Assembly: GCF_035994185.1 (NCBI RefSeq)
Contig: NZ_CP108538.1
Coordinates: 4,131,501-4,195,500 of the forward strand
Length of the DNA stretch: 64,000 bases
Direction of reading: 5' to 3'
Source: Streptomyces sp. NBC_01217
Lineage (GTDB): Bacteria > Actinomycetota > Actinomycetes > Streptomycetales > Streptomycetaceae
Below, one piece after another: positions 1-64,000 of the stretch (its first letter is position 1; every line of letters starts with the position of its first letter). The translations under genes were made by a program, and so were the position numbers. The notes beneath the pieces are model-generated. The model did no database searches and had not been told where the DNA came from. It saw only the letters and a list, made by a program, of their open reading frames with translations.

Positions 1-207
1 CGGGCCATCGGCAGCAAGCGTGAAGACGCTGTTGGCGGGCCCGTTCCTTACATACGGCGGACCGGCATACGGCGGCAACGCACCCGAACCGGAACGAATC
101 CCGGCCACGGAGACGGCCACGGTGGCGTGGGCCGTGGCGGGCAGTGGCAGGCGCAGGGGCAGCCCGGAGGCGCACCGCCCCCGCTCCCCGGGATCCGAAC
201 GACGCCA
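1..207. other. Left-edge segment, no confident gene
   Basis: This is the stretch downstream of the methyltransferase stop. On the minus strand one frame stays open to the window edge with a Streptomyces-like C/G third-position bias. It has no ATG and only late GTG or TTG starts. Another frame has an ATG at 209 overlapping the methyltransferase stop but encodes an Arg-rich, unlikely peptide. A partial minus-strand gene running off the edge is possible. I cannot name it. Confidence 0.25.
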
Positions 208-1722
208 TCAGCGCGCCGACGGCACCGGCTCCAGGAAGCCCTCCTCCACCAGCAACCGGATCGCCTGCGGGGTGCGGTCGCGCAGCAGCACCGGGTCCTC
301 GTTCATCAACTGGGCGATCGCGTCCAGGATCCGGCCCGCGGGCAGCGTCCCGTCGCACACGCCCGCGAAGCCTGCGCCGACGGCGTCGACCTTCGTCGCA
401 CGCCGCATGCCGCGGTTCTGACGGAGCACCACGTGTTCGGGGTCCTCCGCGCCCGGCAGTCCGACCTGCTCCTGCACGACCTCGGCGGCGAGGGTGAAGT
501 GCCCGGCCAGGAGCGCCGCGTCGTCCTGTTCACGGAGGTAGTCCTGACGGGCGAAGTGGGCCTGGACGGCCGGTCCGAGCGGCTGCTCCACCGCATGCGG
601 CCACTCCTCGATCACGACGGACGCGTTCCCGGCGGCAGCCGCGGCGGACTTGCGCAGGGTGATCCAGCCGAAGCCGACACCCTTGGTCTTGCGGGCCTCG
701 AACTCGTCCAGCCAGGCGTCGTACCGCGCGGCGTACTCAGCGGGGTCCGCACGGTGGTCGCCGCTGTCGCGCAGCCACAGCTCTGCGTACTGCGTGACGT
801 CCTGGACCTCGCGCTGCACGATCCAGGCGTCGCAGCCGTGCGGCACCCAGGAACCGAGCCTGTTCTGCCACTCCTCGCCCTCGATGTGCTGCCAGTTGGC
901 GAGGAAGTGGGCGTATCCGCCCTCGTTGAGCCGGTCGCCCGTCTGCTGCACCAGGGTCCGGCACAGGTCGTCGCCGCCCATCCCGCCGTCGCGGTAGGTG
1001 AGGCGGGCGCCGGGCGAGATGACGAACGGCGGGTTGGAGACGATCAGGTCGTACGTCTCGGTGCCGACCGGCTCGTACAGCGACCCCTGGCGCAGCTCGG
1101 CCGGGGCGGCGCCGGACAGGGCGAGGGTCAGCCGGGTGAAGTCCAGCGCCCGCGGGTTGAGGTCGGTGGCCGTGACCCGGGTGGCGTGCTGCGAGGCGTG
1201 CAGCGCCTGGATGCCGGAGCCCGTACCGACATCGAGCGCGGAGGCGACAGGCGTACGGACGGTGATGCCGGCGAGCGTGGTGGACGCCCCGCCGACGCCG
1301 AGGACCACGCCCTCCTCGTGCGAACCGATGCCGCCCGCACCGCCGACCGCGCAGCCCAGGTCGGAGACGATGTACCAGTCCTGCCCGTCGGGGCCGCTGT
1401 ACGGCCGTACGTCGACGGTGGCCCGCACTTCGTCGCCGATGCGGGTCACCCAGCCGTCCTCGACGCACTCGGCCAGCGGGAGCGCGGCGCGGGCCCGCTC
1501 GTACGGGACGGGGTGCTGGAGCAGAAAGAGCCGCACCAGTATTTCGAGCGGCGAGTCGCCCCGGGTGGCGCGCAGCGCCGGAACCGTCTCGCTGCGGGCG
1601 AGCGCGGCGTAGGCGGGCGCACCGAGCAGGTCGAGGAGTCCGTCGGCGGTGAAGGCGGCGGCGAGCAGGGCTTCGCGGAGTAGGGGCGAACGGTCGGGCG
1701 CGGGAAGACTGGTCGTACTCAC
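208..1722 (-). CDS. Class I SAM-dependent methyltransferase
   Basis: 504-aa predicted methyltransferase, probably cytosolic. The SAM-binding motif I DVGTGSG is at residues 164-170 and the catalytic-type NPPF signature is at 230-233. NPPF is typical of N6-adenine and glutamine-N5 methyltransferases that act on nucleic acid or protein N atoms. The N-terminal ~150 residues form a helical, probably substrate-recognition domain, and the C-terminal ~200 residues resemble nothing I can name. The GTG at 1722 (reading VSTTSLPAP) is chosen because upstream codons encode an Arg-rich, low-quality extension. It lies downstream of the lipoprotein gene on the same strand but is separated by a hairpin. Target unknown; fold assignment is firm. 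Confidence 0.85.
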   Translation of the reverse strand: MSTTSLPAPDRSPLLREALLAAAFTADGLLDLLGAPAYAALARSETVPALRATRGDSPLEILVRLFLLQHPVPYERARAALPLAECVEDGWVTRIGDEVRATVDVRPYSGPDGQDWYIVSDLGCAVGGAGGIGSHEEGVVLGVGGASTTLAGITVRTPVASALDVGTGSGIQALHASQHATRVTATDLNPRALDFTRLTLALSGAAPAELRQGSLYEPVGTETYDLIVSNPPFVISPGARLTYRDGGMGGDDLCRTLVQQTGDRLNEGGYAHFLANWQHIEGEEWQNRLGSWVPHGCDAWIVQREVQDVTQYAELWLRDSGDHRADPAEYAARYDAWLDEFEARKTKGVGFGWITLRKSAAAAAGNASVVIEEWPHAVEQPLGPAVQAHFARQDYLREQDDAALLAGHFTLAAEVVQEQVGLPGAEDPEHVVLRQNRGMRRATKVDAVGAGFAGVCDGTLPAGRILDAIAQLMNEDPVLLRDRTPQAIRLLVEEGFLEPVPSAR

Positions 1723-1757
1723 CCACCCATTGTGGCCGCTCCCACTGACAACGGCAG

Positions 1758-1788
1758 CGGTCCGGCACCTGCAGGGGCCGCCGGACCG
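1758..1788 (-). terminator. Hairpin terminator-like
   Basis: Nine-base perfect inverted repeat (arms 1758-1766 and 1780-1788) between the end of the lipoprotein gene and the start of the methyltransferase gene. It has no U-tract, as is usual for Streptomyces terminators. It probably separates the two transcription units. Confidence 0.5.
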
Positions 1789-1822
1789 TCCGTACAACCG
1801 CTGCTCCGCTACAGCCGCCCGG

Positions 1823-2440
1823 TCACGACGTCTTGCTGGGCAAGGCGGCCGGGGAGGCCGTCTTCGAGGCACTGGTGTTCGGCGGCACCGAGGCCGTCGG
1901 CTTCTGGCAGCCCTTCTGCTTGGCCATCGCGGCGCCGACCTCGCCGGACTGGAGCTTCTTCAGCGCGTCGTCACCACTGGTGCTGATCTTGTTGAGCTCG
2001 TCCGCGATGCCCTTGAGACCGTCGGCGAACTTCGCCTGGTCCTTCGTGTTGAGGGCGTCGACCTTCTTCTGCAGGTTCGCGTAGGCCACGGAGGAGGCGT
2101 TGAGCTCCTTCACGGCCTCCTTCTGCGTGGTCTCGCCACCGTCGACCGGCGGCGGGCCGGCTGAATCGACAGCCGTGCCCAGTGCCTTGTACGCCTGCGA
2201 GATCTGCTGGAAGGCGGCCGAGTCGGTCTTCTGGACATCGGCGGGCTTGCTGTTGTCCGCGGTCTGCTGCTGGATGGCGGCGTTGGCATTCGCGATCTTC
2301 TGCAGTTGGGGCTGGACCTGGTCGCAGACCGTCTTGGCCCAGGCGTTCACCTTGTCGCTGTTGTCGTCGCTGCTGCAGCCCGACAGGGTCAGTACCAGTA
2401 CCGCGCCGCCGGACAGCGCGGTACCAAGCTTCTTGTTCAC
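1823..2440 (-). CDS. Secreted lipoprotein, small
   Basis: 205-aa predicted lipoprotein. A short basic n-region (NKK) is followed by a hydrophobic stretch and the lipobox LSGC, with the lipidated cysteine at residue 22. The mature part is a Gln/Ala/Lys-rich helical domain with predicted coiled-coil character (residues ~35-175), then a Ser/Thr/Pro/Ala-rich tail. One cysteine near residue 36 and one near residue 183 could form a disulfide. The GTG at 2440 is preferred over the ATG six codons upstream because GGAAGGGA sits just before it. Conserved in Streptomyces next to hppA; function unknown. Confidence 0.8.
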   Translation of the reverse strand: MNKKLGTALSGGAVLVLTLSGCSSDDNSDKVNAWAKTVCDQVQPQLQKIANANAAIQQQTADNSKPADVQKTDSAAFQQISQAYKALGTAVDSAGPPPVDGGETTQKEAVKELNASSVAYANLQKKVDALNTKDQAKFADGLKGIADELNKISTSGDDALKKLQSGEVGAAMAKQKGCQKPTASVPPNTSASKTASPAALPSKTS

Positions 2441-2790
2441 CGGATCGGTCCCTTCCAAGACTCTCGGCCCCGGAACTTACACGCCGAGCGCCCCCCATCC
2501 GGGTGCCGAACGTCCGATGAGTGGCCTTTTGCAGCCATTTGCACCAAGGGAAATGAGGGAGATACAACTCACCCGCACGGCCCTCAGGGGTGGGAACACC
2601 TGCACGAGCAAGCGCACGAACGGGTGCACGGACAGGTGAACGGACACGCGCGCCGACAACCACATCGGCAGGATCTCCGACCGGCGGACAACAAGCGGAC
2701 AACAAGGCGGGCGACGCATCAGAGTGCGTCGCCCGCCCGGTCGTTGAGCCGAGACCGGCTATGCGCCGCCCCCCGCTCCCCGGAGCCACT
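2441..2790. other. Intergenic region with hppA terminator
   Basis: 350 bp between the lipoprotein start and the hppA stop. I see no convincing gene; the short open frames are Arg/Pro-rich. It holds the strong hairpin at 2706-2737 and, presumably, the promoter of the lipoprotein gene in the less GC-rich part at ~2520-2560. A purine-rich run at ~2610-2650 repeats GAACGG and ACGGAC-like words without forming a clear operator. Confidence 0.6.
2706..2737 (-). terminator. hppA terminator hairpin
   Basis: Thirteen-base perfect inverted repeat (2706-2718 and 2725-2737) with a six-base loop, 53 bp downstream of the hppA stop codon. Its position and stability suit a Streptomyces rho-independent-type terminator without a U-tract. 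Confidence 0.7.
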
Positions 2791-5232
2791 TCACGAAACG
2801 GCCGCCGGGTCAGCCGACTTTGCGGGTCCCCCGTCACCGTCCGCGGGGTCCTCCTCGTCCCCCACGGCGATCCCGCGCCGCTTGGAGACGTAGACCGCGC
2901 CGATGATGACGACGATGGCGAACACCGCCACCACCGCCCGCACTCCGGCGCTCGCGTCCTGCCCGTAACTGAACTGCACCACCGCCGGGGCGATGAGCAG
3001 CGCGACCAGGTTCATCACCTTGAGCAAGGGGTTGATCGCCGGTCCCGCCGTGTCCTTGAACGGATCGCCGACCGTGTCACCGATGACGGTCGCGGCATGG
3101 GCCTCGCTGCCCTTGCCGCCGTAATGGCCGTCCTCGACGAGTTTCTTGGCGTTGTCCCACGCACCACCGGAGTTGGCGAGGAAGACCGCCATCAGGGTGC
3201 CGGTGCCGATGGCGCCCGCGAGGTACGAGCCGAGCGCGCCGACGCCGAGCGTGAACCCGACGGCGATCGGCGCCAGGACGGCGAGCAGGCCGGGCGTGGC
3301 GAGCTCGCGCAGGGCGTCCTTGGTGCAGATGTCGACGACGCGCCCGTACTCCGGCTTCTCGCTGTAGTCCATGATCCCGGGATGCTCGCGGAACTGCCGC
3401 CGCACCTCGTAGACCACGGATCCGGCGGACCGGGACACCGCGTTGATCGCCAGGCCGGAGAAGAGGAAGACGACCGCGGCACCGAGGATCAGGCCCACCA
3501 AGTTGTTGGGCTGTGAGATGTCCAGACTGAGTGTCATCCCCCCGGCCTTGGCCCCCACGTTGTCGACCGCCGTGGCGATCGCGTCGCGGTACGAGCCGAA
3601 GAGCGCCGACGCCGCCAGGACGGCGGTGGCGATGGCGATGCCCTTGGTGATGGCCTTGGTGGTGTTGCCGACGGCGTCCAGGTCGGTGAGGACCTGGGCA
3701 CCGGCGCCCGTGACGTCGCCGGACATCTCCGCGATGCCCTGCGCGTTGTCGGAGACCGGGCCGAAGGTGTCCATGGCCACGATGACCCCGACGGTGGTGA
3801 GCAGCCCGGTCCCGGCCAGGGCCACCGCGAAGAGCGCCAGCATGATCGACGTACCGCCGAGCAGGAACGCCCCGTAGACGCCGAGGCCGATCAGCAGCGC
3901 CGTGTAGACGGCGGACTCCAGACCGATGGAGATACCGGCGAGCACGACGGTGGCCGGGCCGGTCAGCGAGGACTTGCCGATGTCCCTGACGGGACGCCTG
4001 TTGGTTTCTGTGAAGTAGCCGGTCAGCTGTTGGATCAGGGCGGCCAGCACGATGCCGATGGCGACGGCGACCAGGGCGAAGACCCGTGGGTCACCGTCGT
4101 GCGAGGTGATGGCGCCGTCGGTGACACCGTCCAGTTCCGCGTACGAGGACGGCAGATAGACGAAGACCGCCACCGCCACCAGAACGAGCGAGATCACTGC
4201 GGAGATGAAGAATCCGCGGTTGATGGCGGTCATTCCGCTGCGGTCGGCGCGCCGCGGGGCGACCGCGAAGATCCCGATCATCGCGGTGACCACGCCGATC
4301 GCCGGGACGATCAGCGGGAAGGCCAGCCCGGAGTCGCCGAAGGCGGCCTTGCCGAGGATGAGCGCGGCGACGAGCGTCACGGCATACGACTCGAAGAGGT
4401 CGGCCGCCATGCCCGCGCAGTCGCCCACGTTGTCGCCCACGTTGTCGGCGATGGTGGCGGCGTTGCGCGGGTCGTCCTCCGGAATGCCCTGCTCCACCTT
4501 GCCGACGAGGTCGGCACCGACGTCGGCGGCCTTGGTGAAGATGCCGCCACCGACCCTCATGAACATGGCGATCAGTGCGGCACCGAGACCGAAGCCCTCC
4601 AGCACCTTCGGCGCGTCCGCGGCGTAGACGAGGACGACACAGGAAGCGCCGAGCAGCCCGAGGCCGACGGTGATCATGCCGACCACTCCACCGGTACGAA
4701 AAGCGATCTTCATCGCCTTGTGCGAAACAGCGGTGAGATCTTTTTCGGGTTCGCCAGGCGCGGGAGTCGCCTCACGCGCAGCAGCAGCCACACGGACATT
4801 ACTGCGTACGGCGAGCCGCATCCCGATGTATCCGGTGGCCGCCGAGAAAAGCGCACCCACCAGGAAGAACAACGAACGGCCCGCGCGCTGCGACCAGTTG
4901 TCGGCCGGAAGCAGCAGAAGCAGGAAGAAGACCACGACGGCAAAGATGCCGACGGTGCGCAACTGCCGGGCCAGATAGGCATTCGCGCCTTCCTGCACGG
5001 CGGCCGCGATCTCCTTCATGCGGTCGGTTCCCTCGCCGGCCGCCAGCACCTGACGGACCAGCAGCCGGGCGACGACCAGTGCGGCGACGGCGACGACCGC
5101 GACAACGATCACGATGACGCGATTGTCATCGGTGAGTACCGCGGCCGCGAGAGATGCGGACCGGCCGGAAGGTGTGGAAAGTGCGGAATCTTGCGTCAGT
5201 CCTGCCAGTGGGGTGTTGAAGAACTCCGCCAT
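2791..5232 (-). CDS. hppA: Membrane-bound proton-translocating pyrophosphatase
   Basis: 813-aa integral membrane pyrophosphatase (H+-PPase). It hydrolyses PPi and pumps protons out of the cytoplasm. About 15-16 hydrophobic segments are visible. The substrate-binding acidic motifs are present: a DVGADLVGKVE-type signature about a third of the way in, a DNVGDNVGDCAG motif just after it, and the C-terminal GDTVGDPFKDTAGP motif. Start ATG 5232 is supported by AAGGAGGAC immediately upstream. The family's usual length is 750-800 aa; the extra length is an Asp/Gly/Ala-rich tail. Neighbour of the bldG locus, as in S. coelicolor. Not apparently in an operon: the next gene upstream ends 297 bp away beyond a terminator. 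Confidence 0.96.
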   Translation of the reverse strand: MAEFFNTPLAGLTQDSALSTPSGRSASLAAAVLTDDNRVIVIVVAVVAVAALVVARLLVRQVLAAGEGTDRMKEIAAAVQEGANAYLARQLRTVGIFAVVVFFLLLLLPADNWSQRAGRSLFFLVGALFSAATGYIGMRLAVRSNVRVAAAAREATPAPGEPEKDLTAVSHKAMKIAFRTGGVVGMITVGLGLLGASCVVLVYAADAPKVLEGFGLGAALIAMFMRVGGGIFTKAADVGADLVGKVEQGIPEDDPRNAATIADNVGDNVGDCAGMAADLFESYAVTLVAALILGKAAFGDSGLAFPLIVPAIGVVTAMIGIFAVAPRRADRSGMTAINRGFFISAVISLVLVAVAVFVYLPSSYAELDGVTDGAITSHDGDPRVFALVAVAIGIVLAALIQQLTGYFTETNRRPVRDIGKSSLTGPATVVLAGISIGLESAVYTALLIGLGVYGAFLLGGTSIMLALFAVALAGTGLLTTVGVIVAMDTFGPVSDNAQGIAEMSGDVTGAGAQVLTDLDAVGNTTKAITKGIAIATAVLAASALFGSYRDAIATAVDNVGAKAGGMTLSLDISQPNNLVGLILGAAVVFLFSGLAINAVSRSAGSVVYEVRRQFREHPGIMDYSEKPEYGRVVDICTKDALRELATPGLLAVLAPIAVGFTLGVGALGSYLAGAIGTGTLMAVFLANSGGAWDNAKKLVEDGHYGGKGSEAHAATVIGDTVGDPFKDTAGPAINPLLKVMNLVALLIAPAVVQFSYGQDASAGVRAVVAVFAIVVIIGAVYVSKRRGIAVGDEEDPADGDGGPAKSADPAAVS

Positions 5233-5425
5233 ACGTCCTCCTTGACGCTCAGCGCTCAAGACGTGGACGGATTGTAGGGAGCGGAAGCTGATCAAAACAG
5301 TGCGCGGCAAAATGTAATTGACCTTGGCACGCGGATCGGCAAAAGATCGCGGTCACCGATCGACCCGAATGCAGTAATGGGGCAGACACATTTTCTATAG
5401 ATCATTGATCACACAGAAATGAAAA

Positions 5426-5446
5426 AGGCCCTGCTCAGCAGGGCCT
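5426..5446 (-). terminator. Terminator of the bldG/anti-sigma operon
   Basis: Nine-base perfect stem (5426-5434, 5438-5446) with a three-base loop, flanked by A-rich sequence on both sides. On the minus strand this gives a U-rich 3' side. It lies 80 bp downstream of the anti-sigma gene stop and in front of hppA, so it ends the bldG transcript. The surrounding 5330-5460 segment is unusually A/T-rich and probably contains the hppA promoter. Confidence 0.75.
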
Positions 5447-5528
5447 CAAAAGTCGGATCAAGAAATGGCACGAGGGAGGGATCCAGCGGGATCGGGACGG
5501 CCTAACCCGCCGGAACCCCTGCGGCGCC

Positions 5529-6017
5529 TCAGGGAAGCACTGTCACGGGCGTCTTCGGCCAGCTCATGCGGATCACTTCGCCATGGGCTCCCGATCTGAC
5601 TTCCATATCATCGACGAGCCCGCTGATGACCGCGAGACCCATCTCGTCCTCGCCGTCGGCATCGGTCTCGGAATCCGGTCCATCGAACCCCACGCCGGGC
5701 GTGGCGCCGCGTGTCGCGGAGGCTCCGGCTGCTTCGCTTCCGCCGGGGGCGGGTTCGGCGCCCGGTCCGGGCACCTCGTCGCCGACCTCGATGGAGAAGG
5801 ACTTCTCCTCCTCGGTCAGGATGACGGAGACGGGCGCGGTGATGCCGTGGCTGCGGTGCAGCCCGACCGCGCGGCTGCAGGCTTCACCGACGGCGAGTCT
5901 GACCTCGTCGAGCACGGCTTCATCGACCCCGGCCCGGCGCGCCACGGCGGCTGCCACGAGGCGGGCCGTCCTGACGTGTTCGGGCTGGGCGCTGAAGCGG
6001 AGTTCAACGGTGGCCAT
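5529..6017 (-). CDS. Anti-sigma factor, partner of BldG
   Basis: 162-aa protein of the serine-kinase-type (GHKL/HATPase) anti-sigma family, the gene usually called orf3 downstream of bldG. The N-terminal half (residues 1-75) is the conserved ATPase-like part, including a VRLAVGEACSRAV box equivalent to the N-box helix. A Gly/Pro/Ala/Asp-rich insert (~95-135) separates it from the C-terminal GLAVISGLVDDMEVRSG strand-helix element (G boxes). The ATG at 6017 is chosen over the ORF start because GAGGGGGAT precedes it and the family starts MATVELRF. It is expected to bind unphosphorylated BldG in a partner-switching circuit. Same strand as bldG, 348 bp downstream. Confidence 0.9.
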   Translation of the reverse strand: MATVELRFSAQPEHVRTARLVAAAVARRAGVDEAVLDEVRLAVGEACSRAVGLHRSHGITAPVSVILTEEEKSFSIEVGDEVPGPGAEPAPGGSEAAGASATRGATPGVGFDGPDSETDADGEDEMGLAVISGLVDDMEVRSGAHGEVIRMSWPKTPVTVLP

Positions 6018-6365
6018 GCGATCCCCCTCAGACGTACGGGCGTGCATCCCAGGGGTCCGGGCGGGCTGCCCGGCACCCTGCTCTTCTTCCGGTCTACTCC
6101 GGTCGGCTTCCGATTCGTCGTCCGGACTTCGTCCAGTCTTCTTCCAAAACCGGCAAAGGCGTCCGCCGACCGGCCGGGAAGCAGCAGACCGCCGAACGGC
6201 CGCCTGACGGCGACCGACCGGCTACCCCGGCGATCGGAGCACTGACTGCCCGACCCACCGACTGCCCGACTACGGCAACCGGCGGTCGGACCGCCTGCGT
6301 CGCACCGGCCGCCGGTCATGGCCACCGGTGCGCCGACCACACGTCGGCCGACTGCGAACCGGCCG
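6018..6365. other. Long spacer between bldG and the anti-sigma gene
   Basis: 348 bp with no plausible coding frame. It is rich in CCGACC/CGGTCGG words, which make several weak nested inverted repeats at ~6160-6340. From memory this is longer than expected for a co-transcribed pair. It could hold a second promoter or a processing site. No sequence I recognise as a named regulatory element is present. Confidence 0.5.
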
Positions 6366-6719
6366 TCAGTCGGTGGCCGCAACCGCCTCGTCGACCGTGG
6401 TGTGAATCGGGAACACCTTGGTCAGGCCGGTGATCCGGAAAATCTTGAGAATTCGCTCCTGGTTGCAGACCAGGCGCAACGAGCCCTCATGGGCCCGGAC
6501 ACGCTTCAGGCCACCCACGAGCACGCCGAGGCCGGTGGAGTCGAGGAAGTCGACGCCTTCCATGTCGACAACCAGGTGGTAGCTGCCGTCATTCACCAAC
6601 TCGACCAACTGCTCGCGCAGCTTGGGCGCGGTATACACATCAATCTCGCCACCGACCTCGACGACCGTACGGTCGCCACCAGGGCCGGACACATTGCGAG
6701 TCGACAAGGACAGGTCCAC
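6366..6719 (-). CDS. bldG: Anti-anti-sigma factor BldG
   Basis: 117-aa STAS-domain protein, essential in S. coelicolor for aerial mycelium and antibiotic production. It acts by partner switching: unphosphorylated BldG sequesters anti-sigma factors and frees sigma factors. The phosphorylation loop [10 protein letters not shown] is intact, with the acceptor Ser at residue 61. The protein is nearly identical to the S. coelicolor BldG I remember, apart from a short Gly/Pro insertion after residue 10, which accounts for 117 rather than 113 residues. The GTG start at 6719 is preceded by CTGGAGGATC. It is divergent from the helicase gene, with 78 bp between starts, so their promoters overlap. Confidence 0.96.
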
Positions 6720-6797
6720 GGATCCTCCAGCACCTTGCTATCGAGCGGTCGCCCCTCGGTCTCCCCGACGGAGCCAGGGGACGGATCGCCAGCCGCG

Positions 6798-9335
6798 ATG
6801 GCATTCAATCACTTACCAGCAGCCATGCACGACGCCTTGGGACCATTGTCCGTCACGCCAGTGACACACTCGGTGCCGATGGCCAAGAATCACCGCCCCA
6901 GTCGACCACCCGGGAACAGGGACTCGCGCCCCTCTCCCGCCATGATCCTCGACCGGCTCGCCGCAGTGGCGGGCCGGTCCACGCGCATCACTCATACGGA
7001 GCACTTGCCCCCGCGTACGGGAACCCATGCCATCTGGCCCGATCGCATCCGGCCAGAAGTGATCGCGGCGATCCAGAAGGCCGGGATCGACCACCCGTGG
7101 ACGCACCAGGCGGCCGCCGCCGAGCATGCCCTGGACGGCGAATCCGTGGTCATCGCCACCGGCACGGCGTCCGGCAAGTCGCTCGCCTATCTCGCCCCGC
7201 TGCTCACCGCCCTGCTCGACGGCTCCGAGGCGCCGAACGGCCGTGGCGCGACCGCCCTGTATCTCGCCCCCACCAAGGCCCTGGCCGCCGATCAGAGACG
7301 TGCGGTGAAGGAACTCGCGGCACCGCTCGGCACGGCCATCAGGCCCGCGGTCTACGACGGCGACACCCCGGTCGAGGAGCGCGAGTGGGTGCGCCAGTAC
7401 GCCAACTACGTCCTGACCAACCCCGACATGCTGCATCGCGGGATACTTCCGTCCCACCCCCGCTGGTCCTCCTTCCTGCGCGCCCTGCGCTTCGTCGTCA
7501 TCGACGAGTGCCACACCTACCGGGGTGTCTTCGGCTCCCACGTCGCCCAGGTGGTGCGCCGACTGCGCCGCCTGTGCGCCCGCTACGGAGCGAATCCGGT
7601 CTTCCTCCTCGCCTCGGCCACTGCGGCGGAGCCCTCCGTCGCGGCGGGCCGCCTCACCGGTCTCCCGGTCGTGGAGGTCGCCGACGACGCCTCGCCCCGC
7701 GGCGAAATGGTCTTCGCCCTGTGGGAACCGCCGCTGACCGAGCTGCACGGCGAGAAGGGCGCCCCCGTCCGCCGCACCGCCACCGCCGAGACCGCCGACC
7801 TCCTCACCGATCTGACCGTCCAGGGCGTCCGCTCGGTCGCCTTCGTACGCTCCCGGCGCGGCGCCGAACTGATCTCCGTCATCGCCAAGGAGCGCCTTGC
7901 CGAGGTCGACCGCTCCCTGCCCGCCCGGGTCGCCGCCTACCGCGGGGGCTATCTCCCCGAGGAGCGCCGCGCCCTGGAACGCGCCCTGCACTCCGGCCGG
8001 CTTCTCGGCCTGGCCGCCACCACCGCCCTCGAACTCGGCATCGACGTCTCCGGCCTGGACGCCGTCGTCATCGCGGGCTATCCCGGCACCAGGGCGTCGC
8101 TGTGGCAGCAGGCGGGCCGCGCCGGACGCTCCGGCCAGGGCGCCCTGGCCGTCCTGGTGGCCCGCGACGACCCGCTGGACACCTTCCTCGTCCACCATCC
8201 CGAGGCGCTGTTCCAGCAGCCCGTGGAGTCGACCGTCCTCGACCCGGACAACCCCTACGTCCTCGCCCCGCACCTGTGTGCCGCCGCTGCGGAGCTCCCG
8301 CTCACCGAACCGGACCTGGAGCTCTTCGGTCCCGCCGTGGCCGAGCTGCTGCCGCAGCTGGAGGCCGCGAAGCTGCTGCGCAAGCGGGCATCGGGCTGGC
8401 ACTGGACCCGCCGGGAGCGCGCTGCCGATCTCACCGACATCCGGGGCGAGGGCGGCCGCCCCGTCCAGATCGTCGAGGAGGGCACCGGCCGGCTGCTGGG
8501 CACCGTCGACGAATCGGCCGCGCACACCGCCGTCCACGAAGGCGCCGTCCACCTCCACCAGGGCCGCACCTATCTGGTCCGGAAGCTGGACCTGGAGGAC
8601 TCGGTCGCCCTGGTCGAGGAGGCCAACCCGCCGTACTCGACGACCGCACGCGACACCACCGCCATCGCCGTCCTGGAGACCGACACCGAGATCCCGTGGG
8701 GCGACGGGCGGCTCTGCTACGGCTCCGTGGAAGTCACCAACCAGGTCGTCTCCTTCCTGCGTCGCAAACTGATCACCGGCGAGGTTCTCGGCGAGACCAA
8801 GCTGGACCTGCCGCCCCGCACTCTGCGCACGCGAGCCGTGTGGTGGACGGTCACACAGGACCAGCTCGACGCCGCCCGCATCAATCCGGAGATCCTGGGC
8901 GGCGCCCTGCACGCCGCGGAGCATGCGTCGATCGGGATGCTGCCGCTCTTCGCCACCTGCGACCGGTGGGACATCGGCGGCGTCTCCGTGCCCTTGCACC
9001 CGGACACCCTGTTGCCCACGGTCTTCGTGTACGACGGTCATCCGGGCGGTGCCGGATTCGCCGAGCGGGCCTTCCACACCGCTCGTACATGGCTGACCGC
9101 GACCCGCGAAGCCATTGCCTCGTGCGAGTGCGAGGCGGGCTGCCCGTCCTGCATCCAGTCCCCCAAGTGCGGCAATGGCAACGATCCGCTGCACAAACGC
9201 GGCGCCGTACGCCTCCTCAACGAACTCCTGCGATCCGCCCCGCCGGACCCCGGGAAGCCGAGCCCTCCTGAACCGTCGGAGGCGACGGCCCCGGAGAGCC
9301 GGGAGCAGCTTCCTGAGGGCCGGCCCGGGACCTGA
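6798..9335 (+). CDS. DEAD/DEAH helicase, MrfA/YprA type with Zn cluster
   Basis: 845-aa superfamily 2 helicase. Motif I (ATGTASGKS, Lys 127), motif II (VVIDECHTY, a DECH box), motif III (ASAT) and the C-terminal lobe ALELGIDVSGLD...QQAGRAGR are all visible. The C terminus carries a cysteine cluster C776, C778, C782, C785, C791, matching the zinc-binding MZB/DUF1998 region of MrfA. Bacillus MrfA repairs mitomycin-type adducts. Start ATG 6798 (MAFNHLPAA) matches conserved homologues; upstream in-frame codons run through bldG on the other strand and are rejected. Its 3' end overlaps the convergent TadE-like gene by 119 bp. This helicase sits beside the Tad operon in many actinobacteria, hence the family name 'helicase/secretion neighbourhood'. 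Confidence 0.93.
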   Translation: MAFNHLPAAMHDALGPLSVTPVTHSVPMAKNHRPSRPPGNRDSRPSPAMILDRLAAVAGRSTRITHTEHLPPRTGTHAIWPDRIRPEVIAAIQKAGIDHPWTHQAAAAEHALDGESVVIATGTASGKSLAYLAPLLTALLDGSEAPNGRGATALYLAPTKALAADQRRAVKELAAPLGTAIRPAVYDGDTPVEEREWVRQYANYVLTNPDMLHRGILPSHPRWSSFLRALRFVVIDECHTYRGVFGSHVAQVVRRLRRLCARYGANPVFLLASATAAEPSVAAGRLTGLPVVEVADDASPRGEMVFALWEPPLTELHGEKGAPVRRTATAETADLLTDLTVQGVRSVAFVRSRRGAELISVIAKERLAEVDRSLPARVAAYRGGYLPEERRALERALHSGRLLGLAATTALELGIDVSGLDAVVIAGYPGTRASLWQQAGRAGRSGQGALAVLVARDDPLDTFLVHHPEALFQQPVESTVLDPDNPYVLAPHLCAAAAELPLTEPDLELFGPAVAELLPQLEAAKLLRKRASGWHWTRRERAADLTDIRGEGGRPVQIVEEGTGRLLGTVDESAAHTAVHEGAVHLHQGRTYLVRKLDLEDSVALVEEANPPYSTTARDTTAIAVLETDTEIPWGDGRLCYGSVEVTNQVVSFLRRKLITGEVLGETKLDLPPRTLRTRAVWWTVTQDQLDAARINPEILGGALHAAEHASIGMLPLFATCDRWDIGGVSVPLHPDTLLPTVFVYDGHPGGAGFAERAFHTARTWLTATREAIASCECEAGCPSCIQSPKCGNGNDPLHKRGAVRLLNELLRSAPPDPGKPSPPEPSEATAPESREQLPEGRPGT

Positions 9336-9741
9336 CCGCCGGTTCGTACGGCCCGAAGCCCACCCGGGCCGTCACATCGGCGATCTCCCCGCGCACGGTG
9401 CACCGCACCACCACCGCCCCCTGCGCCGCGGCCACCTCCTCGGCCGCCCCGCACGCCTCCCCGGGACCTCGCAGGGCCCGGTCGGCCGCGGCCAGGGCCG
9501 CCAGATCCGCCGCGCCACCGGCCCGGTGCCGGGCGACCACCACCTGCCCGAGCGCCAGCACGACTGCGAACACCGCACACAGCGTGGCCGTGGTCATCGC
9601 CACCCACACCGTCGCCAGCCCCCTGTCCCGGTCCGGGGCCCCGCCTCGGTTCCGGGCGCGGTCCCCGCACGCGCGCAGCCACCCGAGGACGGCCTTCTGA
9701 GCGCCCCCTCCCCCGTCCTCTCCCACTCCCGTCCCGGTCAT
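9217..9741 (-). CDS. Helicase/secretion-neighbourhood TadE-like protein
   Basis: 174-aa last gene of the Tad-like operon. A short Gly/Arg-rich leader is followed by DRGLATVWVAMT and a ~22-residue hydrophobic helix (residues ~48-70). A pseudopilin-like extracytoplasmic domain rich in Ala follows, with two cysteines about 15 residues apart (CGAAEEVAAAQGAVVVRC) that could form a disulfide. This is the TadE-like architecture called Rv3654c-like in mycobacteria. ATG 9741 overlaps the TadE stop (ATGA). The last ~40 codons overlap the helicase 3' end antisense, and the Pro/Ser/Gly-rich tail they encode is probably not conserved. Confidence 0.8.
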   Translation of the reverse strand: MTGTGVGEDGGGGAQKAVLGWLRACGDRARNRGGAPDRDRGLATVWVAMTTATLCAVFAVVLALGQVVVARHRAGGAADLAALAAADRALRGPGEACGAAEEVAAAQGAVVVRCTVRGEIADVTARVGFGPYEPAVRSRAGPQEAAPGSPGPSPPTVQEGSASRGPAGRIAGVR

Positions 9742-10142
9742 GACGCCACCCCCACCGTGTCCTCGGCCAGTGCCGCCGCCTCGGCGTGGAGCGTCAGGGC
9801 CAGCGGCCCGAGTCCGGGCATCGGCGCCGCCACCCGTACCCGCCACAACTCCCCGGCCCGCTCCATCACGACTTCGGCCCCACCGGGTGCCGCCGAACGG
9901 GTGGCGTCCAGCACCAGAGCCTCCGGTTCCGAGCGGGCGGCCGCCCTCGCCCCGGCCCTGGCCGCGTCCACGCACCGGATCTGGGCGGAGGCGGCCATCA
10001 GCGCCCAGACGAGCGCCAGGGCGAACACCACCAGCACGGGAATCGCCATGGCCGCCTCCGCCGTCACCGCGCCTCGGTCCCCGCCCGCGCTCCCGGAGCG
10101 GCCCGGGGCCCATGCCCCGGAGCCGCTCCTAGAACTTCGCAT
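9738..10142 (-). CDS. TadE-family minor pilin
   Basis: 134-aa TadE-like pseudopilin. The prepilin-type leader ends DRG, followed by AVTAEAAMAIPVLVVF, with the conserved Glu five residues after the predicted cleavage site, then a single transmembrane helix and a ~85-residue extracytoplasmic domain. ATG 10142 overlaps the DUF4244 gene by 14 bp, so translation is probably coupled. It is predicted to be processed and built into, or to prime, the Tad pilus/secretion apparatus encoded upstream. No prepilin peptidase is encoded in this cluster, so one must act from elsewhere. Confidence 0.85.
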   Translation of the reverse strand: MRSSRSGSGAWAPGRSGSAGGDRGAVTAEAAMAIPVLVVFALALVWALMAASAQIRCVDAARAGARAAARSEPEALVLDATRSAAPGGAEVVMERAGELWRVRVAAPMPGLGPLALTLHAEAAALAEDTVGVAS

Positions 10143-10329
10143 CGAGCGCGCCCTTGAGCAGAGACTGCAACGCGGACATGACCGGCTGACTGGTGACCAC
10201 CTTGTAGAGCACCGCCGCGAACGCACAGGCCGCGATCGTCCCCACCGCATATTCGGATGTCGTCATTCCGTCGTCCGACCGGATTCGGCGCACCATGCTC
10301 CGCACCCAGCCCCTGATTCGCTGCCTCAT
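10129..10329 (-). CDS. Flp-like pilin, DUF4244 family
   Basis: 66-aa small protein with a basic N terminus, then DDG-MTTSEYAVGT, a hydrophobic helix and a short amphipathic tail. The Gly / five residues / Glu-Tyr pattern is the hallmark of Flp (type IVb) prepilins, so this is the likely major pilin. The ATG at 10329 is chosen; a GTG four codons upstream (10341) is possible. It is preceded by an unusual 58-bp A/T-rich leader and lies between tadC and tadE on the same strand. Confidence 0.85.
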   Translation of the reverse strand: MRQRIRGWVRSMVRRIRSDDGMTTSEYAVGTIAACAFAAVLYKVVTSQPVMSALQSLLKGALDAKF

Positions 10330-10387
10330 TTCAACCCCCACGAAATATGCAATTCATATCGAATAGATACTTACTATTACTTTTCAG
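10330..10387 (-). promoter_or_regulatory. A/T-rich leader of the Flp-like pilin gene
   Basis: 58 bp between the tadC stop and the pilin start that are strikingly A/T-rich in a ~72% GC genome. It contains the near-palindrome ATTCATATCGAAT around 10350-10362. It may be an internal promoter or a translational enhancer raising pilin output over the rest of the operon. No exact sigma-factor consensus is recognised. Confidence 0.4.
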
Positions 10388-11182
10388 TCATCCGGTGTGC
10401 AGCAGACCTGTCGCCAGGCCGATCACCACCGGCGCCACCCCGACCGCCAGGAATGCGGGCAGAAAGCAGAGCCCGACCGGTGCGGTGATCAGCACGCCCG
10501 CCCGCTGGGCGCGGGCCACGGCCGCGCTCGCCCGCTCCGCCCGCATCGCCTCGGCCAGTCGAGCCACCGCCTCCGCCGCCGGAGCCCCGGTCGATCCCGC
10601 ACGGTCCAGGCAACGGGACAGCGCACCGGCGCCCGGTATCTCCCCGAACCGCCCCCAGGCCACCGCAGGTTCACCACCGAGCCGGATCTCCGCGGCCGTC
10701 CGTGCCAGACGCGCGCCGACAGGTCCGCCCAGCGACTCCCCCACCGCCTCCGCCGCCTCACGCGGCCCGGCTCCGGCAGAGACGCAGGCCGCCAAGAGAT
10801 CCGCCGCCAACGGAAGTTGGCGTACGAACTCCGCCGCCTCCACAACATCGGCCCCCGGATCGCCACTACTGCGGGCCCGCTGCCACCGCCAGGCGCCGTA
10901 CGCACCCGCCAGCCCGGCCGCGAACCCCAGCAGGCCGCCGACCAGGACCACGCCCGTCGCCCCAGCGCCCAGCGGCGCGATCCATTCCTTCACCCGGGCT
11001 CCGGGTGCCGGCCGCGCACGCCGAGGCCTGTCCGGACCGATGGCCAGCAGCACCGCACCCCGACGGCGCACCGCCCGCCTCCGTCGCCGTCCCGCCAGTG
11101 CAAGGGCCGGATACGCGAGCGCGCCCAGAACCGCCCACACCACCACCGCCTGGTGGACGACCTCGCCCATGGCCCCGTTCAT
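10388..11182 (-). CDS. TadC-like type II secretion F protein
   Basis: 264-aa integral membrane platform protein of the GspF/TadC family. It has N-terminal hydrophobic segments, a cytoplasmic helical domain containing AAEFVRQLPLAADLLAACVSAGAG (the conserved F-domain start) and two C-terminal hydrophobic helices (LITAPVGLCFLPAFLAVG). ATG 11182 overlaps the tadB stop (ATGA). It is predicted to sit in the inner membrane with TadB and transmit TadA ATPase motion to pilin assembly. Confidence 0.88.
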   Translation of the reverse strand: MNGAMGEVVHQAVVVWAVLGALAYPALALAGRRRRRAVRRRGAVLLAIGPDRPRRARPAPGARVKEWIAPLGAGATGVVLVGGLLGFAAGLAGAYGAWRWQRARSSGDPGADVVEAAEFVRQLPLAADLLAACVSAGAGPREAAEAVGESLGGPVGARLARTAAEIRLGGEPAVAWGRFGEIPGAGALSRCLDRAGSTGAPAAEAVARLAEAMRAERASAAVARAQRAGVLITAPVGLCFLPAFLAVGVAPVVIGLATGLLHTG

Positions 11183-12069
11183 GCCGTCTCCCCCGCCCGT
11201 ACGATTCGGCCCGCCCAGCAGAGCCCGGCTGCCTCCAGCAACCCGCCCGCCGCCAGACAGACCAGCCCGGCCGGCGTGTGCAGGAGCACCCTCAGCGGAT
11301 CGGCTCCGAGCGCCGCCCCCAGCCCCAGGCCCAGCACCGGCAGCAGCGCCAGCACGGCCACCGTCGACCAGGCACCCGCCAGTTGGGCCCGTAACTCCTC
11401 CCGTCTGCGCCGCTCGGCCCGCAGCGCTCCCTCCAGGCGGTCCAGGCCCGCCGCGAGACCGGCTCCGCCGTCCGCCGTCACCCGCCAGCAGGCAGCCATC
11501 CCGGCAAGCCCGTCCAGACCCGGCTCCCGTGCCGCCTGCCCGAGCGCCCCCGGCACATCGCCGCCGAACCGCGCCGCGGCGGACACACCTGCCTCCGCCG
11601 CTCCCATCACCCCGGTCACCCCGGCCTCGCGGACAGCTACGAGCAGCGCCTGCCCCGGTTCGCGCCCGGCCCGCAGCTCCCCCACGACGGCAGCACACAG
11701 CGCCACCACCCCATCGGCCCGGCTTTCCCGCTCCTTCCTCAGGGCTCGTCTCCGCAGCCACCGTCGCACCAGCGGCACCGCCACCACCCCCGCCAGCACC
11801 GGCAGCACGGACTCCCCAAGCCCGGCGACAGCCAGCGCCACCGGCAGAGCGAGCCACTCACGCCGCTCCCGCGACAGCTCCTGAAGCCATGTCCGAATCC
11901 GCTCCCAGCGCTTGCGCAGCGGCGACTCCACCACCCCATCGACGAACAACACCCGTGCTCTCCGCCGCCCCTGGTCCCGCGCCACCACCAGCCAGGCCGC
12001 CACCCCGAGGCACAAGGCCGCCGCGCAGCTCGCACTCGCCGGCAGCCCCACCGCCGCGCCGCCGCTCAC
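11179..12069 (-). CDS. TadB-like type II secretion F protein
   Basis: 296-aa membrane protein, TadB counterpart of the downstream TadC. It has hydrophobic segments at the N terminus and around residues 85-110, an F-type cytoplasmic domain (CAAVVGELRAGREPGQALLVA) and a C-terminal helical pair. The GTG at 12069 overlaps the TGA of tadA (GTGA), a coupling pattern repeated down the whole operon. Like most Tad membrane proteins it has high Arg content in the cytoplasmic loops. Confidence 0.87.
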   Translation of the reverse strand: MSGGAAVGLPASASCAAALCLGVAAWLVVARDQGRRRARVLFVDGVVESPLRKRWERIRTWLQELSRERREWLALPVALAVAGLGESVLPVLAGVVAVPLVRRWLRRRALRKERESRADGVVALCAAVVGELRAGREPGQALLVAVREAGVTGVMGAAEAGVSAAARFGGDVPGALGQAAREPGLDGLAGMAACWRVTADGGAGLAAGLDRLEGALRAERRRREELRAQLAGAWSTVAVLALLPVLGLGLGAALGADPLRVLLHTPAGLVCLAAGGLLEAAGLCWAGRIVRAGETA

Positions 12070-13214
12070 AGCGCACCCCCGATCAGCGAACGCAGCCGCT
12101 CCCAGCCCCGCTCCTGCACGAATCCGCCGGCACCCCAGCGCAGCGCCGGCACGGTCACCACCAGCCCGGCCGCATCCCGCTCCAGGACCTGCACCTCGGC
12201 GATCCGCCGCTGCCCCGACCGGTCCCGTACGAGATGGACCACCACCGACAGTGCCGCCGCCAACTGGCTGTGAAGCGCCGTCCGGTCCAGTCCCGCAGCC
12301 GTCCCCAGCGCCTCAAGACGGGCCGGGACGTGCTCGGCAGCATTGGCGTGAACCGTCCCGCAGCCGCCCTCGTGGCCGGTGTTGAGCGCGGCCAGCAGTT
12401 CGGTGACCTCGGCGCCCCGCACCTCCCCGACCACCAGCCGGTCGGGCCGCATCCGCAGCGCCTGCCGCACCAGGTCCCGAAGGGACACCCGCCCCGCCCC
12501 TTCCTGGTTGGCGGGGCGCGACTCAAGGCGCACCACGTGAGGGTGGTCCGGCCTCAACTCCGCCGAGTCCTCGGCGAGCACGATCCGCTCACGCTCCCCG
12601 ACCGCACCCAGCAGGCTCGACAGAAGAGTCGTCTTCCCGGCCCCCGTCCCCCCGCTGATCAGATACGAGACCCGGGCCTCCACCAACGCCCTCAGCACCC
12701 GGTCACCGCCCGGCGGCACGGTCCCCGCCGCGACCAGCTCCGCCAGCGAGAAGGCCCTGGGGCGCACCACCCGCAGCGACAGGCACGTCGACCCGACGGA
12801 CACCGGCGGCAGCACCGCATGCATACGGGTGCCGTCCGGCAGCCGCGCATCCACCCAGGGCCGGGCGTCGTCCAGCCGCCGCCCCGCCACGGCGGCCAGT
12901 CGCTGCGCCAGCCTTCGTACCGCGGCAGCGTCCGGAAAGGTCACCCCGGTGAGTTCGAGCCCGCAGCCCCGGTCCACCCACACCCGGTCCGGCGCGCAGA
13001 CCAGCACATCCGTCACCGCCGGGTCGGCGAGCAGCGGTTCCAGCACCCCGGTCCCGACCAACTCGCCGCGCAACTCATCGGCCGCACCGAGCACTTCGGC
13101 ATCGCCGAGCAGCCGCCCCTGGGCCCGAAGGGCTGCCGCGACCCCGGCCGGGGTCGGCGCCGCACCGCTCTGCGCCAGCCGCTGCCGTACGGCGTCGAGC
13201 AGCGTCTCGGTCAT
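12066..13214 (-). CDS. TadA/CpaF-like secretion ATPase
   Basis: 382-aa type II/IV secretion hexameric ATPase. Walker A GGTGAGKT is at residues 188-195, followed by an Asp box (AEDSAEL), and a His box motif GCGTVHAN lies about 95 residues downstream. The N-terminal ~140 residues form the usual N1/N2-type domain. It is the 'helicase/secretion neighbourhood ATPase' subtype. ATG 13214 overlaps the ssd stop (ATGA). It powers assembly of the Flp-like pilin encoded further down. Confidence 0.92.
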
Positions 13215-14338
13215 GACGCACCTCCTACGGCGCGTCCACCCACGCCCTGCGAGGCGAGCGCCCGCTCCCAGAACGCCGTGCAGAACCTCGCCAGTGGAGC
13301 GCGCGCACTGCCGCCGGGCGGCGCGTCGGCCTCCTGGGCAGCCAGCAACCCTGCGTCGAGCGGGAGTTCACCGGCGAGCGGCAGCCCGAGCGCCTGCGCC
13401 ACCCACTGCTCGTCGAGACCCGCCGCATACGGGCCGCGGGCCACCACCCGCAGGTCGTCCAGAACCATCTGGGCCATCGACGCCACCCGCTTCGCCGCCG
13501 CGACTGCGCGAAGCTCCCCGGGGACCACCAACAGCCCGAGATCCAGCTGTGCGAGTGCCTCGGCCACCGACTCATCGACCCGGCGCGGCAGATCGACGAC
13601 CACCACCCCGCCGAGCCTGCGCGCAGCGGCCAGCACGGCCCGCATGGCCTGCGGCGGGATGGCCACCCAGTCGTCCCGGCCCCAGCTGAGCACCCGCAGC
13701 CCGTGCAGTGCGGGCAGCGACTCCTCCAGCGCGCCTCCGCCGACCCGCCCTTTGGAATGGGCGAAATCCGGCCACCTCATTCCCTCGGCCCGTTCGCCAC
13801 CGAGCAGCACGTCGATGCCCCCGCCGAGCGGGTCGCCGTCGATCAGCATGGTCCGCCGTCCAGCCCTGGCCGCGGTCACTGCGAGGGCGCAGGCCAGGGT
13901 GGATGCGCCGGAGCCACCCCGTCCGCCGATCACCCCGACGGTGAGTGCCGGCCGTCCCACACCTTCCGCCGCATTGGCGATCTGGTCGACGAGCCAGCCC
14001 TCCGAGTCGGGAAGCCTCAGCACATATTCGGCCCCGATCTCCACAGCGCGGCGCCAGACATCCGGGGCGTCCTGGTCGCGGCCGACGAGCATCACGCCGC
14101 GCCTGCGTACCGCTCCGCGGCACCGCTGGGCGGCATCGTCCCCCACGAGAACCATCGGGGCCTGCTCCCAGCTGCCTCTGCGCTCGGGCAGCGAGTGATG
14201 AACTTCTGGTTCCGCTCCGGCGGCAGCGCACAGCCGCAGCAGATCGTCGAGGAGTTCCACATCCTCGGTCACGATCAGCGGTCCGCCCCGTCGCACTTCG
14301 ACAGCCGGCAGACGATCCCGTGCGATGGATTCAGCCAC
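13211..14338 (-). CDS. ssd: CpaE-like/septum-site determining protein Ssd
   Basis: 375-aa ParA/MinD-superfamily protein, first gene of the Tad operon. A receiver-like N-terminal half (residues ~20-120) is followed by the ATPase half, where the P-loop reads GRGGSGAST (139-147). The canonical Lys of the KGGxGKT motif is replaced by Ala, as is typical of CpaE/Ssd proteins, so ATP hydrolysis is doubtful. Mycobacterial Ssd affects septation and morphology; CpaE localises pili. GTG 14338 follows GAAGGGGGCGGAG. The promoter must lie in the 14.34-14.84 kb region. Confidence 0.87.
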   Translation of the reverse strand: MAESIARDRLPAVEVRRGGPLIVTEDVELLDDLLRLCAAAGAEPEVHHSLPERRGSWEQAPMVLVGDDAAQRCRGAVRRRGVMLVGRDQDAPDVWRRAVEIGAEYVLRLPDSEGWLVDQIANAAEGVGRPALTVGVIGGRGGSGASTLACALAVTAARAGRRTMLIDGDPLGGGIDVLLGGERAEGMRWPDFAHSKGRVGGGALEESLPALHGLRVLSWGRDDWVAIPPQAMRAVLAAARRLGGVVVVDLPRRVDESVAEALAQLDLGLLVVPGELRAVAAAKRVASMAQMVLDDLRVVARGPYAAGLDEQWVAQALGLPLAGELPLDAGLLAAQEADAPPGGSARAPLARFCTAFWERALASQGVGGRAVGGAS

Positions 14339-14841
14339 GATCTCCGCCCCCTTCTCACTGCACCTTCATCGCGGTTCGCGGTGATCTCGGCGCGTTCCGA
14401 GATCGGCGATTCCGCAACCCGCGGACTTCGCGGCTGGAATCACCGTGCAGCGCTTCGGAAAATCGTGTGGATCTTGCTCAAAAACTGTGGACACCTCCAC
14501 CGTTGTGAATATCTCTGTCACTCATACAGACGACTTCCGGAGAGCAGCACTTCCGCTACACACCGTGACGAGTCAAGATGAGGAGAGACCGCACGAGAAG
14601 CCGGCCGACGAGGGCCGCGATGGAGGCAGATTGCTTTGTTCCGAACGGAAGAAACACATCCGGACATGCGACGACCCCCGCCGGGGGGGGAGAGCGGGGG
14701 TCGTCCCCACGGCCGACTCGGGGGGGGGAGGAGCCGGACCGGGTTAGCACGGTCGCGAACGATCCGTGACTTCCATGGTGTACCCGAGAGCCTTCTCAGG
14801 CAAACCCACGCGGCCGAGTTTACGCCGAATGGTGGGCCCCT
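14339..14841. other. Divergent promoter region ssd / HAD phosphatase
   Basis: 503 bp between divergent starts, no credible gene. The part nearest ssd (14440-14560) is relatively A/T-rich and likely carries the Tad-operon promoter. The part nearest the HAD gene holds a 12-bp hairpin (14670-14705) and two long G-runs (8 Gs at 14683-14690, 9 Gs at 14720-14728). Confidence 0.6.
14670..14705 (+). repeat. 12-bp hairpin with G8 loop upstream of the HAD gene
   Basis: Perfect inverted repeat, arms 14670-14681 and 14694-14705, enclosing a 12-nt loop made mostly of G. A second 9-G run follows 15 bp downstream. In RNA this could be a terminator/attenuator for the HAD gene or a G-quadruplex. It could also be the end of a short leader transcript. 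No function is known to me. Confidence 0.5.
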
Positions 14842-15681
14842 ATGCTCTGCCTTGTGGAAAACCGCTTCTTGCCGCGCACAGCAGCCTTCTTTGACCTGGA
14901 CAAGACGGTCATTGCGAAGTCTTCGACGCTGACCTTCAGCAAGTCCTTCTACCATGGCGGACTGATCAACCGCCGCGCCGTACTGCGCACTGCGTACGCA
15001 CAGTTCGTGTTCCTTGCCGGGGGTGCAGATCACGACCAGATGGAGCGGATGCGTGAATACCTCTCCGCGCTCTGCAAGGGCTGGAACGTCCAGCAGGTGA
15101 AGGAAATCGTCGCCGAGACCCTGCACGATCTGATCGACCCGATCATCTACGACGAGGCGGCGACGCTCATCGAGGAGCATCACACCGCCGGACGCGATGT
15201 GGTGATCGTCTCGACCTCGGGCGCAGAGGTCGTCGAACCGATCGGTGAGCTCCTCGGCGCCGATCGCGTCGTCGCCACCCGATTGGTCGTCGGCGACGAC
15301 GGCTGCTTCACTGGTGAGGTGGATTACTACGCGTACGGACCGACCAAGGCCGAGGCGATCAGAGCGCTCGCGGTGTCGGAGGGGTACGACCTCTCACGCT
15401 GCTACGCCTACAGCGATTCCGCGACCGATGTACCGATGCTGGAGTCGGTCGGACACCCGCACGCGGTCAATCCGGACCGCGCCCTGCGGCGCGAGGCGAC
15501 CCTCCGCGAGTGGCCGATTCTCGTCTTCGACCGACCGGTCCGGCTCAAGCAGCGACTGCCCACGTTCTCGATGCCGGCACGCCCGGCCCTGGTCGCGGCG
15601 GCCGCACTTGGCGCAGCCGCCGTCACGGCGGGACTCGCCTGGTACACCTCCCGCCGCCGCGCCATCACGACCTCCGCCTGA
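14842..15681 (+). CDS. HAD-IB family hydrolase (SerB-like phosphatase)
   Basis: 279-aa HAD-superfamily phosphatase annotated in streptomycetes as 'morphological differentiation-associated'. Motif I is FFDLDKTV (catalytic Asp 18 and Asp 20), motif II is VIVSTSG and motif III/IV is YSDSATDVPML. A C-terminal hydrophobic helix (residues ~245-268) followed by RRR suggests a tail anchor in the membrane. ATG 14842 is preferred; a GTG four codons later is possible. The substrate is unknown, probably a small phosphomonoester; lysophosphatidic-acid phosphatases have the same fold. Confidence 0.88.
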   Translation: MLCLVENRFLPRTAAFFDLDKTVIAKSSTLTFSKSFYHGGLINRRAVLRTAYAQFVFLAGGADHDQMERMREYLSALCKGWNVQQVKEIVAETLHDLIDPIIYDEAATLIEEHHTAGRDVVIVSTSGAEVVEPIGELLGADRVVATRLVVGDDGCFTGEVDYYAYGPTKAEAIRALAVSEGYDLSRCYAYSDSATDVPMLESVGHPHAVNPDRALRREATLREWPILVFDRPVRLKQRLPTFSMPARPALVAAAALGAAAVTAGLAWYTSRRRAITTSA

Positions 15682-16094
15682 TGCGGGACGAACCCCGCTC
15701 GACCCGCACGGGCGAGGTGTCCAACTCGCCCGTAATTGAACCTAAAAGTAAAGAAGTGTGGCCAGCACTACCGCTCACCCCTGCTCTGGAGTAGAAAGGA
15801 CTCAACGGCCCGCGAGACCAAGGACATCCGAGAGGATTACCTGTAACGCAGAGAAGGCCCCACGGACCGAGCATGGAAACCGAGCACCCACGCGACGTCG
15901 ACCCGTCGATTACGGGCCAGCCGCACCAGGGAACGGGCAAAGTTCCCCGACCTGATGGGCACATATCGAGGACGCATGGTAACTGGGTAGACATGCCAGC
16001 GGCGGTACCGAAGTCGGTACCGCCGCAACCCTTTTACAGTGAAGTCACCGTCCTGCAAGTTGACGCCTGCGGACCCGTCAGGCCCGCCGCCCTG
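15682..16094. other. Intergenic region after the HAD gene
   Basis: 413 bp between convergent genes. Small frames exist on both strands (for example 15758-15955 plus and 15837-16058 minus) but none has a ribosome-binding site or a recognisable domain. It ends with a strong hairpin at 15999-16026. An unannotated small RNA ending at that hairpin is possible. Confidence 0.5.
15999..16026 (+). terminator. Terminator between HAD and Fic-like genes
   Basis: Twelve-base perfect stem (15999-16010, 16015-16026) with a four-base loop, followed by AACCCTTTTAC. The T-run makes it a good plus-strand terminator. It can also serve the minus-strand gene ending at 16095. It lies 318 bp from the HAD stop, which suggests an intervening short transcript. 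Confidence 0.75.
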
Positions 16095-16919
16095 TTACGC
16101 GGCGCCTCGCTGCAGCGCCTCGCAGACCGCCGTCGATTCCCTGACGCCCAGCTCCACCGCGCGACCGCAGTGCGCGATCCAGGCCGCCATCCCCTCCGGC
16201 GTCCCCGACATATAGCCCTCGAACGCGGCGATGTACGCCGCCCGCCCCTGTTCCGCGTGGCCCACCTCGGCGGGGCAGATCGACTTGGGGTCGAGCCCGC
16301 TCCCGATCAGCACGATGCGCTCGGCCGTCCGCGCGACGAGGCCGTTGTACGAACCGAAGGGGCGCAGGGCCAGCAGTTCCCCGTGCACGACCGCTGCCGT
16401 CACCAGCGCGGGCGCCGCAGTGCCCGAAAGGATCATTCCGGAGAGCCCCTCCAGACGCCCGGCCACCTCCCCGGCGTCCGGCAGCGGCGCTTCGATCAGC
16501 GGCTCGTCCACCGGTTCGCCCGCCAGCCGCGGCCGGCCGACGGCGTCATCGGGCGCCGCGCCGCCTGCCGCGACGAGATGCAGCCGCGCCAGGACACGCA
16601 GCGGCGACTGCCGCCAGATGGAGAGCAGTTGGCCCGCTTCGGCGGTGAGCCTCAGGGCCGCCCCGATCACATGCGCCTCACCGTCACCACTGAAGTCGGT
16701 GCGTCGGCGCACCTCCTCCAGATTCCAGTCGGCTCCGGACAGCGCTGCCGACCCGCGGGCGCCGCGCAGTGCCGCTTCGGCGGTGACCTCGTTGCTGCGG
16801 CGCCGCATGACGCGATGACCGTAGACCCGGTCGACGGCCTTGCGTACGGAGTCCACCGCGTCGGCGACTCCCGGCAGGGCGCCCAGGGCGGCGAGCGGAT
16901 CAGAGGCAGTCGTACTCAT
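16095..16919 (-). CDS. Degenerate Fic-domain-like protein
   Basis: 274-aa helical protein often labelled 'oxidoreductase' in streptomycetes, with nothing oxidoreductase-like in sequence. A Fic-type core is suggested by the helix-loop LRPFGSYNGLVARTAERIV around residues 190-208, which aligns with the Fic motif HPFxxGNGRxxR. The catalytic His is replaced by Arg and GNGR is altered, so AMP-transfer activity is unlikely. The N-terminal part carries an RGSAALSGAD segment reminiscent of the SSxIEG-type motif. ATG 16919 is chosen over the longer ORF. Probably a scaffold or pseudoenzyme; the Fic relation is inference. Confidence 0.6.
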   Translation of the reverse strand: MSTTASDPLAALGALPGVADAVDSVRKAVDRVYGHRVMRRRSNEVTAEAALRGARGSAALSGADWNLEEVRRRTDFSGDGEAHVIGAALRLTAEAGQLLSIWRQSPLRVLARLHLVAAGGAAPDDAVGRPRLAGEPVDEPLIEAPLPDAGEVAGRLEGLSGMILSGTAAPALVTAAVVHGELLALRPFGSYNGLVARTAERIVLIGSGLDPKSICPAEVGHAEQGRAAYIAAFEGYMSGTPEGMAAWIAHCGRAVELGVRESTAVCEALQRGAA

Positions 16920-17021
16920 AAGTAGCGAGGCTACGCGCCCCCTACACCGATACCGCCCGGGAGTGGCCTTCTTCACGAAGTGCGACAGCAGAAAGCAATC
17001 ATGCCGCTACCCTAGGTGAAC

Positions 17022-18017
17022 ATGAAGATCGCTTTCGTAGGGAAGGGCGGCAGCGGCAAGACCACGCTGTCCTCGCTCTTCATCCGTCACCTTGCCGCCA
17101 ATGAAGCCCATGTCGTCGCGGTGGACGCCGACATCAACCAGCACCTCGGGGCCGCACTCGGCCTCGACGACCAGGAGACTGCGGCGCTGCCTGCCATGGG
17201 AGCCCAGCTGCCTCTGATCAAGGAGTATCTGCGCGGCAGCAATCCCCGCATCGCCTCCGCCGAGACGATGATCAAGACGACTCCGCCCGGCGAGGGCTCA
17301 CGGCTGCTGCGGGTCCGCGAAGACAACCCGATCTACGACGCGTGCGCCCACACCGTCCGGCTCGACGACGGGGAGATCCGGCTGATGGCCACCGGGCCGT
17401 TCACCGAGTCGGATCTGGGCGTGGCCTGCTACCACTCGAAGGTCGGTGCCGTCGAGCTCTGCCTCAACCACCTCGTCGACGGCCCCGACGACTATGTCGT
17501 CGTCGACATGACAGCGGGTTCGGACTCCTTCGCCTCCGGGATGTTCACCCGCTTCGACATGACGTTCCTGGTCGCCGAGCCGACGCGTAAAGGCGTCTCG
17601 GTCTACCGCCAGTACAAGGAGTACGCGCGGGACTTCGGGGTCGCGCTGAAGGTCATCGGCAACAAGGTGCAGGGCAAGGACGATCTGGACTTCCTGCGTA
17701 CCGAGGTGGGCGACGATCTGCTGGTCAGCGTCGGGCACTCCGACTGGGTACGGGCCATGGAGAAGGGCAGGCCCGCCCGGTTCGAGCTGCTGGAGGCTGA
17801 CAATCGGATGGCCCTGCAGGCGCTGCAGGACGCCGCGGAGGATTCGTACGAGCAGCGGGACTGGGAGCGCTACACGCGGCAGATGGTGCACTTCCATCTG
17901 AAGAACGCGGAGAGCTGGGGCAATGAGAAGACGGGCGCCGATCTGGCCGCTCAGGTCGACCCCGCCTTCGTGCTCGATGAGCGGTGGGTGCAGAACGGCG
18001 CCGCTCAGCCGGCCTGA
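17022..18017 (+). CDS. CooC/MinD-like P-loop ATPase
   Basis: 331-aa cytosolic deviant-Walker ATPase. The N terminus reads MKIAFVGKGGSGKTTLSS (P-loop with signature Lys), then VVAVDADINQHL (switch I Asp) and DYVVVDMTAG (switch II). The closest familiar architecture is CooC, the nickel-insertion ATPase of CO dehydrogenase, or ParA-like cell-division ATPases. No CODH gene is nearby, so metal insertion is not supported by context. A GTG at 17016 is an alternative start; AGGTGA is very close to both. Divergent from the Fic-like gene. Confidence 0.85.
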   Translation: MKIAFVGKGGSGKTTLSSLFIRHLAANEAHVVAVDADINQHLGAALGLDDQETAALPAMGAQLPLIKEYLRGSNPRIASAETMIKTTPPGEGSRLLRVREDNPIYDACAHTVRLDDGEIRLMATGPFTESDLGVACYHSKVGAVELCLNHLVDGPDDYVVVDMTAGSDSFASGMFTRFDMTFLVAEPTRKGVSVYRQYKEYARDFGVALKVIGNKVQGKDDLDFLRTEVGDDLLVSVGHSDWVRAMEKGRPARFELLEADNRMALQALQDAAEDSYEQRDWERYTRQMVHFHLKNAESWGNEKTGADLAAQVDPAFVLDERWVQNGAAQPA

Positions 18018-18913
18018 TCGCCGACGCCCCGGTCGGTCGGGCGGGCTCGTTTCCGGCCGGGGCGCTGTTGCGTGCTCAAGCATCCGTGGCCCCGGAACCG
18101 GGAGACGTGCGGATCGGTGCCGCGCGGATCGGTGCCGTGCACGGCGGGCGATCGCCGTCACCAGGCGCGGACGCGCAGCTGACGACCGGCCTGATGTGAG
18201 TGTAGTCAGTACGGGCGTGAGCCCTGTCGGCCTCCGAGGCCCGGGGTTCGTCGAGGAACTTCGCCCAGCCCTTCTCAGGTGCCTGGCCGAGTGGTTGCCG
18301 ACGGTCTGCGGGGCGCGGTTTCCGTCGTGCGCGCGGTCGAAGGCCTGGATCAGGCCTTCGCGCATCTGGTTGCCCCCTCTTCACAAAGGACTTGGCCTGA
18401 TCGACGGACCAGGTGCCGATGCCATCGTCGGGGCCTCGGAAATCGTCGGGGCCTCAGAAGTGGCCGTTGAAGCGGGTTCCGATGTCGCAGCTGCCGGGGC
18501 TGGCGGCCCGTGAACGTGGTGGAGCCGTCGCCGATGAGCCGGAACATGCTCTTGGGCGCGACTCGGGGGACGTTCATCTTCGCTCCGGCCTCCCGCTTCG
18601 CGGCGGTTCTCTTCGCGGCGCCCACCATCCGCCGGCTCTCCTCCTCCCGGGAAAACTGCGTCGTAGTGCCGACTCGGCGCGGTCAAGATCGCATGTGGTC
18701 CTACTACAACCAACACGACATACCGTCCGAAAAGATGTTTATTCACTTTAATGGGTTGTCGAATGGCCCATTTGGCCTCAACTATGGACACAGATCTTTA
18801 CTCTCCATTACGATCTGTTTACTGAGAGTTGAGAAATCCCGCCGCTGCATGCCGTGACCCACGGCCGCGTCCCCCACGTTCCGCGACCGCGCTGCCCCGG
18901 AGGAGACGGGAAC
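18018..18913. other. Gene-free ~900 bp with an A/T-rich end
   Basis: No open frame here has a ribosome-binding site, a known domain or convincing codon bias. Overlapping minus-strand frames at 18076-18791 are Arg/Pro/Ala-rich and mutually inconsistent, as expected for shadows or a decayed gene. The last ~150 bp (18690-18845) drop markedly in GC and are the likely promoter/leader of the SulP-carbonic anhydrase gene. A remnant of a lost gene is plausible. Confidence 0.5.
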
Positions 18914-21658
18914 ATGTCTGCTTGCGTCCCCACTCGTCATGACCGCACATCCCGCAGTTCGCGCCCACCACGCGCCTCGGGAATCAAGCGCCCGCACAGC
19001 CCGCCACCGCCGCCCAGCGGCGGCCGGTTCCGCATCAACGGCGCTGACCTGTCCGCTTCCATCACGGTCTTCCTGCTCGCCGTCCCCATGTCGCTCGGCC
19101 TCGCCGTCGCCATGGACGCCCCGCTGGAGGCCGGCCTCATCTCCGCCGCGATCGGCGGCATCGTCGCCGGACTGCTCGGCGGCACACCCCTCCAGGTCAG
19201 CGGCCCGTCCGCCGGACTGACCGTGGTCACGGCCGAGCTGATCCAGATCTACGGCTGGCGCACCACCTGCGCGATCACCATCGGCGCCGGACTTCTGCAG
19301 ATCCTGCTGGGCTCGCTGCGGGCGGCGCGCAGCGCCCTCGCCGTCAGCCCCGCCATCGTGCACGGCACCCTCGCCGGAATCGGCGTGGCCATCGCACTCG
19401 CCCAGCTGCACATCGTGCTCGGCGGCTCGCCCCAGAGTTCGGCCGTCGCCAACGCTCTCGCCCTGCCCGACCAACTGGAACGGGTAAGTCCGGCCGCCCC
19501 GCTGATCGGCGCGCTGACCATCGCCGTCCTGGTCCTGTGGCCGCGGATGCCGGGACGGATCGGCCGGGTGGTACGGCGGATTCCGGCCGCCCTCGCCGCG
19601 GTGGTGACGGCGACGGCGGTAGCCGCGATCACGGCGCCCGGAATCGCACGGGTCGATCTGCCGTCCTGGCGCTCGCACGCCCTGCCGGAAATGCCGCACG
19701 GCCCCGTACTCGCCCTGGCCACCGCTGTGTTCACGGTAATGCTGGTGGCCAGTCTGGAGTCACTGCTCGCCGCGGTCGCGGTGGACAAGCTGTCGGCCTC
19801 GGCCTCGGCCTCCGGTTCGACCCCGGCCCCGGCTCCGACCGCGGCTACGGCCGCCCCGACCGCGCCCGCCCCCGCCGTTCCGCCACCCGCCAGACGCTCC
19901 GATCTCGATCGCGAGCTGCGCGCCCAGGGCATCGCCAACACCCTGTCCGGGCTCGTGGGCGGACTGGCGGTGTCCGGTGGCGCGGTGCGCAGTTCGGCAA
20001 ATGTGCGGGCCGGGGCGACAGGCCGTGCCTCCACCGTGCTGCACGGCGTCTGGGTGGTGCTCGCCGCCTGCCTGCTGGTCGGCGCCCTGGAGCAAATCCC
20101 CCTGGCGGCGCTCGCCGCGCTGGTCATGATGGTCGGCATCCAGATGGTGAGCTTCGCTCACATCCGTAACGTCCATAAGCACCGGGAATTCCTGGTGTAC
20201 GGGGCGACGATCACCGGAGTGGTCCTCTTCGGCGTGCTCAAGGGGGTGGCGATCGGCATCGCGGTGGCCGTGGCCGTCGCCCTGCACCGGCTGGCCCGAA
20301 CCAGAATCACCGTGACTGATCAGGACGGCCAGCATCTGGTGGTCGTACGGGGCCAGTTGACGTTCCTCGCGGTGCCACGGCTCAGCCGGACGCTCGGCCA
20401 GCTGCCCCAGGACGGGGACGCCGTCGTCGAGCTGGACGGCTTCTTCATGGACCATGCCGCGTACGAGATGATCCAGGACTGGAGCATCGCCCAGGCCGCC
20501 CATGGCGGCCGGGTCGTCTTCACCGGCAGATCCGGTGGCCGGATCGCCGAGCCCGCCTCGGCGGCGCACTCCTGCTGCCGCCCCTGGACGCCGTGGCGCA
20601 ACCATCACTGCCACGACCGGCCCGAGCATTCGCCCGAAACCCGCCACGGCGGCCTCGGTGCGCCCCCCGCCCCCACCTCCGACCACGGCTCCAACTCAGG
20701 CCCAGGCCACGTCCCCGGCCCCGACCCGGGCGAGGACCGCTCTCCCGACCACCTCACGCCCCACGACTCCACCGACGTTCCTGGCACCAACAACACTCCC
20801 GGAGCCGACAACGACCCCGGGCCGGGCGCTCCACCCACCGCAGCCCCGCGCCGCAGCGGTGGCAACCACCTGTTCAGCGGCCTGAGTTCGTTTCAGCGGA
20901 ACACCGCTCCGCTGGTGCGCGACGAGCTGGCCCGGTTGGCCCGCGAGGGCCAGCGCCCCTCTCAGCTCTTCATCACCTGCGCCGACTCCCGCCTGGTCAC
21001 CAGCATGATCACGGCGAGCGGCCCGGGCGACCTGTTCACCGTGCGGAACATCGGCAATCTCGTGCCCCCGCCGGACGCCGAGTCGGGTGACGACTCCGTG
21101 GGTGCCGCGATCGAGTACGCGGTGGATGTGCTGAAGGTGGAGTCCATCACCATCTGCGGTCACTCCGGCTGCGGCGCGATGCAGGCTCTGCTCGGCGCCG
21201 AGCCGGACCCGGACACTCCGCTGACGTCCCTGTGGCGCTGGCTGAGACATGGGCTGCCGAGCCTGGAGCGGATGGCATCCCGGCATCACACCTGGGCCCG
21301 GATCTCCGGCCGGCTGCCGGCCGATGCTCTGGAGCAGCTCTGCCTCACCAATGTGGTCCAGCAGTTGGATCATCTGCGGGCCCATGAATCAGTGGCGCGG
21401 CGGCTCACCGAGGGCACGCTCCAGCTGCACGGGATGTACTTCCATGTGGGCGAGGCGCAGGCCTATCTGCTGGCCGAGGGCGCGAGCGCCGGGCTCGCGC
21501 TCGACGAGGTCTTCGACCGCGTGGACCCCGGCGACCCCCACGCCGATTCCCACACCCCGGCCGATTCCCACGCCCCCGACAACACCGGCACCCCCGGGGC
21601 CACCGCGGCCCCGGGCGATCCATCCGGGTCCGGCGAGTTGGAACGTACCGGCGTCTGA
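18914..21658 (+). CDS. SulP anion transporter fused to beta-carbonic anhydrase
   Basis: 914-aa fusion. Residues ~35-450 are a SulP (SLC26-type) permease with ~10-12 hydrophobic helices. Residues ~460-545 are a STAS domain. A His/Cys-rich patch follows (~550-575), then a Pro/Asp/Asn-rich linker. Residues ~645-860 are a beta-carbonic anhydrase with zinc ligands in CADSR (C689, D691) and HSGCG (H750, C753). It is likely a bicarbonate (or sulfate) importer or exporter coupled to CO2/HCO3- conversion on the cytoplasmic side. ATG 18914 is backed by GGAGGAGACGGG. The linker and C-terminal tail are low-complexity (HADSHTPADSHAPD). An A/P-rich insert (~295-330) interrupts the permease. Upstream of acs. 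Confidence 0.9.
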   Translation: MSACVPTRHDRTSRSSRPPRASGIKRPHSPPPPPSGGRFRINGADLSASITVFLLAVPMSLGLAVAMDAPLEAGLISAAIGGIVAGLLGGTPLQVSGPSAGLTVVTAELIQIYGWRTTCAITIGAGLLQILLGSLRAARSALAVSPAIVHGTLAGIGVAIALAQLHIVLGGSPQSSAVANALALPDQLERVSPAAPLIGALTIAVLVLWPRMPGRIGRVVRRIPAALAAVVTATAVAAITAPGIARVDLPSWRSHALPEMPHGPVLALATAVFTVMLVASLESLLAAVAVDKLSASASASGSTPAPAPTAATAAPTAPAPAVPPPARRSDLDRELRAQGIANTLSGLVGGLAVSGGAVRSSANVRAGATGRASTVLHGVWVVLAACLLVGALEQIPLAALAALVMMVGIQMVSFAHIRNVHKHREFLVYGATITGVVLFGVLKGVAIGIAVAVAVALHRLARTRITVTDQDGQHLVVVRGQLTFLAVPRLSRTLGQLPQDGDAVVELDGFFMDHAAYEMIQDWSIAQAAHGGRVVFTGRSGGRIAEPASAAHSCCRPWTPWRNHHCHDRPEHSPETRHGGLGAPPAPTSDHGSNSGPGHVPGPDPGEDRSPDHLTPHDSTDVPGTNNTPGADNDPGPGAPPTAAPRRSGGNHLFSGLSSFQRNTAPLVRDELARLAREGQRPSQLFITCADSRLVTSMITASGPGDLFTVRNIGNLVPPPDAESGDDSVGAAIEYAVDVLKVESITICGHSGCGAMQALLGAEPDPDTPLTSLWRWLRHGLPSLERMASRHHTWARISGRLPADALEQLCLTNVVQQLDHLRAHESVARRLTEGTLQLHGMYFHVGEAQAYLLAEGASAGLALDEVFDRVDPGDPHADSHTPADSHAPDNTGTPGATAAPGDPSGSGELERTGV

Positions 21659-21690
21659 ACCGGATTCGCCCTCGGCCCGTGAGACCTTGT

Positions 21691-21791
21691 GGTCCCGCCT
21701 CCGTACCGCTCCGTACCGGTCCGTGTCGCTCTGCACCACGTCGGACCGCACGTGGAGGCGGGACCTGTGTCTCCATACACGAGACACAGGT
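21691..21791 (+). terminator. Two overlapping hairpins between SulP-CA and acs
   Basis: Hairpin 1: arms 21691-21702 and 21754-21765, 12 bp with a 51-nt loop. Hairpin 2: arms 21763-21773 and 21781-21791, 11 bp with a seven-base loop. They share bases 21763-21765, so they cannot both form fully. The second looks like the terminator of the transporter gene; the pair could also act as an attenuator ahead of acs. No U-tract is present. Confidence 0.5.
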
Positions 21792-21885
21792 CTAAACCAA
21801 TTCCGGGCAGACACTTGTCACCCGGCCTTTGGCCTGATGAGCTATGCCCCGGGACACAACGGACACCCTGGGAATGGGAGATGTC

Positions 21886-23844
21886 GTGAGCAACGAAAGC
21901 CTGGCCAATCTGCTTCGTGAGGAGCGGCGGTTCGCACCGCCTGCCGATCTGGCCGCCAACGCCAACGTCAAGGCGGAGGCGTACGAGCAGGCCGAGGCGG
22001 ACCGGCTGGGCTTCTGGGCCGAGCAGGCCCGTCGCCTGACCTGGGCCACGGAGCCGACCGAGACGCTCGACTGGAGCAACCCGCCCTTCGCGAAGTGGTT
22101 CGCGGACGGCAAGCTCAACGTCGCGTACAACTGCGTGGACCGCCACGTCGAGGCCGGTCATGGCGACCGGGTCGCCATCCACTTCGAGGGCGAGCCCGGC
22201 GACAGCCGCGCCATCACCTACGCCGACCTGAAGGACGAGGTCTCGCGCGCCGCGAACGCCCTCACCGAGCTCGGTGTCGGCAAGGGCGACCGGGTCGCCG
22301 TCTATCTGCCGATGATCCCCGAGGCCGCCATCGCGATGCTGGCCTGCGCCCGCATCGGCGCCGCGCACTCGGTGGTCTTCGGCGGCTTCTCCGCCGACGC
22401 CATCGCCGCCCGCATCCAGGATGCGGACGCCAAGGTCGTCATCACCGCCGACGGCGGATACCGCCGCGGCAAGCCGTCCGCGCTCAAGCCCGCCGTGGAC
22501 GACGCCGTCTCCCGTATCGACAGTGTCGAGCACGTCCTCGTGGTGCGGCGCACCGGCCAGGACACCGCATGGACCGAGGGTCGCGACGTCTGGTGGCACG
22601 AGATCACCGGCCGGCAGTCCGCCGAGCACACCCCCGAGGCATTCGAGGCGGAGCACCCGCTCTTCATCCTCTACACCTCCGGCACCACGGGTAAGCCGAA
22701 GGGCATCCTGCACACCTCCGGTGGCTACCTCACGCAGGCCGCGTACACCCACAACGCGGTCTTCGACCTCAAGCCGGAGAGCGATGTCTTCTGGTGCACC
22801 GCCGACATCGGCTGGGTGACCGGCCACTCGTACATCGTCTACGGCCCGCTGGCCAACGGCGCGACGCAGGTCATGTACGAGGGCACGCCCGACTCGCCCC
22901 ACCAGGGCCGCTTCTGGGAGATCGTGCAGAAGTACGGAGTCACGATCCTCTACACCGCGCCGACCGCGATCCGTACGTTCATGAAGTGGGGTGACGACAT
23001 CCCCGCAAAGTTCGACCTGAGCAGTCTTAGGGTCCTAGGTTCGGTCGGTGAGCCGATCAACCCCGAGGCGTGGATGTGGTACCGCAAGCACATCGGCGCC
23101 GACAAGTGCCCGATCGTGGACACCTGGTGGCAGACCGAGACCGGCGCGATGATGATCGCACCGCTGCCGGGCGTCACGGAGACCAAGCCAGGAAGCGCCC
23201 AGCGCGCCCTGCCCGGCATCTGCGCCACGGTCGTCGACGACGAGGCCAACGAGGTTCCGAACGGCGGGGGCGGCTACCTCGTCCTCACCGAGCCGTGGCC
23301 GTCGATGCTCCGCACCATCTGGGGCGACGACCAGCGCTACATCGACACCTACTGGTCGCGCTTCCCGGGCAAGTACTTCGCGGGCGACGGCGCCAAGAAG
23401 GACGAGGACGGCGACATCTGGCTGCTCGGCCGGGTCGACGACGTGATGCTCGTGTCCGGGCACAACATCTCGACCACCGAGGTCGAGTCGGCACTCGTGT
23501 CGCACCCGTCGGTCGCCGAGGCCGCCGTGGTCGGTGCCGCCGACGAGACGACCGGCCAGTCCATCGTCGCGTTCGTGATACTGCGCGGTACGGCCGTCGC
23601 CTCCGACGAGCTCGTCGCGGAGCTGCGCAACCACGTCGGCGCCACGCTCGGTCCGATCGCCAAGCCGAAGCGGATCCTGCCGGTCGCCGAGCTGCCGAAG
23701 ACCCGCTCCGGCAAGATCATGCGGCGCCTGCTGCGTGACGTCGCCGAGAACCGCGAGCTGGGCGACGTCACGACGCTCACCGACTCCTCGGTGATGGACC
23801 TCATCCAGACCCAGCTGCCGTCCTCCTCCGGCTCCGAGGACTGA
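21886..23844 (+). CDS. acs: Acetyl-CoA synthetase (AMP-forming)
   Basis: 652-aa ANL-superfamily enzyme that activates acetate to acetyl-CoA via acetyl-AMP. The AMP-binding P-loop [11 protein letters not shown], the aromatic/acid motif DTWWQTETG and the C-terminal PKTRSGK motif are intact; the last carries Lys 610, the residue acetylated in the family to switch it off. The GTG at 21886 ([10 protein letters not shown]) is chosen because GGGAG precedes it by five bases and homologues start there; the ORF's upstream ATG at 21844 is rejected. Matches S. coelicolor acsA in size and position. No adjacent acetyltransferase gene is seen. Confidence 0.96.
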
Positions 23845-23861
23845 GCCGCAGCGAGTACGTC

Positions 23862-23900
23862 CCCGAGGGGCATCCGGCGACGCGCCGGATACCCCTCGGG
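23862..23900 (+). terminator. acs terminator
   Basis: Seventeen-pair hairpin with a single mismatch (arms 23862-23879 and 23883-23900) and a three-base loop, 18 bp after the acs stop, followed by CATTTAGG. Strong rho-independent-type terminator. Confidence 0.8.
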
Positions 23901-23988
23901 CATTTAGGGTGAAGATCACCGGATACCGTCCCGCGCACCCCGGGTACAGTGGCAGCTGCGTCAACAAAGCAATAAGAAATCTCCACAG

Positions 23989-24012
23989 GGTGTGCCGGGA
24001 AGTCTGGTCGGC
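23989..24012 (+). promoter_or_regulatory. Repeated 24-nt antiporter-associated element, copy A
   Basis: Conserved 24-nt core whose 19-nt centre reads GCCGGGAAGTCTGGTCGGC. It lies 51 nt upstream of the nhaA GTG, inside the probable 5' leader. GCCG and CGGC can pair around a loop. Identical to copy B at 46085 and one base different from copy C at 46585. The preceding CCACAGG is also shared with copy B. It is unlike the riboswitches I know; it may be a structured leader RNA or an operator. Confidence 0.6.
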
Positions 24013-24063
24013 AAGTGCATCAGCCATGCCATCGCTGCCGTACCTACCCGGAGGTCCTCACTC

Positions 24064-25470
24064 GTGGCCGCGCCCACCCCCACACCCTCTTCCTCCCGCC
24101 GTACCTTTCTCGGGCGCCTGTCCCTCCCTGAGCGGAACTATCTCGCGGACGCCCTGCGCACCGAGACCGTCGGCGGAGTCATCCTGCTGGTCGCCGCGAT
24201 AGCCGCCCTGGTGTGGGCGAACACCTTCGGATCCAGTTACACGGCCGTCAGCGACTTCCACTTCGGCCCCGGCTCGCTGGGCCTCAACCTCTCCGTGGAG
24301 CACTGGGCGGCGGACGGGCTGCTCGCGGTCTTCTTCTTCGTCGCGGGCGTCGAACTCAAGCGGGAACTGGTCGCGGGCGAACTGCGCGATCCCAAGGCGG
24401 CCGCCCTCCCGGTCGTCGCCGCGCTGTGCGGAATGGTGACTCCGGCCATCGTCTACACGCTCGTGGCAGTGACCGGCGGGGGTTCCACGGACGGCTGGGC
24501 CGTTCCCACCGCCACCGACATCGCCTTCGCGCTCGCCGTCCTCGCGGTCATCGGCACCTCGCTGCCGAACGCACTGCGCGCCTTCCTGCTGACCCTCGCC
24601 GTCGTCGACGACCTCTTCGCGATCCTGATCATCGCGGTCTTCTTCACCGAGAAGATCGATTTCATGGCGCTGTTCGGCGCCTTCATCGGTCTCGCCGTCT
24701 TCTATCTGCTGCTGCGCAGGAACGTGCGCGGCTGGTACGTCTACGTACCGCTCGCCCTGGTCATCTGGGGCCTGATGTACAACAGCGGCATCCACGCCAC
24801 CATCGCCGGTGTCGCCATGGGCCTGATGCTCCGCTGCACCCGGCGGGACGGCGAGACCCACGCCCCCGGCGAGCACATCGAGCACCTGATCCGCCCGCTT
24901 TCGGCCGGTGTCGCCGTGCCGCTGTTCGCCCTCTTCTCGGCCGGTGTCTCCCTCTCCGGCGGCGCGCTGGCACAGGTCTTCACCCGGCCCGAGACGCTCG
25001 GCGTCGTCCTGGGACTCGTCGTCGGCAAGACAATAGGCATCTTCGGCGGTACGTGGCTGGCCGCCCGCTTCACGAAGGCCGAGCTGAACAAGGACCTGGC
25101 CTGGGCGGATGTCTTCGCGGTCGCCTCGCTCGCCGGGATCGGCTTCACCGTCTCGCTGCTCATCGGCGAGCTGGCCTTCGCCGGCGACGAGGACATGATC
25201 AACGAGATCAAGGCCGCGGTGCTGCTCGGTTCCCTGACGGCCGCCGTACTCTCCGGTGTACTGCTCAAGCTCCGGGTACGCAGATACCGGACGCTGTACG
25301 AGGCGGAGGAGCGCGACGAGGACCAGGACGGCGTGCCCGACATCTACGAGCAGGGCGACCCGGCGTACCACCTGCGGATGGCCGCGATCTACGAGAAGAA
25401 GGCGGCCGAGCACCGTCGGCTTGCCCAACTGGCGGGGGCAGCGAGCAGCAAGCCGGACAGTCCGGCATGA
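24064..25470 (+). CDS. nhaA: Na+/H+ antiporter NhaA
   Basis: 468-aa NhaA-type antiporter with ~12 hydrophobic segments. Conserved signatures include GVELKRELVAGEL and PTATDIAFALAVLA, and the paired Asp region LTLAVVDDLFAI, which holds the two transport aspartates. It exports Na+ (or Li+) in exchange for protons. The C-terminal cytoplasmic tail (~residues 415-468) is long and acidic. GTG 24064 (VAAPTPTPSS) is chosen because GGAGG lies nine bases upstream; the ORF extension upstream simply translates the conserved 24-nt element. Possibly controlled by that element. Confidence 0.94.
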   Translation: MAAPTPTPSSSRRTFLGRLSLPERNYLADALRTETVGGVILLVAAIAALVWANTFGSSYTAVSDFHFGPGSLGLNLSVEHWAADGLLAVFFFVAGVELKRELVAGELRDPKAAALPVVAALCGMVTPAIVYTLVAVTGGGSTDGWAVPTATDIAFALAVLAVIGTSLPNALRAFLLTLAVVDDLFAILIIAVFFTEKIDFMALFGAFIGLAVFYLLLRRNVRGWYVYVPLALVIWGLMYNSGIHATIAGVAMGLMLRCTRRDGETHAPGEHIEHLIRPLSAGVAVPLFALFSAGVSLSGGALAQVFTRPETLGVVLGLVVGKTIGIFGGTWLAARFTKAELNKDLAWADVFAVASLAGIGFTVSLLIGELAFAGDEDMINEIKAAVLLGSLTAAVLSGVLLKLRVRRYRTLYEAEERDEDQDGVPDIYEQGDPAYHLRMAAIYEKKAAEHRRLAQLAGAASSKPDSPA

Positions 25471-25517
25471 TCTGACACCAGATGTGTTGAGCAGGAGAGC
25501 TGGAGAGGGAGTCAGGG

Positions 25518-26051
25518 ATGAGCGACCCCGGCAACAACGCGGGCAGTGCCGAGCGCAGTCTCGGGCAGCTGGTCGCCTCGGCGACGGCCGAGATGTCCGC
25601 ACTGGTGCACGACGAGATCGCTCTGGCCAAGGCCGAAGTGCGTCAGGACGTCAAGCGCGGCGTCACCGGGAGCGTGGCGTTCATCGTCGCGGGTGTGCTG
25701 GTTCTGTTCGCGGTCCCGGTGCTGAGCTTCGCGGCGGCTTACGGAATCCACAACCTGGGGCTCGGGCTCGCTTGGTCGTTCCTGATCGTGGGCGCTGCCT
25801 TCATCGTGCTGGGGGCGTTGCTCGCGCTGTTCGCCATCACCAAGTTCAAGAAGGTCAAGCCGCCGGAGAAGTCCATCGCGTCGGCCAAGCAGACGGCGGC
25901 CGTGCTGCAGGGCGTCAAGCCGCACCCGCGGTCCGCCGTGACGGCGGGGGCGAACCTGCCGGCCGCCGTGGGCGGCAAGCCGGCGAACAAGGCCCTGGAG
26001 AAGTCTCCGGTCCAGGACAAGGCGTCCGCTGTGGCACGCTCGTCCACATGA
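25518..26051 (+). CDS. Phage-holin-superfamily membrane protein (DUF1469)
   Basis: 177-aa protein with a helical cytoplasmic N terminus, two hydrophobic helices (~55-80 and ~85-110) and a basic Lys/Ala-rich tail. Despite the family name (putative actinobacterial holin-X) these are chromosomal, non-phage proteins of unknown role, thought to be envelope-associated. The N-terminal QLVASATAEMSALVHDEIALAKAE stretch is the most conserved part. ATG 25518 follows GGGAGTCAGG. Its stop overlaps the next start (ATGA), so the two genes are translationally coupled. Confidence 0.85.
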   Translation: MSDPGNNAGSAERSLGQLVASATAEMSALVHDEIALAKAEVRQDVKRGVTGSVAFIVAGVLVLFAVPVLSFAAAYGIHNLGLGLAWSFLIVGAAFIVLGALLALFAITKFKKVKPPEKSIASAKQTAAVLQGVKPHPRSAVTAGANLPAAVGGKPANKALEKSPVQDKASAVARSST

Positions 26052-27220
26052 CGGTCCCCGATTCCAGCGCATCCGGCCCAGTAGGCCCGGAAGGTCAGGC
26101 AGGCCCGAAAGGTCATGCGGGTCCGGACGGCCGGACGCGTCCCGACGGCCGGACGGGCCCGGACGGCCCCTCAGGCTCGACCGGCCACCCCGGCCAGTCA
26201 CGCCCCTCAGGCTCCACCGGCCGCAAGGGCACCTCGGACTCCCCGCGCTCCTCGGACTCCTCGGGCCTCTCCGATCCGCCGAGTCCGCCCGGCTTCGCCT
26301 CCTCCGGTGGGCCTGTTCGGCTCGACGGGCCGTGGACTCATCGGGACGTGGCGGCCAACGGCGCCCGCTTCCACATCGCCGAGGTCGGCGAAGGGCCGCT
26401 CGTGCTGCTGCTGCACGGCTTCCCGCAGTTCTGGTGGACCTGGCGCCATCAGCTCACGGCTCTCGCCGACGCCGGTTTCCGCGCCGTGGCGATGGACCTG
26501 CGCGGGGTCGGCGGCAGCGACCGTACGCCCCGCGGTTACGACCCCGCCAACCTGGCGCTCGACATCACCGGCGTGATCCGCTCGCTCGGCGAACCGGACG
26601 CCGCCCTGGTCGGCCATGACATGGGCGGCTACCTCGCCTGGACGGCCGCGGTGATGCGGCCGAAGCTGGTGCGCCGCCTCGTGGTCTCCTCGATGCCGCA
26701 TCCGCGCCGCTGGCGTTCCTCGATGCTCTCCGACTTCGCGCAGTCCCGCGCAGGCTCGTACATCTGGGGCTTCCAGCGCCCGTGGGTGCCGGAGCGTCAG
26801 CTCATCGCGGACGACGCGGCGTTGGTGGGCCGGCTGATCCGTGACTGGGCGGGACCCCGGACCCCGGAGTTCCCCGATGACGCGGCGGTCGACGTCTACC
26901 GGCGCGCGATGTGCATCCCGTCGACGGCGCACTGCTCGATCGAGCCGTACCGCTGGATGGTGCGCTCCCTGGCCCGCCCGGACGGAATCCAGTTCAACCG
27001 GCGCATGAAGAGGCCGGTGCGGGTACCCACACTGCATTTGCACGGTTCACTCGATCCGGCGATCCGTACGCGGAGTGCGGCAGGGTCCGGCGAGTACGTC
27101 GAAGCGCCGTACCGTTGGCGACTTTTCGACGGTCTGGGGCACTTCCCCCACGAGGAGGATCCGGACGGGTTCTCGGGCGAACTCATCAACTGGCTCAAGG
27201 ATCCCGAGCCCGACCGGTAG
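26048..27220 (+). CDS. Alpha/beta hydrolase (epoxide hydrolase type) with collagen-like N terminus
   Basis: 390 aa. Residues ~10-61 are an irregular Gly-X-Y run (GPVGPEGQAGPKGHAGPDG and onward), Pro/Gly-rich and collagen-like. The catalytic domain from ~90 has the oxyanion motif HGFP (123-126), the nucleophile elbow VGHDMGG with Asp 191 in place of Ser, and the catalytic His in GLGHFPHEE near the end. An Asp nucleophile points to an epoxide hydrolase or dehalogenase rather than an esterase. ATG 26048 overlaps the preceding holin-like gene. Whether the N terminus forms a triple helix is unknown. Confidence 0.85.
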   Translation: MTVPDSSASGPVGPEGQAGPKGHAGPDGRTRPDGRTGPDGPSGSTGHPGQSRPSGSTGRKGTSDSPRSSDSSGLSDPPSPPGFASSGGPVRLDGPWTHRDVAANGARFHIAEVGEGPLVLLLHGFPQFWWTWRHQLTALADAGFRAVAMDLRGVGGSDRTPRGYDPANLALDITGVIRSLGEPDAALVGHDMGGYLAWTAAVMRPKLVRRLVVSSMPHPRRWRSSMLSDFAQSRAGSYIWGFQRPWVPERQLIADDAALVGRLIRDWAGPRTPEFPDDAAVDVYRRAMCIPSTAHCSIEPYRWMVRSLARPDGIQFNRRMKRPVRVPTLHLHGSLDPAIRTRSAAGSGEYVEAPYRWRLFDGLGHFPHEEDPDGFSGELINWLKDPEPDR

Positions 27221-27653
27221 CCGACGGGCACGGTTGTCCGACGAACAGCCAATTGCCCGGCGCATAAGCCAATTGGCTGACGGATGGGCGGTTACCGACC
27301 ATGAGGCACGGGCAGACGTCGGGGTATGGGCTGGACGCACGACTTCGGTGACGCAGCACGCAACCGTCGCTCGACCGCCACGGCGAGTCCGAGCACTCAT
27401 GAGGGGGGCGGCCCCCAGGGCCGGGTGCACGATATGCATGTTCTGCACGATCCCCGGCTCGGTATCCCGCGCATTCTGCGCCGCAGAGCCCGCTGGGTCT
27501 CGGCGCGGCTGCGCCATCCACGCGGATGACTCCGCCCCGGCCGGCCTGTGAGCGTTCAGTTCACCTGCCGGGCGGGACTTCAACAACTCTCCCGGCTGCC
27601 AGAGATCGGTACGTCGGCACGCCTTGGACCTCTCGGCCTGGAGGCCTCTCGTC
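27221..27653. other. Intergenic region, possible small ORF 27326-27529
   Basis: 433 bp between convergent genes. A 67-codon plus-strand frame at 27326-27529 starts MGWTHDFGDAARN and has no recognisable domain and only a weak Shine-Dalgarno (GGGG four bases upstream). Other frames are shadows. No hairpin stronger than eight pairs was seen. I give the small ORF about a 30% chance of being real. Confidence 0.4.
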
Positions 27654-28859
27654 CTAGAGGGCGCACGCCTGGCTGTCGACCTGCTGGTTGGCGGCGCGGC
27701 CGTTCGTGATGTCCTGGCGGATCTCGTCGGCCGTCAGCGCGTAGCCGGTGTCGGGGTCGTCGAGCGACTTCGCGAAGACGACTCCGTACACCTTGCCGTC
27801 GGGGGTCAGCAGCGGTCCGCCGGAGTTGCCCTGACGGACGGTCGCGAAGAGTGAGTACACGTCGCGGCGGACGGTGCCCCGGTGGTAGATGTCCGGCCCG
27901 CTGGCGTCGATACGGCCCCGGACACGCGCGGCCCGTACGTCGTACGAGCCGTTCTCCGGAAAGCCCGCGACGATGGCACTGTTCCCGGTGTCGGCGTCGT
28001 GATCGGTGTCGGTGAACTTCAGCGGCTTCGCGTCGAGGTCCGGTACGTCGAGTACGGCGATGTCGCGCCGCCAGTCGTAGAGGACGACCTTCGCGTCGTA
28101 CAGCCGGCCCTGGCCGCCGATCTGGACGGTCGGCTCGTCGACGCCGCCGACGACATGGGCGTTGGTCATCACCCGGCGGTCGGCGAAGACGAAGCCGGTG
28201 CCTTCGAGGACCTTGCCGCAGCTCGGGGCCGTACCGACGACCTTGACGATGGACTCCTTGGCGCGGGCGGCGACGGGGCTGCCGACCAGCGCCGGGTCCG
28301 GGGCCCGGACCTCGGTGATCGGCTCGTTGGCGAAGGGGCTGAAGACCTGCGGGAAGCCGTTCTGCGCCAGGACCGAGGAGAAGTCCGTGAACCAGGTGGA
28401 GGCCTGGTTGGGCATCACGCGGGAGATGCCGAGCAGGACCGATGAGCTGCGGACCTCCTTGCCCAGTGTCGGCAGTGAGGTGCCGGCCAGCGCGGAGCCG
28501 ATCAGCCAGGCGACCAGCAGCATCGCGACCACGTTGACCAGGGCGCCGCCGGTGGCGTCGAGGGCGCGCGCGGGCGACCACGTGATGTACCGGCGGAGCT
28601 TGTTCCCGAGATGCGTGGTGAAGGCCTGACCCACCGAGGCACAGACGATCACGATGACGACGGCGACGACGGCTGCCGTCGATGAGACCTCGGAGCCGTT
28701 CGTCAGCTGGTCCCACAGGATCGGCAGCAGATAGACGGCGACGAGACCGCCACCCAGGAACCCGATCACCGACAGGATGCCGACGACGAACCCCTGGCGA
28801 TAGCCGATGACCGCGAACCACACGGCGCCGGCCAGCAGCAGGATGTCCAGCACGTTCAC
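27654..28859 (-). CDS. MarP-family membrane serine protease
   Basis: 401-aa protein: four N-terminal transmembrane helices of the CvpA type (residues ~1-125), a linker, and a trypsin-like extracytoplasmic protease domain. The catalytic triad is intact: H235 in TNAHVV, D266 in RRDIAVLD, S346 in QGNSGGPL. A cysteine pair (about residues 214 and 399) may make the redox-sensitive disulfide described for mycobacterial MarP, which is needed for acid and oxidative stress resistance. GTG 28859 start. Followed on the same strand by nothing; the upstream Nudix gene runs in the same direction. Confidence 0.9.
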   Translation of the reverse strand: MNVLDILLLAGAVWFAVIGYRQGFVVGILSVIGFLGGGLVAVYLLPILWDQLTNGSEVSSTAAVVAVVIVIVCASVGQAFTTHLGNKLRRYITWSPARALDATGGALVNVVAMLLVAWLIGSALAGTSLPTLGKEVRSSSVLLGISRVMPNQASTWFTDFSSVLAQNGFPQVFSPFANEPITEVRAPDPALVGSPVAARAKESIVKVVGTAPSCGKVLEGTGFVFADRRVMTNAHVVGGVDEPTVQIGGQGRLYDAKVVLYDWRRDIAVLDVPDLDAKPLKFTDTDHDADTGNSAIVAGFPENGSYDVRAARVRGRIDASGPDIYHRGTVRRDVYSLFATVRQGNSGGPLLTPDGKVYGVVFAKSLDDPDTGYALTADEIRQDITNGRAANQQVDSQACAL

Positions 28860-28948
28860 CGTCTATAGCCTCGCAGATTCGTCACCGGGCCCGTTCTTTT
28901 CGGCTGGGTCCGGACAGGGCCGGACAGCACAGCACGGGAGTCAGACTG

Positions 28949-29704
28949 TCATGCACGCCAGTCGAGCGGCACCTGCTTGGCGGTGTCCCACGGACGCTCC
29001 CAGCCCGCGAAGTGCAGAATCCGGTCGATCACTCCGGCGGTGAAACCCCAGACCAGGGCGGATTCGACCAGAAATGCCGGACCCCGGTGGCCGCTGGGGT
29101 GGACCGTGGTCGCCCGGTTGGCCGGGTCCGTGAGATCCGCCACGGGAACGGTGAAGACCCGGGCCGTCTCACCCGGATCAACCACGCCGACCGGGCTCGG
29201 CGACCGCCACCAGCCGAGGACCGGCGTCACGACGAAGCCGCTGACGGGGATGTAGAGCCGGGGCAGCACACCGAAGAGCTGTACCCCGCGCGGATCCAGG
29301 CCGGTCTCCTCCTGGGCCTCCCGCAGAGCGGCCCTGAGCGGCCCTGTCGTGGCCTGGTCGCCGTCCTCCGGGTCCAGGGCGCCACCGGGGAACGAGGGCT
29401 GCCCAGCATGGGAACGCAGGTTTCCGGATCGCTCCATGAGGAGCAGCTCGGGGCCGCGCTCGCCGTCCCCGAACAGGATGAGCACCGCGGACTGCCGCCC
29501 GGCGCCGCTCTCGGGCGGCAGGAAGCGGCTGAGCTGGTCCGGCTCGATGGTCCGCGCGGCCCGGGCGACCGGGGCGAGCCAGTCGGGCAGGCCCTCGGCC
29601 GTGACGGTGATGGCGGCGTCGTGACCTGCGCCCGCCGCGCCCACTCCGGTCGCGCTCTGCCCGTACGTATCGTGCCGCTGCGTGCTCTGTTCGTGCGTCT
29701 TCAT
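28949..29704 (-). CDS. Nudix hydrolase, CoA-pyrophosphatase type
   Basis: 251-aa Nudix protein. The signature GX5EX7REUXEEXGU is seen as GGALDPEDGDQATTGPLRAALREAQEETGL, with the metal-binding REAQEETG core intact. The upstream LLLMERSGNLRSHAGQPSFPGGALD segment matches the NuCoA motif of CoA pyrophosphatases, so CoA or its derivatives is the likely substrate. ATG 29704 after GAGGGGTGCC is chosen; the long ORF upstream overlaps nth and is rejected. Next to nth and marP in the conserved actinobacterial order. Confidence 0.9.
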   Translation of the reverse strand: MKTHEQSTQRHDTYGQSATGVGAAGAGHDAAITVTAEGLPDWLAPVARAARTIEPDQLSRFLPPESGAGRQSAVLILFGDGERGPELLLMERSGNLRSHAGQPSFPGGALDPEDGDQATTGPLRAALREAQEETGLDPRGVQLFGVLPRLYIPVSGFVVTPVLGWWRSPSPVGVVDPGETARVFTVPVADLTDPANRATTVHPSGHRGPAFLVESALVWGFTAGVIDRILHFAGWERPWDTAKQVPLDWRA

Positions 29705-29766
29705 AGGCACCCCTCGTCTTTCAACGCCTGTCGTCACGCATTTCGTTCCGGAGCGAGCGCCGTACG

Positions 29767-30732
29767 TCAGCCGGCCCCCAGGGGCGGCGCGGGCTTGCCC
29801 GGGTAGTCCGCCGGCGGGCTCAGCCGCTGACCGGGCTGACCGCCCATCTCGTACTTCAGCAGCTTCCTGGCCTTCTCCGGGTCGGTCTCGCCCTCCCCGT
29901 ACGCCGGGCAGAGCGGGGCGATCGGACACGCGCCGCAGGCGGGCTTGCGGGCATGGCAGATACGGCGGCCGTGGAAGACGACGCGGTGCGAGAGCATCGT
30001 CCACTCGCTCTTGGGGAAGATCGCGGCGATCTCGGCCTCGACCTTCTCCGGATCCTCCTGCTCCGTCCACTTCCAGCGCCGGACGAGGCGCCCGAAGTGG
30101 GTGTCGACGGTGATGCCGGGTACGCCGAAGGCATTCCCGAGGACGACATTGGCGGTCTTGCGGCCGACCCCCGGGAGCGTGACGAGATCGGCGAGGCGGC
30201 CCGGCACCTCGCCGCCGAATCTGTCCCTGAGCGCCACGGAGAGGCCTATCAGCGACTTGGTCTTGGCCCGGAAGAAGCCGGTCGGCCGAATGAGCTCTTC
30301 CATTTCCTCCGGGACGGCCGCGGCCATGTCCTCGGGGGTGGGGTAGGCGGCGAAGAGGGCGGGGGTGGTCTGGTTGACCCTCAGATCGGTGGTCTGAGCG
30401 GAGAGGACCGTGGCGACGAGAAGCTCGAAGGGGTTACGGAAGTCCAGCTCGGGGTGGGCGTACGGATAGAGCTCGGCCAGCTCACGATTGATCCTGCGGG
30501 CACGGCGGACCATCGCCAGATGCGATTCCGGCTTCGCACCGGGCCGCTTTGCTCCGGACTTCGCACCGGCCCCTGCCCCGGCCGTGGCTCCGGCCTTCGG
30601 GGCCTGCTCGCCCGCAGGGCGTTTTGTCGCTTTTCTCGGGCGGCTCGCAGCCTGTTCGCCCACAGCGGAATCACGGCCTTCCGACACCCCATCAGCCCCC
30701 TTGGCCTGCGCTCTCACCGGCGATTTGGACAC
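29767..30732 (-). CDS. nth: Endonuclease III
   Basis: 321-aa base-excision-repair glycosylase/AP lyase for oxidised pyrimidines. The helix-hairpin-helix [11 protein letters not shown] carries the catalytic Lys 192 and Asp 210 lies in ITVDTHFGR. The 4Fe-4S loop C259-X6-C266-X2-C269-X5-C275 is complete. An Ala/Lys/Gly-rich ~70-residue N-terminal extension precedes the catalytic domain; such extensions are common in actinobacteria. GTG 30732 is taken as start; an internal start near MVRRARR (residue 74) would give the size typical of E. coli Nth. Divergent from crp, with 184 bp between. Confidence 0.93.
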
Positions 30733-30916
30733 CCGGCCAGCCTAGAGCCACGCACTGACATCCGCCCCGGTCACCGCGTATCCACCCCCAATCGGCCCCC
30801 TGCCTCACGGTTCGGCACGCCCGTGCGTCAAACTGGTTTGTGATTGATCGCACTGTTTTACCGTCCGGCATGATGGGGACCACGGTTCCCTGAACAGGCC
30901 GACAAGGAGAGAACTC

Positions 30917-31591
30917 GTGGACGACGTTCTGCGGCGCGCCCCGCTTTTCGCGGCGCTCGATGATGAGCAGGCCGCGGAGCTCCGCGCCTCGATGAGTGAG
31001 GTGACCCTCGCGCGCGGCGACGCGCTCTTCCACGAGGGCGACCCGGGCGACCGCCTCTATGTGGTCACCGAGGGCAAGGTGAAGCTTCACCGCACCTCCC
31101 CCGACGGGCGCGAGAACATGCTGGCCGTCCTCGGCCCCGGCGAGCTGATCGGTGAGCTGTCGCTCTTCGACCCGGGCCCGCGCACCGCCACCGCGACCGC
31201 GCTGACCGAGGTCAAGCTCCTCGGCCTCGGCCACGGCGACCTCCAGCCCTGGCTGAACGCCCGCCCCGAGGTGGCCACGGCCCTGCTGCGCGCTGTCGCC
31301 CGCCGACTGCGCAAGACCAACGACCAGATGTCGGACCTGGTCTTCTCGGACGTACCGGGCCGTGTCGCCCGCGCCCTCCTCGACCTGTCGCGCCGCTTCG
31401 GCGTCCAGTCCGAGGAAGGCATCCATGTCGTCCACGACCTGACCCAGGAAGAGCTGGCCCAGCTGGTCGGCGCCTCCCGCGAGACGGTCAACAAGGCACT
31501 CGCCGACTTCGCCGGACGCGGCTGGCTGCGCCTGGAGGCGCGCGCCGTGATCCTGCTGGACGTGGAGCGCCTGGCGAAGCGGTCCCGCTAG
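30917..31591 (+). CDS. crp: cAMP receptor protein Crp
   Basis: 224-aa Crp/Fnr-family regulator, the Streptomyces Crp that controls germination and secondary metabolism. The cNMP-binding domain (~10-125) contains GELIGELSLFDPGPRTATA, the phosphate-binding cassette with Glu and Arg that contact cAMP. The dimerisation helix follows, and a winged helix-turn-helix (TQEELAQLVGASRETVNKALADF, ~165-190) recognises DNA. GTG 30917 is preceded by AAGGAGAGAA. Monocistronic with its own terminator. Confidence 0.95.
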   Translation: MDDVLRRAPLFAALDDEQAAELRASMSEVTLARGDALFHEGDPGDRLYVVTEGKVKLHRTSPDGRENMLAVLGPGELIGELSLFDPGPRTATATALTEVKLLGLGHGDLQPWLNARPEVATALLRAVARRLRKTNDQMSDLVFSDVPGRVARALLDLSRRFGVQSEEGIHVVHDLTQEELAQLVGASRETVNKALADFAGRGWLRLEARAVILLDVERLAKRSR

Positions 31592-31630
31592 CCGCCCCGC
31601 CGACGACCGGACGCTCTCTCACGTACGCAA

Positions 31631-31656
31631 AAGGCCCCGCCGCACGGCGGGGCCTT
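31631..31656 (+). terminator. crp terminator
   Basis: Eleven- to twelve-base perfect GC-rich stem (31631-31642, 31645-31656) flanked by AAAA on the 5' side and CTT on the 3' side, 40 bp after the crp stop. It could terminate both crp and the convergent metallo-hydrolase gene. Confidence 0.8.
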
Positions 31657-31717
31657 GCGCGTGCCGTACGAGCGCCCTGCGCATGGCCCTGCGCCTGCCT
31701 TGCGCCGCCCATGCGTC

Positions 31718-32548
31718 CTAGATCAGCCCGTGCTCGCGCAGGTACTCCAGCTGCGCAAGTACGGAGAGCTCCGCCGCGGGCCACAGGGACCGGTCCACGT
31801 CCGCGTACACCTGCGCCACCACCTCCGATGCCCTCCGGTGCCCGGCCTCGACCGCCGTCTCCACCTGGGCCAGCCGGTGCGCGCGGTGCGCGAGGTAGAA
31901 CTCCACCGCCCCCTGCGCGTCCTCCAGCACCGGACCGTGCCCCGGCAGCACCGTGTGCACGCCGTCGTCGACGGTCAGCGAGCGCAGCCTCCGCAGCGAG
32001 TCGAGGTAGTCGCCGAGCCGCCCGTCCGGATGCGCGACGACCGTGGTGCCGCGCCCGAGGATCGTGTCCCCCGTCAGCACCGCCCGGTCCGCGGGCAGAT
32101 GGAAGGAGAGCGAGTCCGCGGTGTGGCCCGGGGTCGGCACGACGTGCAGCTCCAGCCCTCCAGCGGTGATCACATCGCCCGTGGTCAGGCCCTCGTCGCC
32201 GAGGCGCAGCGCCGGGTCCAGGGCGCGCACCTTCGTACGGGTCAGCTCGGCGAAGCGTGCCGCGCCCTCCGCGTGGTCCGGGTGCCCGTGGGTGAGCAGG
32301 GTGAGCGCGATCCGGCGGCCCGCGCGCTCGGCGGTGTCGATGACGGCCCGCAGATGTATGTCGTCCAGCGGGCCCGGGTCGATCACGACCGCGAGATCGG
32401 AATCGGGTTCGGCGACGATCCAGGTGTTGGTGCCGTCCAGCGTCATCGCCGAGGCGTTGGGGGCGAGGACGTTGACGGTACGGGTGGTGGCGGGGCCGGA
32501 CAGCACCCCGCCGCGTGGCTGTCCGGGCAGCGCGGCCGCATCGCTCAT
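31718..32548 (-). CDS. MBL-fold metallo-hydrolase
   Basis: 276-aa metallo-beta-lactamase-fold hydrolase. The zinc-binding motif THGHPDHAEG (H87, H89, D91, H92) is intact. Downstream are PTPGHTADS (third-site His) and the bridging Asp in LTGDTILG. The C-terminal helical part matches the LACTB2-like/winged subgroup, whose members can be thioesterases or endoribonucleases. ATG 32548 overlaps the stop of the upstream Nudix gene (ATGA), so the two are co-translated. Substrate not predictable. Confidence 0.88.
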   Translation of the reverse strand: MSDAAALPGQPRGGVLSGPATTRTVNVLAPNASAMTLDGTNTWIVAEPDSDLAVVIDPGPLDDIHLRAVIDTAERAGRRIALTLLTHGHPDHAEGAARFAELTRTKVRALDPALRLGDEGLTTGDVITAGGLELHVVPTPGHTADSLSFHLPADRAVLTGDTILGRGTTVVAHPDGRLGDYLDSLRRLRSLTVDDGVHTVLPGHGPVLEDAQGAVEFYLAHRAHRLAQVETAVEAGHRRASEVVAQVYADVDRSLWPAAELSVLAQLEYLREHGLI

Positions 32549-33498
32549 CCGGCTTCACCTCCCGCACCACGGGCATCACCGACGCCACGGACATCACCGG
32601 AACCACCAGATCCGCCCGGCTCGCCCGGCCCGCTCGGGATGTGCTTGGTGAACTCGTCGTGTCCCGGCCAGCTCAGCACCAACTCGTCACCCTCCAGCCG
32701 CGCCTGTGCCAGTACGGGGGTGAGGTCCTGGGCATCCGCCGCCTTCAGGGCCTCGGCAGCTGTCCCGTACGGCCTGAGCGCCCGCAGCGTCGACACGGTC
32801 GGCGGCATCATCAGCAGCTCGCCCCTGTCGTACCCGTCGGCGGCCTCGCCGGGCCCGATCCACACCGTGCGGTCGGCCTCCGTGGAGGCATTGCGGGTGC
32901 GCTGGCCCTCGGGGAGCGCGGCGACGAAGAACCAGGTGTCGTAGCGGCGCGGTTCGAACTCGGGGGTGATCCAGCGTGCCCAGGCGCCCAGCAGGTCGGA
33001 GCGCAGCACCAGACCGCGCCGGTCCAGGAATTCCGCGAAGGACAGCTCGCGGGCGACCAGTGCCTCGCGGTCGGCCTCCCAGTCGGAGCCGGTGGTGTCG
33101 CTGACGACCGTGTCGGCGGTCGGGCCCGCGAGGAGGACGCCCGCCTCCTCGTACGTCTCACGGACCGCCGCGCAGACGATGGCCTGCGCCTCGGCCGACG
33201 TACCGACACCGAGCCGCTCGGCCCAGCTCTCCAGCGCGGGTCCGGCCCAGCCGACGAGCCGGTCGTCGTCGCGCGGATCGACCCCGCCACCCGGATAGGC
33301 GTACGCCCCGCCGGCAAAGGCCATGGAGGCGCGGCGGCGCAGCATGTGGACGGCGGGACCGCCCTCGGTGTCAGCGGCAGGGTCCCGGAGCAGCATCACG
33401 GTGGCGGCCCGCTTCGGGGTCACGGCCGTCAGCTCGCCTGCGGCGAGTGCCCGGATCCGGTCGGGCCATTCCGGTGGGTACCACTGACCATTGGACAT
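32545..33498 (-). CDS. Nudix hydrolase
   Basis: 317-aa Nudix-superfamily protein. The conserved REtyEEaG core is visible in AAVRETYEEAGVLL, but the Gly loop (FPGG-type AYPGGGVDP) lies about 45 residues earlier, an insertion characteristic of the Nudt19/RppH-like long-loop subgroup. A Trp/Pro-rich N terminus (NGQWYPPEWPDR) and a Gly/Ser-rich C-terminal tail flank the domain. It is upstream of, and overlapping, the metallo-hydrolase. Human NUDT19 hydrolyses CoA species; the substrate here is unknown. Confidence 0.85.
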   Translation of the reverse strand: MSNGQWYPPEWPDRIRALAAGELTAVTPKRAATVMLLRDPAADTEGGPAVHMLRRRASMAFAGGAYAYPGGGVDPRDDDRLVGWAGPALESWAERLGVGTSAEAQAIVCAAVRETYEEAGVLLAGPTADTVVSDTTGSDWEADREALVARELSFAEFLDRRGLVLRSDLLGAWARWITPEFEPRRYDTWFFVAALPEGQRTRNASTEADRTVWIGPGEAADGYDRGELLMMPPTVSTLRALRPYGTAAEALKAADAQDLTPVLAQARLEGDELVLSWPGHDEFTKHIPSGPGEPGGSGGSGDVRGVGDARGAGGEAG

Positions 33499-33651
33499 GG
33501 CCGGAGGCTATCCGGAACCGCGACGATGTTCGAGAGCCACGTTGATCCGTACATGCCCCGTACACACATGATCCCGCCCGGTCATCACGACCGGACGGGA
33601 TCGAAGAACAAGAGCAGGAGAACGAACAGCGGACGGCACCGGAGCTACGGC

Positions 33652-34122
33652 TCAGGCCCCCACCAGCTCGACCTGGACCTCGACCTCCACTGGTGCGTCC
33701 AGCGGCAGCACCGCGACGCCCACCGCGCTGCGCGCGTGCACGCCCTTGTCACCGAGGACCGCGCCCAGCAGCTCGCTGGCGCCGTTGATCACGGCGGGCT
33801 GCCCGGTGAAGTCGGACGCCGAGGCGACGAAGCCCACGACCTTCACGACGCGCGCGATGCGGTCCAGGTCGCCCGCGACGGACTTCACGGCGGCCAGCGC
33901 GTTGAGCGCGCAGGTCTTCGCCAGATCCTTGGCCTCGTCGGGCGTCACCTCCGCGCCGACCTTGCCGGTGACCGCGAGCTTGCCGTCCACCATCGGCAGC
34001 TGACCGGAGGTGTACACGTACACCCCCGACTGCACGGCCGGCTGGTACGAGGCCAGCGGCGGGACGACGTCCGGCAGCGTCAGCCCGAGCTCGGCGAGCT
34101 TCGCCTCGACCGCGCCCGCCAC
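33652..34122 (-). CDS. RidA-family enamine/imine deaminase
   Basis: 156-aa YjgF/YER057c/UK114-family protein, predicted to form a trimer and hydrolyse reactive enamines/imines from PLP enzymes. The family core is visible (VYTSGQLPMVDGKL, CALNALAAVKSVAGDLDRIARVVKVVGFVAS), with the C-terminal RSAVGVAVLPLDAPVEVE strand carrying the conserved Arg. The GTG at 34122 shares its G with the last base of the DUF4177 TAG stop. Likely co-transcribed with the small DUF4177 gene just upstream. Confidence 0.9.
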   Translation of the reverse strand: MAGAVEAKLAELGLTLPDVVPPLASYQPAVQSGVYVYTSGQLPMVDGKLAVTGKVGAEVTPDEAKDLAKTCALNALAAVKSVAGDLDRIARVVKVVGFVASASDFTGQPAVINGASELLGAVLGDKGVHARSAVGVAVLPLDAPVEVEVQVELVGA

Positions 34123-34280
34123 TACGCCTTCTCCCGCTTCAGGTAGGCCACGAGCTGCTCGGGGTTGTTCGGGCCGGGAACGACCTGGACCAGCTCCCAG
34201 CCGTCCTCGCCCCAGGTGTCCAGAATCTGCTTGGTCGCGTGCACGAGAAGGGGCACGGTCGCGTATTCCCACTTGGTCAT
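34122..34280 (-). CDS. DUF4177 small protein
   Basis: 52-aa protein of the DUF4177 family (MTKWEYATVPLLVHATKQILDTWGEDGWELV...). It forms a compact alpha/beta fold with a conserved WEY start and a DGWELV motif. Function unknown. ATG 34280 is chosen over a longer upstream frame. It directly precedes ridA and is divergent from the ArsA-like gene (72 bp apart). Conserved gene pair in Streptomyces. Confidence 0.88.
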   Translation of the reverse strand: MTKWEYATVPLLVHATKQILDTWGEDGWELVQVVPGPNNPEQLVAYLKREKA

Positions 34281-34351
34281 GGCCCGACTGTAATGCCTGG
34301 CACGCACAGCCTCGTGCGTAGCCCGCGGCCCGACTGGTTAGGCTCGAATAC

Positions 34352-35350
34352 GTGAGCAGGTTCCAGGTCGTCAGCGGCAAGGGCGGTACCGGTAAGACCA
34401 CGGTCGCCGCCGCCCTCGCGCTCGCCCTCGCGACCGAGGGCAGGCGCACCCTCCTCGTGGAGGTCGAGGGCAGGCAGGGCATCGCCCAGCTCTTCGAGAC
34501 GGAGTCGCTTCCGTACGAGGAGCGCAAGATCGCCGTCGCGCCCGGCGGCGGCGAGGTGTACGCCCTCGCGATCGACGCCGAACGCGCCCTTCTCGACTAC
34601 CTCCAGATGTTCTACAAGCTCGGCAGCGCGGGCCGGGCGCTCAAGAAGCTCGGCGCGATCGACTTCGCCACCACGATCGCGCCCGGTGTACGGGACGTGC
34701 TGCTGACCGGCAAGGCCTGCGAAGCCGTACGCCGCAAGGACAAGCAGAACCGGTACGTCTACGACTACGTGATCATGGACGCGCCGCCCACCGGGCGCAT
34801 CACCCGCTTCCTCAATGTGAACGACGAGGTGGCGGGGCTGGCCCGGATCGGCCCGATACACAATCAGGCGCAGGCCGTGATGCGGGTGCTGAAGTCCCCC
34901 GAGACGGCGGTCCATCTGGTGACGCTGCTGGAGGAGATGCCGGTCCAGGAGACCGCGGACGGCATCGCCGAGCTGCGGGCCGCCGAACTACCGGTGGGCC
35001 GCGTCATCGTGAACATGGTGCGACCGCATCTGCTGGACGAGGACGCGCTGCGCACCGCCGCGGGCGGCCGCCGCAAGGAGATCGCCAAGGCGCTGACCCG
35101 TGCGGGCGTGACCGGTTCCGCGGGGCTCGTACGCCCGCTGGTCGAGCAGGCCGCCGAGCACGCCCAGCGGGTCGAGCTGGAGCGCGAGCAGCGTGCGGTG
35201 CTCGCGGGCCTGGACCTGCCGGGGTACGAACTCCCGCTGATCAGCGAGGGCATGGACCCGGCAGGCCTCTACGACCTGGCGACCGAGCTCCGCAAGCAGG
35301 GCGTGGGTGACGGGGCGGGCGAAGGGGCGGGACAAGGGGTGGGTACATGA
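34352..35350 (+). CDS. ArsA/GET3-like ATPase, first of pair
   Basis: 332-aa ArsA-family P-loop ATPase. The deviant Walker A GKGGTGKTT is at residues 9-17, LLVEVEGRQGIAQLF is switch I-like and DYVIMDAPPTGRI is switch II. Actinobacterial pairs of these proteins resemble eukaryotic GET3 more than arsenite pumps; no arsB-type gene is adjacent, so the usual 'ion-transporting ATPase' label is doubtful. GTG 34352. Its stop overlaps the next start (ATGA). The pair sits immediately before wblA in Streptomyces. Confidence 0.88.
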   Translation: MSRFQVVSGKGGTGKTTVAAALALALATEGRRTLLVEVEGRQGIAQLFETESLPYEERKIAVAPGGGEVYALAIDAERALLDYLQMFYKLGSAGRALKKLGAIDFATTIAPGVRDVLLTGKACEAVRRKDKQNRYVYDYVIMDAPPTGRITRFLNVNDEVAGLARIGPIHNQAQAVMRVLKSPETAVHLVTLLEEMPVQETADGIAELRAAELPVGRVIVNMVRPHLLDEDALRTAAGGRRKEIAKALTRAGVTGSAGLVRPLVEQAAEHAQRVELEREQRAVLAGLDLPGYELPLISEGMDPAGLYDLATELRKQGVGDGAGEGAGQGVGT

Positions 35351-36843
35351 CACAGGGCACGACCGCGACCACGGCCGCGGACACGGACACGGACGCGGAT
35401 ACCGACTCAGGCAGAGACGTCGGCAGAGACGCGGCCCCGGACAGAACCGAGGCCCCTGCCACCGCCCCCGCGCTGGACACCGACGCGCTGCTCGACGACC
35501 CCGGCATCCGGATCATCGTGTGCTGCGGATCGGGCGGGGTCGGCAAGACCACGACCGCCGCGGCGCTGGGCGTACGGGCCGCCGAGCGCGGCCGTAAGGT
35601 CGTCGTCCTCACCATCGACCCGGCCCGCAGGCTCGCCCAGTCCATGGGCATCGACTCGCTGGACAACATCCCGCGCCGGGTGCCCGGCATCGAGAGCGAG
35701 GGCGCCGGGGAACTGCACGCCATGATGCTCGACATGAAGCGGACCTTCGACGAGATCGTCGAGGCGCACGCGGACGGCGAGCGGGCGCGCGCGATCCTGG
35801 AGAACCCCTTCTACCAGTCCCTGTCGGCCGGTTTCGCGGGCACGCAGGAGTACATGGCGATGGAGAAGCTCGGCCAGCTGCGGGCGCGCAACGAGTGGGA
35901 CCTGATCATCGTCGACACCCCGCCGTCACGCTCCGCGCTGGACTTCCTGGACGCCCCGAAGCGTCTCGGTTCGTTCCTGGACGGAAAATTCATCAAGCTG
36001 CTGATGGCCCCGGCGAAGATGGGCGGCCGGGCCGGAATGAAGTTCCTCAACGTGGGCATGTCGATGATGACCGGCACCCTCGGCAAGCTGCTCGGCGGCC
36101 AGTTCCTGCGCGACGTGCAGACCTTCGTGGCGGCGATGGACACCATGTTCGGCGGCTTCCGCACCCGGGCGGATGCCACGTACAAACTGCTTCAGGCACC
36201 CGGTACGGCGTTCCTCGTCGTCGCGACACCGGAGCGGGACGCGCTGCGCGAGGCGGCGTACTTCGTGGAACGGCTGGCCGCGGAGGAGATGCCGCTGGCC
36301 GGACTGGTGCTCAACCGTGTCCATGGCAGCGACGCCGCCCGGCTCTCAGCCGAGCGCGCACTGGCGGCCGCAGAAAATCTTGACGGGGTCGGCATTGTGG
36401 ATCAGACGGCCGGGAAGGCTGGACTTCGTGACCCGGCCGACTGGTCGGTCGCCGCTCCCGAAGCCGTCACTCCCGATCGTTCCTCTCCCAAACCCGATCC
36501 CGATCCTTCCGAGCGGGCTCCCAAGATCCGCGAGACCCCCAAAACCCGCAAGACTCCCGAGGCCTCCGAGCAGATTCCCGAAGCCGCAGCCGAACCCAGG
36601 ACCGCGATCGCGACCGAGGCCGTCTCCGTCGAGCAGCTGACCGCGGGTCTGTTGCGGCTGCATGCGGAACGGATGCAGGTAGTCGCACGCGAACAGCGCA
36701 CACGCGACCGCTTCACCGCGCTGCACCCGGAGGTGGCCATGACCCACGTGGCCGCCCTGCCCGGTGACGTACACGACCTCGCAGGGCTTCGGGCCATCGG
36801 GGACCGGCTCGCGACCGGTTCTGTCCCGGCCGGAGCTGCGTAG
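35347..36843 (+). CDS. ArsA/GET3-like ATPase, second of pair
   Basis: 498-aa ArsA-family ATPase. A Thr/Asp-rich leader (residues 1-45) precedes the P-loop GSGGVGKTT and VLTIDPARRLAQ (switch I). DLIIVDTPPSRSALDFL is switch II, and a Met-rich segment (KMGGRAGMKFLNVGMSMM) could bind hydrophobic helices, as in GET3/TRC40. A Pro/Lys/Glu-rich insert (~375-420) is unusual and looks disordered. Translationally coupled to the preceding paralogue, so a heterodimer is likely. It converges on wblA, with 13 bp between stops. Confidence 0.88.
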   Translation: MTQGTTATTAADTDTDADTDSGRDVGRDAAPDRTEAPATAPALDTDALLDDPGIRIIVCCGSGGVGKTTTAAALGVRAAERGRKVVVLTIDPARRLAQSMGIDSLDNIPRRVPGIESEGAGELHAMMLDMKRTFDEIVEAHADGERARAILENPFYQSLSAGFAGTQEYMAMEKLGQLRARNEWDLIIVDTPPSRSALDFLDAPKRLGSFLDGKFIKLLMAPAKMGGRAGMKFLNVGMSMMTGTLGKLLGGQFLRDVQTFVAAMDTMFGGFRTRADATYKLLQAPGTAFLVVATPERDALREAAYFVERLAAEEMPLAGLVLNRVHGSDAARLSAERALAAAENLDGVGIVDQTAGKAGLRDPADWSVAAPEAVTPDRSSPKPDPDPSERAPKIRETPKTRKTPEASEQIPEAAAEPRTAIATEAVSVEQLTAGLLRLHAERMQVVAREQRTRDRFTALHPEVAMTHVAALPGDVHDLAGLRAIGDRLATGSVPAGAA

Positions 36844-36856
36844 CCGCCCGTGCGGC

Positions 36857-37207
36857 CTATCCCACCGCGGCGTACCTCTCGTGCAGTTCGTCGTCATCCA
36901 GTCCGATCGCCACGGGCAGGATGCCCGTGGACTGCTCGTACTCGCTGCGCGCGGTCTCCAGCAGCCGGCGCCAGGACGTCACGGTGGGCCGCCTGCGCAG
37001 CAGTGCGCGGCGCTCCCGCTCGGTCATTCCGCCCCACACGCCGAACTCGACGCGATTGTCCAGCGCGTCGGCCAGGCACTCGGTCCGCACCGGGCATCCG
37101 GTGCACACCGCCTTGGCCCTGTTCTGCGCTGCCCCTTGTACGAACAGTTCATCTGGATCGGTAGTGCGGCAGGCTGCCTGCGCACTCCAGTCGGTTACCC
37201 AGCCCAT
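36857..37207 (-). CDS. wblA: WhiB-like regulator WblA
   Basis: 116-aa WhiB-family iron-sulfur protein that represses antibiotic production and promotes sporulation in Streptomyces. The 4Fe-4S ligands are C13, C35, C38 and C44 (CTGCPVRTEC), followed by the GVWGG turn and a basic RERRALLRRRP DNA-contact segment. ATG 37207 (MGWVTDWSAQ) matches the start I remember in S. coelicolor; an ATG at 37264 would add 19 residues without conservation. The upstream 386 bp is long for a small gene, consistent with complex regulation. Confidence 0.94.
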   Translation of the reverse strand: MGWVTDWSAQAACRTTDPDELFVQGAAQNRAKAVCTGCPVRTECLADALDNRVEFGVWGGMTERERRALLRRRPTVTSWRRLLETARSEYEQSTGILPVAIGLDDDELHERYAAVG

Positions 37208-37593
37208 CACGGCGCCGTCCTCTCCCGAATCGAGGCTCCCCCACGGCGGTAGCGGCATATTCACCGCTGCCAGTTGAGGACGTTACGGAAGGCGGCGACA
37301 GCACAACACCCCCTTCGGGCCCAATCTTGAATGGCCCGAACGGACTATGCGTATGCGGCAGATCACCCAGGGGAGTGAGGTGAGGACATACCTCGCCATC
37401 CCGGCAGAATCAGGACAGTTCGCCTGGATCACAACGGACGTTCGATGACACAGGAGGCGAATTCGGGAGCGCCTGAACGCGTGGCCGGATCGTGCACGGG
37501 GGTTGATACGGAACGGGACTGCTGTGACAGTTGTGAGCAGCTTAGGCCAAGGCATATACGCGTGTCCGGCGAATGAGAACGTAGGCTGCCCCC
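37208..37593. other. wblA / PBP divergent promoter region
   Basis: 386 bp between divergent starts with no credible gene. Moderately lower GC near 37320-37360 and 37530-37570. I recognise no operator. A minor inverted repeat lies around 37283-37320, but its pairing is weak. It presumably holds the wblA and pbp promoters. Confidence 0.5.
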
Positions 37594-39837
37594 ATGCCAA
37601 AGAAGCGCTCGGGCGGGGGTCTCACGACGACCCAGCAGGCCGCCAAGTTCCTCGGTGTCGCCGCACTTTCCGGAGTTGTGCTCGCGGGCATCGCGCTGCC
37701 GGCCGCCGGAGCACTGGGTCTCGCCACCAAGGGGACGGTCGAGGGATTCGACGAAATCCCGGCCAATCTCCGTACTCCACCACTGAGCCAGCGCACCACG
37801 ATCCTGGACAGCAAGGGCGGAACAATCGCCTCCGTCTATTCGCGCGACCGCACGGTGGTCGAGCTGAAGGACATCTCGCCGTACATGCAGAAGGCGATCG
37901 TGGCGATCGAGGATGCCCGCTTCTACGAGCACGGGGCGATCGACCTCAAGGGCATCCTGCGCGCACTGAACCGCAACGTGCAGGAGGGCGGGACCGCGCA
38001 GGGCGCCTCGACCCTCACGCAGCAGTACGTGAAGAACGTCTTCGTCGAGGAGGCGGGCGACGACCCGGACAAGGTCGCGCAGGCCACTCAGCAGACCATG
38101 GGCCGCAAGATCCAGGAGCTGAAGTACGCGATCCAGGTCGAGGAGAAGCTCGGCAAGAAGCGCATCCTGACGAACTACCTGAACATCACCTTCTTCGGGC
38201 AGCAGGCGTACGGCGTCGAGGCCGCCTCGCAGCGCTACTTCTCCAAGCGCGCGAAGGACCTGACCCTGGAGGAATCCGCGCTGCTGGCCGGCATCGTGCA
38301 GTCGCCGAGCCGCTACGACCCGGTCAACGACACCGCCGAGGCGACCAAGCGCCGCAACACCGTGCTCCAGCGCATGGCCGACGTCGGTGACATCTCGCAG
38401 GCCGAGGCCGACAGGGCGAAGTCGAATCCGATCAAGCTGAAGGTCAAGAAGCCGCAGAACGGCTGCATCACGGCTGTCAGCGGAGCCGGTTTCTTCTGTG
38501 ACTACGTACGTCACGTCTTCCTCTCCGACCCGGTCTTCGGCAAGACCAAGGAGGACCGGGCCGGGATCTGGAACCGGGGCGGTCTGACGATCCGGACGAC
38601 GCTCGACCCGCAGTCCCAGCAGTCGGTGCAGAGCTCGATCAAGAGCCATGTCTACAAGACTGACAAGGTCGCGACGGCCGTGACGCTGGTCCAGCCGGGC
38701 ACCGGCAAGATCATGGGAATGGGCCAGTCCAAGCCGTACGGCTTCGGGGCCAACGAGACCCAGTACAACTACTCGGTCAACAAGAGCATGGGCGGCTCGA
38801 ACTACGGCTTCCCGACCGGTTCGACGTTCAAGCCGTTCCTCGCCTCCGCGGCCATAGAGGGCGGCAAGCCGGCCACGCAGGTCTACCCGGCCCCGTACGA
38901 GATGGACTACCCGGAGACGGTGCGGTCCTGCGGCAACCCGTGGGTCAACGACGGCGTGCCGAAGTATCACCTGGAGAACGAGAGCGAGACCGAGAAGGGG
39001 CCGTACTCGCTGAAGGAGGCGATGGAGAAGTCCGTCAACACCTACTTCGTGCAGATGCTCCAGGACATCGGCATGTGTCCGGTCTCACAGATGACCGACA
39101 AGCTGGGCGTGGTGCAGGGCGACGGCACCAAGCTGCCGCAGAACCCGTCCACGCTGACCCTCGGTTCCAACGGCCTCTCGCCGCTCACGATGGCCAGCGC
39201 CTACGCGGCGTTCGCCAACCGCGGTACGTACTGCACGCCGATCGCCATAGAGTCGGTCAGGACGGCGGCCGGCGACTCACTTCCCGTACCGAAGACCAGC
39301 TGCTCGCAGGCGATGTCGCAGACGACTGCGGACACCATCAACACCCTGCTGCGCGGTGTGGTCGACTCCGGCACGGGTCAGGAGGCCGGCCTCCAGAGCC
39401 GCGACAACGCGGGCAAGACCGGTACGACCGACGCCCGTAAGAACGCCTGGTTCGTCGGCTACACGCCGAACATGTCGGGTGCCGTCTGGGTCGGCAGCCC
39501 GTCCCAGAAGGTCGAGATGGAGCACATCACCATCGGCGGCGTGTACCAGGACAAGGTGTACGGCGGACAGGTCCCCGGACCGATCTGGCGGGACGCGATG
39601 ACGGGCGCCCTCAACGGGGTGGTCGCCCCCGCCTTCAACACCGTCAACATCCCGGACCCGCCGAAGCACGACGACGAGGACGAGGACCCCGGCAGGAACG
39701 GTCCCGGGGGCCAGAAGCCCGGCAAGAAGCCCGGAGACAAGAGTCCGTTCCCCGGAATCAGCGTTCCGCCGGACATGATCGGCGGGAACACCGGCGGCCG
39801 CGGCGGTCAGACCAACGGCGGTACGCAGGGGCCCTGA
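37594..39837 (+). CDS. Class A penicillin-binding protein
   Basis: 747-aa bifunctional transglycosylase-transpeptidase. A short cytoplasmic N terminus and one TM helix (~17-42) precede the GT51 domain with EDARFYEHGAID (catalytic Glu 106) and TLTQQYVKN. The transpeptidase domain has GSTFKP (Ser 410, Lys 413), SVN and AGKTGTT (Lys 608). The C-terminal tail is disordered, acidic then Gly/Pro/Lys-rich. It polymerises and crosslinks peptidoglycan outside the membrane. ATG 37594. Conserved neighbour of wblA. Confidence 0.95.
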   Translation: MPKKRSGGGLTTTQQAAKFLGVAALSGVVLAGIALPAAGALGLATKGTVEGFDEIPANLRTPPLSQRTTILDSKGGTIASVYSRDRTVVELKDISPYMQKAIVAIEDARFYEHGAIDLKGILRALNRNVQEGGTAQGASTLTQQYVKNVFVEEAGDDPDKVAQATQQTMGRKIQELKYAIQVEEKLGKKRILTNYLNITFFGQQAYGVEAASQRYFSKRAKDLTLEESALLAGIVQSPSRYDPVNDTAEATKRRNTVLQRMADVGDISQAEADRAKSNPIKLKVKKPQNGCITAVSGAGFFCDYVRHVFLSDPVFGKTKEDRAGIWNRGGLTIRTTLDPQSQQSVQSSIKSHVYKTDKVATAVTLVQPGTGKIMGMGQSKPYGFGANETQYNYSVNKSMGGSNYGFPTGSTFKPFLASAAIEGGKPATQVYPAPYEMDYPETVRSCGNPWVNDGVPKYHLENESETEKGPYSLKEAMEKSVNTYFVQMLQDIGMCPVSQMTDKLGVVQGDGTKLPQNPSTLTLGSNGLSPLTMASAYAAFANRGTYCTPIAIESVRTAAGDSLPVPKTSCSQAMSQTTADTINTLLRGVVDSGTGQEAGLQSRDNAGKTGTTDARKNAWFVGYTPNMSGAVWVGSPSQKVEMEHITIGGVYQDKVYGGQVPGPIWRDAMTGALNGVVAPAFNTVNIPDPPKHDDEDEDPGRNGPGGQKPGKKPGDKSPFPGISVPPDMIGGNTGGRGGQTNGGTQGP

Positions 39838-39857
39838 CTTCTACCGTTCACGCACAT

Positions 39858-39905
39858 GAAGGTGGGGCGCCCCGGATCGATCCAGATCCGGGGCGCCCCA
39901 CCTTC
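39858..39905. terminator. Strong bidirectional terminator
   Basis: Twenty-one-base perfect inverted repeat (39858-39878, 39885-39905) with a six-base loop, centred between the convergent PBP and YqeY genes (21 bp after one stop, 30 bp from the other). The longest perfect hairpin I found in the window. Confidence 0.9.
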
Positions 39906-39934
39906 GTGCATCCCTGTACGTACGCGGCGCGGGC

Positions 39935-40399
39935 TCAGCCAGCCAGGAGCTTTTTCACCGCGGCGGCCACCCGGCCGCCGTCCGCAAGCCCCGCGACCTT
40001 CGGGTTCACGATCTTCATGACGGCACCCATCGCCCGCGGGCCCTCGGCCCCGGCGGCCTTCGCCTCCTCGACGGCGGACGCCACGATCGCACCCAGTTCG
40101 TCGTCGCTCAGCTGCTTCGGCAGGTACGCGTCGAGCAGCTCGCCCTCGGCCCGCTCGCGCTCGGCCTGCTCGCTCCGGCCGCCCTGGGCGAAGGCCTCGG
40201 CCGCCTCGCGGCGCTTCTTCGCCTCCTTGGCGATCACCTTCTGCACCTCGTCGTCGGAGAGTTCGCGAGCCGTCTTGCCGCTGACCTCCTCCTTCGTGAT
40301 GGCGGTGAGCGTCAGCCGGAGCGTGGACGAGGTCAGCTCGTCACGCGCCTTCATGGCCGTGGTGAGGTCTTCCTTGAGCTTGGACTTGAGCGTGGTCAT
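39935..40399 (-). CDS. GatB/YqeY domain protein
   Basis: 154-aa YqeY-family protein, equivalent to the C-terminal tRNA-binding domain of GatB (TTLKSKLKEDLTTAMKARDE... and the GAVMKIVNPKVAGLADGGRVA ending). Free-standing YqeY proteins are widespread; a role in amidotransferase or tRNA quality control is suspected but not shown. ATG 40399. Divergent from the metallophosphoesterase gene (79 bp between starts). Confidence 0.88.
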   Translation of the reverse strand: MTTLKSKLKEDLTTAMKARDELTSSTLRLTLTAITKEEVSGKTARELSDDEVQKVIAKEAKKRREAAEAFAQGGRSEQAERERAEGELLDAYLPKQLSDDELGAIVASAVEEAKAAGAEGPRAMGAVMKIVNPKVAGLADGGRVAAAVKKLLAG

Positions 40400-40478
40400 G
40401 TGCTGATTGTGGCAGGTGCGGGGTGCGGGCCGCCCGCCGGTTTTCCGCGGGGCTCACGGTGTCTGCAACGATGGGCGG

Positions 40479-41417
40479 ATGCGCGCACGCTACGGAGTAC
40501 CCCTGAAAGTCACGGCAGTCGGCGCAGCGGTCGGCGCTGTCGGCCTCGCCTACGCCGCCGGATTCGAGGCCCGCTCGTTCCGCCTGCGACGGGTCACCAT
40601 CCCCGTACTCCCTCATGGGGCACGCCCGTTGCGCGTACTCCAGGTCTCCGACATCCACATGGTCAGCGGGCAGCGCAAGAAGCGCGCCTGGCTGCAGTCG
40701 CTGGCCGGCCTGCGCCCGGACTTCGTCGTGAACACCGGCGACAACCTCTCGGACCCCGGAGCCGTGCCCGAGCTGCTCGATGCGCTCGGTCCGCTGATGC
40801 AGTTCCCGGGTGTGTACGTCTTCGGCTCCAACGACTACTACGGCCCCAAGCTCCGCAACCCTGCCCGCTACCTCTTCGAGAAGGCCCAGGGCAAGCACGG
40901 CCTCAACGGAAACTCCCCCGCGGTCGGCGTCGTCCACAACCCGTGGGAGCCGATGCGCGACGCCTTCGACGAGGCGGGCTGGCTGGGCCTGGCCAACACC
41001 CGCGGCCGCCTCAAGATCGACGGCCTGGAGATCGCCTTCACCGGCCTGGACGACCCGCACATCAAGCGCGACCGCTACGCGGAGGTGTCGGGCGGCCCCG
41101 AGACGGGTGCCGACCTCTCCATCGGCGTGGTCCACGCCCCCTACCTGCGCTCCCTGGACGCCTTCACCGCGGACGGCTACCCCCTGATCCTGGCCGGTCA
41201 CACCCACGGCGGCCAGCTCTGCATCCCCTTCTACGGAGCCCTGGTCACCAACTGCGACCTGGACACGGACCGGGTGAAGGGCCTCTCCACCCACTCCGTC
41301 GAGGACCACCGCGCCTACCTCCACGTCTCCGCAGGCTGCGGCACCAACCGCTACACCCCGGTCCGCTTCGCCTGCCCCCCCGAGGCAACCCTGCTGACCC
41401 TGACCCCCCGGGACTGA
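40479..41417 (+). CDS. Metallophosphoesterase
   Basis: 312-aa calcineurin-like phosphoesterase with an N-terminal hydrophobic segment (VGAAVGAVGLAYAAG) that anchors it or acts as an uncleaved signal. The metal motifs are DIHM, GDNL, GSND (GNHD/GND type) and GHTHGGQ. UDP-2,3-diacylglucosamine or lipid-type phosphatases share this architecture, but the substrate is unknown. ATG 40479 is chosen as the start (MRARYGVPLK). No strong ribosome-binding site is present, so a leaderless transcript is possible. It ends 118 bp before the tRNA. Confidence 0.88.
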   Translation: MRARYGVPLKVTAVGAAVGAVGLAYAAGFEARSFRLRRVTIPVLPHGARPLRVLQVSDIHMVSGQRKKRAWLQSLAGLRPDFVVNTGDNLSDPGAVPELLDALGPLMQFPGVYVFGSNDYYGPKLRNPARYLFEKAQGKHGLNGNSPAVGVVHNPWEPMRDAFDEAGWLGLANTRGRLKIDGLEIAFTGLDDPHIKRDRYAEVSGGPETGADLSIGVVHAPYLRSLDAFTADGYPLILAGHTHGGQLCIPFYGALVTNCDLDTDRVKGLSTHSVEDHRAYLHVSAGCGTNRYTPVRFACPPEATLLTLTPRD

Positions 41418-41535
41418 GCCCCACGGCTCCCGGGCCCCCTTCGGCCCCCTCGCCCTCAGCAGCACATAAACCGGATTTCGTCTGCGGGCGCGGGTGGGCT
41501 AAAGTAATCGATGTCGCCGGGACACCGACGACGAT

Positions 41536-41609
41536 CGGGGTGTAGCGCAGCTTGGCAGCGCGCTTCGTTCGGGACGAAGAGGTCGTGGGTTCAAATCCCG
41601 CCACCCCGA
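41536..41609 (+). tRNA. tRNA-Pro (CGG)
   Basis: Complete cloverleaf of 74 nt. Acceptor CGGGGTG/CACCCCG (41536-41542, 41602-41608), anticodon stem CTTCG/CGAAG with loop TTCGGGA (anticodon CGG), T-stem GTGGG/CCCGC with TTCAAAT, and discriminator A. CCA is not encoded. tRNA-Pro(CGG) is the integration target of pSAM2 in S. ambofaciens, and accessory genes start just downstream here. I find no second copy of the 3' end in the window. Confidence 0.97.
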
Positions 41610-41624
41610 CAGTGAAGTACCAGG

Positions 41625-41661
41625 TCAGGGGCCTGATCCGCAGTGCGGGTCGGGCCCCTGA
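41625..41661 (+). terminator. tRNA-Pro downstream hairpin
   Basis: Nine-pair outer stem (41625-41633, 41653-41661) extended by a seven-pair inner stem (41635-41641, 41645-41651) separated by one-base mismatches. It lies 15 bp after the tRNA and is presumably its terminator. Confidence 0.7.
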
Positions 41662-41852
41662 GTGGTTCCTGGAGATCGCTTGGGAGAAATCTGGGAGAAG
41701 ATCTTGGTCGGCTTCTCCCAGGAGCAGTCTCCAGTGCCGCAGGAAGAGCGGCGCTCACGCGCGCTCGGACCTGCGCGTTCGCGAATCCAGGGCTCGTAGC
41801 TGACCAGGAAGACCGCGGCGGGCCGCCCCAACGGTCGTTAGGAACACCGCAC

Positions 41853-42533
41853 ATGGCAGGTCATCGCTCAGCGCCTCCCCACGACCGTGCCCGTGCGCTC
41901 GCCCAGCGGGTACGCGCGTTGCGGGAGGACCGCGGGTGGACGCGTGAACGACTGGCCAAGGAGGCGGGCATCGCCGTCGGAACGGTGAGCCGCCTGGAGA
42001 ACGAGGGAGCGATCCAGCCAGGTTTCTTCACCGTCGGCGCCATGGCCGAGGCCCTCGCGGTCTCCCTCGATGATCTGTTCCAGGCGGCCCAGGTCACGCC
42101 CGGCCTCTGGTCAGCCGGATACGAAGGGCGGGACATCGACTCGTTCGTCGCCTCGCTCGTCACCAGCCGCATCGGCGTGGTTGCGGATGTACGGCTCACC
42201 CCGATCAGCCGCAAGAAGGGCTTCAGCAAGACCCGCCTCGGGGGCGCGCTTGCCGAGGCCGGCATCGAGTACACGCACCTGCGTGGCCTGGGCAATCCCA
42301 AGGACAATCGGGAGCCCTTCTGGGACGGCCGCGTCGAAGTGGGACAGGCGCGCTTCCGTGCCCTGCTGCAGTCCGAAGAGGCTCTGGCCGACCTTGACCG
42401 CCTCGCGGAGCACGCCCGAACGTCACGTGTCGCGGTGCTGTGTTTCGAGAAGGACGAGAGCCGCTGCCACCGGCAGGTCGTCCTGGAGGTGGTCCGCAGC
42501 CGGGTCTCGGTGCCGGTGAATCCCTTGGCCTGA
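41853..42533 (+). CDS. HTH-DUF488 fusion protein
   Basis: 226-aa protein: an N-terminal XRE helix-turn-helix (~10-70, LAKEAGIAVGTVSRLENEG) fused to a DUF488 domain (~85-226) with GYEGRDIDSFVASL, VVADVRLTPISRKKGF and the C-terminal CFEKDESRCHRQVV. DUF488 proteins often sit in mobile or defence islands, sometimes next to restriction or nuclease genes; the activity is not established. The HTH suggests it binds its own or the next gene's promoter. ATG 41853 after TTAGGAACACC. Just downstream of tRNA-Pro, first gene of the islet. Confidence 0.85.
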   Translation: MAGHRSAPPHDRARALAQRVRALREDRGWTRERLAKEAGIAVGTVSRLENEGAIQPGFFTVGAMAEALAVSLDDLFQAAQVTPGLWSAGYEGRDIDSFVASLVTSRIGVVADVRLTPISRKKGFSKTRLGGALAEAGIEYTHLRGLGNPKDNREPFWDGRVEVGQARFRALLQSEEALADLDRLAEHARTSRVAVLCFEKDESRCHRQVVLEVVRSRVSVPVNPLA

Positions 42534-42620
42534 CTTCGTCGTCGGGTTTCGCACGCGCCCTTGCCAGCGGTGCATGCCTCTCTTCCAATCAGATCGGGGA
42601 GATCGATGGAGGGGGCACAC

Positions 42621-43454
42621 ATGGCGTCGTCGGCACTCGGAAAGCGGCAGCGGGCCCGGATCATGATCACGGTCAAGACATATCCGGAGCTGTCCAACAA
42701 GTACCGCGAGACCAGCTGCGTGGCTGGCATACGCCTGGACCAAGGGGAGCCGCAGCACGTGCGGCTCTTCCCGGTGCCCTTCCGACTCCTGAGCGAGGAG
42801 GCCCGGTTCTCCAAGTACTCGATCATCGAGGTCGATATCGAACCGCACCGTCCAGAGCGGGACTCACGGCCGGAGAGCCTCCGGCCAGACCTCGACACCT
42901 TGGAGATCGTGGGTCAGGTGCCGCCCGACGGCGGCTGGAAGAAGCGGTACCAGTATGTGGAGCCTCTGGTCGCACCGTCGCTCTGCGCCATCAAGCGGGA
43001 TCAAGAGAAGCGGGGAACATCCCTCGGCGTCTTCCAGCCCGCCGAGATCACCCGCTTTCGGCTGGAGCCCGCCGAGCCCTGGTCCGTCTCCAAGGCCGCG
43101 CTCGCCGACCAACTCGACCTGTTCGAGCAGGAGCTGAACCCACTGAAATGGGTACCGCTCGACCTCCGCTACAGCTTCCGCTGTGCCGACGACGACTGCC
43201 CGACCCACGACATGGGGCTGAAGGACTGGGAGGCCGGCCAGTCGTACCGCAAGTTCCTGCGCAGGTACGGCGAGCGCGGGGTCCACGAGGCACTGCGCGA
43301 GCGCTGGTACAACCGGATGTGCGCTCCGGACCGGGCCGTCCACTTCTTCGTCGGCAACATCGCTGCCCATCCCAAGACCTTCATGCTGTTGGCCGTCTTC
43401 TACCCGGAGCGGACGGTCGTCGAATACGTGCAGGACAGCCTGTTCGGTGAGTGA
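42621..43454 (+). CDS. Uncharacterised protein with C/H zinc-like motif
   Basis: 277-aa protein not recognised as a named family. It starts with a basic segment and then MITVKTYPELSNKYRETSCVAG. It has an acidic beta-rich middle and a C-terminal region FRCADDDCPTHDMGLKDWE that looks like a Cys/His zinc knuckle followed by a conserved DWE. The extreme C terminus (HFFVGNIAAHPKTFMLLAVFYP) resembles a small globular core. ATG 42621 after GGAGGGGGCACAC is preferred over 42606. It lies 87 bp after the HTH-DUF488 gene and is probably in its operon. Function unknown; an islet-specific nuclease or sensor is conceivable. Confidence 0.75.
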   Translation: MASSALGKRQRARIMITVKTYPELSNKYRETSCVAGIRLDQGEPQHVRLFPVPFRLLSEEARFSKYSIIEVDIEPHRPERDSRPESLRPDLDTLEIVGQVPPDGGWKKRYQYVEPLVAPSLCAIKRDQEKRGTSLGVFQPAEITRFRLEPAEPWSVSKAALADQLDLFEQELNPLKWVPLDLRYSFRCADDDCPTHDMGLKDWEAGQSYRKFLRRYGERGVHEALRERWYNRMCAPDRAVHFFVGNIAAHPKTFMLLAVFYPERTVVEYVQDSLFGE

Positions 43455-43472
43455 CACGCTTCGGCCGGAGAT

Positions 43473-44588
43473 TCAGGCGGACTTGCTGCGCTGCCGCGTG
43501 TCGTTCGGTTCCTGTGCTCCCGCCTGCTTCGGGAACGGGGTGACCTTCTTCGGGCGAGGCTCCTTTCCGAAGAACTCCCGGTATTTCTCGACGGTGCCGA
43601 TCTCCCTGACGACCTTCCTTACCCAGGCGGGTGTGTATACGTATGTGCCGAATGCCTCGCTGTAGATGCAGTACTTCGCGTTCGTGGCGCGGGGGTCGGG
43701 AGCTCCGGTGGCAGGTCTGACTGCGAGCCGTCGCCACACTTTGGCGTGCTCGTTGTGGACACTGAATTCGAAGGGCACTTGCTCTTCCACCAGGCGGGCG
43801 ACCCGCCCTGGGAGCAGCATGTCCTTGTCGGCCACCTCGACGTGCTTGATCTTCTCGATCACCGTGCCGAGACGCCCGGCCTCGACCATGGTCCTGCGCT
43901 CGTCCTCACTCAGTTCGTCGAGCTTGACGAAGTTGATCGCCAGGTCAGCGTCCGTTTTGGCGCCGATGATGGGCACGAGCCGTACGCGGTAGTCGTATCG
44001 GAGATCGTCGAGGACCGTGAGATCGATGGCGGCCTCGAACTTCGCCACCAGGTCGCGGGTGTGCTTCGGCAGCTTCTTCGCCGCTGCCTGGAGCTGCTCC
44101 CGCCCTTCAGCGGTGAGTGCTTGGAGCGACATCGGGAAGCGGAGCCGATCGGCAAGGCTGTGCTCGGGGCCGAAGTGGGCGACCAGTTCCTGCTCGTAGT
44201 TCATGACGAGCGCCTGGGCCCTGCCGCCTGTGACGATCTTCAGGTTGTGCTCGTAGCGGTGCTCCACCTTGTTGCGGAGCGCCACGAACAGCTCCCCGTT
44301 CAAACGCACGGGATCCTGGTTGTCGGGGAAACGCTCCCGCAAGCACCGGTCCAGATCCCAAGCCTTGGGCTCACCGTCGATCAGCTGGTGGTGACCGGTC
44401 TTGGGGTCTCGGTAGTGGTAGTCGATCTGCGCCTTGTGGAACTCGGCGTGGAGCAGGTAGTGCCACGCCCTGTGCATGTGCGTGAGGAAGTCGCTGTAAT
44501 TACCAGTCGAGCAATTCCACTCGTCCACCGCTTTGAGGGCGTGCCGCTGCGACTCCATGAGGATGTGGCGCCAGCGAGCGTATGCCAT
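43473..44588 (-). CDS. DUF3644 domain protein
   Basis: 371-aa protein of the DUF3644 family, with the conserved FVALRNKVEHRYE motif at ~105-118 (a HEPN-like R-x4-6-H pattern, RNKVEH). A helical N terminus and a long basic C terminus (KVWRRLAV...KKVTPFPKQAG) follow. DUF3644 genes are frequently found in defence islands, so an RNA-binding or RNase role is an attractive guess. It converges on the 277-aa unknown gene, with 18 bp between the stops. ATG 44588 after GAAGGACG. Confidence 0.78.
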   Translation of the reverse strand: MAYARWRHILMESQRHALKAVDEWNCSTGNYSDFLTHMHRAWHYLLHAEFHKAQIDYHYRDPKTGHHQLIDGEPKAWDLDRCLRERFPDNQDPVRLNGELFVALRNKVEHRYEHNLKIVTGGRAQALVMNYEQELVAHFGPEHSLADRLRFPMSLQALTAEGREQLQAAAKKLPKHTRDLVAKFEAAIDLTVLDDLRYDYRVRLVPIIGAKTDADLAINFVKLDELSEDERRTMVEAGRLGTVIEKIKHVEVADKDMLLPGRVARLVEEQVPFEFSVHNEHAKVWRRLAVRPATGAPDPRATNAKYCIYSEAFGTYVYTPAWVRKVVREIGTVEKYREFFGKEPRPKKVTPFPKQAGAQEPNDTRQRSKSA

Positions 44589-44857
44589 GTCGTGCGTCCT
44601 TCTCGTCCATAAGAAGGGTCACACCAACAGCCGTATCAGGACAAGCAGAATTCCCACGACGAGTCAGCAACGCCACCCGCAACAGCACTACTACCCGTCA
44701 ATCACCGGACCCGTTGTGTCCAGCGCAGCGCCCACGGTGTCCGGTCCACGACGTTCGAACCGATACTCCGCTGGCCTCTCTCCCAACTCGGCGACCTGTG
44801 TGGGCAGATCGCCTTCCCCCAGCCTGCGCTTCACATGACTCCTGCGAACGACGCCGC
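44589..44857. other. Intergenic region
   Basis: 269 bp between the DUF3644 gene start and the end of the PucR-type regulator. It is less GC-rich (44620-44760) than its neighbours, with no gene and no tRNA-like repeat. It marks the end of the tRNA-adjacent islet. Confidence 0.5.
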
Positions 44858-45919
44858 TCAGAAGGGCTTCGCGGGCCAGTCCAGCAGCCGGGCCCCGATC
44901 ACCGCGGTCTGGAGCGTGTAGCGGTGCACCGGGTCGGACGGGTCGGCGCCGGTGAGCTTGTGGATGCGTTCCAGACGGTACGTGAACGCACGCACGCTCA
45001 GCGACAGCCGGCGGGCCGCCTCGGCGGCCACACAGCCGGAGTCGAAGTAGGCGGTGAGGGTGTCGAGGAGCGGCTCGGCTCCGCCGCGGGCCTGGCGCAA
45101 CGGGCCGAGGGCACTGACCACCAGATCGGCCATGGCCTGCCGGTCGCGGGTGAGGACGGGGTAGACGAGGAGGTCGGCGGCGCGGAGCACGGGTTCGTCG
45201 AGTTCCAGACGGTCGGCCAGATCGAGGGTGTTCAGGGCTTCCTCGTACGACTGGACGACGCCGGCCGCGCCGGGCTGCGGGCGGCCGATCGCGACCCGGC
45301 CACCGTCGGTGGCGGCGAACGCCTGCTTGGCGAAGTAGGCAAGGACATCACCCTGGTCGCCGGGTGCGATGCACACGAGTCGGCCGTCCTTGGTGGTGAG
45401 CAGGATGCTGCGGTCGCCGAAGCGGCCTATCAGCGCGCGCTCCACCTCCCTGGGCACGGGGTCACCCTCGTCGTATGCAACATCACCACGTGCCACGGCG
45501 ACCGCGTGCTCGTACGACAGCCGCAGTCCGTAGCGTTCGGCGCGCTGGGCCAGCAGGCCCAGGTCGCTGCGGCCGTAGAGCAGATCGTCGATGAACTCAC
45601 GGCGGGCGGCCTCCTCCTGGCGTACGGCGTGGCGCTGGGCGCGTTCGTAGCCCTCGGCAAACGCGTCGAGGGCCTGGGCGGCGGCGGCCAGGACGTCGTC
45701 GGCGGACGCGGTGTTACCGGTGGGCCAGTGCGCTCGCGTTGCGGCCATGTGGGCGCCGACCAGGGAACGCAGTCCGAGCCCGGCCTCGGCGGCCTGCTCC
45801 CCCAGGACCCGGCGCGAGTCCAGTTCCTCCCGTGTCAGACGACGCCCGGTCCCCGAGGCGTCCGCGAGAAGGCGTGCGTACCCCTCCAGGTACTCCTCGG
45901 AAACGTCCTGCCCTGCCAT
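44858..45919 (-). CDS. PucR/CdaR-type transcriptional regulator
   Basis: 353-aa regulator. The N-terminal ~130 residues form a helical RsbRD-like sensor, the middle a GGDEF-like CdaR domain, and the C-terminal PucR-type HTH is AYFDSGCVAAEAARRLSLSVRAFTYRLERIHKLTG. ATG 45919. Divergent from the STAS/antiporter cluster, so it may regulate that operon. No binding site is identified in the 216-bp intergenic region, and the ligand is unknown. Confidence 0.82.
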   Translation of the reverse strand: MAGQDVSEEYLEGYARLLADASGTGRRLTREELDSRRVLGEQAAEAGLGLRSLVGAHMAATRAHWPTGNTASADDVLAAAAQALDAFAEGYERAQRHAVRQEEAARREFIDDLLYGRSDLGLLAQRAERYGLRLSYEHAVAVARGDVAYDEGDPVPREVERALIGRFGDRSILLTTKDGRLVCIAPGDQGDVLAYFAKQAFAATDGGRVAIGRPQPGAAGVVQSYEEALNTLDLADRLELDEPVLRAADLLVYPVLTRDRQAMADLVVSALGPLRQARGGAEPLLDTLTAYFDSGCVAAEAARRLSLSVRAFTYRLERIHKLTGADPSDPVHRYTLQTAVIGARLLDWPAKPF

Positions 45920-46084
45920 GTGCTCCCCCGGATCCGATGAGCTGTTGACGCCTTTCTAGCGCATGGGCCGGGGATCGGGCCCTGGTGGGGGCGAGGTCTC
46001 TGCCGGGCTCCGGCAGTCCGGCGGAGCCACCGAACGGGTCCGCACAGCAGGCGCTCCGCTGCCTGGGCCTCTACGCTGCCCACA

Positions 46085-46108
46085 GGTGTGCCGGGAAGTC
46101 TGGTCGGC
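46085..46108 (+). promoter_or_regulatory. Repeated 24-nt antiporter-associated element, copy B
   Basis: Identical over 24 nt to copy A (23989). It lies 27 nt upstream of the STAS gene ATG, so it is in the leader or overlaps the promoter. It lies in the 216 bp between the regulator and the STAS gene, after CCCACA. The core centre is GCCGGGAAGTCTGGTCGGC. Confidence 0.6.
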
Positions 46109-46135
46109 GGACAGGCTCGCGTGCCCGGAGGCCCG

Positions 46136-46477
46136 ATGCACCGCTTTCGCTCTCTTATTCGCTGGCATCGGCCCGGCCGGGACAATCCTCCGCACGGTCA
46201 CACGGTCGTCCGCCTGCACGGCGACCTCGATGCCCGAAACGCCGATGCGACAAGCCGACGACTCGTGCGGCTGATCGACACCGGGGTGGACGTCCTGGAA
46301 GTGGACCTGGCGGATGTGCAATACCTCAGCCCGGACGGCTGCGCGGCGTTCTTCGCGGCGCTTCGAACGGCCCGGGTGCGCGGTGGCCGGCTGGTCATCA
46401 CCCACGCCAGTGACCATGCGCAGTCGGTTCTGCACCAGATCGGTCTGTCCCGCGCTCTGTCGGAGCAGGACGGCTGA
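46136..46477 (+). CDS. STAS-domain protein lacking the phospho-acceptor
   Basis: 113-aa STAS domain (anti-anti-sigma fold) preceded by a basic leader (MHRFRSLIRWHRPGR). It has strands TVVRLHGDLDARNAD and VLEVDLADVQYL. The loop that holds the phosphorylated Ser in SpoIIAA/BldG (D-S-T/S-G) reads S-P-D-G here, so the acceptor is missing. It is therefore either constitutively active, non-functional in switching, or a scaffold. ATG 46136 follows CCCGGAGG at good spacing. It precedes the NhaP-type antiporter gene by 172 bp. Confidence 0.82.
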   Translation: MHRFRSLIRWHRPGRDNPPHGHTVVRLHGDLDARNADATSRRLVRLIDTGVDVLEVDLADVQYLSPDGCAAFFAALRTARVRGGRLVITHASDHAQSVLHQIGLSRALSEQDG

Positions 46478-46584
46478 AGCGGGCCCCAGCCGCTGAAGTT
46501 GCCGGAATCCGGCAATGACCGGCACACCAGAGTGCCCGCCAAGGATCTGTCAATGCCACGTAAAGAACGTGTAGGGTTCCCCGC

Positions 46585-46608
46585 GGTGTGCCGGGAAGCC
46601 TGGTCGGC
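46585..46608 (+). promoter_or_regulatory. Repeated 24-nt antiporter-associated element, copy C
   Basis: Same element with one change (T to C, in GGGAAGCCTGG), 41 nt upstream of the NhaP-type antiporter ATG. It lies in the STAS-antiporter intergenic segment, so it is a second element within 500 bp of copy B. Repetition ahead of consecutive genes argues for a leader or operator rather than a chance match. Confidence 0.6.
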
Positions 46609-46649
46609 GGTTGTAGGGACAAGTCTCTTTGCCGATCGGGGGTTTGGTC

Positions 46650-47885
46650 ATGGTGCTCGTCGTGGTCTTCGGGGTGGCACTGCTCATCGCGGTGCTGCTG
46701 TCCGGGCTCGCCGCCCGGACCATCCTGTCCACCTCCCTCCTTTTCCTGCTCGGCGGGGCGCTGGTCAGTGACGGCTTCCTCGGGCTGATCCACATCACGC
46801 CGGGCAGCGAGATCGTGTCCGTGACGGCCGACCTGGCCCTGTTCGCCGTGCTGTTCACCGACGGCATGCACGTCTCCTTCCCGAAGCTGCGCGCCAACTG
46901 GCGCAATCCGGCCCGCGCCCTCGGGCTCGGCATGCCGCTCGCGTTCGTCGGGATGGCCCTGGTCACGCACTTCGCTGTGGGCCTGGACTGGACAACGTCC
47001 TTCCTCGTCGGCGCCGTCCTCGCACCCACCGACCCGGTGTTCGCCTCGGCGATCGTCGGCCGCAAGGAAGTCCCGGCGAAGCTGCGCCAGTTGCTGAACG
47101 TGGAGAGCGGCATCAACGACGGCCTCGCACTGCCGGTCGTGCTCATCCTGATCGCCGCGGCCGGCCCGACGTCCGGGCACGCCGAGGCCGACCTCGGCAA
47201 GATCGCCCTGGAGCTGGTCCTCGGCCTCGTCTTCGGTGTCGTACTCCCCTTCGTGGTGATCGAGCTGGTGCGGTTCCGGCTGCTGGGCGCCGAGCCCAAG
47301 CTGCAGCCGCTGCTGCCGCTGGCGATCGGCGTGATCCTTTACGCGGTCTGCCACCTCACGCACGCCAACCCCTACCTCGCCGCCTTCTCGGCGGGGGCAG
47401 TGCTCACCGCACGGTCGCTGGAGGCGAAAGAGGCATTCGAGCCGCTCGGCGAGGCGCTGGCGGAGCTGGCGAAGTTCGCGGCACTCCTGGTGTTCGGAGC
47501 GCTGCTGACGCCGCAGCTCTTCGGCGACCTGTCCTTCGGCGGGTACGTCGCGGTCGTCCTGGCCATCGTGCTGATCCGGCCGACCTCGCTGCTGCTGTCG
47601 CTGCTCGGCACCCGCTTCACCCGGCAGGAGAAGCTGGTCGCCGCCTGGTTCGGGCCGAAGGGCTTCGCCTCGGTGGTGTACGGGCTGCTGGTGCTGCAGG
47701 CCGGGATTCCGCAGGGCGAGGAGGCGTTCACGCTCATCGCCGTGTGCATCGCCTTCTCGATCGTCGCGCACAGCTCCACCGACGTGCCGATCGCCCGCCT
47801 CTTCCACGTCGAGGACATCGCCGGTGTGCGCGCTGGCCACGAGGCGCCCCTGACCTCGAAGGAGGCCGACCATGTCGGTGCGTGA
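46650..47885 (+). CDS. Cation:proton antiporter, NhaP/CPA1 type
   Basis: 411-aa antiporter with ~12 hydrophobic segments. Signatures: VGAVLAPTDPVFASAIVG (TDP motif) and LNVESGINDGLALPVV, whose Asp is the transport residue in NhaP. The C-terminal tail carries RTRF-like and HVEDI elements. It is likely a Na+/H+ or K+/H+ exchanger. ATG 46650 after GGGGG; an in-frame TTG at 46629 is possible. Its 3' end overlaps the CBS gene by 14 bp. Confidence 0.9.
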   Translation: MVLVVVFGVALLIAVLLSGLAARTILSTSLLFLLGGALVSDGFLGLIHITPGSEIVSVTADLALFAVLFTDGMHVSFPKLRANWRNPARALGLGMPLAFVGMALVTHFAVGLDWTTSFLVGAVLAPTDPVFASAIVGRKEVPAKLRQLLNVESGINDGLALPVVLILIAAAGPTSGHAEADLGKIALELVLGLVFGVVLPFVVIELVRFRLLGAEPKLQPLLPLAIGVILYAVCHLTHANPYLAAFSAGAVLTARSLEAKEAFEPLGEALAELAKFAALLVFGALLTPQLFGDLSFGGYVAVVLAIVLIRPTSLLLSLLGTRFTRQEKLVAAWFGPKGFASVVYGLLVLQAGIPQGEEAFTLIAVCIAFSIVAHSSTDVPIARLFHVEDIAGVRAGHEAPLTSKEADHVGA

Positions 47886-48330
47886 GCTTGCGGGGCCGTA
47901 CCCGTCCGTGACCACCGACGACGACGCGCGCACGGCAGCCCGGCTGCTGGTCGAGCAAGGGCTGCCCGCGCTGCTGGTCGTGGATCGCGACGGACACCCG
48001 TACGCCGCGGTGGCCGGACCACAGCTGATCGGGCCCCTCCTTCCTCCGCACACGCTGGAAGGCCCCGTGTCCGGAGCCGAGGGCGACGACCGGGACCTCG
48101 ACGAAGCGCTGGATCGGATAGCCGGGCTCACGGTGGCGGAGTAGCTGCCCCGCCACCGAGTCCGGCCGCCGACCGTCGCCCCGGACGCGAGCGTCACACG
48201 CGTCGCGGCTCTGATGGCTCGCACCCACACCCCGCTCGTCGCCGTCGTCGAACACGACGGCGACGAGATCAAGCTCGTGGGCGCTGTGACGGCCGCCCGC
48301 CTGATGGAACGACTCATCGGAGGAACGTGA
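47872..48330 (+). pseudogene. CBS-domain gene interrupted by in-frame TAG
   Basis: Starts ATG 47872 after GGAGG. The first 90 codons encode a first CBS domain. A TAG at 48142-48144 then stops translation, but the same frame stays open for another 62 codons encoding the second CBS half ([27 protein letters not shown]... to TGA 48328-48330). The paralogue at 50143 aligns across this point with a Cys codon. The preserved GTGA overlap with the next gene shows the long frame was the ancestral gene. A nonsense mutation, a sequencing error or programmed read-through (TAG followed by C) would all explain it. The product would sense nucleotides for the flanking antiporters. Confidence 0.8.
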
Positions 48331-49625
48331 ACGGCTGGGAGAGCTGGGCGGCCATCGCCGTCTTCGTGGCCACCTACGCGCTGATCATCAGCGAGAAGAT
48401 CCACCGCGTGGCGGCGGCCCTCGGAGGCGCAGCCCTGATGCTGGCGATCGGCGCCACCGACGACGCGTCGGCCTTCTTCTCCGAAGAGAGCGGCATCGAC
48501 TGGAACGTCATCTTCCTGCTGATGGGCATGATGATGATCGTCGGTGTGCTGAAGAAGACCGGCATGTTCGAGTACCTGGCCATCTGGGCCGTGAAACGGG
48601 CGCGGGCCAAGCCGTTCCGGGTGATGGTGATGCTCGTCGTCATCACCGCTGTCGCCTCCGCACTGCTCGACAACGTCACCACCGTCCTGCTGATCGCCCC
48701 GGTGACTTTGCTGGTGTGCGAGCGCCTCGCACTGCCCGCCGCGCCATTCCTGATCGCCGAGGTGTTCGCATCGAACATCGGCGGCACAGCGACCCTGGTC
48801 GGCGACCCGCCGAACATCATCATCGCCAGCCGGGCCGGCCTCACCTTCAACGACTTCCTGGTCCACCTCGCCCCGTTGTCCGCGTTCCTGACCGTGGTGC
48901 TGGTCGTGCTGTGCCGTTTCCTGTTCCGCAAGTCGTTCGTCTACGACGAGACCCGCGCCCTGGAGATCATGGCGCTGGAGGAGCGCGAGGCGATCAAGGA
49001 CCCCCGGCTGCTCGTCCAGGGGCTGGTGGTGCTGGTGCTGGTCGTCGCCGGGTTCGTGCTCCACCCGGTGCTGCACTACGAGCCCAGCGTCGTCGCCCTG
49101 CTCGGGGCCGGTCTACTCATCGCGCTCTCTGCGGTGGAGACCGGCGACGTGATCGGTGAGGTCGAATGGCCCACCCTCGCCTTCTTCGCCGGACTGTTCG
49201 TCATGATCGGCGGGCTGATCGAGACCGGTGTGATCGGCGAGATCTCCAAGTCTCTCGCCGACGCCATCGGCGACAACGATCTCGGCGGCTCCATGCTGCT
49301 GCTCGGCGCCTCGACCGTGCTGTCCGGGATCGTGGACAACATTCCCTACGTCGCCACCATGGCCCCCATCACCGCCGACCTGGTGCACAACATGGGCGGC
49401 GACCCTGACCACGTCATGTGGTGGGCCCTGGCCATCGGAGCCGACCTGAGCGGCAACGCCACCGCCATCGGCGCAAGCGCCAACGTGGTCGTCCTGGGCA
49501 TCGCCGAGCGCAACCGGCAGCCCATCTCCTTCTGGGAGTTCACCAAGTACGGCCTGGTCGTCACCGTCGTGACGGTGACGCTGTCGGCCGGGTACGTGTG
49601 GCTGCGCTACTTCGCCCTGGCCTGA
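48327..49625 (+). CDS. ArsB/NhaD-type ion transporter
   Basis: 432-aa ion transporter (IT) superfamily protein with ~11-12 hydrophobic segments. [20 protein letters not shown] and the [10 protein letters not shown] hairpin motif recall ArsB, citrate/anion transporters and NhaD Na+/H+ antiporters. The internal-repeat motif [13 protein letters not shown] is present. No other arsenic genes are nearby, so a Na+/H+ role fits the context. GTG 48327 overlaps the TGA of the CBS frame (GTGA). Confidence 0.88.
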
Positions 49626-49673
49626 GTCGGAAGTCCCGCACCGCATGGTCGCGGGGGACGAGGAAGGTGTGCC

Positions 49674-50048
49674 GTGTTCGATGTGTTGTGGGTGTGCGGT
49701 CTCTCCGCACTAGCGCTGCCTCTGGCGATCGCCCTGATCTGTGGCTGGTCTCCCCGGTGGGTCCGACGACGTACCAGCCCGTGGGGCATCCGGGTCCGAG
49801 GGGTGGCGTTCCTGGTGCTCTGGGCGAGCGGAATGGTCGTGCCGCTGGCCAAGTGGGGCGGGCTGGATTCCGAGGACGCCGCGTTGGCCACCTTCCCCGC
49901 GCAGTTCGGGATGATGACCTTCGCGGCGGGGCTCATGTGCGGCTCGGAGCTCGGTGAGTGGTTCTACCGTCGGGCCGTGCAGTCCACGATCCGCGACGGA
50001 GCCGGAACCGACGGAGGGTGGCCGCAGGGCCCGCACTCCTCAAGCTGA
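49674..50048 (+). CDS. Small membrane protein
   Basis: 124-aa protein with three hydrophobic segments (~2-24, ~43-60, ~76-92) and a basic loop (SPRWVRRRTSPW). No domain recognised. GTG 49674 after GAGGAAGG. It sits between the ion transporter and the second CBS gene in the same direction, so it is probably part of that operon. Confidence 0.7.
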   Translation: MFDVLWVCGLSALALPLAIALICGWSPRWVRRRTSPWGIRVRGVAFLVLWASGMVVPLAKWGGLDSEDAALATFPAQFGMMTFAAGLMCGSELGEWFYRRAVQSTIRDGAGTDGGWPQGPHSSS

Positions 50049-50142
50049 CGGCGCCGTATATTTCGCGTCAATGTCCTGGCCTGTGCCCCGAGGGTGTACG
50101 ACGCTGAGGGCAGGGACGTTTCCAGCAGATGAGGAGCCCGCC

Positions 50143-50625
50143 GTGCGCGCCCGTGACCTGGCGGTTGGATACGAGACGGTGAGCGTCGACAGCGACGCCG
50201 TGGACGCGGCCCGGCTCATGGCCGAGCACCGGCTTCCGGGCCTGCTGGTGCTCGACGCGGACGGTGAGCCCAAGGCGATCCTGCCCGCCTCCCAGATGGT
50301 CAAGGTGCTGGTGCCCGCCTATGTGGTGGAGGATCCGACGCTCGCCGCGGTCGTCGACGAGAAACACGCCGACCGGCTGTGCAAGGCGCTGGAGGGTCGC
50401 ACCGTCGGGGACTGCCTGTCCAGCAAGTCCGAGCCGCCGCCGATCGCCGACCCCGACGACACCGCACTGGAGGTGGCCGCGCTGATGGCACGGGTGCGCA
50501 GCCCGCTGGTGGCGGTCGCCAAGAAGGACAAGGCTGGGACGCACCTGATCGGCGCCATCACCGCTTCGCATCTCCTGCACGAGCTTCTCGGCGCGACAGG
50601 AGCGGTCAGTACGGCGGGATCGTAG
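50143..50625 (+). CDS. CBS-pair protein
   Basis: 160-aa protein of two CBS motifs, expected to bind adenine nucleotides. The first motif includes VSVDSDAVDAARLMAEHRLPGLLVLDADGEP; the second includes ALEVAALMARVRSPLVAV and LIGAITASHLLHELL. GTG 50143 after GATGAGGAG. It is the intact counterpart of the interrupted gene at 47872. It probably tunes the nearby antiporters to energy or second-messenger levels. Confidence 0.87.
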   Translation: MRARDLAVGYETVSVDSDAVDAARLMAEHRLPGLLVLDADGEPKAILPASQMVKVLVPAYVVEDPTLAAVVDEKHADRLCKALEGRTVGDCLSSKSEPPPIADPDDTALEVAALMARVRSPLVAVAKKDKAGTHLIGAITASHLLHELLGATGAVSTAGS

Positions 50626-50628
50626 GAG

Positions 50629-51186
50629 CTACTCCAGGCCGGAAGCCCGCAGAATCCCCTGGCATGCCTCCCCGTCCATACGACGGCCCAGGCTCTCCAG
50701 CACCGCCCTGCCGTACCGCAGCGTGCCGTGCTGGACGGATCGGCGGGCACCCTGATCGAGGTGGTGCCACAGCAACGGGTTGGCGGCCAGGACATGTGGG
50801 TCCAGTACCAGATGCCGACCGGACGAGTCGGTCAGGACCAGCCGCTGTGCAATCCCCTCGGACATCCGCACGGCCACGAGGTGGTCTGTATGTACCCGGT
50901 CGTGGGCCAGCAACCCGCGGGAGTCGAGTACACCGCCCTCCGCGCTCACGCGCGGTGGCGTCAGCGCGATGCAGAGCAGTCCGCCGAGCGCGGCCCACAG
51001 CGCGGCACGGCCGGCGGTGAGTTCCGTGAGCACCCAATCGAGCAGCATCAGCGCCCCGAAGAGCTGCACGCCGCATCGTGCCGCGCTACGCAGGTCGCGG
51101 GCCCAGTACCGGTCACGGACCACACCGGTAGACGCCGGGCGGCGGGTACCGCCGGGCCGGGCTCGTCCGCTGCCAGGTCGTCCCAT
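50629..51186 (-). CDS. Hypothetical membrane-associated protein
   Basis: 185-aa protein with an Arg/Gly-rich N terminus, two hydrophobic helices (around residues 47-85), then a C-terminal domain. The C-terminal domain (GLLAHDRVHTDHLVAVRMSEGIAQRLVLTDSSGRHLVLDPHVL) resembles a small beta-rich membrane-proximal domain (PH-like). Start uncertain: ATG 51186 or a TTG at 51234. It converges on the CBS gene, with three bases between the stops. Last gene of the flotillin operon by orientation. Confidence 0.65.
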   Translation of the reverse strand: MGRPGSGRARPGGTRRPASTGVVRDRYWARDLRSAARCGVQLFGALMLLDWVLTELTAGRAALWAALGGLLCIALTPPRVSAEGGVLDSRGLLAHDRVHTDHLVAVRMSEGIAQRLVLTDSSGRHLVLDPHVLAANPLLWHHLDQGARRSVQHGTLRYGRAVLESLGRRMDGEACQGILRASGLE

Positions 51187-51256
51187 ATCTGCCAGGTTAG
51201 GCACGGAGCGTGCGGTTGTCCTCGGCCGGGACAAGACGGCCTCAGCTGCTCCTGTG

Positions 51257-51460
51257 TCACTCGTGCTCGCGCAGGAAGCGGTTCCGGTAGGCGTGGGCCC
51301 GGCGCCTGGCCTCGCGCAGGCCCGAAGTGGCGGCGGCCTCGATGCGCAGGGTGTCGGCGTCTGCCTCCGGTCGCCTTCGGTCGCGCCGGATCAGCACGGC
51401 CGTGGCGACGGCGATGACCAGGACGGCGGCAGCGAGTGGCGCAAGGAAGTAGATCATCAC
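51257..51460 (-). CDS. Small single-span membrane protein
   Basis: 67-aa protein, MMIYFLAPLAAAVLVIAVATAV then a basic cytoplasmic tail rich in Arg and Ala with heptad-like spacing. GTG 51460 overlaps the stop of the AAA+ gene (GTGA), so it is translationally coupled. It may anchor or regulate the AAA+ machine. No homologue recognised. Confidence 0.75.
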   Translation of the reverse strand: MMIYFLAPLAAAVLVIAVATAVLIRRDRRRPEADADTLRIEAAATSGLREARRRAHAYRNRFLREHE

Positions 51461-54400
51461 TGTCCCTGCCGCCGGGCCGCGTGGCGTGCCGTCGGGTTGG
51501 CGATCAGGTGGCGCGGGTCGATCGCCCTGTCGATCGCCGACTCGACTGCGGCGATCCGGTCGGCGAGGAGACCGAGGGCAGCGACGGCCCGGGCCAGCTG
51601 GTCGTCCTCCGGTCCGCCAAGGGCCTGGGTGCGGACGTAGGCCGTCTTCAGCTCCGCCCAGCGGGCTGCCTGATCGGCGGTCAGCGTGCCGCGTAGCTCG
51701 CCCAGCTTGAGCAGGTTCGCCTCGGCGCCGGTGGTGAGGGTCTGGGCCTCGGCGCGGTAGTGGTCCTCGACCAGCGCGGCCAGTTCGGTGTCATTCATGA
51801 CCGGCTGGACGCGCTGGGCGATCTTGTTCATGTTTCGGTACGAGCCCTGGAGTCGGAAGGGCGGTTCGACGCGAGTGGCGTCGGACTGGGCCGCCGAGGC
51901 CATGTACGCGGCGTTCACCGCCAGGACCGTCTCGCGGACTGTGAGCAGGTGGCGCAGGACGGACAGGATCCGCTCCAGCTCGGCGGGCGCGTACGGGTGG
52001 GTCAGCCGGTCGGCGCGGGCCGTCGCGTCGCCCTGCGCGAGGCGGATCAGCAGGTCGAGGTCGGTGCGGTCGCGGCCGGCGAGCGGGGCGAGGACCGGGT
52101 TGGCGGTGAGGGCGTTCTCGATGAAGCTGAGCGCGAACGCGGCCTGCTTGCCGGTCAGGACGTCGCCGAGGTTCCACACGTCGGCGCGGTTGGCCAGCAT
52201 GTCGGGCACGTGGAAGCGGGTGCCGGACTCGGTATAGGGGTTGCCGGCCATGCACACGGCGAAGCGCTTGCCGCGCAGGTCGTAGGTGCGCGGCTCGCCG
52301 TCCCGGACACCGTCGATGCTGCGGGTGGCGTCACACAGCGGGATGAACTTCTGCAGCAGTTCGGGCGAGGTGTGTTGGATGTCGTCGAGGTAGAGGAGGG
52401 TGTTGTTGCCCGCCTCCAGCGCGAAGTTGATCTTCTCGATCTCCTGGCGGGCGGTGGCGTTCGGGGCTTCGGCCGGGTCGAGCGATGTGACGGTGTGGCC
52501 CAGCGCCGGGCCGCTCACCTTCACGAGCAGCAGACCGAGGCGGTCGGCGACGTACTCCATGAGGGTCGTCTTGCCGTAGCCCGGCGGGGAGATGAGCAGG
52601 AGCAGACCGCCGGTGTCGGTGCGCTTCGTGTCGCCCGTGGTGCCGAGCTGCTTAGCGAGACTGTCGCCGATCAGCGGGAGGTAGACCTCGTCTATGATCT
52701 GGTTGCGGACGAACGCGGACATCACGTGGGGGCGGAATGCATCGAGGCGGAGGCGGGTTCGTTCAGCGGCGACGAGGGCGGTGCGGTGGCGCTGGTAGGC
52801 GCGGTGGGCGGGGACCTCGTCGGTGCGGAACTGCCGGGTGCGGGCGAGGAATTCGTCGATCCGGACGGTGAGCGTACGGCCGGTGATCCGCGGGTGGGCG
52901 CCGAGCAGTCCCTCGACGGCCACGGTCACAGGCGCGTCGGACTCATAGCGCGGCAGGTCGGGGCAGAGCTCGGCGGCCACCGCCTCAGCCAGGTCGCCGA
53001 GGGCGAGGTCGGTCCCGGTGGCGGTCGTGTACGCCGTCAGCCATGCCTCGACCAGTTGCTTGCGGACGGCCGGGTCGGCGAGAGCGGCCAAGTCATCGTC
53101 GTAGGACGAAGTTCCCACCGTCCGGCGGAACTTGTCGAGCAGCGTGCGAGTGCCGGCGCTGATGACGAAGCCGTCGGGGCCGGTGGTCAGTTCCTCGAAG
53201 AGGTACCCGGCGGCGGCCTCTGAGCCGACCACATCCGCCAGTTCCCGCTGAAGGTCGGCGATCGCGGGCGCCAGGCCGAAGGTGTCGCGCGCACGGGCGA
53301 GGGACACCGCGCGTCGGGCCCAGTTCTGGCGTGCCTCGGCCGTCGTGCCGTGGGCCCAGAACAGGTGGGCGGCGGCGCGGGCGGCGGGCTCATGGCGCAG
53401 CAGCCCCGCACCCTCGTGCAGGCGCAGGAGAGCCCCGAGGATCAGCACCGCGTCCTGGTCGTGGACTCCGCGTTCGTAACCCTCGTCGTAAGCCTCCTCA
53501 GCCGCTTGCCGGACGAGGGAGGACAGGTCGGCGTCCGCCAGGGCCGCGGGGCCGTGTTCGTCCAGGAGCCGGGCGGCGAGGTGCTCGGCGCGGTAGACCT
53601 CCGGGGACTCGGAGGGCAGGAGGCGGTCCCAGTACGGGTGGGTGGTGGCGAAGTCCGGGTCGGTGACCGGGGCGCGGTAGTCGGTGCCGGTCAGGGCAAA
53701 AGCCAGGCCGTCGCAGTGCGGGACCAGGGTGAGGTCCAGGGGCTGGGTGTTGACGGCGAAGCGGTGGCTGCCGAGGCGGAGAGTGCGACCGTCGTCGGCG
53801 TAGAGGTCGGTGCGGTCGCGCAGGGCGCGCAGAGCCTCCTGGCGGGCCGACTTGAGCCGGCCATCCAGCTCCTCGGCTCTGACCTGGTCGCCGAGTTCGC
53901 GCAGTTCGTCGGCGGTGCGGCGGACTTTGGCGGGCATCGGGTCGGAGGTGAAGTACGTGGCGACGGCGTCCGCGTCGTCCAGCGTGGCGGCGCGCCGGGT
54001 GACCGTCCGCAGGACGCGGTCCGCCGAGTCGGCGAGGCGTTCGGCGCGGCGGGCGCGGGCGTCGGCGAGGGTCTGTTTGCGGGCGGAGAACGCCTCGTGG
54101 ATCTCGTCGCGCTTGTCGGCGAGCGGGCCGAGGAATTCGTCGAACTCGGCGAACCGGGACTCCAGGCTCTCCACCTGCATCAGCAGGCGGGCGAGTTGCG
54201 CGTCGCAGGTCTCCGGGCTGTCGACGGCCGCGAGCGCACCGGTGACGGCCTGGCCGAGCAGTGCGAACTCGGCGGCGAACTCCGCTCGTCCCTCGTGGCC
54301 CAGAAGCTCGCGGCGGCGGCTGTCGAGGGTGGCGCGGGCGCGGTTGACGCCGCCGAGGATCTCGGCGATCCATTCCAGGACGGAGGTGCGGACGGTGGCG

Positions 54401-56316
54401 TCGGCGATGTCGAGCCCGGCGACGACCTCCGTCACCGTGCCCAGCTGGTCGGCGAGTTCACTGATCCGGGCCGCGACCGGCGCGGCTTCGGCGACGGTGG
54501 CGATCGCCTCGGCGTCCTCGATGAGCTGCTCGACTTCGGCGTGGTGGCCGGCGAAGGCGTCCTCGCGGGCGAGGTGGTCGACGGCCCGCCGTCCGAAGGC
54601 GGCTAGGTCGGCCTCGGCTTCGGCGGCGAGTTCGCCGATGCGAGCGGCGTCCGCGTACCGCAGGTCCTTGAGGGTGAGCAGATGCCCTTGCGCCTGCCGG
54701 AGTTCGCTCAGCCCCGCCACCCAGCCGGCGGCGCCACGCGGGGCCTCGCCGCGCAGCCGTCGTACGACTCCGGCGATCCGCTCCGCCGCTGCGGTGAGCG
54801 CGTCGGCGGCCTGCCGGGTCAGGGCCTGGACGGTCTCGAACTCGGCCAGCACCTGCTCGGCGGTGGCCCTCATCTCATGGAGCGGTGTGCTCAGGTCGCC
54901 GAGATCCGGCTCGCCCAGCCAGTGGTGGGTGTCCGCCACCCGGACGCAGGCGGCGGCCAGGGCCGCATACACCTGGGTCGTCGGCGTCGTGTCGGCGACG
55001 GCACCGGCCAGGGACAGGCAGTCGGAGATACCGCGAACCAGGTCGGCGTTGCCGACTCGGGCCAGCGGACCGCTGCCGGCGGGGCGGGTGGCGGCGTGGG
55101 TGTCGGAGACGTACGGGGAGCTCCACCGCTGGAGCGGGTGCACGCGCTGTGGCTCGTCACTGTCGGCGCGCAACGCCAGCAGGGTGCCATCGTCGAAGAG
55201 GGCCCAGCCGTGGCAGGACAGCGGGGCGGCGACCTCCTTGCGGATCAGGTTGTACGGCAGGAGCAGACTGCGGCCTTCCTCGCGCGCGTGGAAGGCGTAC
55301 AGGACGTCCTCGCCGTTCGGGGAGCGGATCTCCCGCTCGAACTCCAGCTCGGACGTGTCGAGTTCGTACGTCTTGTGGGTGCCGGTGGCCAGGCAGTACC
55401 CACCGGGGAAGACGATGCCCTGGTCCTCGGGGAGACGGCGGCACGCCTGCCCGATGCCGTCGAGGCGGACGACGGTCCTGGTGAGCGTGTTGAACACCAG
55501 GTAGCGGTGCGTGTCCTCCTTGTACGGGAGGATCCGCAGCAAGAGCAGAGCGCCCACGCGCGCGTACGCGATGTCGGCATCGGCGAGGGACTGGAGCGGC
55601 TCGGTGACCGGCTCCGCGTAACTGCCCCCACTCGTCTCGGTGTTGTCGTCCAGCTTGACGGTGAGGGTGCCGCCTACCGTGGCGACGAAGACCTCGCCCT
55701 CGACGGACACATGGGGGTGGCGGCCGAGGACATGGTACTCGCGGGTGGTCGCCGTCCATACGAAGTCGTGGGACGGCGGGAAGACGTGATCACGGTCGCC
55801 GCGTGCGTCCAGGAAGGACGCCTGCCCGTTCTCGGACAGGGCCCAGCGCAGGACGCGGATGTCGCCGGGCTTTTCGCCAGTCCGGAAGACCGCCAGCAAC
55901 TTGCCGTCGACACGGCGGAGCTGGAGAAGGTGAGCCTGGCGGTAGTAGCGGTAGAGGGCGGCGAACTCGCGGACGAACGCGGGGTCGTCGAGCAGGCCGG
56001 GTACGGCGTCGTCCGGCAACCGGTTCAGGTCGCGGTCGTGCAGGGCGAGGACGTCACCGACGGTGGTCTCCGGCTGTGCGCCGGGGAGGACGTTGTAGCC
56101 GAAGAGCAGTACGTCGCCGACGGCCACGATGTCTCGGGGCACACACGCGTGCTCGGTGCGCAGTCGCTCGGTGCCGTTGAGTTCGAGGCCGGTGGAGCCG
56201 AACTCCTCGGTGCGGCGGGTGTTGAGCGCCTCGGCGCGCCGGGCGAGTTCGGCGGCCTGCGTGGCGAGGCGGTCACGCAGCACCTCGTAGGTGCCGGTGT
56301 CCAGGCCGGTGGTCAT
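51457..56316 (-). CDS. Very large AAA+ protein (DUF3686/'DNA repair ATPase' type)
   Basis: 1619-aa protein. A beta-rich N-terminal half (residues ~30-450) is followed by a long helical/coiled-coil region (~500-900). Then come a mixed domain and a C-terminal MoxR-like AAA+ module at ~1200-1480. The AAA+ has Walker A ISPPGYGKTTL (~1245), Walker B LLYLDDIQHT and sensor FAVCMAGNPYTESG. Annotated in databases as ATPase with DUF3686; function unproven. ATG 56316 after GAGAGGG. It lies between a flotillin and a small membrane protein in one operon, so a membrane-linked remodelling machine is plausible. Confidence 0.85.
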   Translation of the reverse strand: MTTGLDTGTYEVLRDRLATQAAELARRAEALNTRRTEEFGSTGLELNGTERLRTEHACVPRDIVAVGDVLLFGYNVLPGAQPETTVGDVLALHDRDLNRLPDDAVPGLLDDPAFVREFAALYRYYRQAHLLQLRRVDGKLLAVFRTGEKPGDIRVLRWALSENGQASFLDARGDRDHVFPPSHDFVWTATTREYHVLGRHPHVSVEGEVFVATVGGTLTVKLDDNTETSGGSYAEPVTEPLQSLADADIAYARVGALLLLRILPYKEDTHRYLVFNTLTRTVVRLDGIGQACRRLPEDQGIVFPGGYCLATGTHKTYELDTSELEFEREIRSPNGEDVLYAFHAREEGRSLLLPYNLIRKEVAAPLSCHGWALFDDGTLLALRADSDEPQRVHPLQRWSSPYVSDTHAATRPAGSGPLARVGNADLVRGISDCLSLAGAVADTTPTTQVYAALAAACVRVADTHHWLGEPDLGDLSTPLHEMRATAEQVLAEFETVQALTRQAADALTAAAERIAGVVRRLRGEAPRGAAGWVAGLSELRQAQGHLLTLKDLRYADAARIGELAAEAEADLAAFGRRAVDHLAREDAFAGHHAEVEQLIEDAEAIATVAEAAPVAARISELADQLGTVTEVVAGLDIADATVRTSVLEWIAEILGGVNRARATLDSRRRELLGHEGRAEFAAEFALLGQAVTGALAAVDSPETCDAQLARLLMQVESLESRFAEFDEFLGPLADKRDEIHEAFSARKQTLADARARRAERLADSADRVLRTVTRRAATLDDADAVATYFTSDPMPAKVRRTADELRELGDQVRAEELDGRLKSARQEALRALRDRTDLYADDGRTLRLGSHRFAVNTQPLDLTLVPHCDGLAFALTGTDYRAPVTDPDFATTHPYWDRLLPSESPEVYRAEHLAARLLDEHGPAALADADLSSLVRQAAEEAYDEGYERGVHDQDAVLILGALLRLHEGAGLLRHEPAARAAAHLFWAHGTTAEARQNWARRAVSLARARDTFGLAPAIADLQRELADVVGSEAAAGYLFEELTTGPDGFVISAGTRTLLDKFRRTVGTSSYDDDLAALADPAVRKQLVEAWLTAYTTATGTDLALGDLAEAVAAELCPDLPRYESDAPVTVAVEGLLGAHPRITGRTLTVRIDEFLARTRQFRTDEVPAHRAYQRHRTALVAAERTRLRLDAFRPHVMSAFVRNQIIDEVYLPLIGDSLAKQLGTTGDTKRTDTGGLLLLISPPGYGKTTLMEYVADRLGLLLVKVSGPALGHTVTSLDPAEAPNATARQEIEKINFALEAGNNTLLYLDDIQHTSPELLQKFIPLCDATRSIDGVRDGEPRTYDLRGKRFAVCMAGNPYTESGTRFHVPDMLANRADVWNLGDVLTGKQAAFALSFIENALTANPVLAPLAGRDRTDLDLLIRLAQGDATARADRLTHPYAPAELERILSVLRHLLTVRETVLAVNAAYMASAAQSDATRVEPPFRLQGSYRNMNKIAQRVQPVMNDTELAALVEDHYRAEAQTLTTGAEANLLKLGELRGTLTADQAARWAELKTAYVRTQALGGPEDDQLARAVAALGLLADRIAAVESAIDRAIDPRHLIANPTARHAARRQGQ

Positions 56317-56393
56317 GAGAGCCCTCTCAGGAAGTCGGGTGAACACGTCCGGAGCCGCCGTCCCCTGCGCGGCGGCTCCGGACCGGGAACGGG

Positions 56394-58430
56394 TCAGGCG
56401 TGGACCGCGCTGCCGTTCAGGGCAGCGAGCGGCTTGTCGGCCAGACCCAGCTCGCCGGCCTTGTCGAGCAACTGCTGGAACTGCCCGGAGTCGGCCCCGC
56501 CCGTCTTCATCAGCTTCATCAGCAGCGCGGAGACGGTCAGGTTCTGCACGTCGGCCGTGGAGACCGAGCCGAGGACCCGGGTGAAGTCGTCGGTGAAGCT
56601 CGCGGTGCCGTCGAGCCAGGGCTTCGCCAGCGCCTGTGCGGTCTCGGAGTGCTGCACGAAGCCGTCGACGCCCTTGCCGAGCGCGATCGAGGACACCAGC
56701 CGGTCGAAGAAGACCGACTCGCCGCCGACGATGTTGATGTCTGCGTTCTCCAGCCCGGTGGCCAGCACCGTGGCCTGCGCCTCGGCGACCTGCCGCTGCA
56801 CGTCCAGGCCCGCCAGCCGGATGTCCTTCTCGGCCTGGAGCCGCAGCCGGTACTCCTCGTGGCCACGCGAGGCGTCGTCCAGGGCGGCCATGGCGGCGGC
56901 CTTCTCGGTCAGACCGGCGGCCTCGGCCTTCAGCTTCTCGCCGATGCCCTCGGCCTCGGCGAGAGCCTGCGCCTTGGCACCCTCCGCCTCGGCCCGCATC
57001 CGAGCCTGCGTCGCCTCGGCCTCCGCGCGGCCGGCCTTCTCGATGACCTCGGCCTCCTTGTCCTTGACCTGGACAGCCGCGAGTCCTTCGGCGGCGGCCT
57101 CGGCCTGCACGCCCTCGGCCAGCCGCAGCTTGGCCTTGGCCTCCAGATCCGCCGACTTCAGCTGCGCCTCGGCGAGTGTCAGCTGCTCGGCGGCACGGTG
57201 GACGGCGGCCTGCTCGGCGGCCTCGGCGGCCTTGATGTCCTTGACCAGCTGCTCCTGCGCCTCGGCCTCGGCCGCGATGACGACCGCCTTCCGCTGCCGC
57301 TCGGCGTCCTCCACGGCGCGCAGGGTCTTGATGGACTCCTCCTGCTCGGCGACCGTACGGTCCACAGCGACGCGCTCACGGATGACCTCGGCGATCTCCC
57401 GCTTCTCCGCCTCCACCTCCTTGGAGGCGGCAATCTGCGTCAGCTGGGTCTCCCGCTCCCGTGCGATGACTTCGAGCTGCCGGTCCTTCTCGATGCGCTC
57501 GTTCTCGACAGCGATGACCCGCTCGCGGTTCTTCGCGGCGACCGCCACCTCGCGGGCCTGGTTCTCGCGCTGGATGCCGAGCTGTTCCTCGGTCTTCAGG
57601 AACGCGCCCTGCGCCCGCAGCCGCTCCTCCTCGACCACCCGCGCGGTCTCGGCCTCCTCGCGGGCCCGTACGGTGTCGATCTCCCGCTTCTGCTTGATCT
57701 CGGCGTCGGCCTGCCGGCGTTCCAGCTCCAGGATGGCCTCGCGGGCGTCGACGTTCTGCCGGGTGATCTCCTTCTCCTCGGTGCGCTGGGCCTCGTTGGT
57801 GCGGACGTGCTCGATCGCGGTCAGCTCGGTGATCTTGCGGATGCCCTGGGCGTCGAGGACGTTGGCCGGGTCGAGCTGGGTGAGCGGCGTCTGCTCCAGG
57901 TAGTCGATCGCTGCGTCCTCCAGGTGGTAGCCGTTGAGGTCGACGCCGATGACCTCGATGATCCGGTACCGCAGCTCCTCGCGCTTGGTGTACAGATCGG
58001 TGAAGTCCAGTTGCTTGCCGACGGTCTTGAGCGCCTCGGAGAACTTCGCGTGGAACAGCTCCTGCAGGGTCTTCTGGTCGCTGGCCCGCGCGGTGCCGAC
58101 GGCCTGGGCGACCTTGACGACGTCCTCCGCCGTCTTGTTGACCTTGACGAAGAACGAGATGCGGATGTCGGCGCGGATGTTGTCCTTGCAGATCAGCCCG
58201 TCCTTGCCAGCCCGCGTGATCTCGATGGCCTTTACCGAGATGTCCATCACCTCGGCCTTGTGCAGCACCGGCAGCACGACCTGCCCGGTGAAGGTCACAT
58301 CGACCTTCCGCAGCTTGGAGACGATCAGCGCCTTGCCCTGCTCGACCTTGCGGAACAGCTGGGATACGACGAGCAGCAAGACGCCCGCGATGAGCAGGAA
58401 GGCGACGATGCCCACAGTGATGGCATTCAT
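56394..58430 (-). CDS. Flotillin/SPFH-domain protein (YqiK-like)
   Basis: 678-aa protein with an N-terminal membrane hairpin/helix (MNAITVGIVAFLLIAGVLLL), an SPFH/PHB domain (~30-200), and a very long Glu/Ala/Arg/Lys coiled coil (~230-560) rich in AEAEA repeats. The C terminus (~600-678) is a conserved flotillin end. It likely assembles in functional membrane microdomains. ATG 58430 after GGACC. Start upstream extension rejected. It is preceded by a YqiJ-like gene and followed by the AAA+ gene on the same strand. Confidence 0.9.
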   Translation of the reverse strand: MNAITVGIVAFLLIAGVLLLVVSQLFRKVEQGKALIVSKLRKVDVTFTGQVVLPVLHKAEVMDISVKAIEITRAGKDGLICKDNIRADIRISFFVKVNKTAEDVVKVAQAVGTARASDQKTLQELFHAKFSEALKTVGKQLDFTDLYTKREELRYRIIEVIGVDLNGYHLEDAAIDYLEQTPLTQLDPANVLDAQGIRKITELTAIEHVRTNEAQRTEEKEITRQNVDAREAILELERRQADAEIKQKREIDTVRAREEAETARVVEEERLRAQGAFLKTEEQLGIQRENQAREVAVAAKNRERVIAVENERIEKDRQLEVIARERETQLTQIAASKEVEAEKREIAEVIRERVAVDRTVAEQEESIKTLRAVEDAERQRKAVVIAAEAEAQEQLVKDIKAAEAAEQAAVHRAAEQLTLAEAQLKSADLEAKAKLRLAEGVQAEAAAEGLAAVQVKDKEAEVIEKAGRAEAEATQARMRAEAEGAKAQALAEAEGIGEKLKAEAAGLTEKAAAMAALDDASRGHEEYRLRLQAEKDIRLAGLDVQRQVAEAQATVLATGLENADINIVGGESVFFDRLVSSIALGKGVDGFVQHSETAQALAKPWLDGTASFTDDFTRVLGSVSTADVQNLTVSALLMKLMKTGGADSGQFQQLLDKAGELGLADKPLAALNGSAVHA

Positions 58431-58523
58431 GACAGAGGTCCTTTGGGCGTAAGGGAGTTGAAGTCTCGGAGCGAGCACCGTCCGACGACGTGCGGCTCGG
58501 CAGGCGAGGTAGTGAACGCTCGG

Positions 58524-59018
58524 TCAGGGCCGCGAAAGCGGAACCCTCGGCAACTGCCGGAAGGACGAGAAGGCCCCTCGGGGCGGCGTATCGGCCGGGC
58601 TGGTCCGCTCGTCACCGGCCGTCCCGACTGAAGGGGGCAGCTCGGGTTGGCCGGGTTCGCCGTGCCGGCGGCGATGGAGGAACCGCGCGAGCACACAGGT
58701 CAGGCGCCACGCGAGCAGTGGGGCGGCGAGGAGTACGACGGCTCCGGAGAGGGCACTCATCGGCCACGATGCGGCGACCGGATCCAGCAAGAGAGTCGCG
58801 CAGAGGCTGCCGATCCAGGCGAAGGCCGTCAGCAAGGAGAACGCCACCGCGACCGGCATCCCCTTAAAACCCCAAGCGTCGGCGTTGACGTCCTCGTCGA
58901 AACCGGCGTAGTCAGCGGCGCCTACCGCGACCAGCAGCCAGAAGCTCGCGACGACGACCAGGGCGGCGGTGAACAGGTGGGTCGGGAAACTCGTGGCGGC
59001 CTCGACAAACGTCCACAT
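58524..59018 (-). CDS. YqiJ-like membrane protein lacking the OB fold
   Basis: 164-aa membrane protein. The N-terminal part has two to three helices (FPTHLFTAALVVVASFWLLVAVGAADYAGFDED) like the YqiJ/DUF1449 family that accompanies flotillins. The usual C-terminal OB-fold (NfeD-like) domain is absent, replaced by a Pro/Arg/Ser-rich tail. First gene of the operon, 93 bp before the flotillin. ATG 59018. The missing OB fold could be truncation or a subtype. Confidence 0.75.
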   Translation of the reverse strand: MWTFVEAATSFPTHLFTAALVVVASFWLLVAVGAADYAGFDEDVNADAWGFKGMPVAVAFSLLTAFAWIGSLCATLLLDPVAASWPMSALSGAVVLLAAPLLAWRLTCVLARFLHRRRHGEPGQPELPPSVGTAGDERTSPADTPPRGAFSSFRQLPRVPLSRP

Positions 59019-59067
59019 ACCTAACCCCCGATCCGACCCAGCCTGCACAGCACGCGGTCATGTGCCT

Positions 59068-59097
59068 GATGCCGGACACCTGCCGGTGTCCGGCATC
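59068..59097 (-). terminator. Integrase terminator
   Basis: Thirteen-base perfect stem (59068-59080, 59085-59097) with a four-base loop, between the integrase stop (59226) and the YqiJ-like start. It ends the integrase transcript and separates the element from the flotillin operon. Confidence 0.8.
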
Positions 59098-59225
59098 AAG
59101 ACCACTCCGCGTGCTCCCCTCACCCACATCCTGCCTATTGGGCGCCTGAACCGCATTGCCGACTCCCGGCAGTCTTTGGCTCGTTCTCCATGCCGGAGCA
59201 CCGCTAAGAAAGCGTCAGCAACGCG

Positions 59226-60731
59226 TCAAAACGCGGACCGCAACAGGCGGTCCAGGGCAGCGACTGGCGACCGCGGATGCATGCCCCGGCGGACATCCAG
59301 AGCCGCTTCCCATTGCTTGGTCAGGCCCAGCATGAGGCGCTCACGCATGCCAGGGGTGACATGCGCGTAGCGTGCCGAGACCGAGCCGTCGATGTGGCCC
59401 ATGCGATCGTCCATGAGGACCTTCTCCGTGCCGAGATCCTCCATGTGCGTCCGGTGGGAGTGGCGTAGGCCGTGTGGGGTGAGTCCCGCGGCTATGGGGA
59501 GCCAGCAGGCGTCCGCCCTGTCGTGGGCGCCGCGGCCTCGGACCGGGATGCCGGGCCGGGGATCGCCGAGCAGCGGGACGGGTCGGGCCTCCTGGGGCGC
59601 CTTCTTCGGATACCAGCCGGAAGTGGCCGGTGTGAACAGCCAGGTGGCGAAGCCGTTGCGGCGCCAGTGAGCAGCGGTCACCGTGGGGGTGCCTCCACGT
59701 ACGAAATTCAGTTCCCTGACGGCGAGTTCGACTCGGACGCGGGCTTCTTCGCCTACGCGCTCCGGATGGTTGAGGACGTTGGAGACCGTACCGGTGGAGA
59801 CTCCGGCACGGCGGGCGACGTCCACGAGCTTGGCGCCCTGGTGACCGCCGGTGCGGGCGGTGCCCTGACCTCGGAAGACGTACCGCTTGCCGTGACAGGG
59901 GCAGGGCGCCGGTTTGACGCGGGCCATGTGATCGGCGACCAGCGCTGAGAGGAAGGCGGGGGCATCAAGGGTGCGGTAGCTGTCGTCCTTCGGTGGGCAA
60001 CGGGTCAGCTCGCCCGAGTCCAGTTCGTACAGCTGGTGCTCGACGCGTACGGCGCCGGGGCGGACGAACTCGGTCTCCAGCCCGACGACTTCACCCCACC
60101 GCATGCCGGTGTAGCCCTTGAGGATCACGGCGACGAACTCGTCGTCGCGGCCGGAAAGCAGGGCTGCGCGCTCGGCGATCAGCAGCAGTCCGAGCGGATC
60201 GGTGATGACCTTCTCGGGTCCGCGGTCGCGGGAACGGCCGGCGCGCTTGCCGCGTCCGCGTCGCTTCGCGGCAGGGTTGGAGGCGATGAGTCCCTCATCC
60301 ACGGCGTCTTCCAGGATGAGGTGGAGCGTCGCGCGCCACGTCTTGACGCTCGACGCGGCGTAGACGGCCTTCTCCCGCTTCTCCCAGACGTCCACGTCGG
60401 TGCGGAGGATGCCGGCGAGCGCCTTGTCCTCGAACTCGGGGAGAAGGTGCTCCTCTATGTGGCGCCGGTAGTTCTGTATGGTGGACGCGGCCAGGTCCTG
60501 GGCGTCGTACCAGCGACTGGCGTATTCGCCGAACGTCTCCTGGCCGGCCGCCGGATCGCGCCAGGTGCCGCGTCGCACCTTGGCCTCTTCCTCGTCTGCG
60601 GCATGCTTCGCCTCACGCTTGGTGGCGAACTTGACCACTGCACCTGTCGGATCGACGACGGTGCCGTACTTGCCTTCGCTGACCTTGTATCTGCCGCGCC
60701 AGTAACTACCGCGTTTCTCGGCAAAGCCCAC
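59226..60731 (-). CDS. int: Tyrosine integrase with embedded LacI-type HTH
   Basis: 501-aa phage/AICE-type integrase. An AP2-like N-terminal arm and SAM-like domain (~60-165) precede the catalytic domain. The latter carries R211 (TGMRWGE), H420-x-x-R423 (HGLRH), H446 (MGHIDGS) and the nucleophile Tyr 455 (SARYAHVTP). Between the first Arg and the HxxR, residues ~301-345 are a LacI-family HTH (VDVARRAGVSTGTVSNVLNHP), an insertion not part of standard integrases. GTG 60731. Its 3' end faces the probable left end of the element; no attachment repeat was found. Confidence 0.93.
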   Translation of the reverse strand: MGFAEKRGSYWRGRYKVSEGKYGTVVDPTGAVVKFATKREAKHAADEEEAKVRRGTWRDPAAGQETFGEYASRWYDAQDLAASTIQNYRRHIEEHLLPEFEDKALAGILRTDVDVWEKREKAVYAASSVKTWRATLHLILEDAVDEGLIASNPAAKRRGRGKRAGRSRDRGPEKVITDPLGLLLIAERAALLSGRDDEFVAVILKGYTGMRWGEVVGLETEFVRPGAVRVEHQLYELDSGELTRCPPKDDSYRTLDAPAFLSALVADHMARVKPAPCPCHGKRYVFRGQGTARTGGHQGAKLVDVARRAGVSTGTVSNVLNHPERVGEEARVRVELAVRELNFVRGGTPTVTAAHWRRNGFATWLFTPATSGWYPKKAPQEARPVPLLGDPRPGIPVRGRGAHDRADACWLPIAAGLTPHGLRHSHRTHMEDLGTEKVLMDDRMGHIDGSVSARYAHVTPGMRERLMLGLTKQWEAALDVRRGMHPRSPVAALDRLLRSAF

Positions 60732-60769
60732 GCCCTGTGGCCCCCCTTCCTGTTGTCTGCTGGTTCGTG

Positions 60770-61162
60770 CTAGGCGGCAGTGCCGTACTGCGACCTACGG
60801 GGCGGTCGGGCCCGGAGACGGGGGACGGAGGACGCCGGGGACTGGGGCTGCTGCCCCGTACGCGGTGATGCCGTGGTCGGCGCAGGCCGGGACGTCCGGG
60901 AAGGGGTGCGCTGCGCGGACTGCGCTGCCGGCTCTTCGTGGATCCGGATGATCGCGCTGAGGTGTTCAGCGGTGAAGCGGTAGGCGCGACCAACTCGCGT
61001 GTGCGGGATCAGGCGCCGTCGTGCACGGTCCTTGACCCACCAGGCAGAGCAGCCGAGGATCTCGGCGATCTCCTCGGGGCGGTAGAGGCGAGTCAAGGCG
61101 GCTTCGCCCTCGGTGCCGGGGAGGGAGCGGGCAAGGGCGCGGGGGATGGCGGTGTGGGGCAA
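60770..61162 (-). CDS. Excisionase-like HTH protein
   Basis: 130-aa small basic protein with a MerR/excisionase-type winged helix (LYRPEEIAEILGCSAWWVKDRARRRLIPHTRVGRAYRF, residues ~26-65), followed by a Ser/Pro/Arg-rich low-complexity tail. It lies directly upstream of int on the same strand, 38 bp from its start, a standard xis-int arrangement. The start is a TTG at 61162; no better start is seen, so the true N terminus may be shorter. Confidence 0.8.
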   Translation of the reverse strand: MPHTAIPRALARSLPGTEGEAALTRLYRPEEIAEILGCSAWWVKDRARRRLIPHTRVGRAYRFTAEHLSAIIRIHEEPAAQSAQRTPSRTSRPAPTTASPRTGQQPQSPASSVPRLRARPPRRSQYGTAA

Positions 61163-61174
61163 AAGGAATGGGTC

Positions 61175-61501
61175 CTAACTCTGGCGGGCGTGCTCGGTCG
61201 ACGGTGTTGGACGGAAACTCGTCACGGGATGCTCGGCCCCATGCAGCAGCACGAGAGGTGAGACGGGGAGGGCCTGGGCGAAGGCGACGGCGACGTCGAT
61301 GTCGTAGCGGCCCTGTGCTCGTCCGATGCGGGACAGCATCGTGTGGGACATCGGACGGCCGAGGCCGGTGACGCGGGCGGCGAGTTCTCGCTGGGCGAGG
61401 ACGCGTACGGTGCGGGGATTTCGAGGGGGCGGGCGGTTTCGTATTCCGGCCGGACCGATTCCAGGGATCGTGCTGCCATGGCTCCAAGTTGTAAGTCGCA
61501 A
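61175..61501 (-). CDS. XRE-type helix-turn-helix regulator
   Basis: 108-aa protein with a helix-turn-helix (RVLAQRELAARVTGLGRPMSHTMLSRIGR, ~34-63) followed by a phage-repressor-like helix DIDVAVAFAQALPVSPLVLL. It probably controls int/xis or the divergent replication gene. The N-terminal ~30 residues look non-conserved; the start (TTG 61501) is uncertain and a frameshift in the N-terminal part cannot be excluded. It ends 12 bp upstream of the xis start on the same strand. Confidence 0.6.
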   Translation of the reverse strand: MRLTTWSHGSTIPGIGPAGIRNRPPPRNPRTVRVLAQRELAARVTGLGRPMSHTMLSRIGRAQGRYDIDVAVAFAQALPVSPLVLLHGAEHPVTSFRPTPSTEHARQS

Positions 61502-62031
61502 TCACCGGTTTGGGAAACCGGCGATCGTCGGCTATGTTGCGCCCGTCTGCGCGAAGGGAATTGCCGCCGGACCCGGCTCCAGGGGTACCGGAAGATGGCG
61601 GCTGAGGCCGCCAGACAGGTGTGCTGACATGGGGTGTTGTGTTGTAACTTGCGCTCCGATGGAGGTCAACAGGTTCCGGATGTGATCCTTCTGGCTCGAC
61701 CTCACAGGCAAGCTATTTCGGCAACAGCCAATCCAGGATTACAATTTTGGGAATGCCTCCGAGCACGCGTTCGCCGTCAGCTCTCTCATTCCCTCGGCGG
61801 AATGCTGGACTTGTGTGGCACCGATGTGGCTATCTTGGCTACGCGCCCCGGTGGCCGACTCCGGCAGCATGCGCCTCGGCATACCAGTGCCGGACGCAAG
61901 AATCCCGCCTGCGCACGACCGCGCACCCCTCCCCGATGCTTTCGGGTCGGGCACCGTGCACCTCCTCCCCCGCGCACCGCCCGACGAGGGCTCACCGCAC
62001 CTCCCCACCCTGACCTAGGAGCCGCCACCTC
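61502..62031. other. Divergent regulatory region of the element
   Basis: 530 bp between the HTH gene and the replication gene. GTTGTAA-type words occur at ~61487 (GTTGTAAGTCGCAA) and ~61637 (GTTGTAACTTGCGC); both read roughly as a shared CTTACAAC/GTTACAAC site on the opposite strand, so they may be operators. A 133-codon frame at 61634-62035 overlaps the next start by ATGA but has no domain and poor composition; I do not call it. Confidence 0.4.
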
Positions 62032-62877
62032 ATGAGCCACGACGCCCGCGAATGGGTGTGGAACCACAGCCGCAGCAAAGGCACCGCCCGCCTGGTACTC
62101 ACCCTGATCGCCGACCGATGCCCGGACCGGCGCTGCATCGCGTACGCGTCCGTGCCCACCCTCATGAAGCGCACGAACGCCTCCCGTACGGCGGTGCGGG
62201 ACGCGCTGGCCAAGCTGGTGGCCGACGGGGAGCTGGTCGTGCTCGCCGGACGCAAGGGGCCCCGGGGCGAGACGTACTACCACCTGCCGGACGCTGCCCG
62301 GTTCCTGGCCGAGGAGGCAGCGGAGCAGGGTCAGCATCTGCCCCCGGGGGGTCGGAATCTGCCCCTTGGGGGACCGGACTCCGGCCCTGCTGACGCCTTC
62401 GACGAGGGGTCGGAATCTGATCCCCCGGTACGGAATCTGACCCCCTGGGGGGTCAGATTCAGACCCCCTGGGGGTGCGGATTCCGACCCCCAGAACAGAA
62501 GAGAACCGAAGGTGAACGGTAGTAACAGCAGCAGCTCTGCACCGTTCATCCCCGCCACCGACTGGCAGGTCGATGACGGCGCCCGGGCCTGGCTGCAGCA
62601 CGACGGCCACCTCGACCGACTCGGCGAGCACGCCCTGCACGCCGCCGACGAGAAGTGGCGCGCCTACCGGGCCGCATGGGCGCCCCGCAGCGCCGCCGCC
62701 TGGGCTGCCGACTGGCGCGCGTGGATCGCCCGGGAGCGCACCCCCGCCCCTGACCGACCCAACCTCTACGCCCTGCCCGGCGGCACGCCCGCCCCGCCCA
62801 CGCCCGGCATCACCCGCACCGAGGCGCACATGGCCGCCCTGCTCGCCGCCCTGGACGAACCGACCGGAACGGAATAG
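62032..62877 (+). CDS. Winged-helix replication-type protein
   Basis: 281-aa protein. The N terminus (residues 1-85, MSHDAREWVWNHSRSKGTARL...ASRTAVRDALAKLVADGELVV) is a winged helix of the kind found in plasmid/phage replication initiators. The middle (~100-160) is Gly/Pro/Arg/Ser-rich because DNA repeats run through it. The C-terminal ~110 residues (DDGARAWLQHDGHLDRL...) form a helical domain. ATG 62032 after TAGGAGCC. No primase or helicase motif is seen, so it may be the element's replication initiator or an accessory factor. Confidence 0.75.
   Translation: MSHDAREWVWNHSRSKGTARLVLTLIADRCPDRRCIAYASVPTLMKRTNASRTAVRDALAKLVADGELVVLAGRKGPRGETYYHLPDAARFLAEEAAEQGQHLPPGGRNLPLGGPDSGPADAFDEGSESDPPVRNLTPWGVRFRPPGGADSDPQNRREPKVNGSNSSSSAPFIPATDWQVDDGARAWLQHDGHLDRLGEHALHAADEKWRAYRAAWAPRSAAAWAADWRAWIARERTPAPDRPNLYALPGGTPAPPTPGITRTEAHMAALLAALDEPTGTE
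62347..62491 (+). repeat. Iteron-like repeats inside the replication gene
   Basis: Five related ~17-21-bp units at 62347-62364, 62406-62426, 62429-62445, 62449-62467 and 62471-62491. The consensus is about GGGGTCGGAATCTGACCCC, so each is itself an imperfect palindrome. The first three are in one orientation and the last two inverted. Spacing is tight, and the repeats are out of phase with codon use, which explains the odd peptide. Arrangement suits a replication origin or an autoregulatory site. Confidence 0.65.
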
Positions 62878-62882
62878 CCACC

Positions 62883-63574
62883 CTGGAACGAACCGAAATC
62901 GCCGCCATCCTGGCCTACATCGGCCGCCTCGACCCCCGCAACATCCGCACCGGCGCGGGCGAGGGCCGCGCCCACATCGCCCAGTGGCACGACCTGCTGG
63001 ACGACGTGCCCTTCACCACGGTCCACGGCCGGGACGTCCGCGAAGCGGTACGAGCCCACGTCCTCGACTCGCCGTACCCGATCCTCCCGGTGGACGTCGC
63101 CCACAAGTGGCACACGTACCGGCGTGACCGACTCGCCCGACACACCGACCCGACCCCGGTCGCCGACCCGGACGACCCGACCGCCTGGCGGGCTGAGCCC
63201 ATGAGCAGTCGGCACGCCGGCGCCGCCGGAAGGGCGGCCCCCTCGACGCACCGGCAGCTCACGCGCGGCGACCCCCACCCGGACATCAAGACCCAACTGC
63301 GCGCTGTCGGCTCGTGCATCCCTCCTGCCGCCCGCGCGTCGAGCTTGACCGCTACCGGCGGAACCGTGACGTACGCGAGACCGCCGTCGCGCGGGGAGAA
63401 CCCGATGCCCTCAGCGTTCGATGCGAGTGGTGCCACTCCCGCGAGGGCGAACCCTGCCGAAGTCGGCGTGTGGGCCCCGACGGCCGCACCCGGAGCAGGG
63501 CGCCCCGGGCCACGCCCGATCCGACACATGTCGAGCTCGCTGCCAGAGTGCTCGCCCGGCAGAGAGCTACATGA
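62883..63574 (+). pseudogene. Frameshifted element gene (Zn-finger-type protein)
   Basis: The frame from 62883 (LERTEIAAILAYIGRLDPR) through HPDIKTQLRAVGSCIPPAARA follows a protein common in Streptomyces elements. At ~63330-63340 the family continuation is in another frame (VELDRYRRNRDVRETAVARG...CEWCHSREGEPCRSRR...), ending at 63574. A single-base indel in the CCCGCGCGTC tract would restore it. The C-terminal part contains a CxxC...C zinc-binding motif. No ATG/GTG/TTG start exists upstream, so a CTG at 62883 is the likely start, or the start is also damaged. Either a pseudogene or a sequencing error. Confidence 0.55.
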
Positions 63575-63744
63575 CGCAGCCCCTGCCTCTCGCCACCGTC
63601 CCGCCTGCCCCGCGTGGACAGCTGGGGGGCCAGGCGAATCGCCGGCTGGGCACGGTCCCCGGCGTCGGTCCCGAAGCATGCGCCTCACCGATCGGGGACC
63701 GTCCCAAGAGATCGCCCGTCACAGGCTGCGGGGAACGAGCCTGA
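63571..63744 (+). CDS. Possible small ORF downstream of frameshifted gene
   Basis: 57-codon frame starting at ATG 63571, overlapping the preceding TGA (ATGA). The product, MTQPLPLATVPPAPRGQLGGQA and onward, is Pro/Gly-rich with no domain. It overlaps the 5' part of the GGGGACCGTCCCC repeat cluster. It may be a shadow; included only because of the coupling overlap. Confidence 0.3.
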   Translation: MTQPLPLATVPPAPRGQLGGQANRRLGTVPGVGPEACASPIGDRPKRSPVTGCGERA

Positions 63745-63992
63745 CAGCAACGGGGACCGTCCCCACCTCGGTCCCCAAAGGCGGGGGACTGGTTGCGTCG
63801 ACGACCGAGATGACGCGGTCTCCGAGGCCCATATGAAAACTGGTCAGCTCGGGCGAGGACTTCACGAACCCGCTGGTCAGGGGGGGCACGAAGGCGTCCC
63901 CGTCACGGTCCCAGCATCGGGGACCGTCCCCGCAAAGCCCGTAAACGGTCCCGTCGGGGACCGAGGCCATGCCGTGGAACGGGACGGTCCCC
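63694..63992 (+). repeat. GGGGACCGTCCC repeat cluster at right edge
   Basis: Near-palindrome GGGGACCGTCCC at 63694-63705, 63752-63764 and 63919-63931, with partial or inverted relatives at 63651-63660, 63903-63912, 63946-63963 and 63981-63992. Different unit from the iterons in the replication gene. Could be a second origin, transfer or repressor site. It may continue beyond the window. No gene is confidently called over it. Confidence 0.6.
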
Positions 63993-64000
63993 GTGACGAT

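Follow-up and report, generated by a model that had tools for sequence, protein, structure and literature searches.

A short structured leader RNA ahead of cation antiporter genes in Actinomycetota, a candidate Na+-responsive riboswitch

A structured leader RNA tied to cation antiporter genes is present across the phylum Actinomycetota. It occurs as a 24-nt element in three copies in the window (the whole analysed stretch of 64,000 nucleotides from Streptomyces sp. NBC_01217), and its very short, nearly invariant hairpin has the appearance of a hitherto undescribed RNA switch in the control of salt or pH. The element is a candidate riboswitch, probably Na+-responsive; we infer its ligand, its action as an ON switch and control at the step of translation.

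Three copies in the window

The copies are found on the + strand at 23989–24012 (A), 46085–46108 (B) and 46585–46608 (C). A and B are identical, and C shows a T to C exchange at position 15, so the coordinates and the similarity given in the original prediction are exact. A 23-nt query at up to 3 mismatches locates exactly three places in the window; in 100 shuffles that preserve the dinucleotides the mean is 0.00. The element is separated from the start codon by 51 nt in A (GTG, 24064), 27 nt in B (ATG, 46136) and 41 nt in C (ATG, 46650), in agreement with the predicted range of 27–51 nt. Pfam identifies the downstream genes as NhaA (PF06965, 1.8e-130), STAS_2 (PF13466, 1.7e-13) and Na_H_Exchanger (PF00999, 2.6e-41), which bears out the claim that two of the three targets are Na+/H+ antiporters.

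All features of the three leaders lie on the + strand, and the Shine-Dalgarno (SD) sequences were read from the DNA. In the nhaA leader, copy A has its stem at motif positions 6–9/21–24 and the wobble partner of position 5 at 24013. It is followed by the candidate switching box GCCGTACC (24037–24044), which in the predicted fold of this leader pairs with the core 3' strand GGUCGGC with one bulge, by the SD GGAGG (24050–24054), and by nhaA itself (24064–25470). Copy B, placed by sequence comparison like copy C, precedes the SD GGAGG (46127–46131) of the STAS-domain gene (PF13466/PF01740; 46136–46477); the next copy and its antiporter come 500 bp later. Downstream of copy C a GCCGATC box (46631–46637), whose partner in the predicted fold of that leader is the core 3' strand, abuts GGGGG (46638–46642), the likely SD of the cation/proton antiporter gene (PF00999; 46650–47885).

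The element contains a GTG, and in copies A (23992) and B (46088) the reading frame that it opens continues into the gene. The corresponding GTG of copy C (46588) is out of frame with the ATG of its gene (46650), and motif position 5, the middle of the GTG codon, varies over the family, which, in line with the original prediction, speaks against a conserved leader peptide and also against the element being part of a conserved coding region.

Distribution over genomes

The 20-nt core TGCCGGGAAGNCTGGTCGGC, at up to 3 mismatches, has 27 matches in the source genome (9.03 Mb), of which 8 are exact, 19 carry 3 mismatches and none fall between; the reversed pattern, used as a control at the same setting, has 13. 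Three of the 8 exact copies are those of the window. All 8 face a gene on the same strand. Seven of these genes are of Na+/H+ antiporter type (nhaA-type in 4 cases, the window's PF00999 type in 2 and another NhaP-type in 1), and the eighth is the STAS gene (types outside the window were assigned from reading and tblastn, not Pfam). A common repeat scattered at random positions is not what is seen, since none of the 100 shuffles reproduced the copies and 8/8 copies of the source genome stand before antiporter-type or STAS genes.

Within the genus, the exact 20-mer is present in 19 of 26 genomes (the source genome counted). All 147 genomes of the order match at up to 3 mismatches, a setting that also admits chance matches, as judged by the reversed control. 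At the level of the phylum, GGNGNGCCGGGAAGNCTGGTCGGC at up to 2 mismatches is found in 73 of 246 genomes (own genus counted), and the consensus GGNGNGNNGGGAAGNCUGGUCNNC (model R1, E up to 0.01) occurs in 129 of the 197 class genomes sampled, representing 56 of 90 genera. When the genome collection was scanned for stem variants alone, at least 119 stretches were returned; among the matches listed, 78 of 80 belong to Actinomycetota by name, while the remaining two, from an archaeon and a delta-proteobacterium, have positions 7 and 23 unpaired and no assigned transporter. Three viral matches have broken stems throughout and none precedes a transporter; they were taken as chance, and a phage origin was rejected.

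Genes behind the motif

For the gene census, 216 unique matches to GGNGNGNNGGGAAGNCTGGTCNNC were pooled from the loci and compared by tblastn, using reference transporters from the same loci, with the 1.5 kb downstream on the same strand. The set of loci is non-random, as L114 to L232 had been selected because they hold stem variants and three loci are viral, and the transporter category names are our own labels. Ion-transporter genes follow 188 of the 216 matches, and 171 of these are Na+/H+ antiporter types (NhaA, NhaP, PF00999). The assigned genes comprise 137 NhaA, 19 NhaP-type, 15 of the window's PF00999 type, 6 ArsB/NhaD-type, 4 Kup, 2 APC and 2 Mrp (Mnh) genes, and one each of SulP, pyrophosphatase and P-type ATPase. 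Copy B is tallied under PF00999 because that antiporter sits within 1.5 kb. In 180 of the 188 cases the matched gene has its inferred start at most 150 nt away, the proportion being only 2/6 for the ArsB/NhaD-type. Thus, the proposed tie to Na+/H+ antiporters extends far beyond the window.

Of the 28 matches without a transporter assignment, 13 have a broken stem, whereas the stem is intact in the other 15. None of the 13 broken-stem matches precedes an ion-transporter gene, and no assigned match has a broken stem. Among the 15 with an intact stem, two (L153 and L196) appear by eye to precede an nhaA gene cut short and one (L214) a TrkH-type-like gene; the others face unrelated genes or genes of unknown kind.

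An independent draw was made with PF06965 in 80 genomes of the phylum, giving 51 matches in 35 genomes, 47 of them with the 5' end present. Of these 47 NhaA genes, 21 have the motif in the same orientation in the 400 nt ahead of them and 26 lack it. In the genomes of this draw, 20 of 29 zero-mismatch motifs stand before NhaA. Of 30 NhaA loci inspected, 15 have the exact motif before the gene and 15 lack it; in L247, which belongs to the second group, a match with 4 mismatches stands ~200 nt upstream.

RNA hairpin and covariation

The 25-nt core is composed of a wobble pair, 5•25, stacked on pairs 6–24, 7–23, 8–22 and 9–21, a conserved 11-nt loop GGAAGNCUGGU, and GGNG in front. It constitutes a conserved structured RNA domain located in the 5' leader in sense orientation. 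In 33 distinct transporter-associated 24-mers all 132 of 132 stem cells pair; all four Watson-Crick types (CG, UA, AU, GC) occur at 7–23 and two (CG, UA) at 8–22, while pairs 6–24 and 9–21 and 11/12 loop and closing positions are uninformative there, because the search pattern fixed them. When 120 matches were chosen without C7 and G23, position 7–23 was UA in 100, AU in 7 and GC in 2 (109 Watson-Crick), GU in 6, and unpaired in 5. The covariation score is 0.336 against 0.096 in shuffles, and 0 of 500 shuffles score as high. Change on both sides is shown by 2 pairs (13/500 shuffles as high), and 4 further pair types are seen (176/500). Covariation in the 24-nt core speaks for a single stem, and the sequence downstream of the core is variable except for the box described below, the SD and the start codon.

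In 211 dereplicated leaders, mutual information is highest for 7–23 (the matches being pre-filtered for pairing there), followed by the unfiltered 5–25 with 0.52 bits; the next value is 0.19. The 5 × 25 combinations are U•G in 117 leaders, C•A in 43, A•A in 15, A•G, U•A and U•U in 8 each, U•C in 6, C•U in 3, C•G in 2 and G•G in 1. The association is strong (chi-square p 1e-24) and its pattern is alike in both stem types. U•G and protonated C•A wobble pairs are isosteric. The two stem types coexist in one genome (G253) and in one locus (L126). The original prediction had left open a cis-acting RNA or an operator; the compensatory stem changes and the covarying wobble pair favour an element that would act at the RNA level and not as a DNA operator.

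Position in the transcript

Of 187 leaders, 140 have a -10-like TANNNT that begins between -14 and -12 before G1 of the motif, 91 of them exactly at -13, compared with 1.4 per position further upstream; in the 140 leaders the gap from the end of the hexamer to G1 is 6–8 nt. This phasing suggests that the motif usually begins the mRNA. Copies B and C conform, with TACGCT (46072–46077) and TAGGGT (46572–46577), both read from the sequence on the + strand, at exactly -13 and with 7 nt between the box end and the copy. The nhaA leader of the window differs, as its -10 candidate, TACAGT (23945–23950, + strand, picked by eye), is located 38 nt before copy A. If TACAGT is the -10 element, additional leader RNA would precede the copy A core.

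Downstream box and predicted switching

In 159 dereplicated leaders the downstream words enriched over shuffles are TCGACCC (16 vs 0.3), GTCGACC (15 vs 0.5) and CGACCCC (18 vs 1.4); apart from SD sequences and start codons, the enriched words are complementary to the core 3' strand. The boxes GCCGAY and GTCGAY track CGGC and CGAC cores, respectively (16:9 vs 6:22, Fisher p 0.0023), an association to which the base composition of the groups may contribute. In 211 leaders, pairing of core positions 18–24 with downstream sequence is predicted at 0.71, compared with 0.52 once the dinucleotides are shuffled (p 2e-16). The strongest pairing partner falls between -14 and +5 relative to the SD in 90 of 127 real leaders and in 47 of 114 shuffled ones. 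Alternative pairing beside the SD is thus supported by the folding predictions. Downstream ACC, a possible partner of the loop GGU, is also enriched (84/160 vs 56.5 in shuffles). An H-type pseudoknot between the two was rejected as a candidate, the ACC enrichment being indistinguishable from that of the GUCGACC box.

The core hairpin itself has a probability of 0.02 in nearest-neighbour folding, against 0.06 with shuffled downstream sequence, so ligand or tertiary contacts would be needed for its formation. Forcing the core to fold does not raise SD accessibility, the mean going from 0.432 (free) to 0.379 (forced) in 133 leaders. With shuffled linkers the corresponding values are 0.371 and 0.353 (p 0.97 for a larger gain in the real leaders), and a gain above 0.3 is seen in 6 of the 133. 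Predicted pairing between the SD and core nucleotides exceeds that in shuffles (0.277 vs 0.159). As a general rule, SD release on core folding is unsupported by this folding test.

Proposed riboswitch and alternative explanations

We propose that the element may serve as the aptamer in a new riboswitch class, a reading that we regard as evenly balanced. When cytoplasmic Na+ rises, the switch would increase the expression of ion-transporter genes, Na+/H+ antiporters among them; a response to pH or to another ion is less likely. Without ligand, the core 3' strand GGUCGRC would pair with the GYCGACC-type box just upstream of the SD and hinder ribosome entry. Ligand binding would stabilise the core fold and free the box. 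Antiporters dominate among the genes, and the Mrp, pyrophosphatase and K+-uptake genes fit either Na+ stress or alkaline pH. The sodium regulon of the original prediction is supported in this form, with Na+ as the signal suggested by the gene set. The narrower proposal, that the 25-nt hairpin at the mRNA 5' end is by itself the ion-sensing aptamer and represents a further Na+ class across Actinomycetota, unrelated to Na+-I, Na+-II and Li+-I/II, is possible and is put forward tentatively. Besides the folding results above, points counted against a riboswitch are the size of the 25-nt core, which is small for an aptamer and unusually so for a natural one, and the 26 of 47 NhaA genes of the 80-genome draw, with 5' end present, that have no motif.

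The hairpin could instead be bound by a conserved RNA-binding protein that responds to Na+, pH or the osmotic state and controls either translation or early transcription, in a mode comparable to that of the RNA-binding regulators PyrR and LicT. Protein-bound regulatory hairpins usually take the form of a short stem with a conserved loop, which is the form observed here; the low predicted stability of the core is compatible with capture by a protein, and the conserved loop and the wobble suit a protein as well as a ligand. We consider this reading rather unlikely, though of some weight. Strong conservation across 24 nt would also be expected of a target site for a trans-acting small RNA, but the stem positions change pairwise, which pairing with a small RNA does not require, and such a target is very improbable.

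Two further readings draw on the place of the motif at the start of most leaders, and both are held to be quite improbable. A 5'-terminal stabilising hairpin, or an initially transcribed sequence, could set mRNA stability or promoter escape with no sensing involved; it would need neither the conserved loop sequence nor the confinement to ion transporters. A double-stranded DNA operator for a dimeric regulator, placed across the transcription start, would account for a motif near the likely +1, and the arms GNNG/CNNC do form an inverted repeat. However, a DNA dyad asks for T-A or C-G at 5–25 within one strand, which are seen in 8 and 2 of 211 leaders, whereas T•G and C•A are seen in 117 and 43. 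The arms covary through all four pair types around a conserved non-palindromic centre, and both arm types occur within one genome or one locus, which together with the wobble pair argues for RNA. In the nhaA leader of the window, moreover, the core is ~40 nt away from the -10 candidate. Of the readings considered, a riboswitch class is the most likely.

Comparison with known systems

Within the loci searched, the motif is not represented in Rfam 15. Whole-Rfam scans gave no hit at the element for the window (gathering score), for 7 source-genome loci (E up to 5) or for 10 further loci (gathering score), so the match to a known family that would have refuted the original prediction was not encountered. 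Literature searches by topic and by motif letters, which miss most subscription papers, found no paper on the motif; the search by letters brought up only papers on mammalian systems, as far as their available text indicates.

According to the available text of PMC9337991, the Na+-I riboswitch (DUF1646 motif; Rfam RF03071, 'Sodium') is found before Na+/H+ antiporter and other Na+-related genes, and its 66-nt construct consists of P1, a linker and P2, nucleotides being conserved at the P1 base and in the P2 loop. The actinobacterial motif is likewise a leader RNA ahead of Na+/H+ antiporter genes, but in place of the two-stem arrangement described there it has one short 25-nt hairpin. RF03071 was found in 0 of 98 genomes of the class at stricter filters, and its model gave no hit at the element, either in the window or in the loci searched. 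The Li+-I and Li+-II (nhaA-I, nhaA-II) and Na+-II riboswitches are ion-sensing and commonly precede nhaA; in the available text of PMC9646797, nhaA-I is described as similar to Na+-I in its model, and the nhaA-I, nhaA-II and DUF1646 motifs are credited to a 2017 paper. The position before nhaA is shared with these classes, as far as described there, whereas no covariance-model match to Li+-I or Li+-II is obtained at the element in whole-Rfam scans of the window and loci.

The dauA motif is presented, in the part of PMC11109978 available, as a candidate riboswitch of Streptomyces only, with 57 representatives and a three-stem junction that includes the SD. Both are Streptomyces leader RNAs before a STAS-protein gene (copy B in our case). 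Going by that description, the present motif is set apart by its single hairpin, its phylum-wide spread and its position mostly before antiporters, with overlap possible at copy B.

Implications

For S. coelicolor nhaA (SCO3564) a role in alkaline stress is mentioned in the available text of PMC12892944, so a phenotype is at hand. The motif is short enough for direct probing, and the covarying U•G/C•A wobble gives sharp mutational predictions. If the proposal is true, the phylum that includes Streptomyces would have an RNA sensor of its own for Na+ (or pH), carried by 129 of 197 sampled genomes of a class in which Na+-I, at the stricter filters, was found in 0 of 98, and the motif would offer a compact part for engineering expression.

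Variants of the motif and its leaders

The stem of the 25-nt candidate leader hairpin takes a rare form, GACG/CGUC, in all four copies that precede Kup K+-uptake genes (loci L142, L189, L202, and L217). Two other copies, at position 5023 of locus L126 (plus strand) and position 1670 of L218 (reverse strand), are followed by a gene for a conserved small protein of 172 aa and unknown function. Lower-scoring matches to the motif model (E about 3e-4) occur in four genomes of a single genus, g195 (G428, G443, G458, and G471), and possibly represent a diverged variant of the motif or chance similarity.

In many nhaA leaders of the Streptomyces genus, a second hairpin of the GCGUCA ... UGACGC type was seen by eye between the promoter and the core, as in the leaders of L005, L030, L032, L053, and L055.

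Genes neighboring the motif copies in the window

Upstream of nhaA, an open frame on the plus strand (18854-21658) joins a sulfate-permease domain to a carbonic anhydrase. The antiporter gene behind copy C is followed, on the plus strand, by genes for a CitMHS/ArsB-type permease (48327-49625) and a CBS-domain protein (49954-50625); permease and CBS genes of similar kind also lie downstream of motif copies at other loci.

The STAS gene is divergently oriented with respect to a gene for a PucR-type regulator (44858-45919, minus strand), which carries GGDEF_2 and HTH_30 domains. Since a similar-looking protein is found 86 nt after a motif copy in L082, a locus of another genome, this regulator may be part of the same circuit as the motif.
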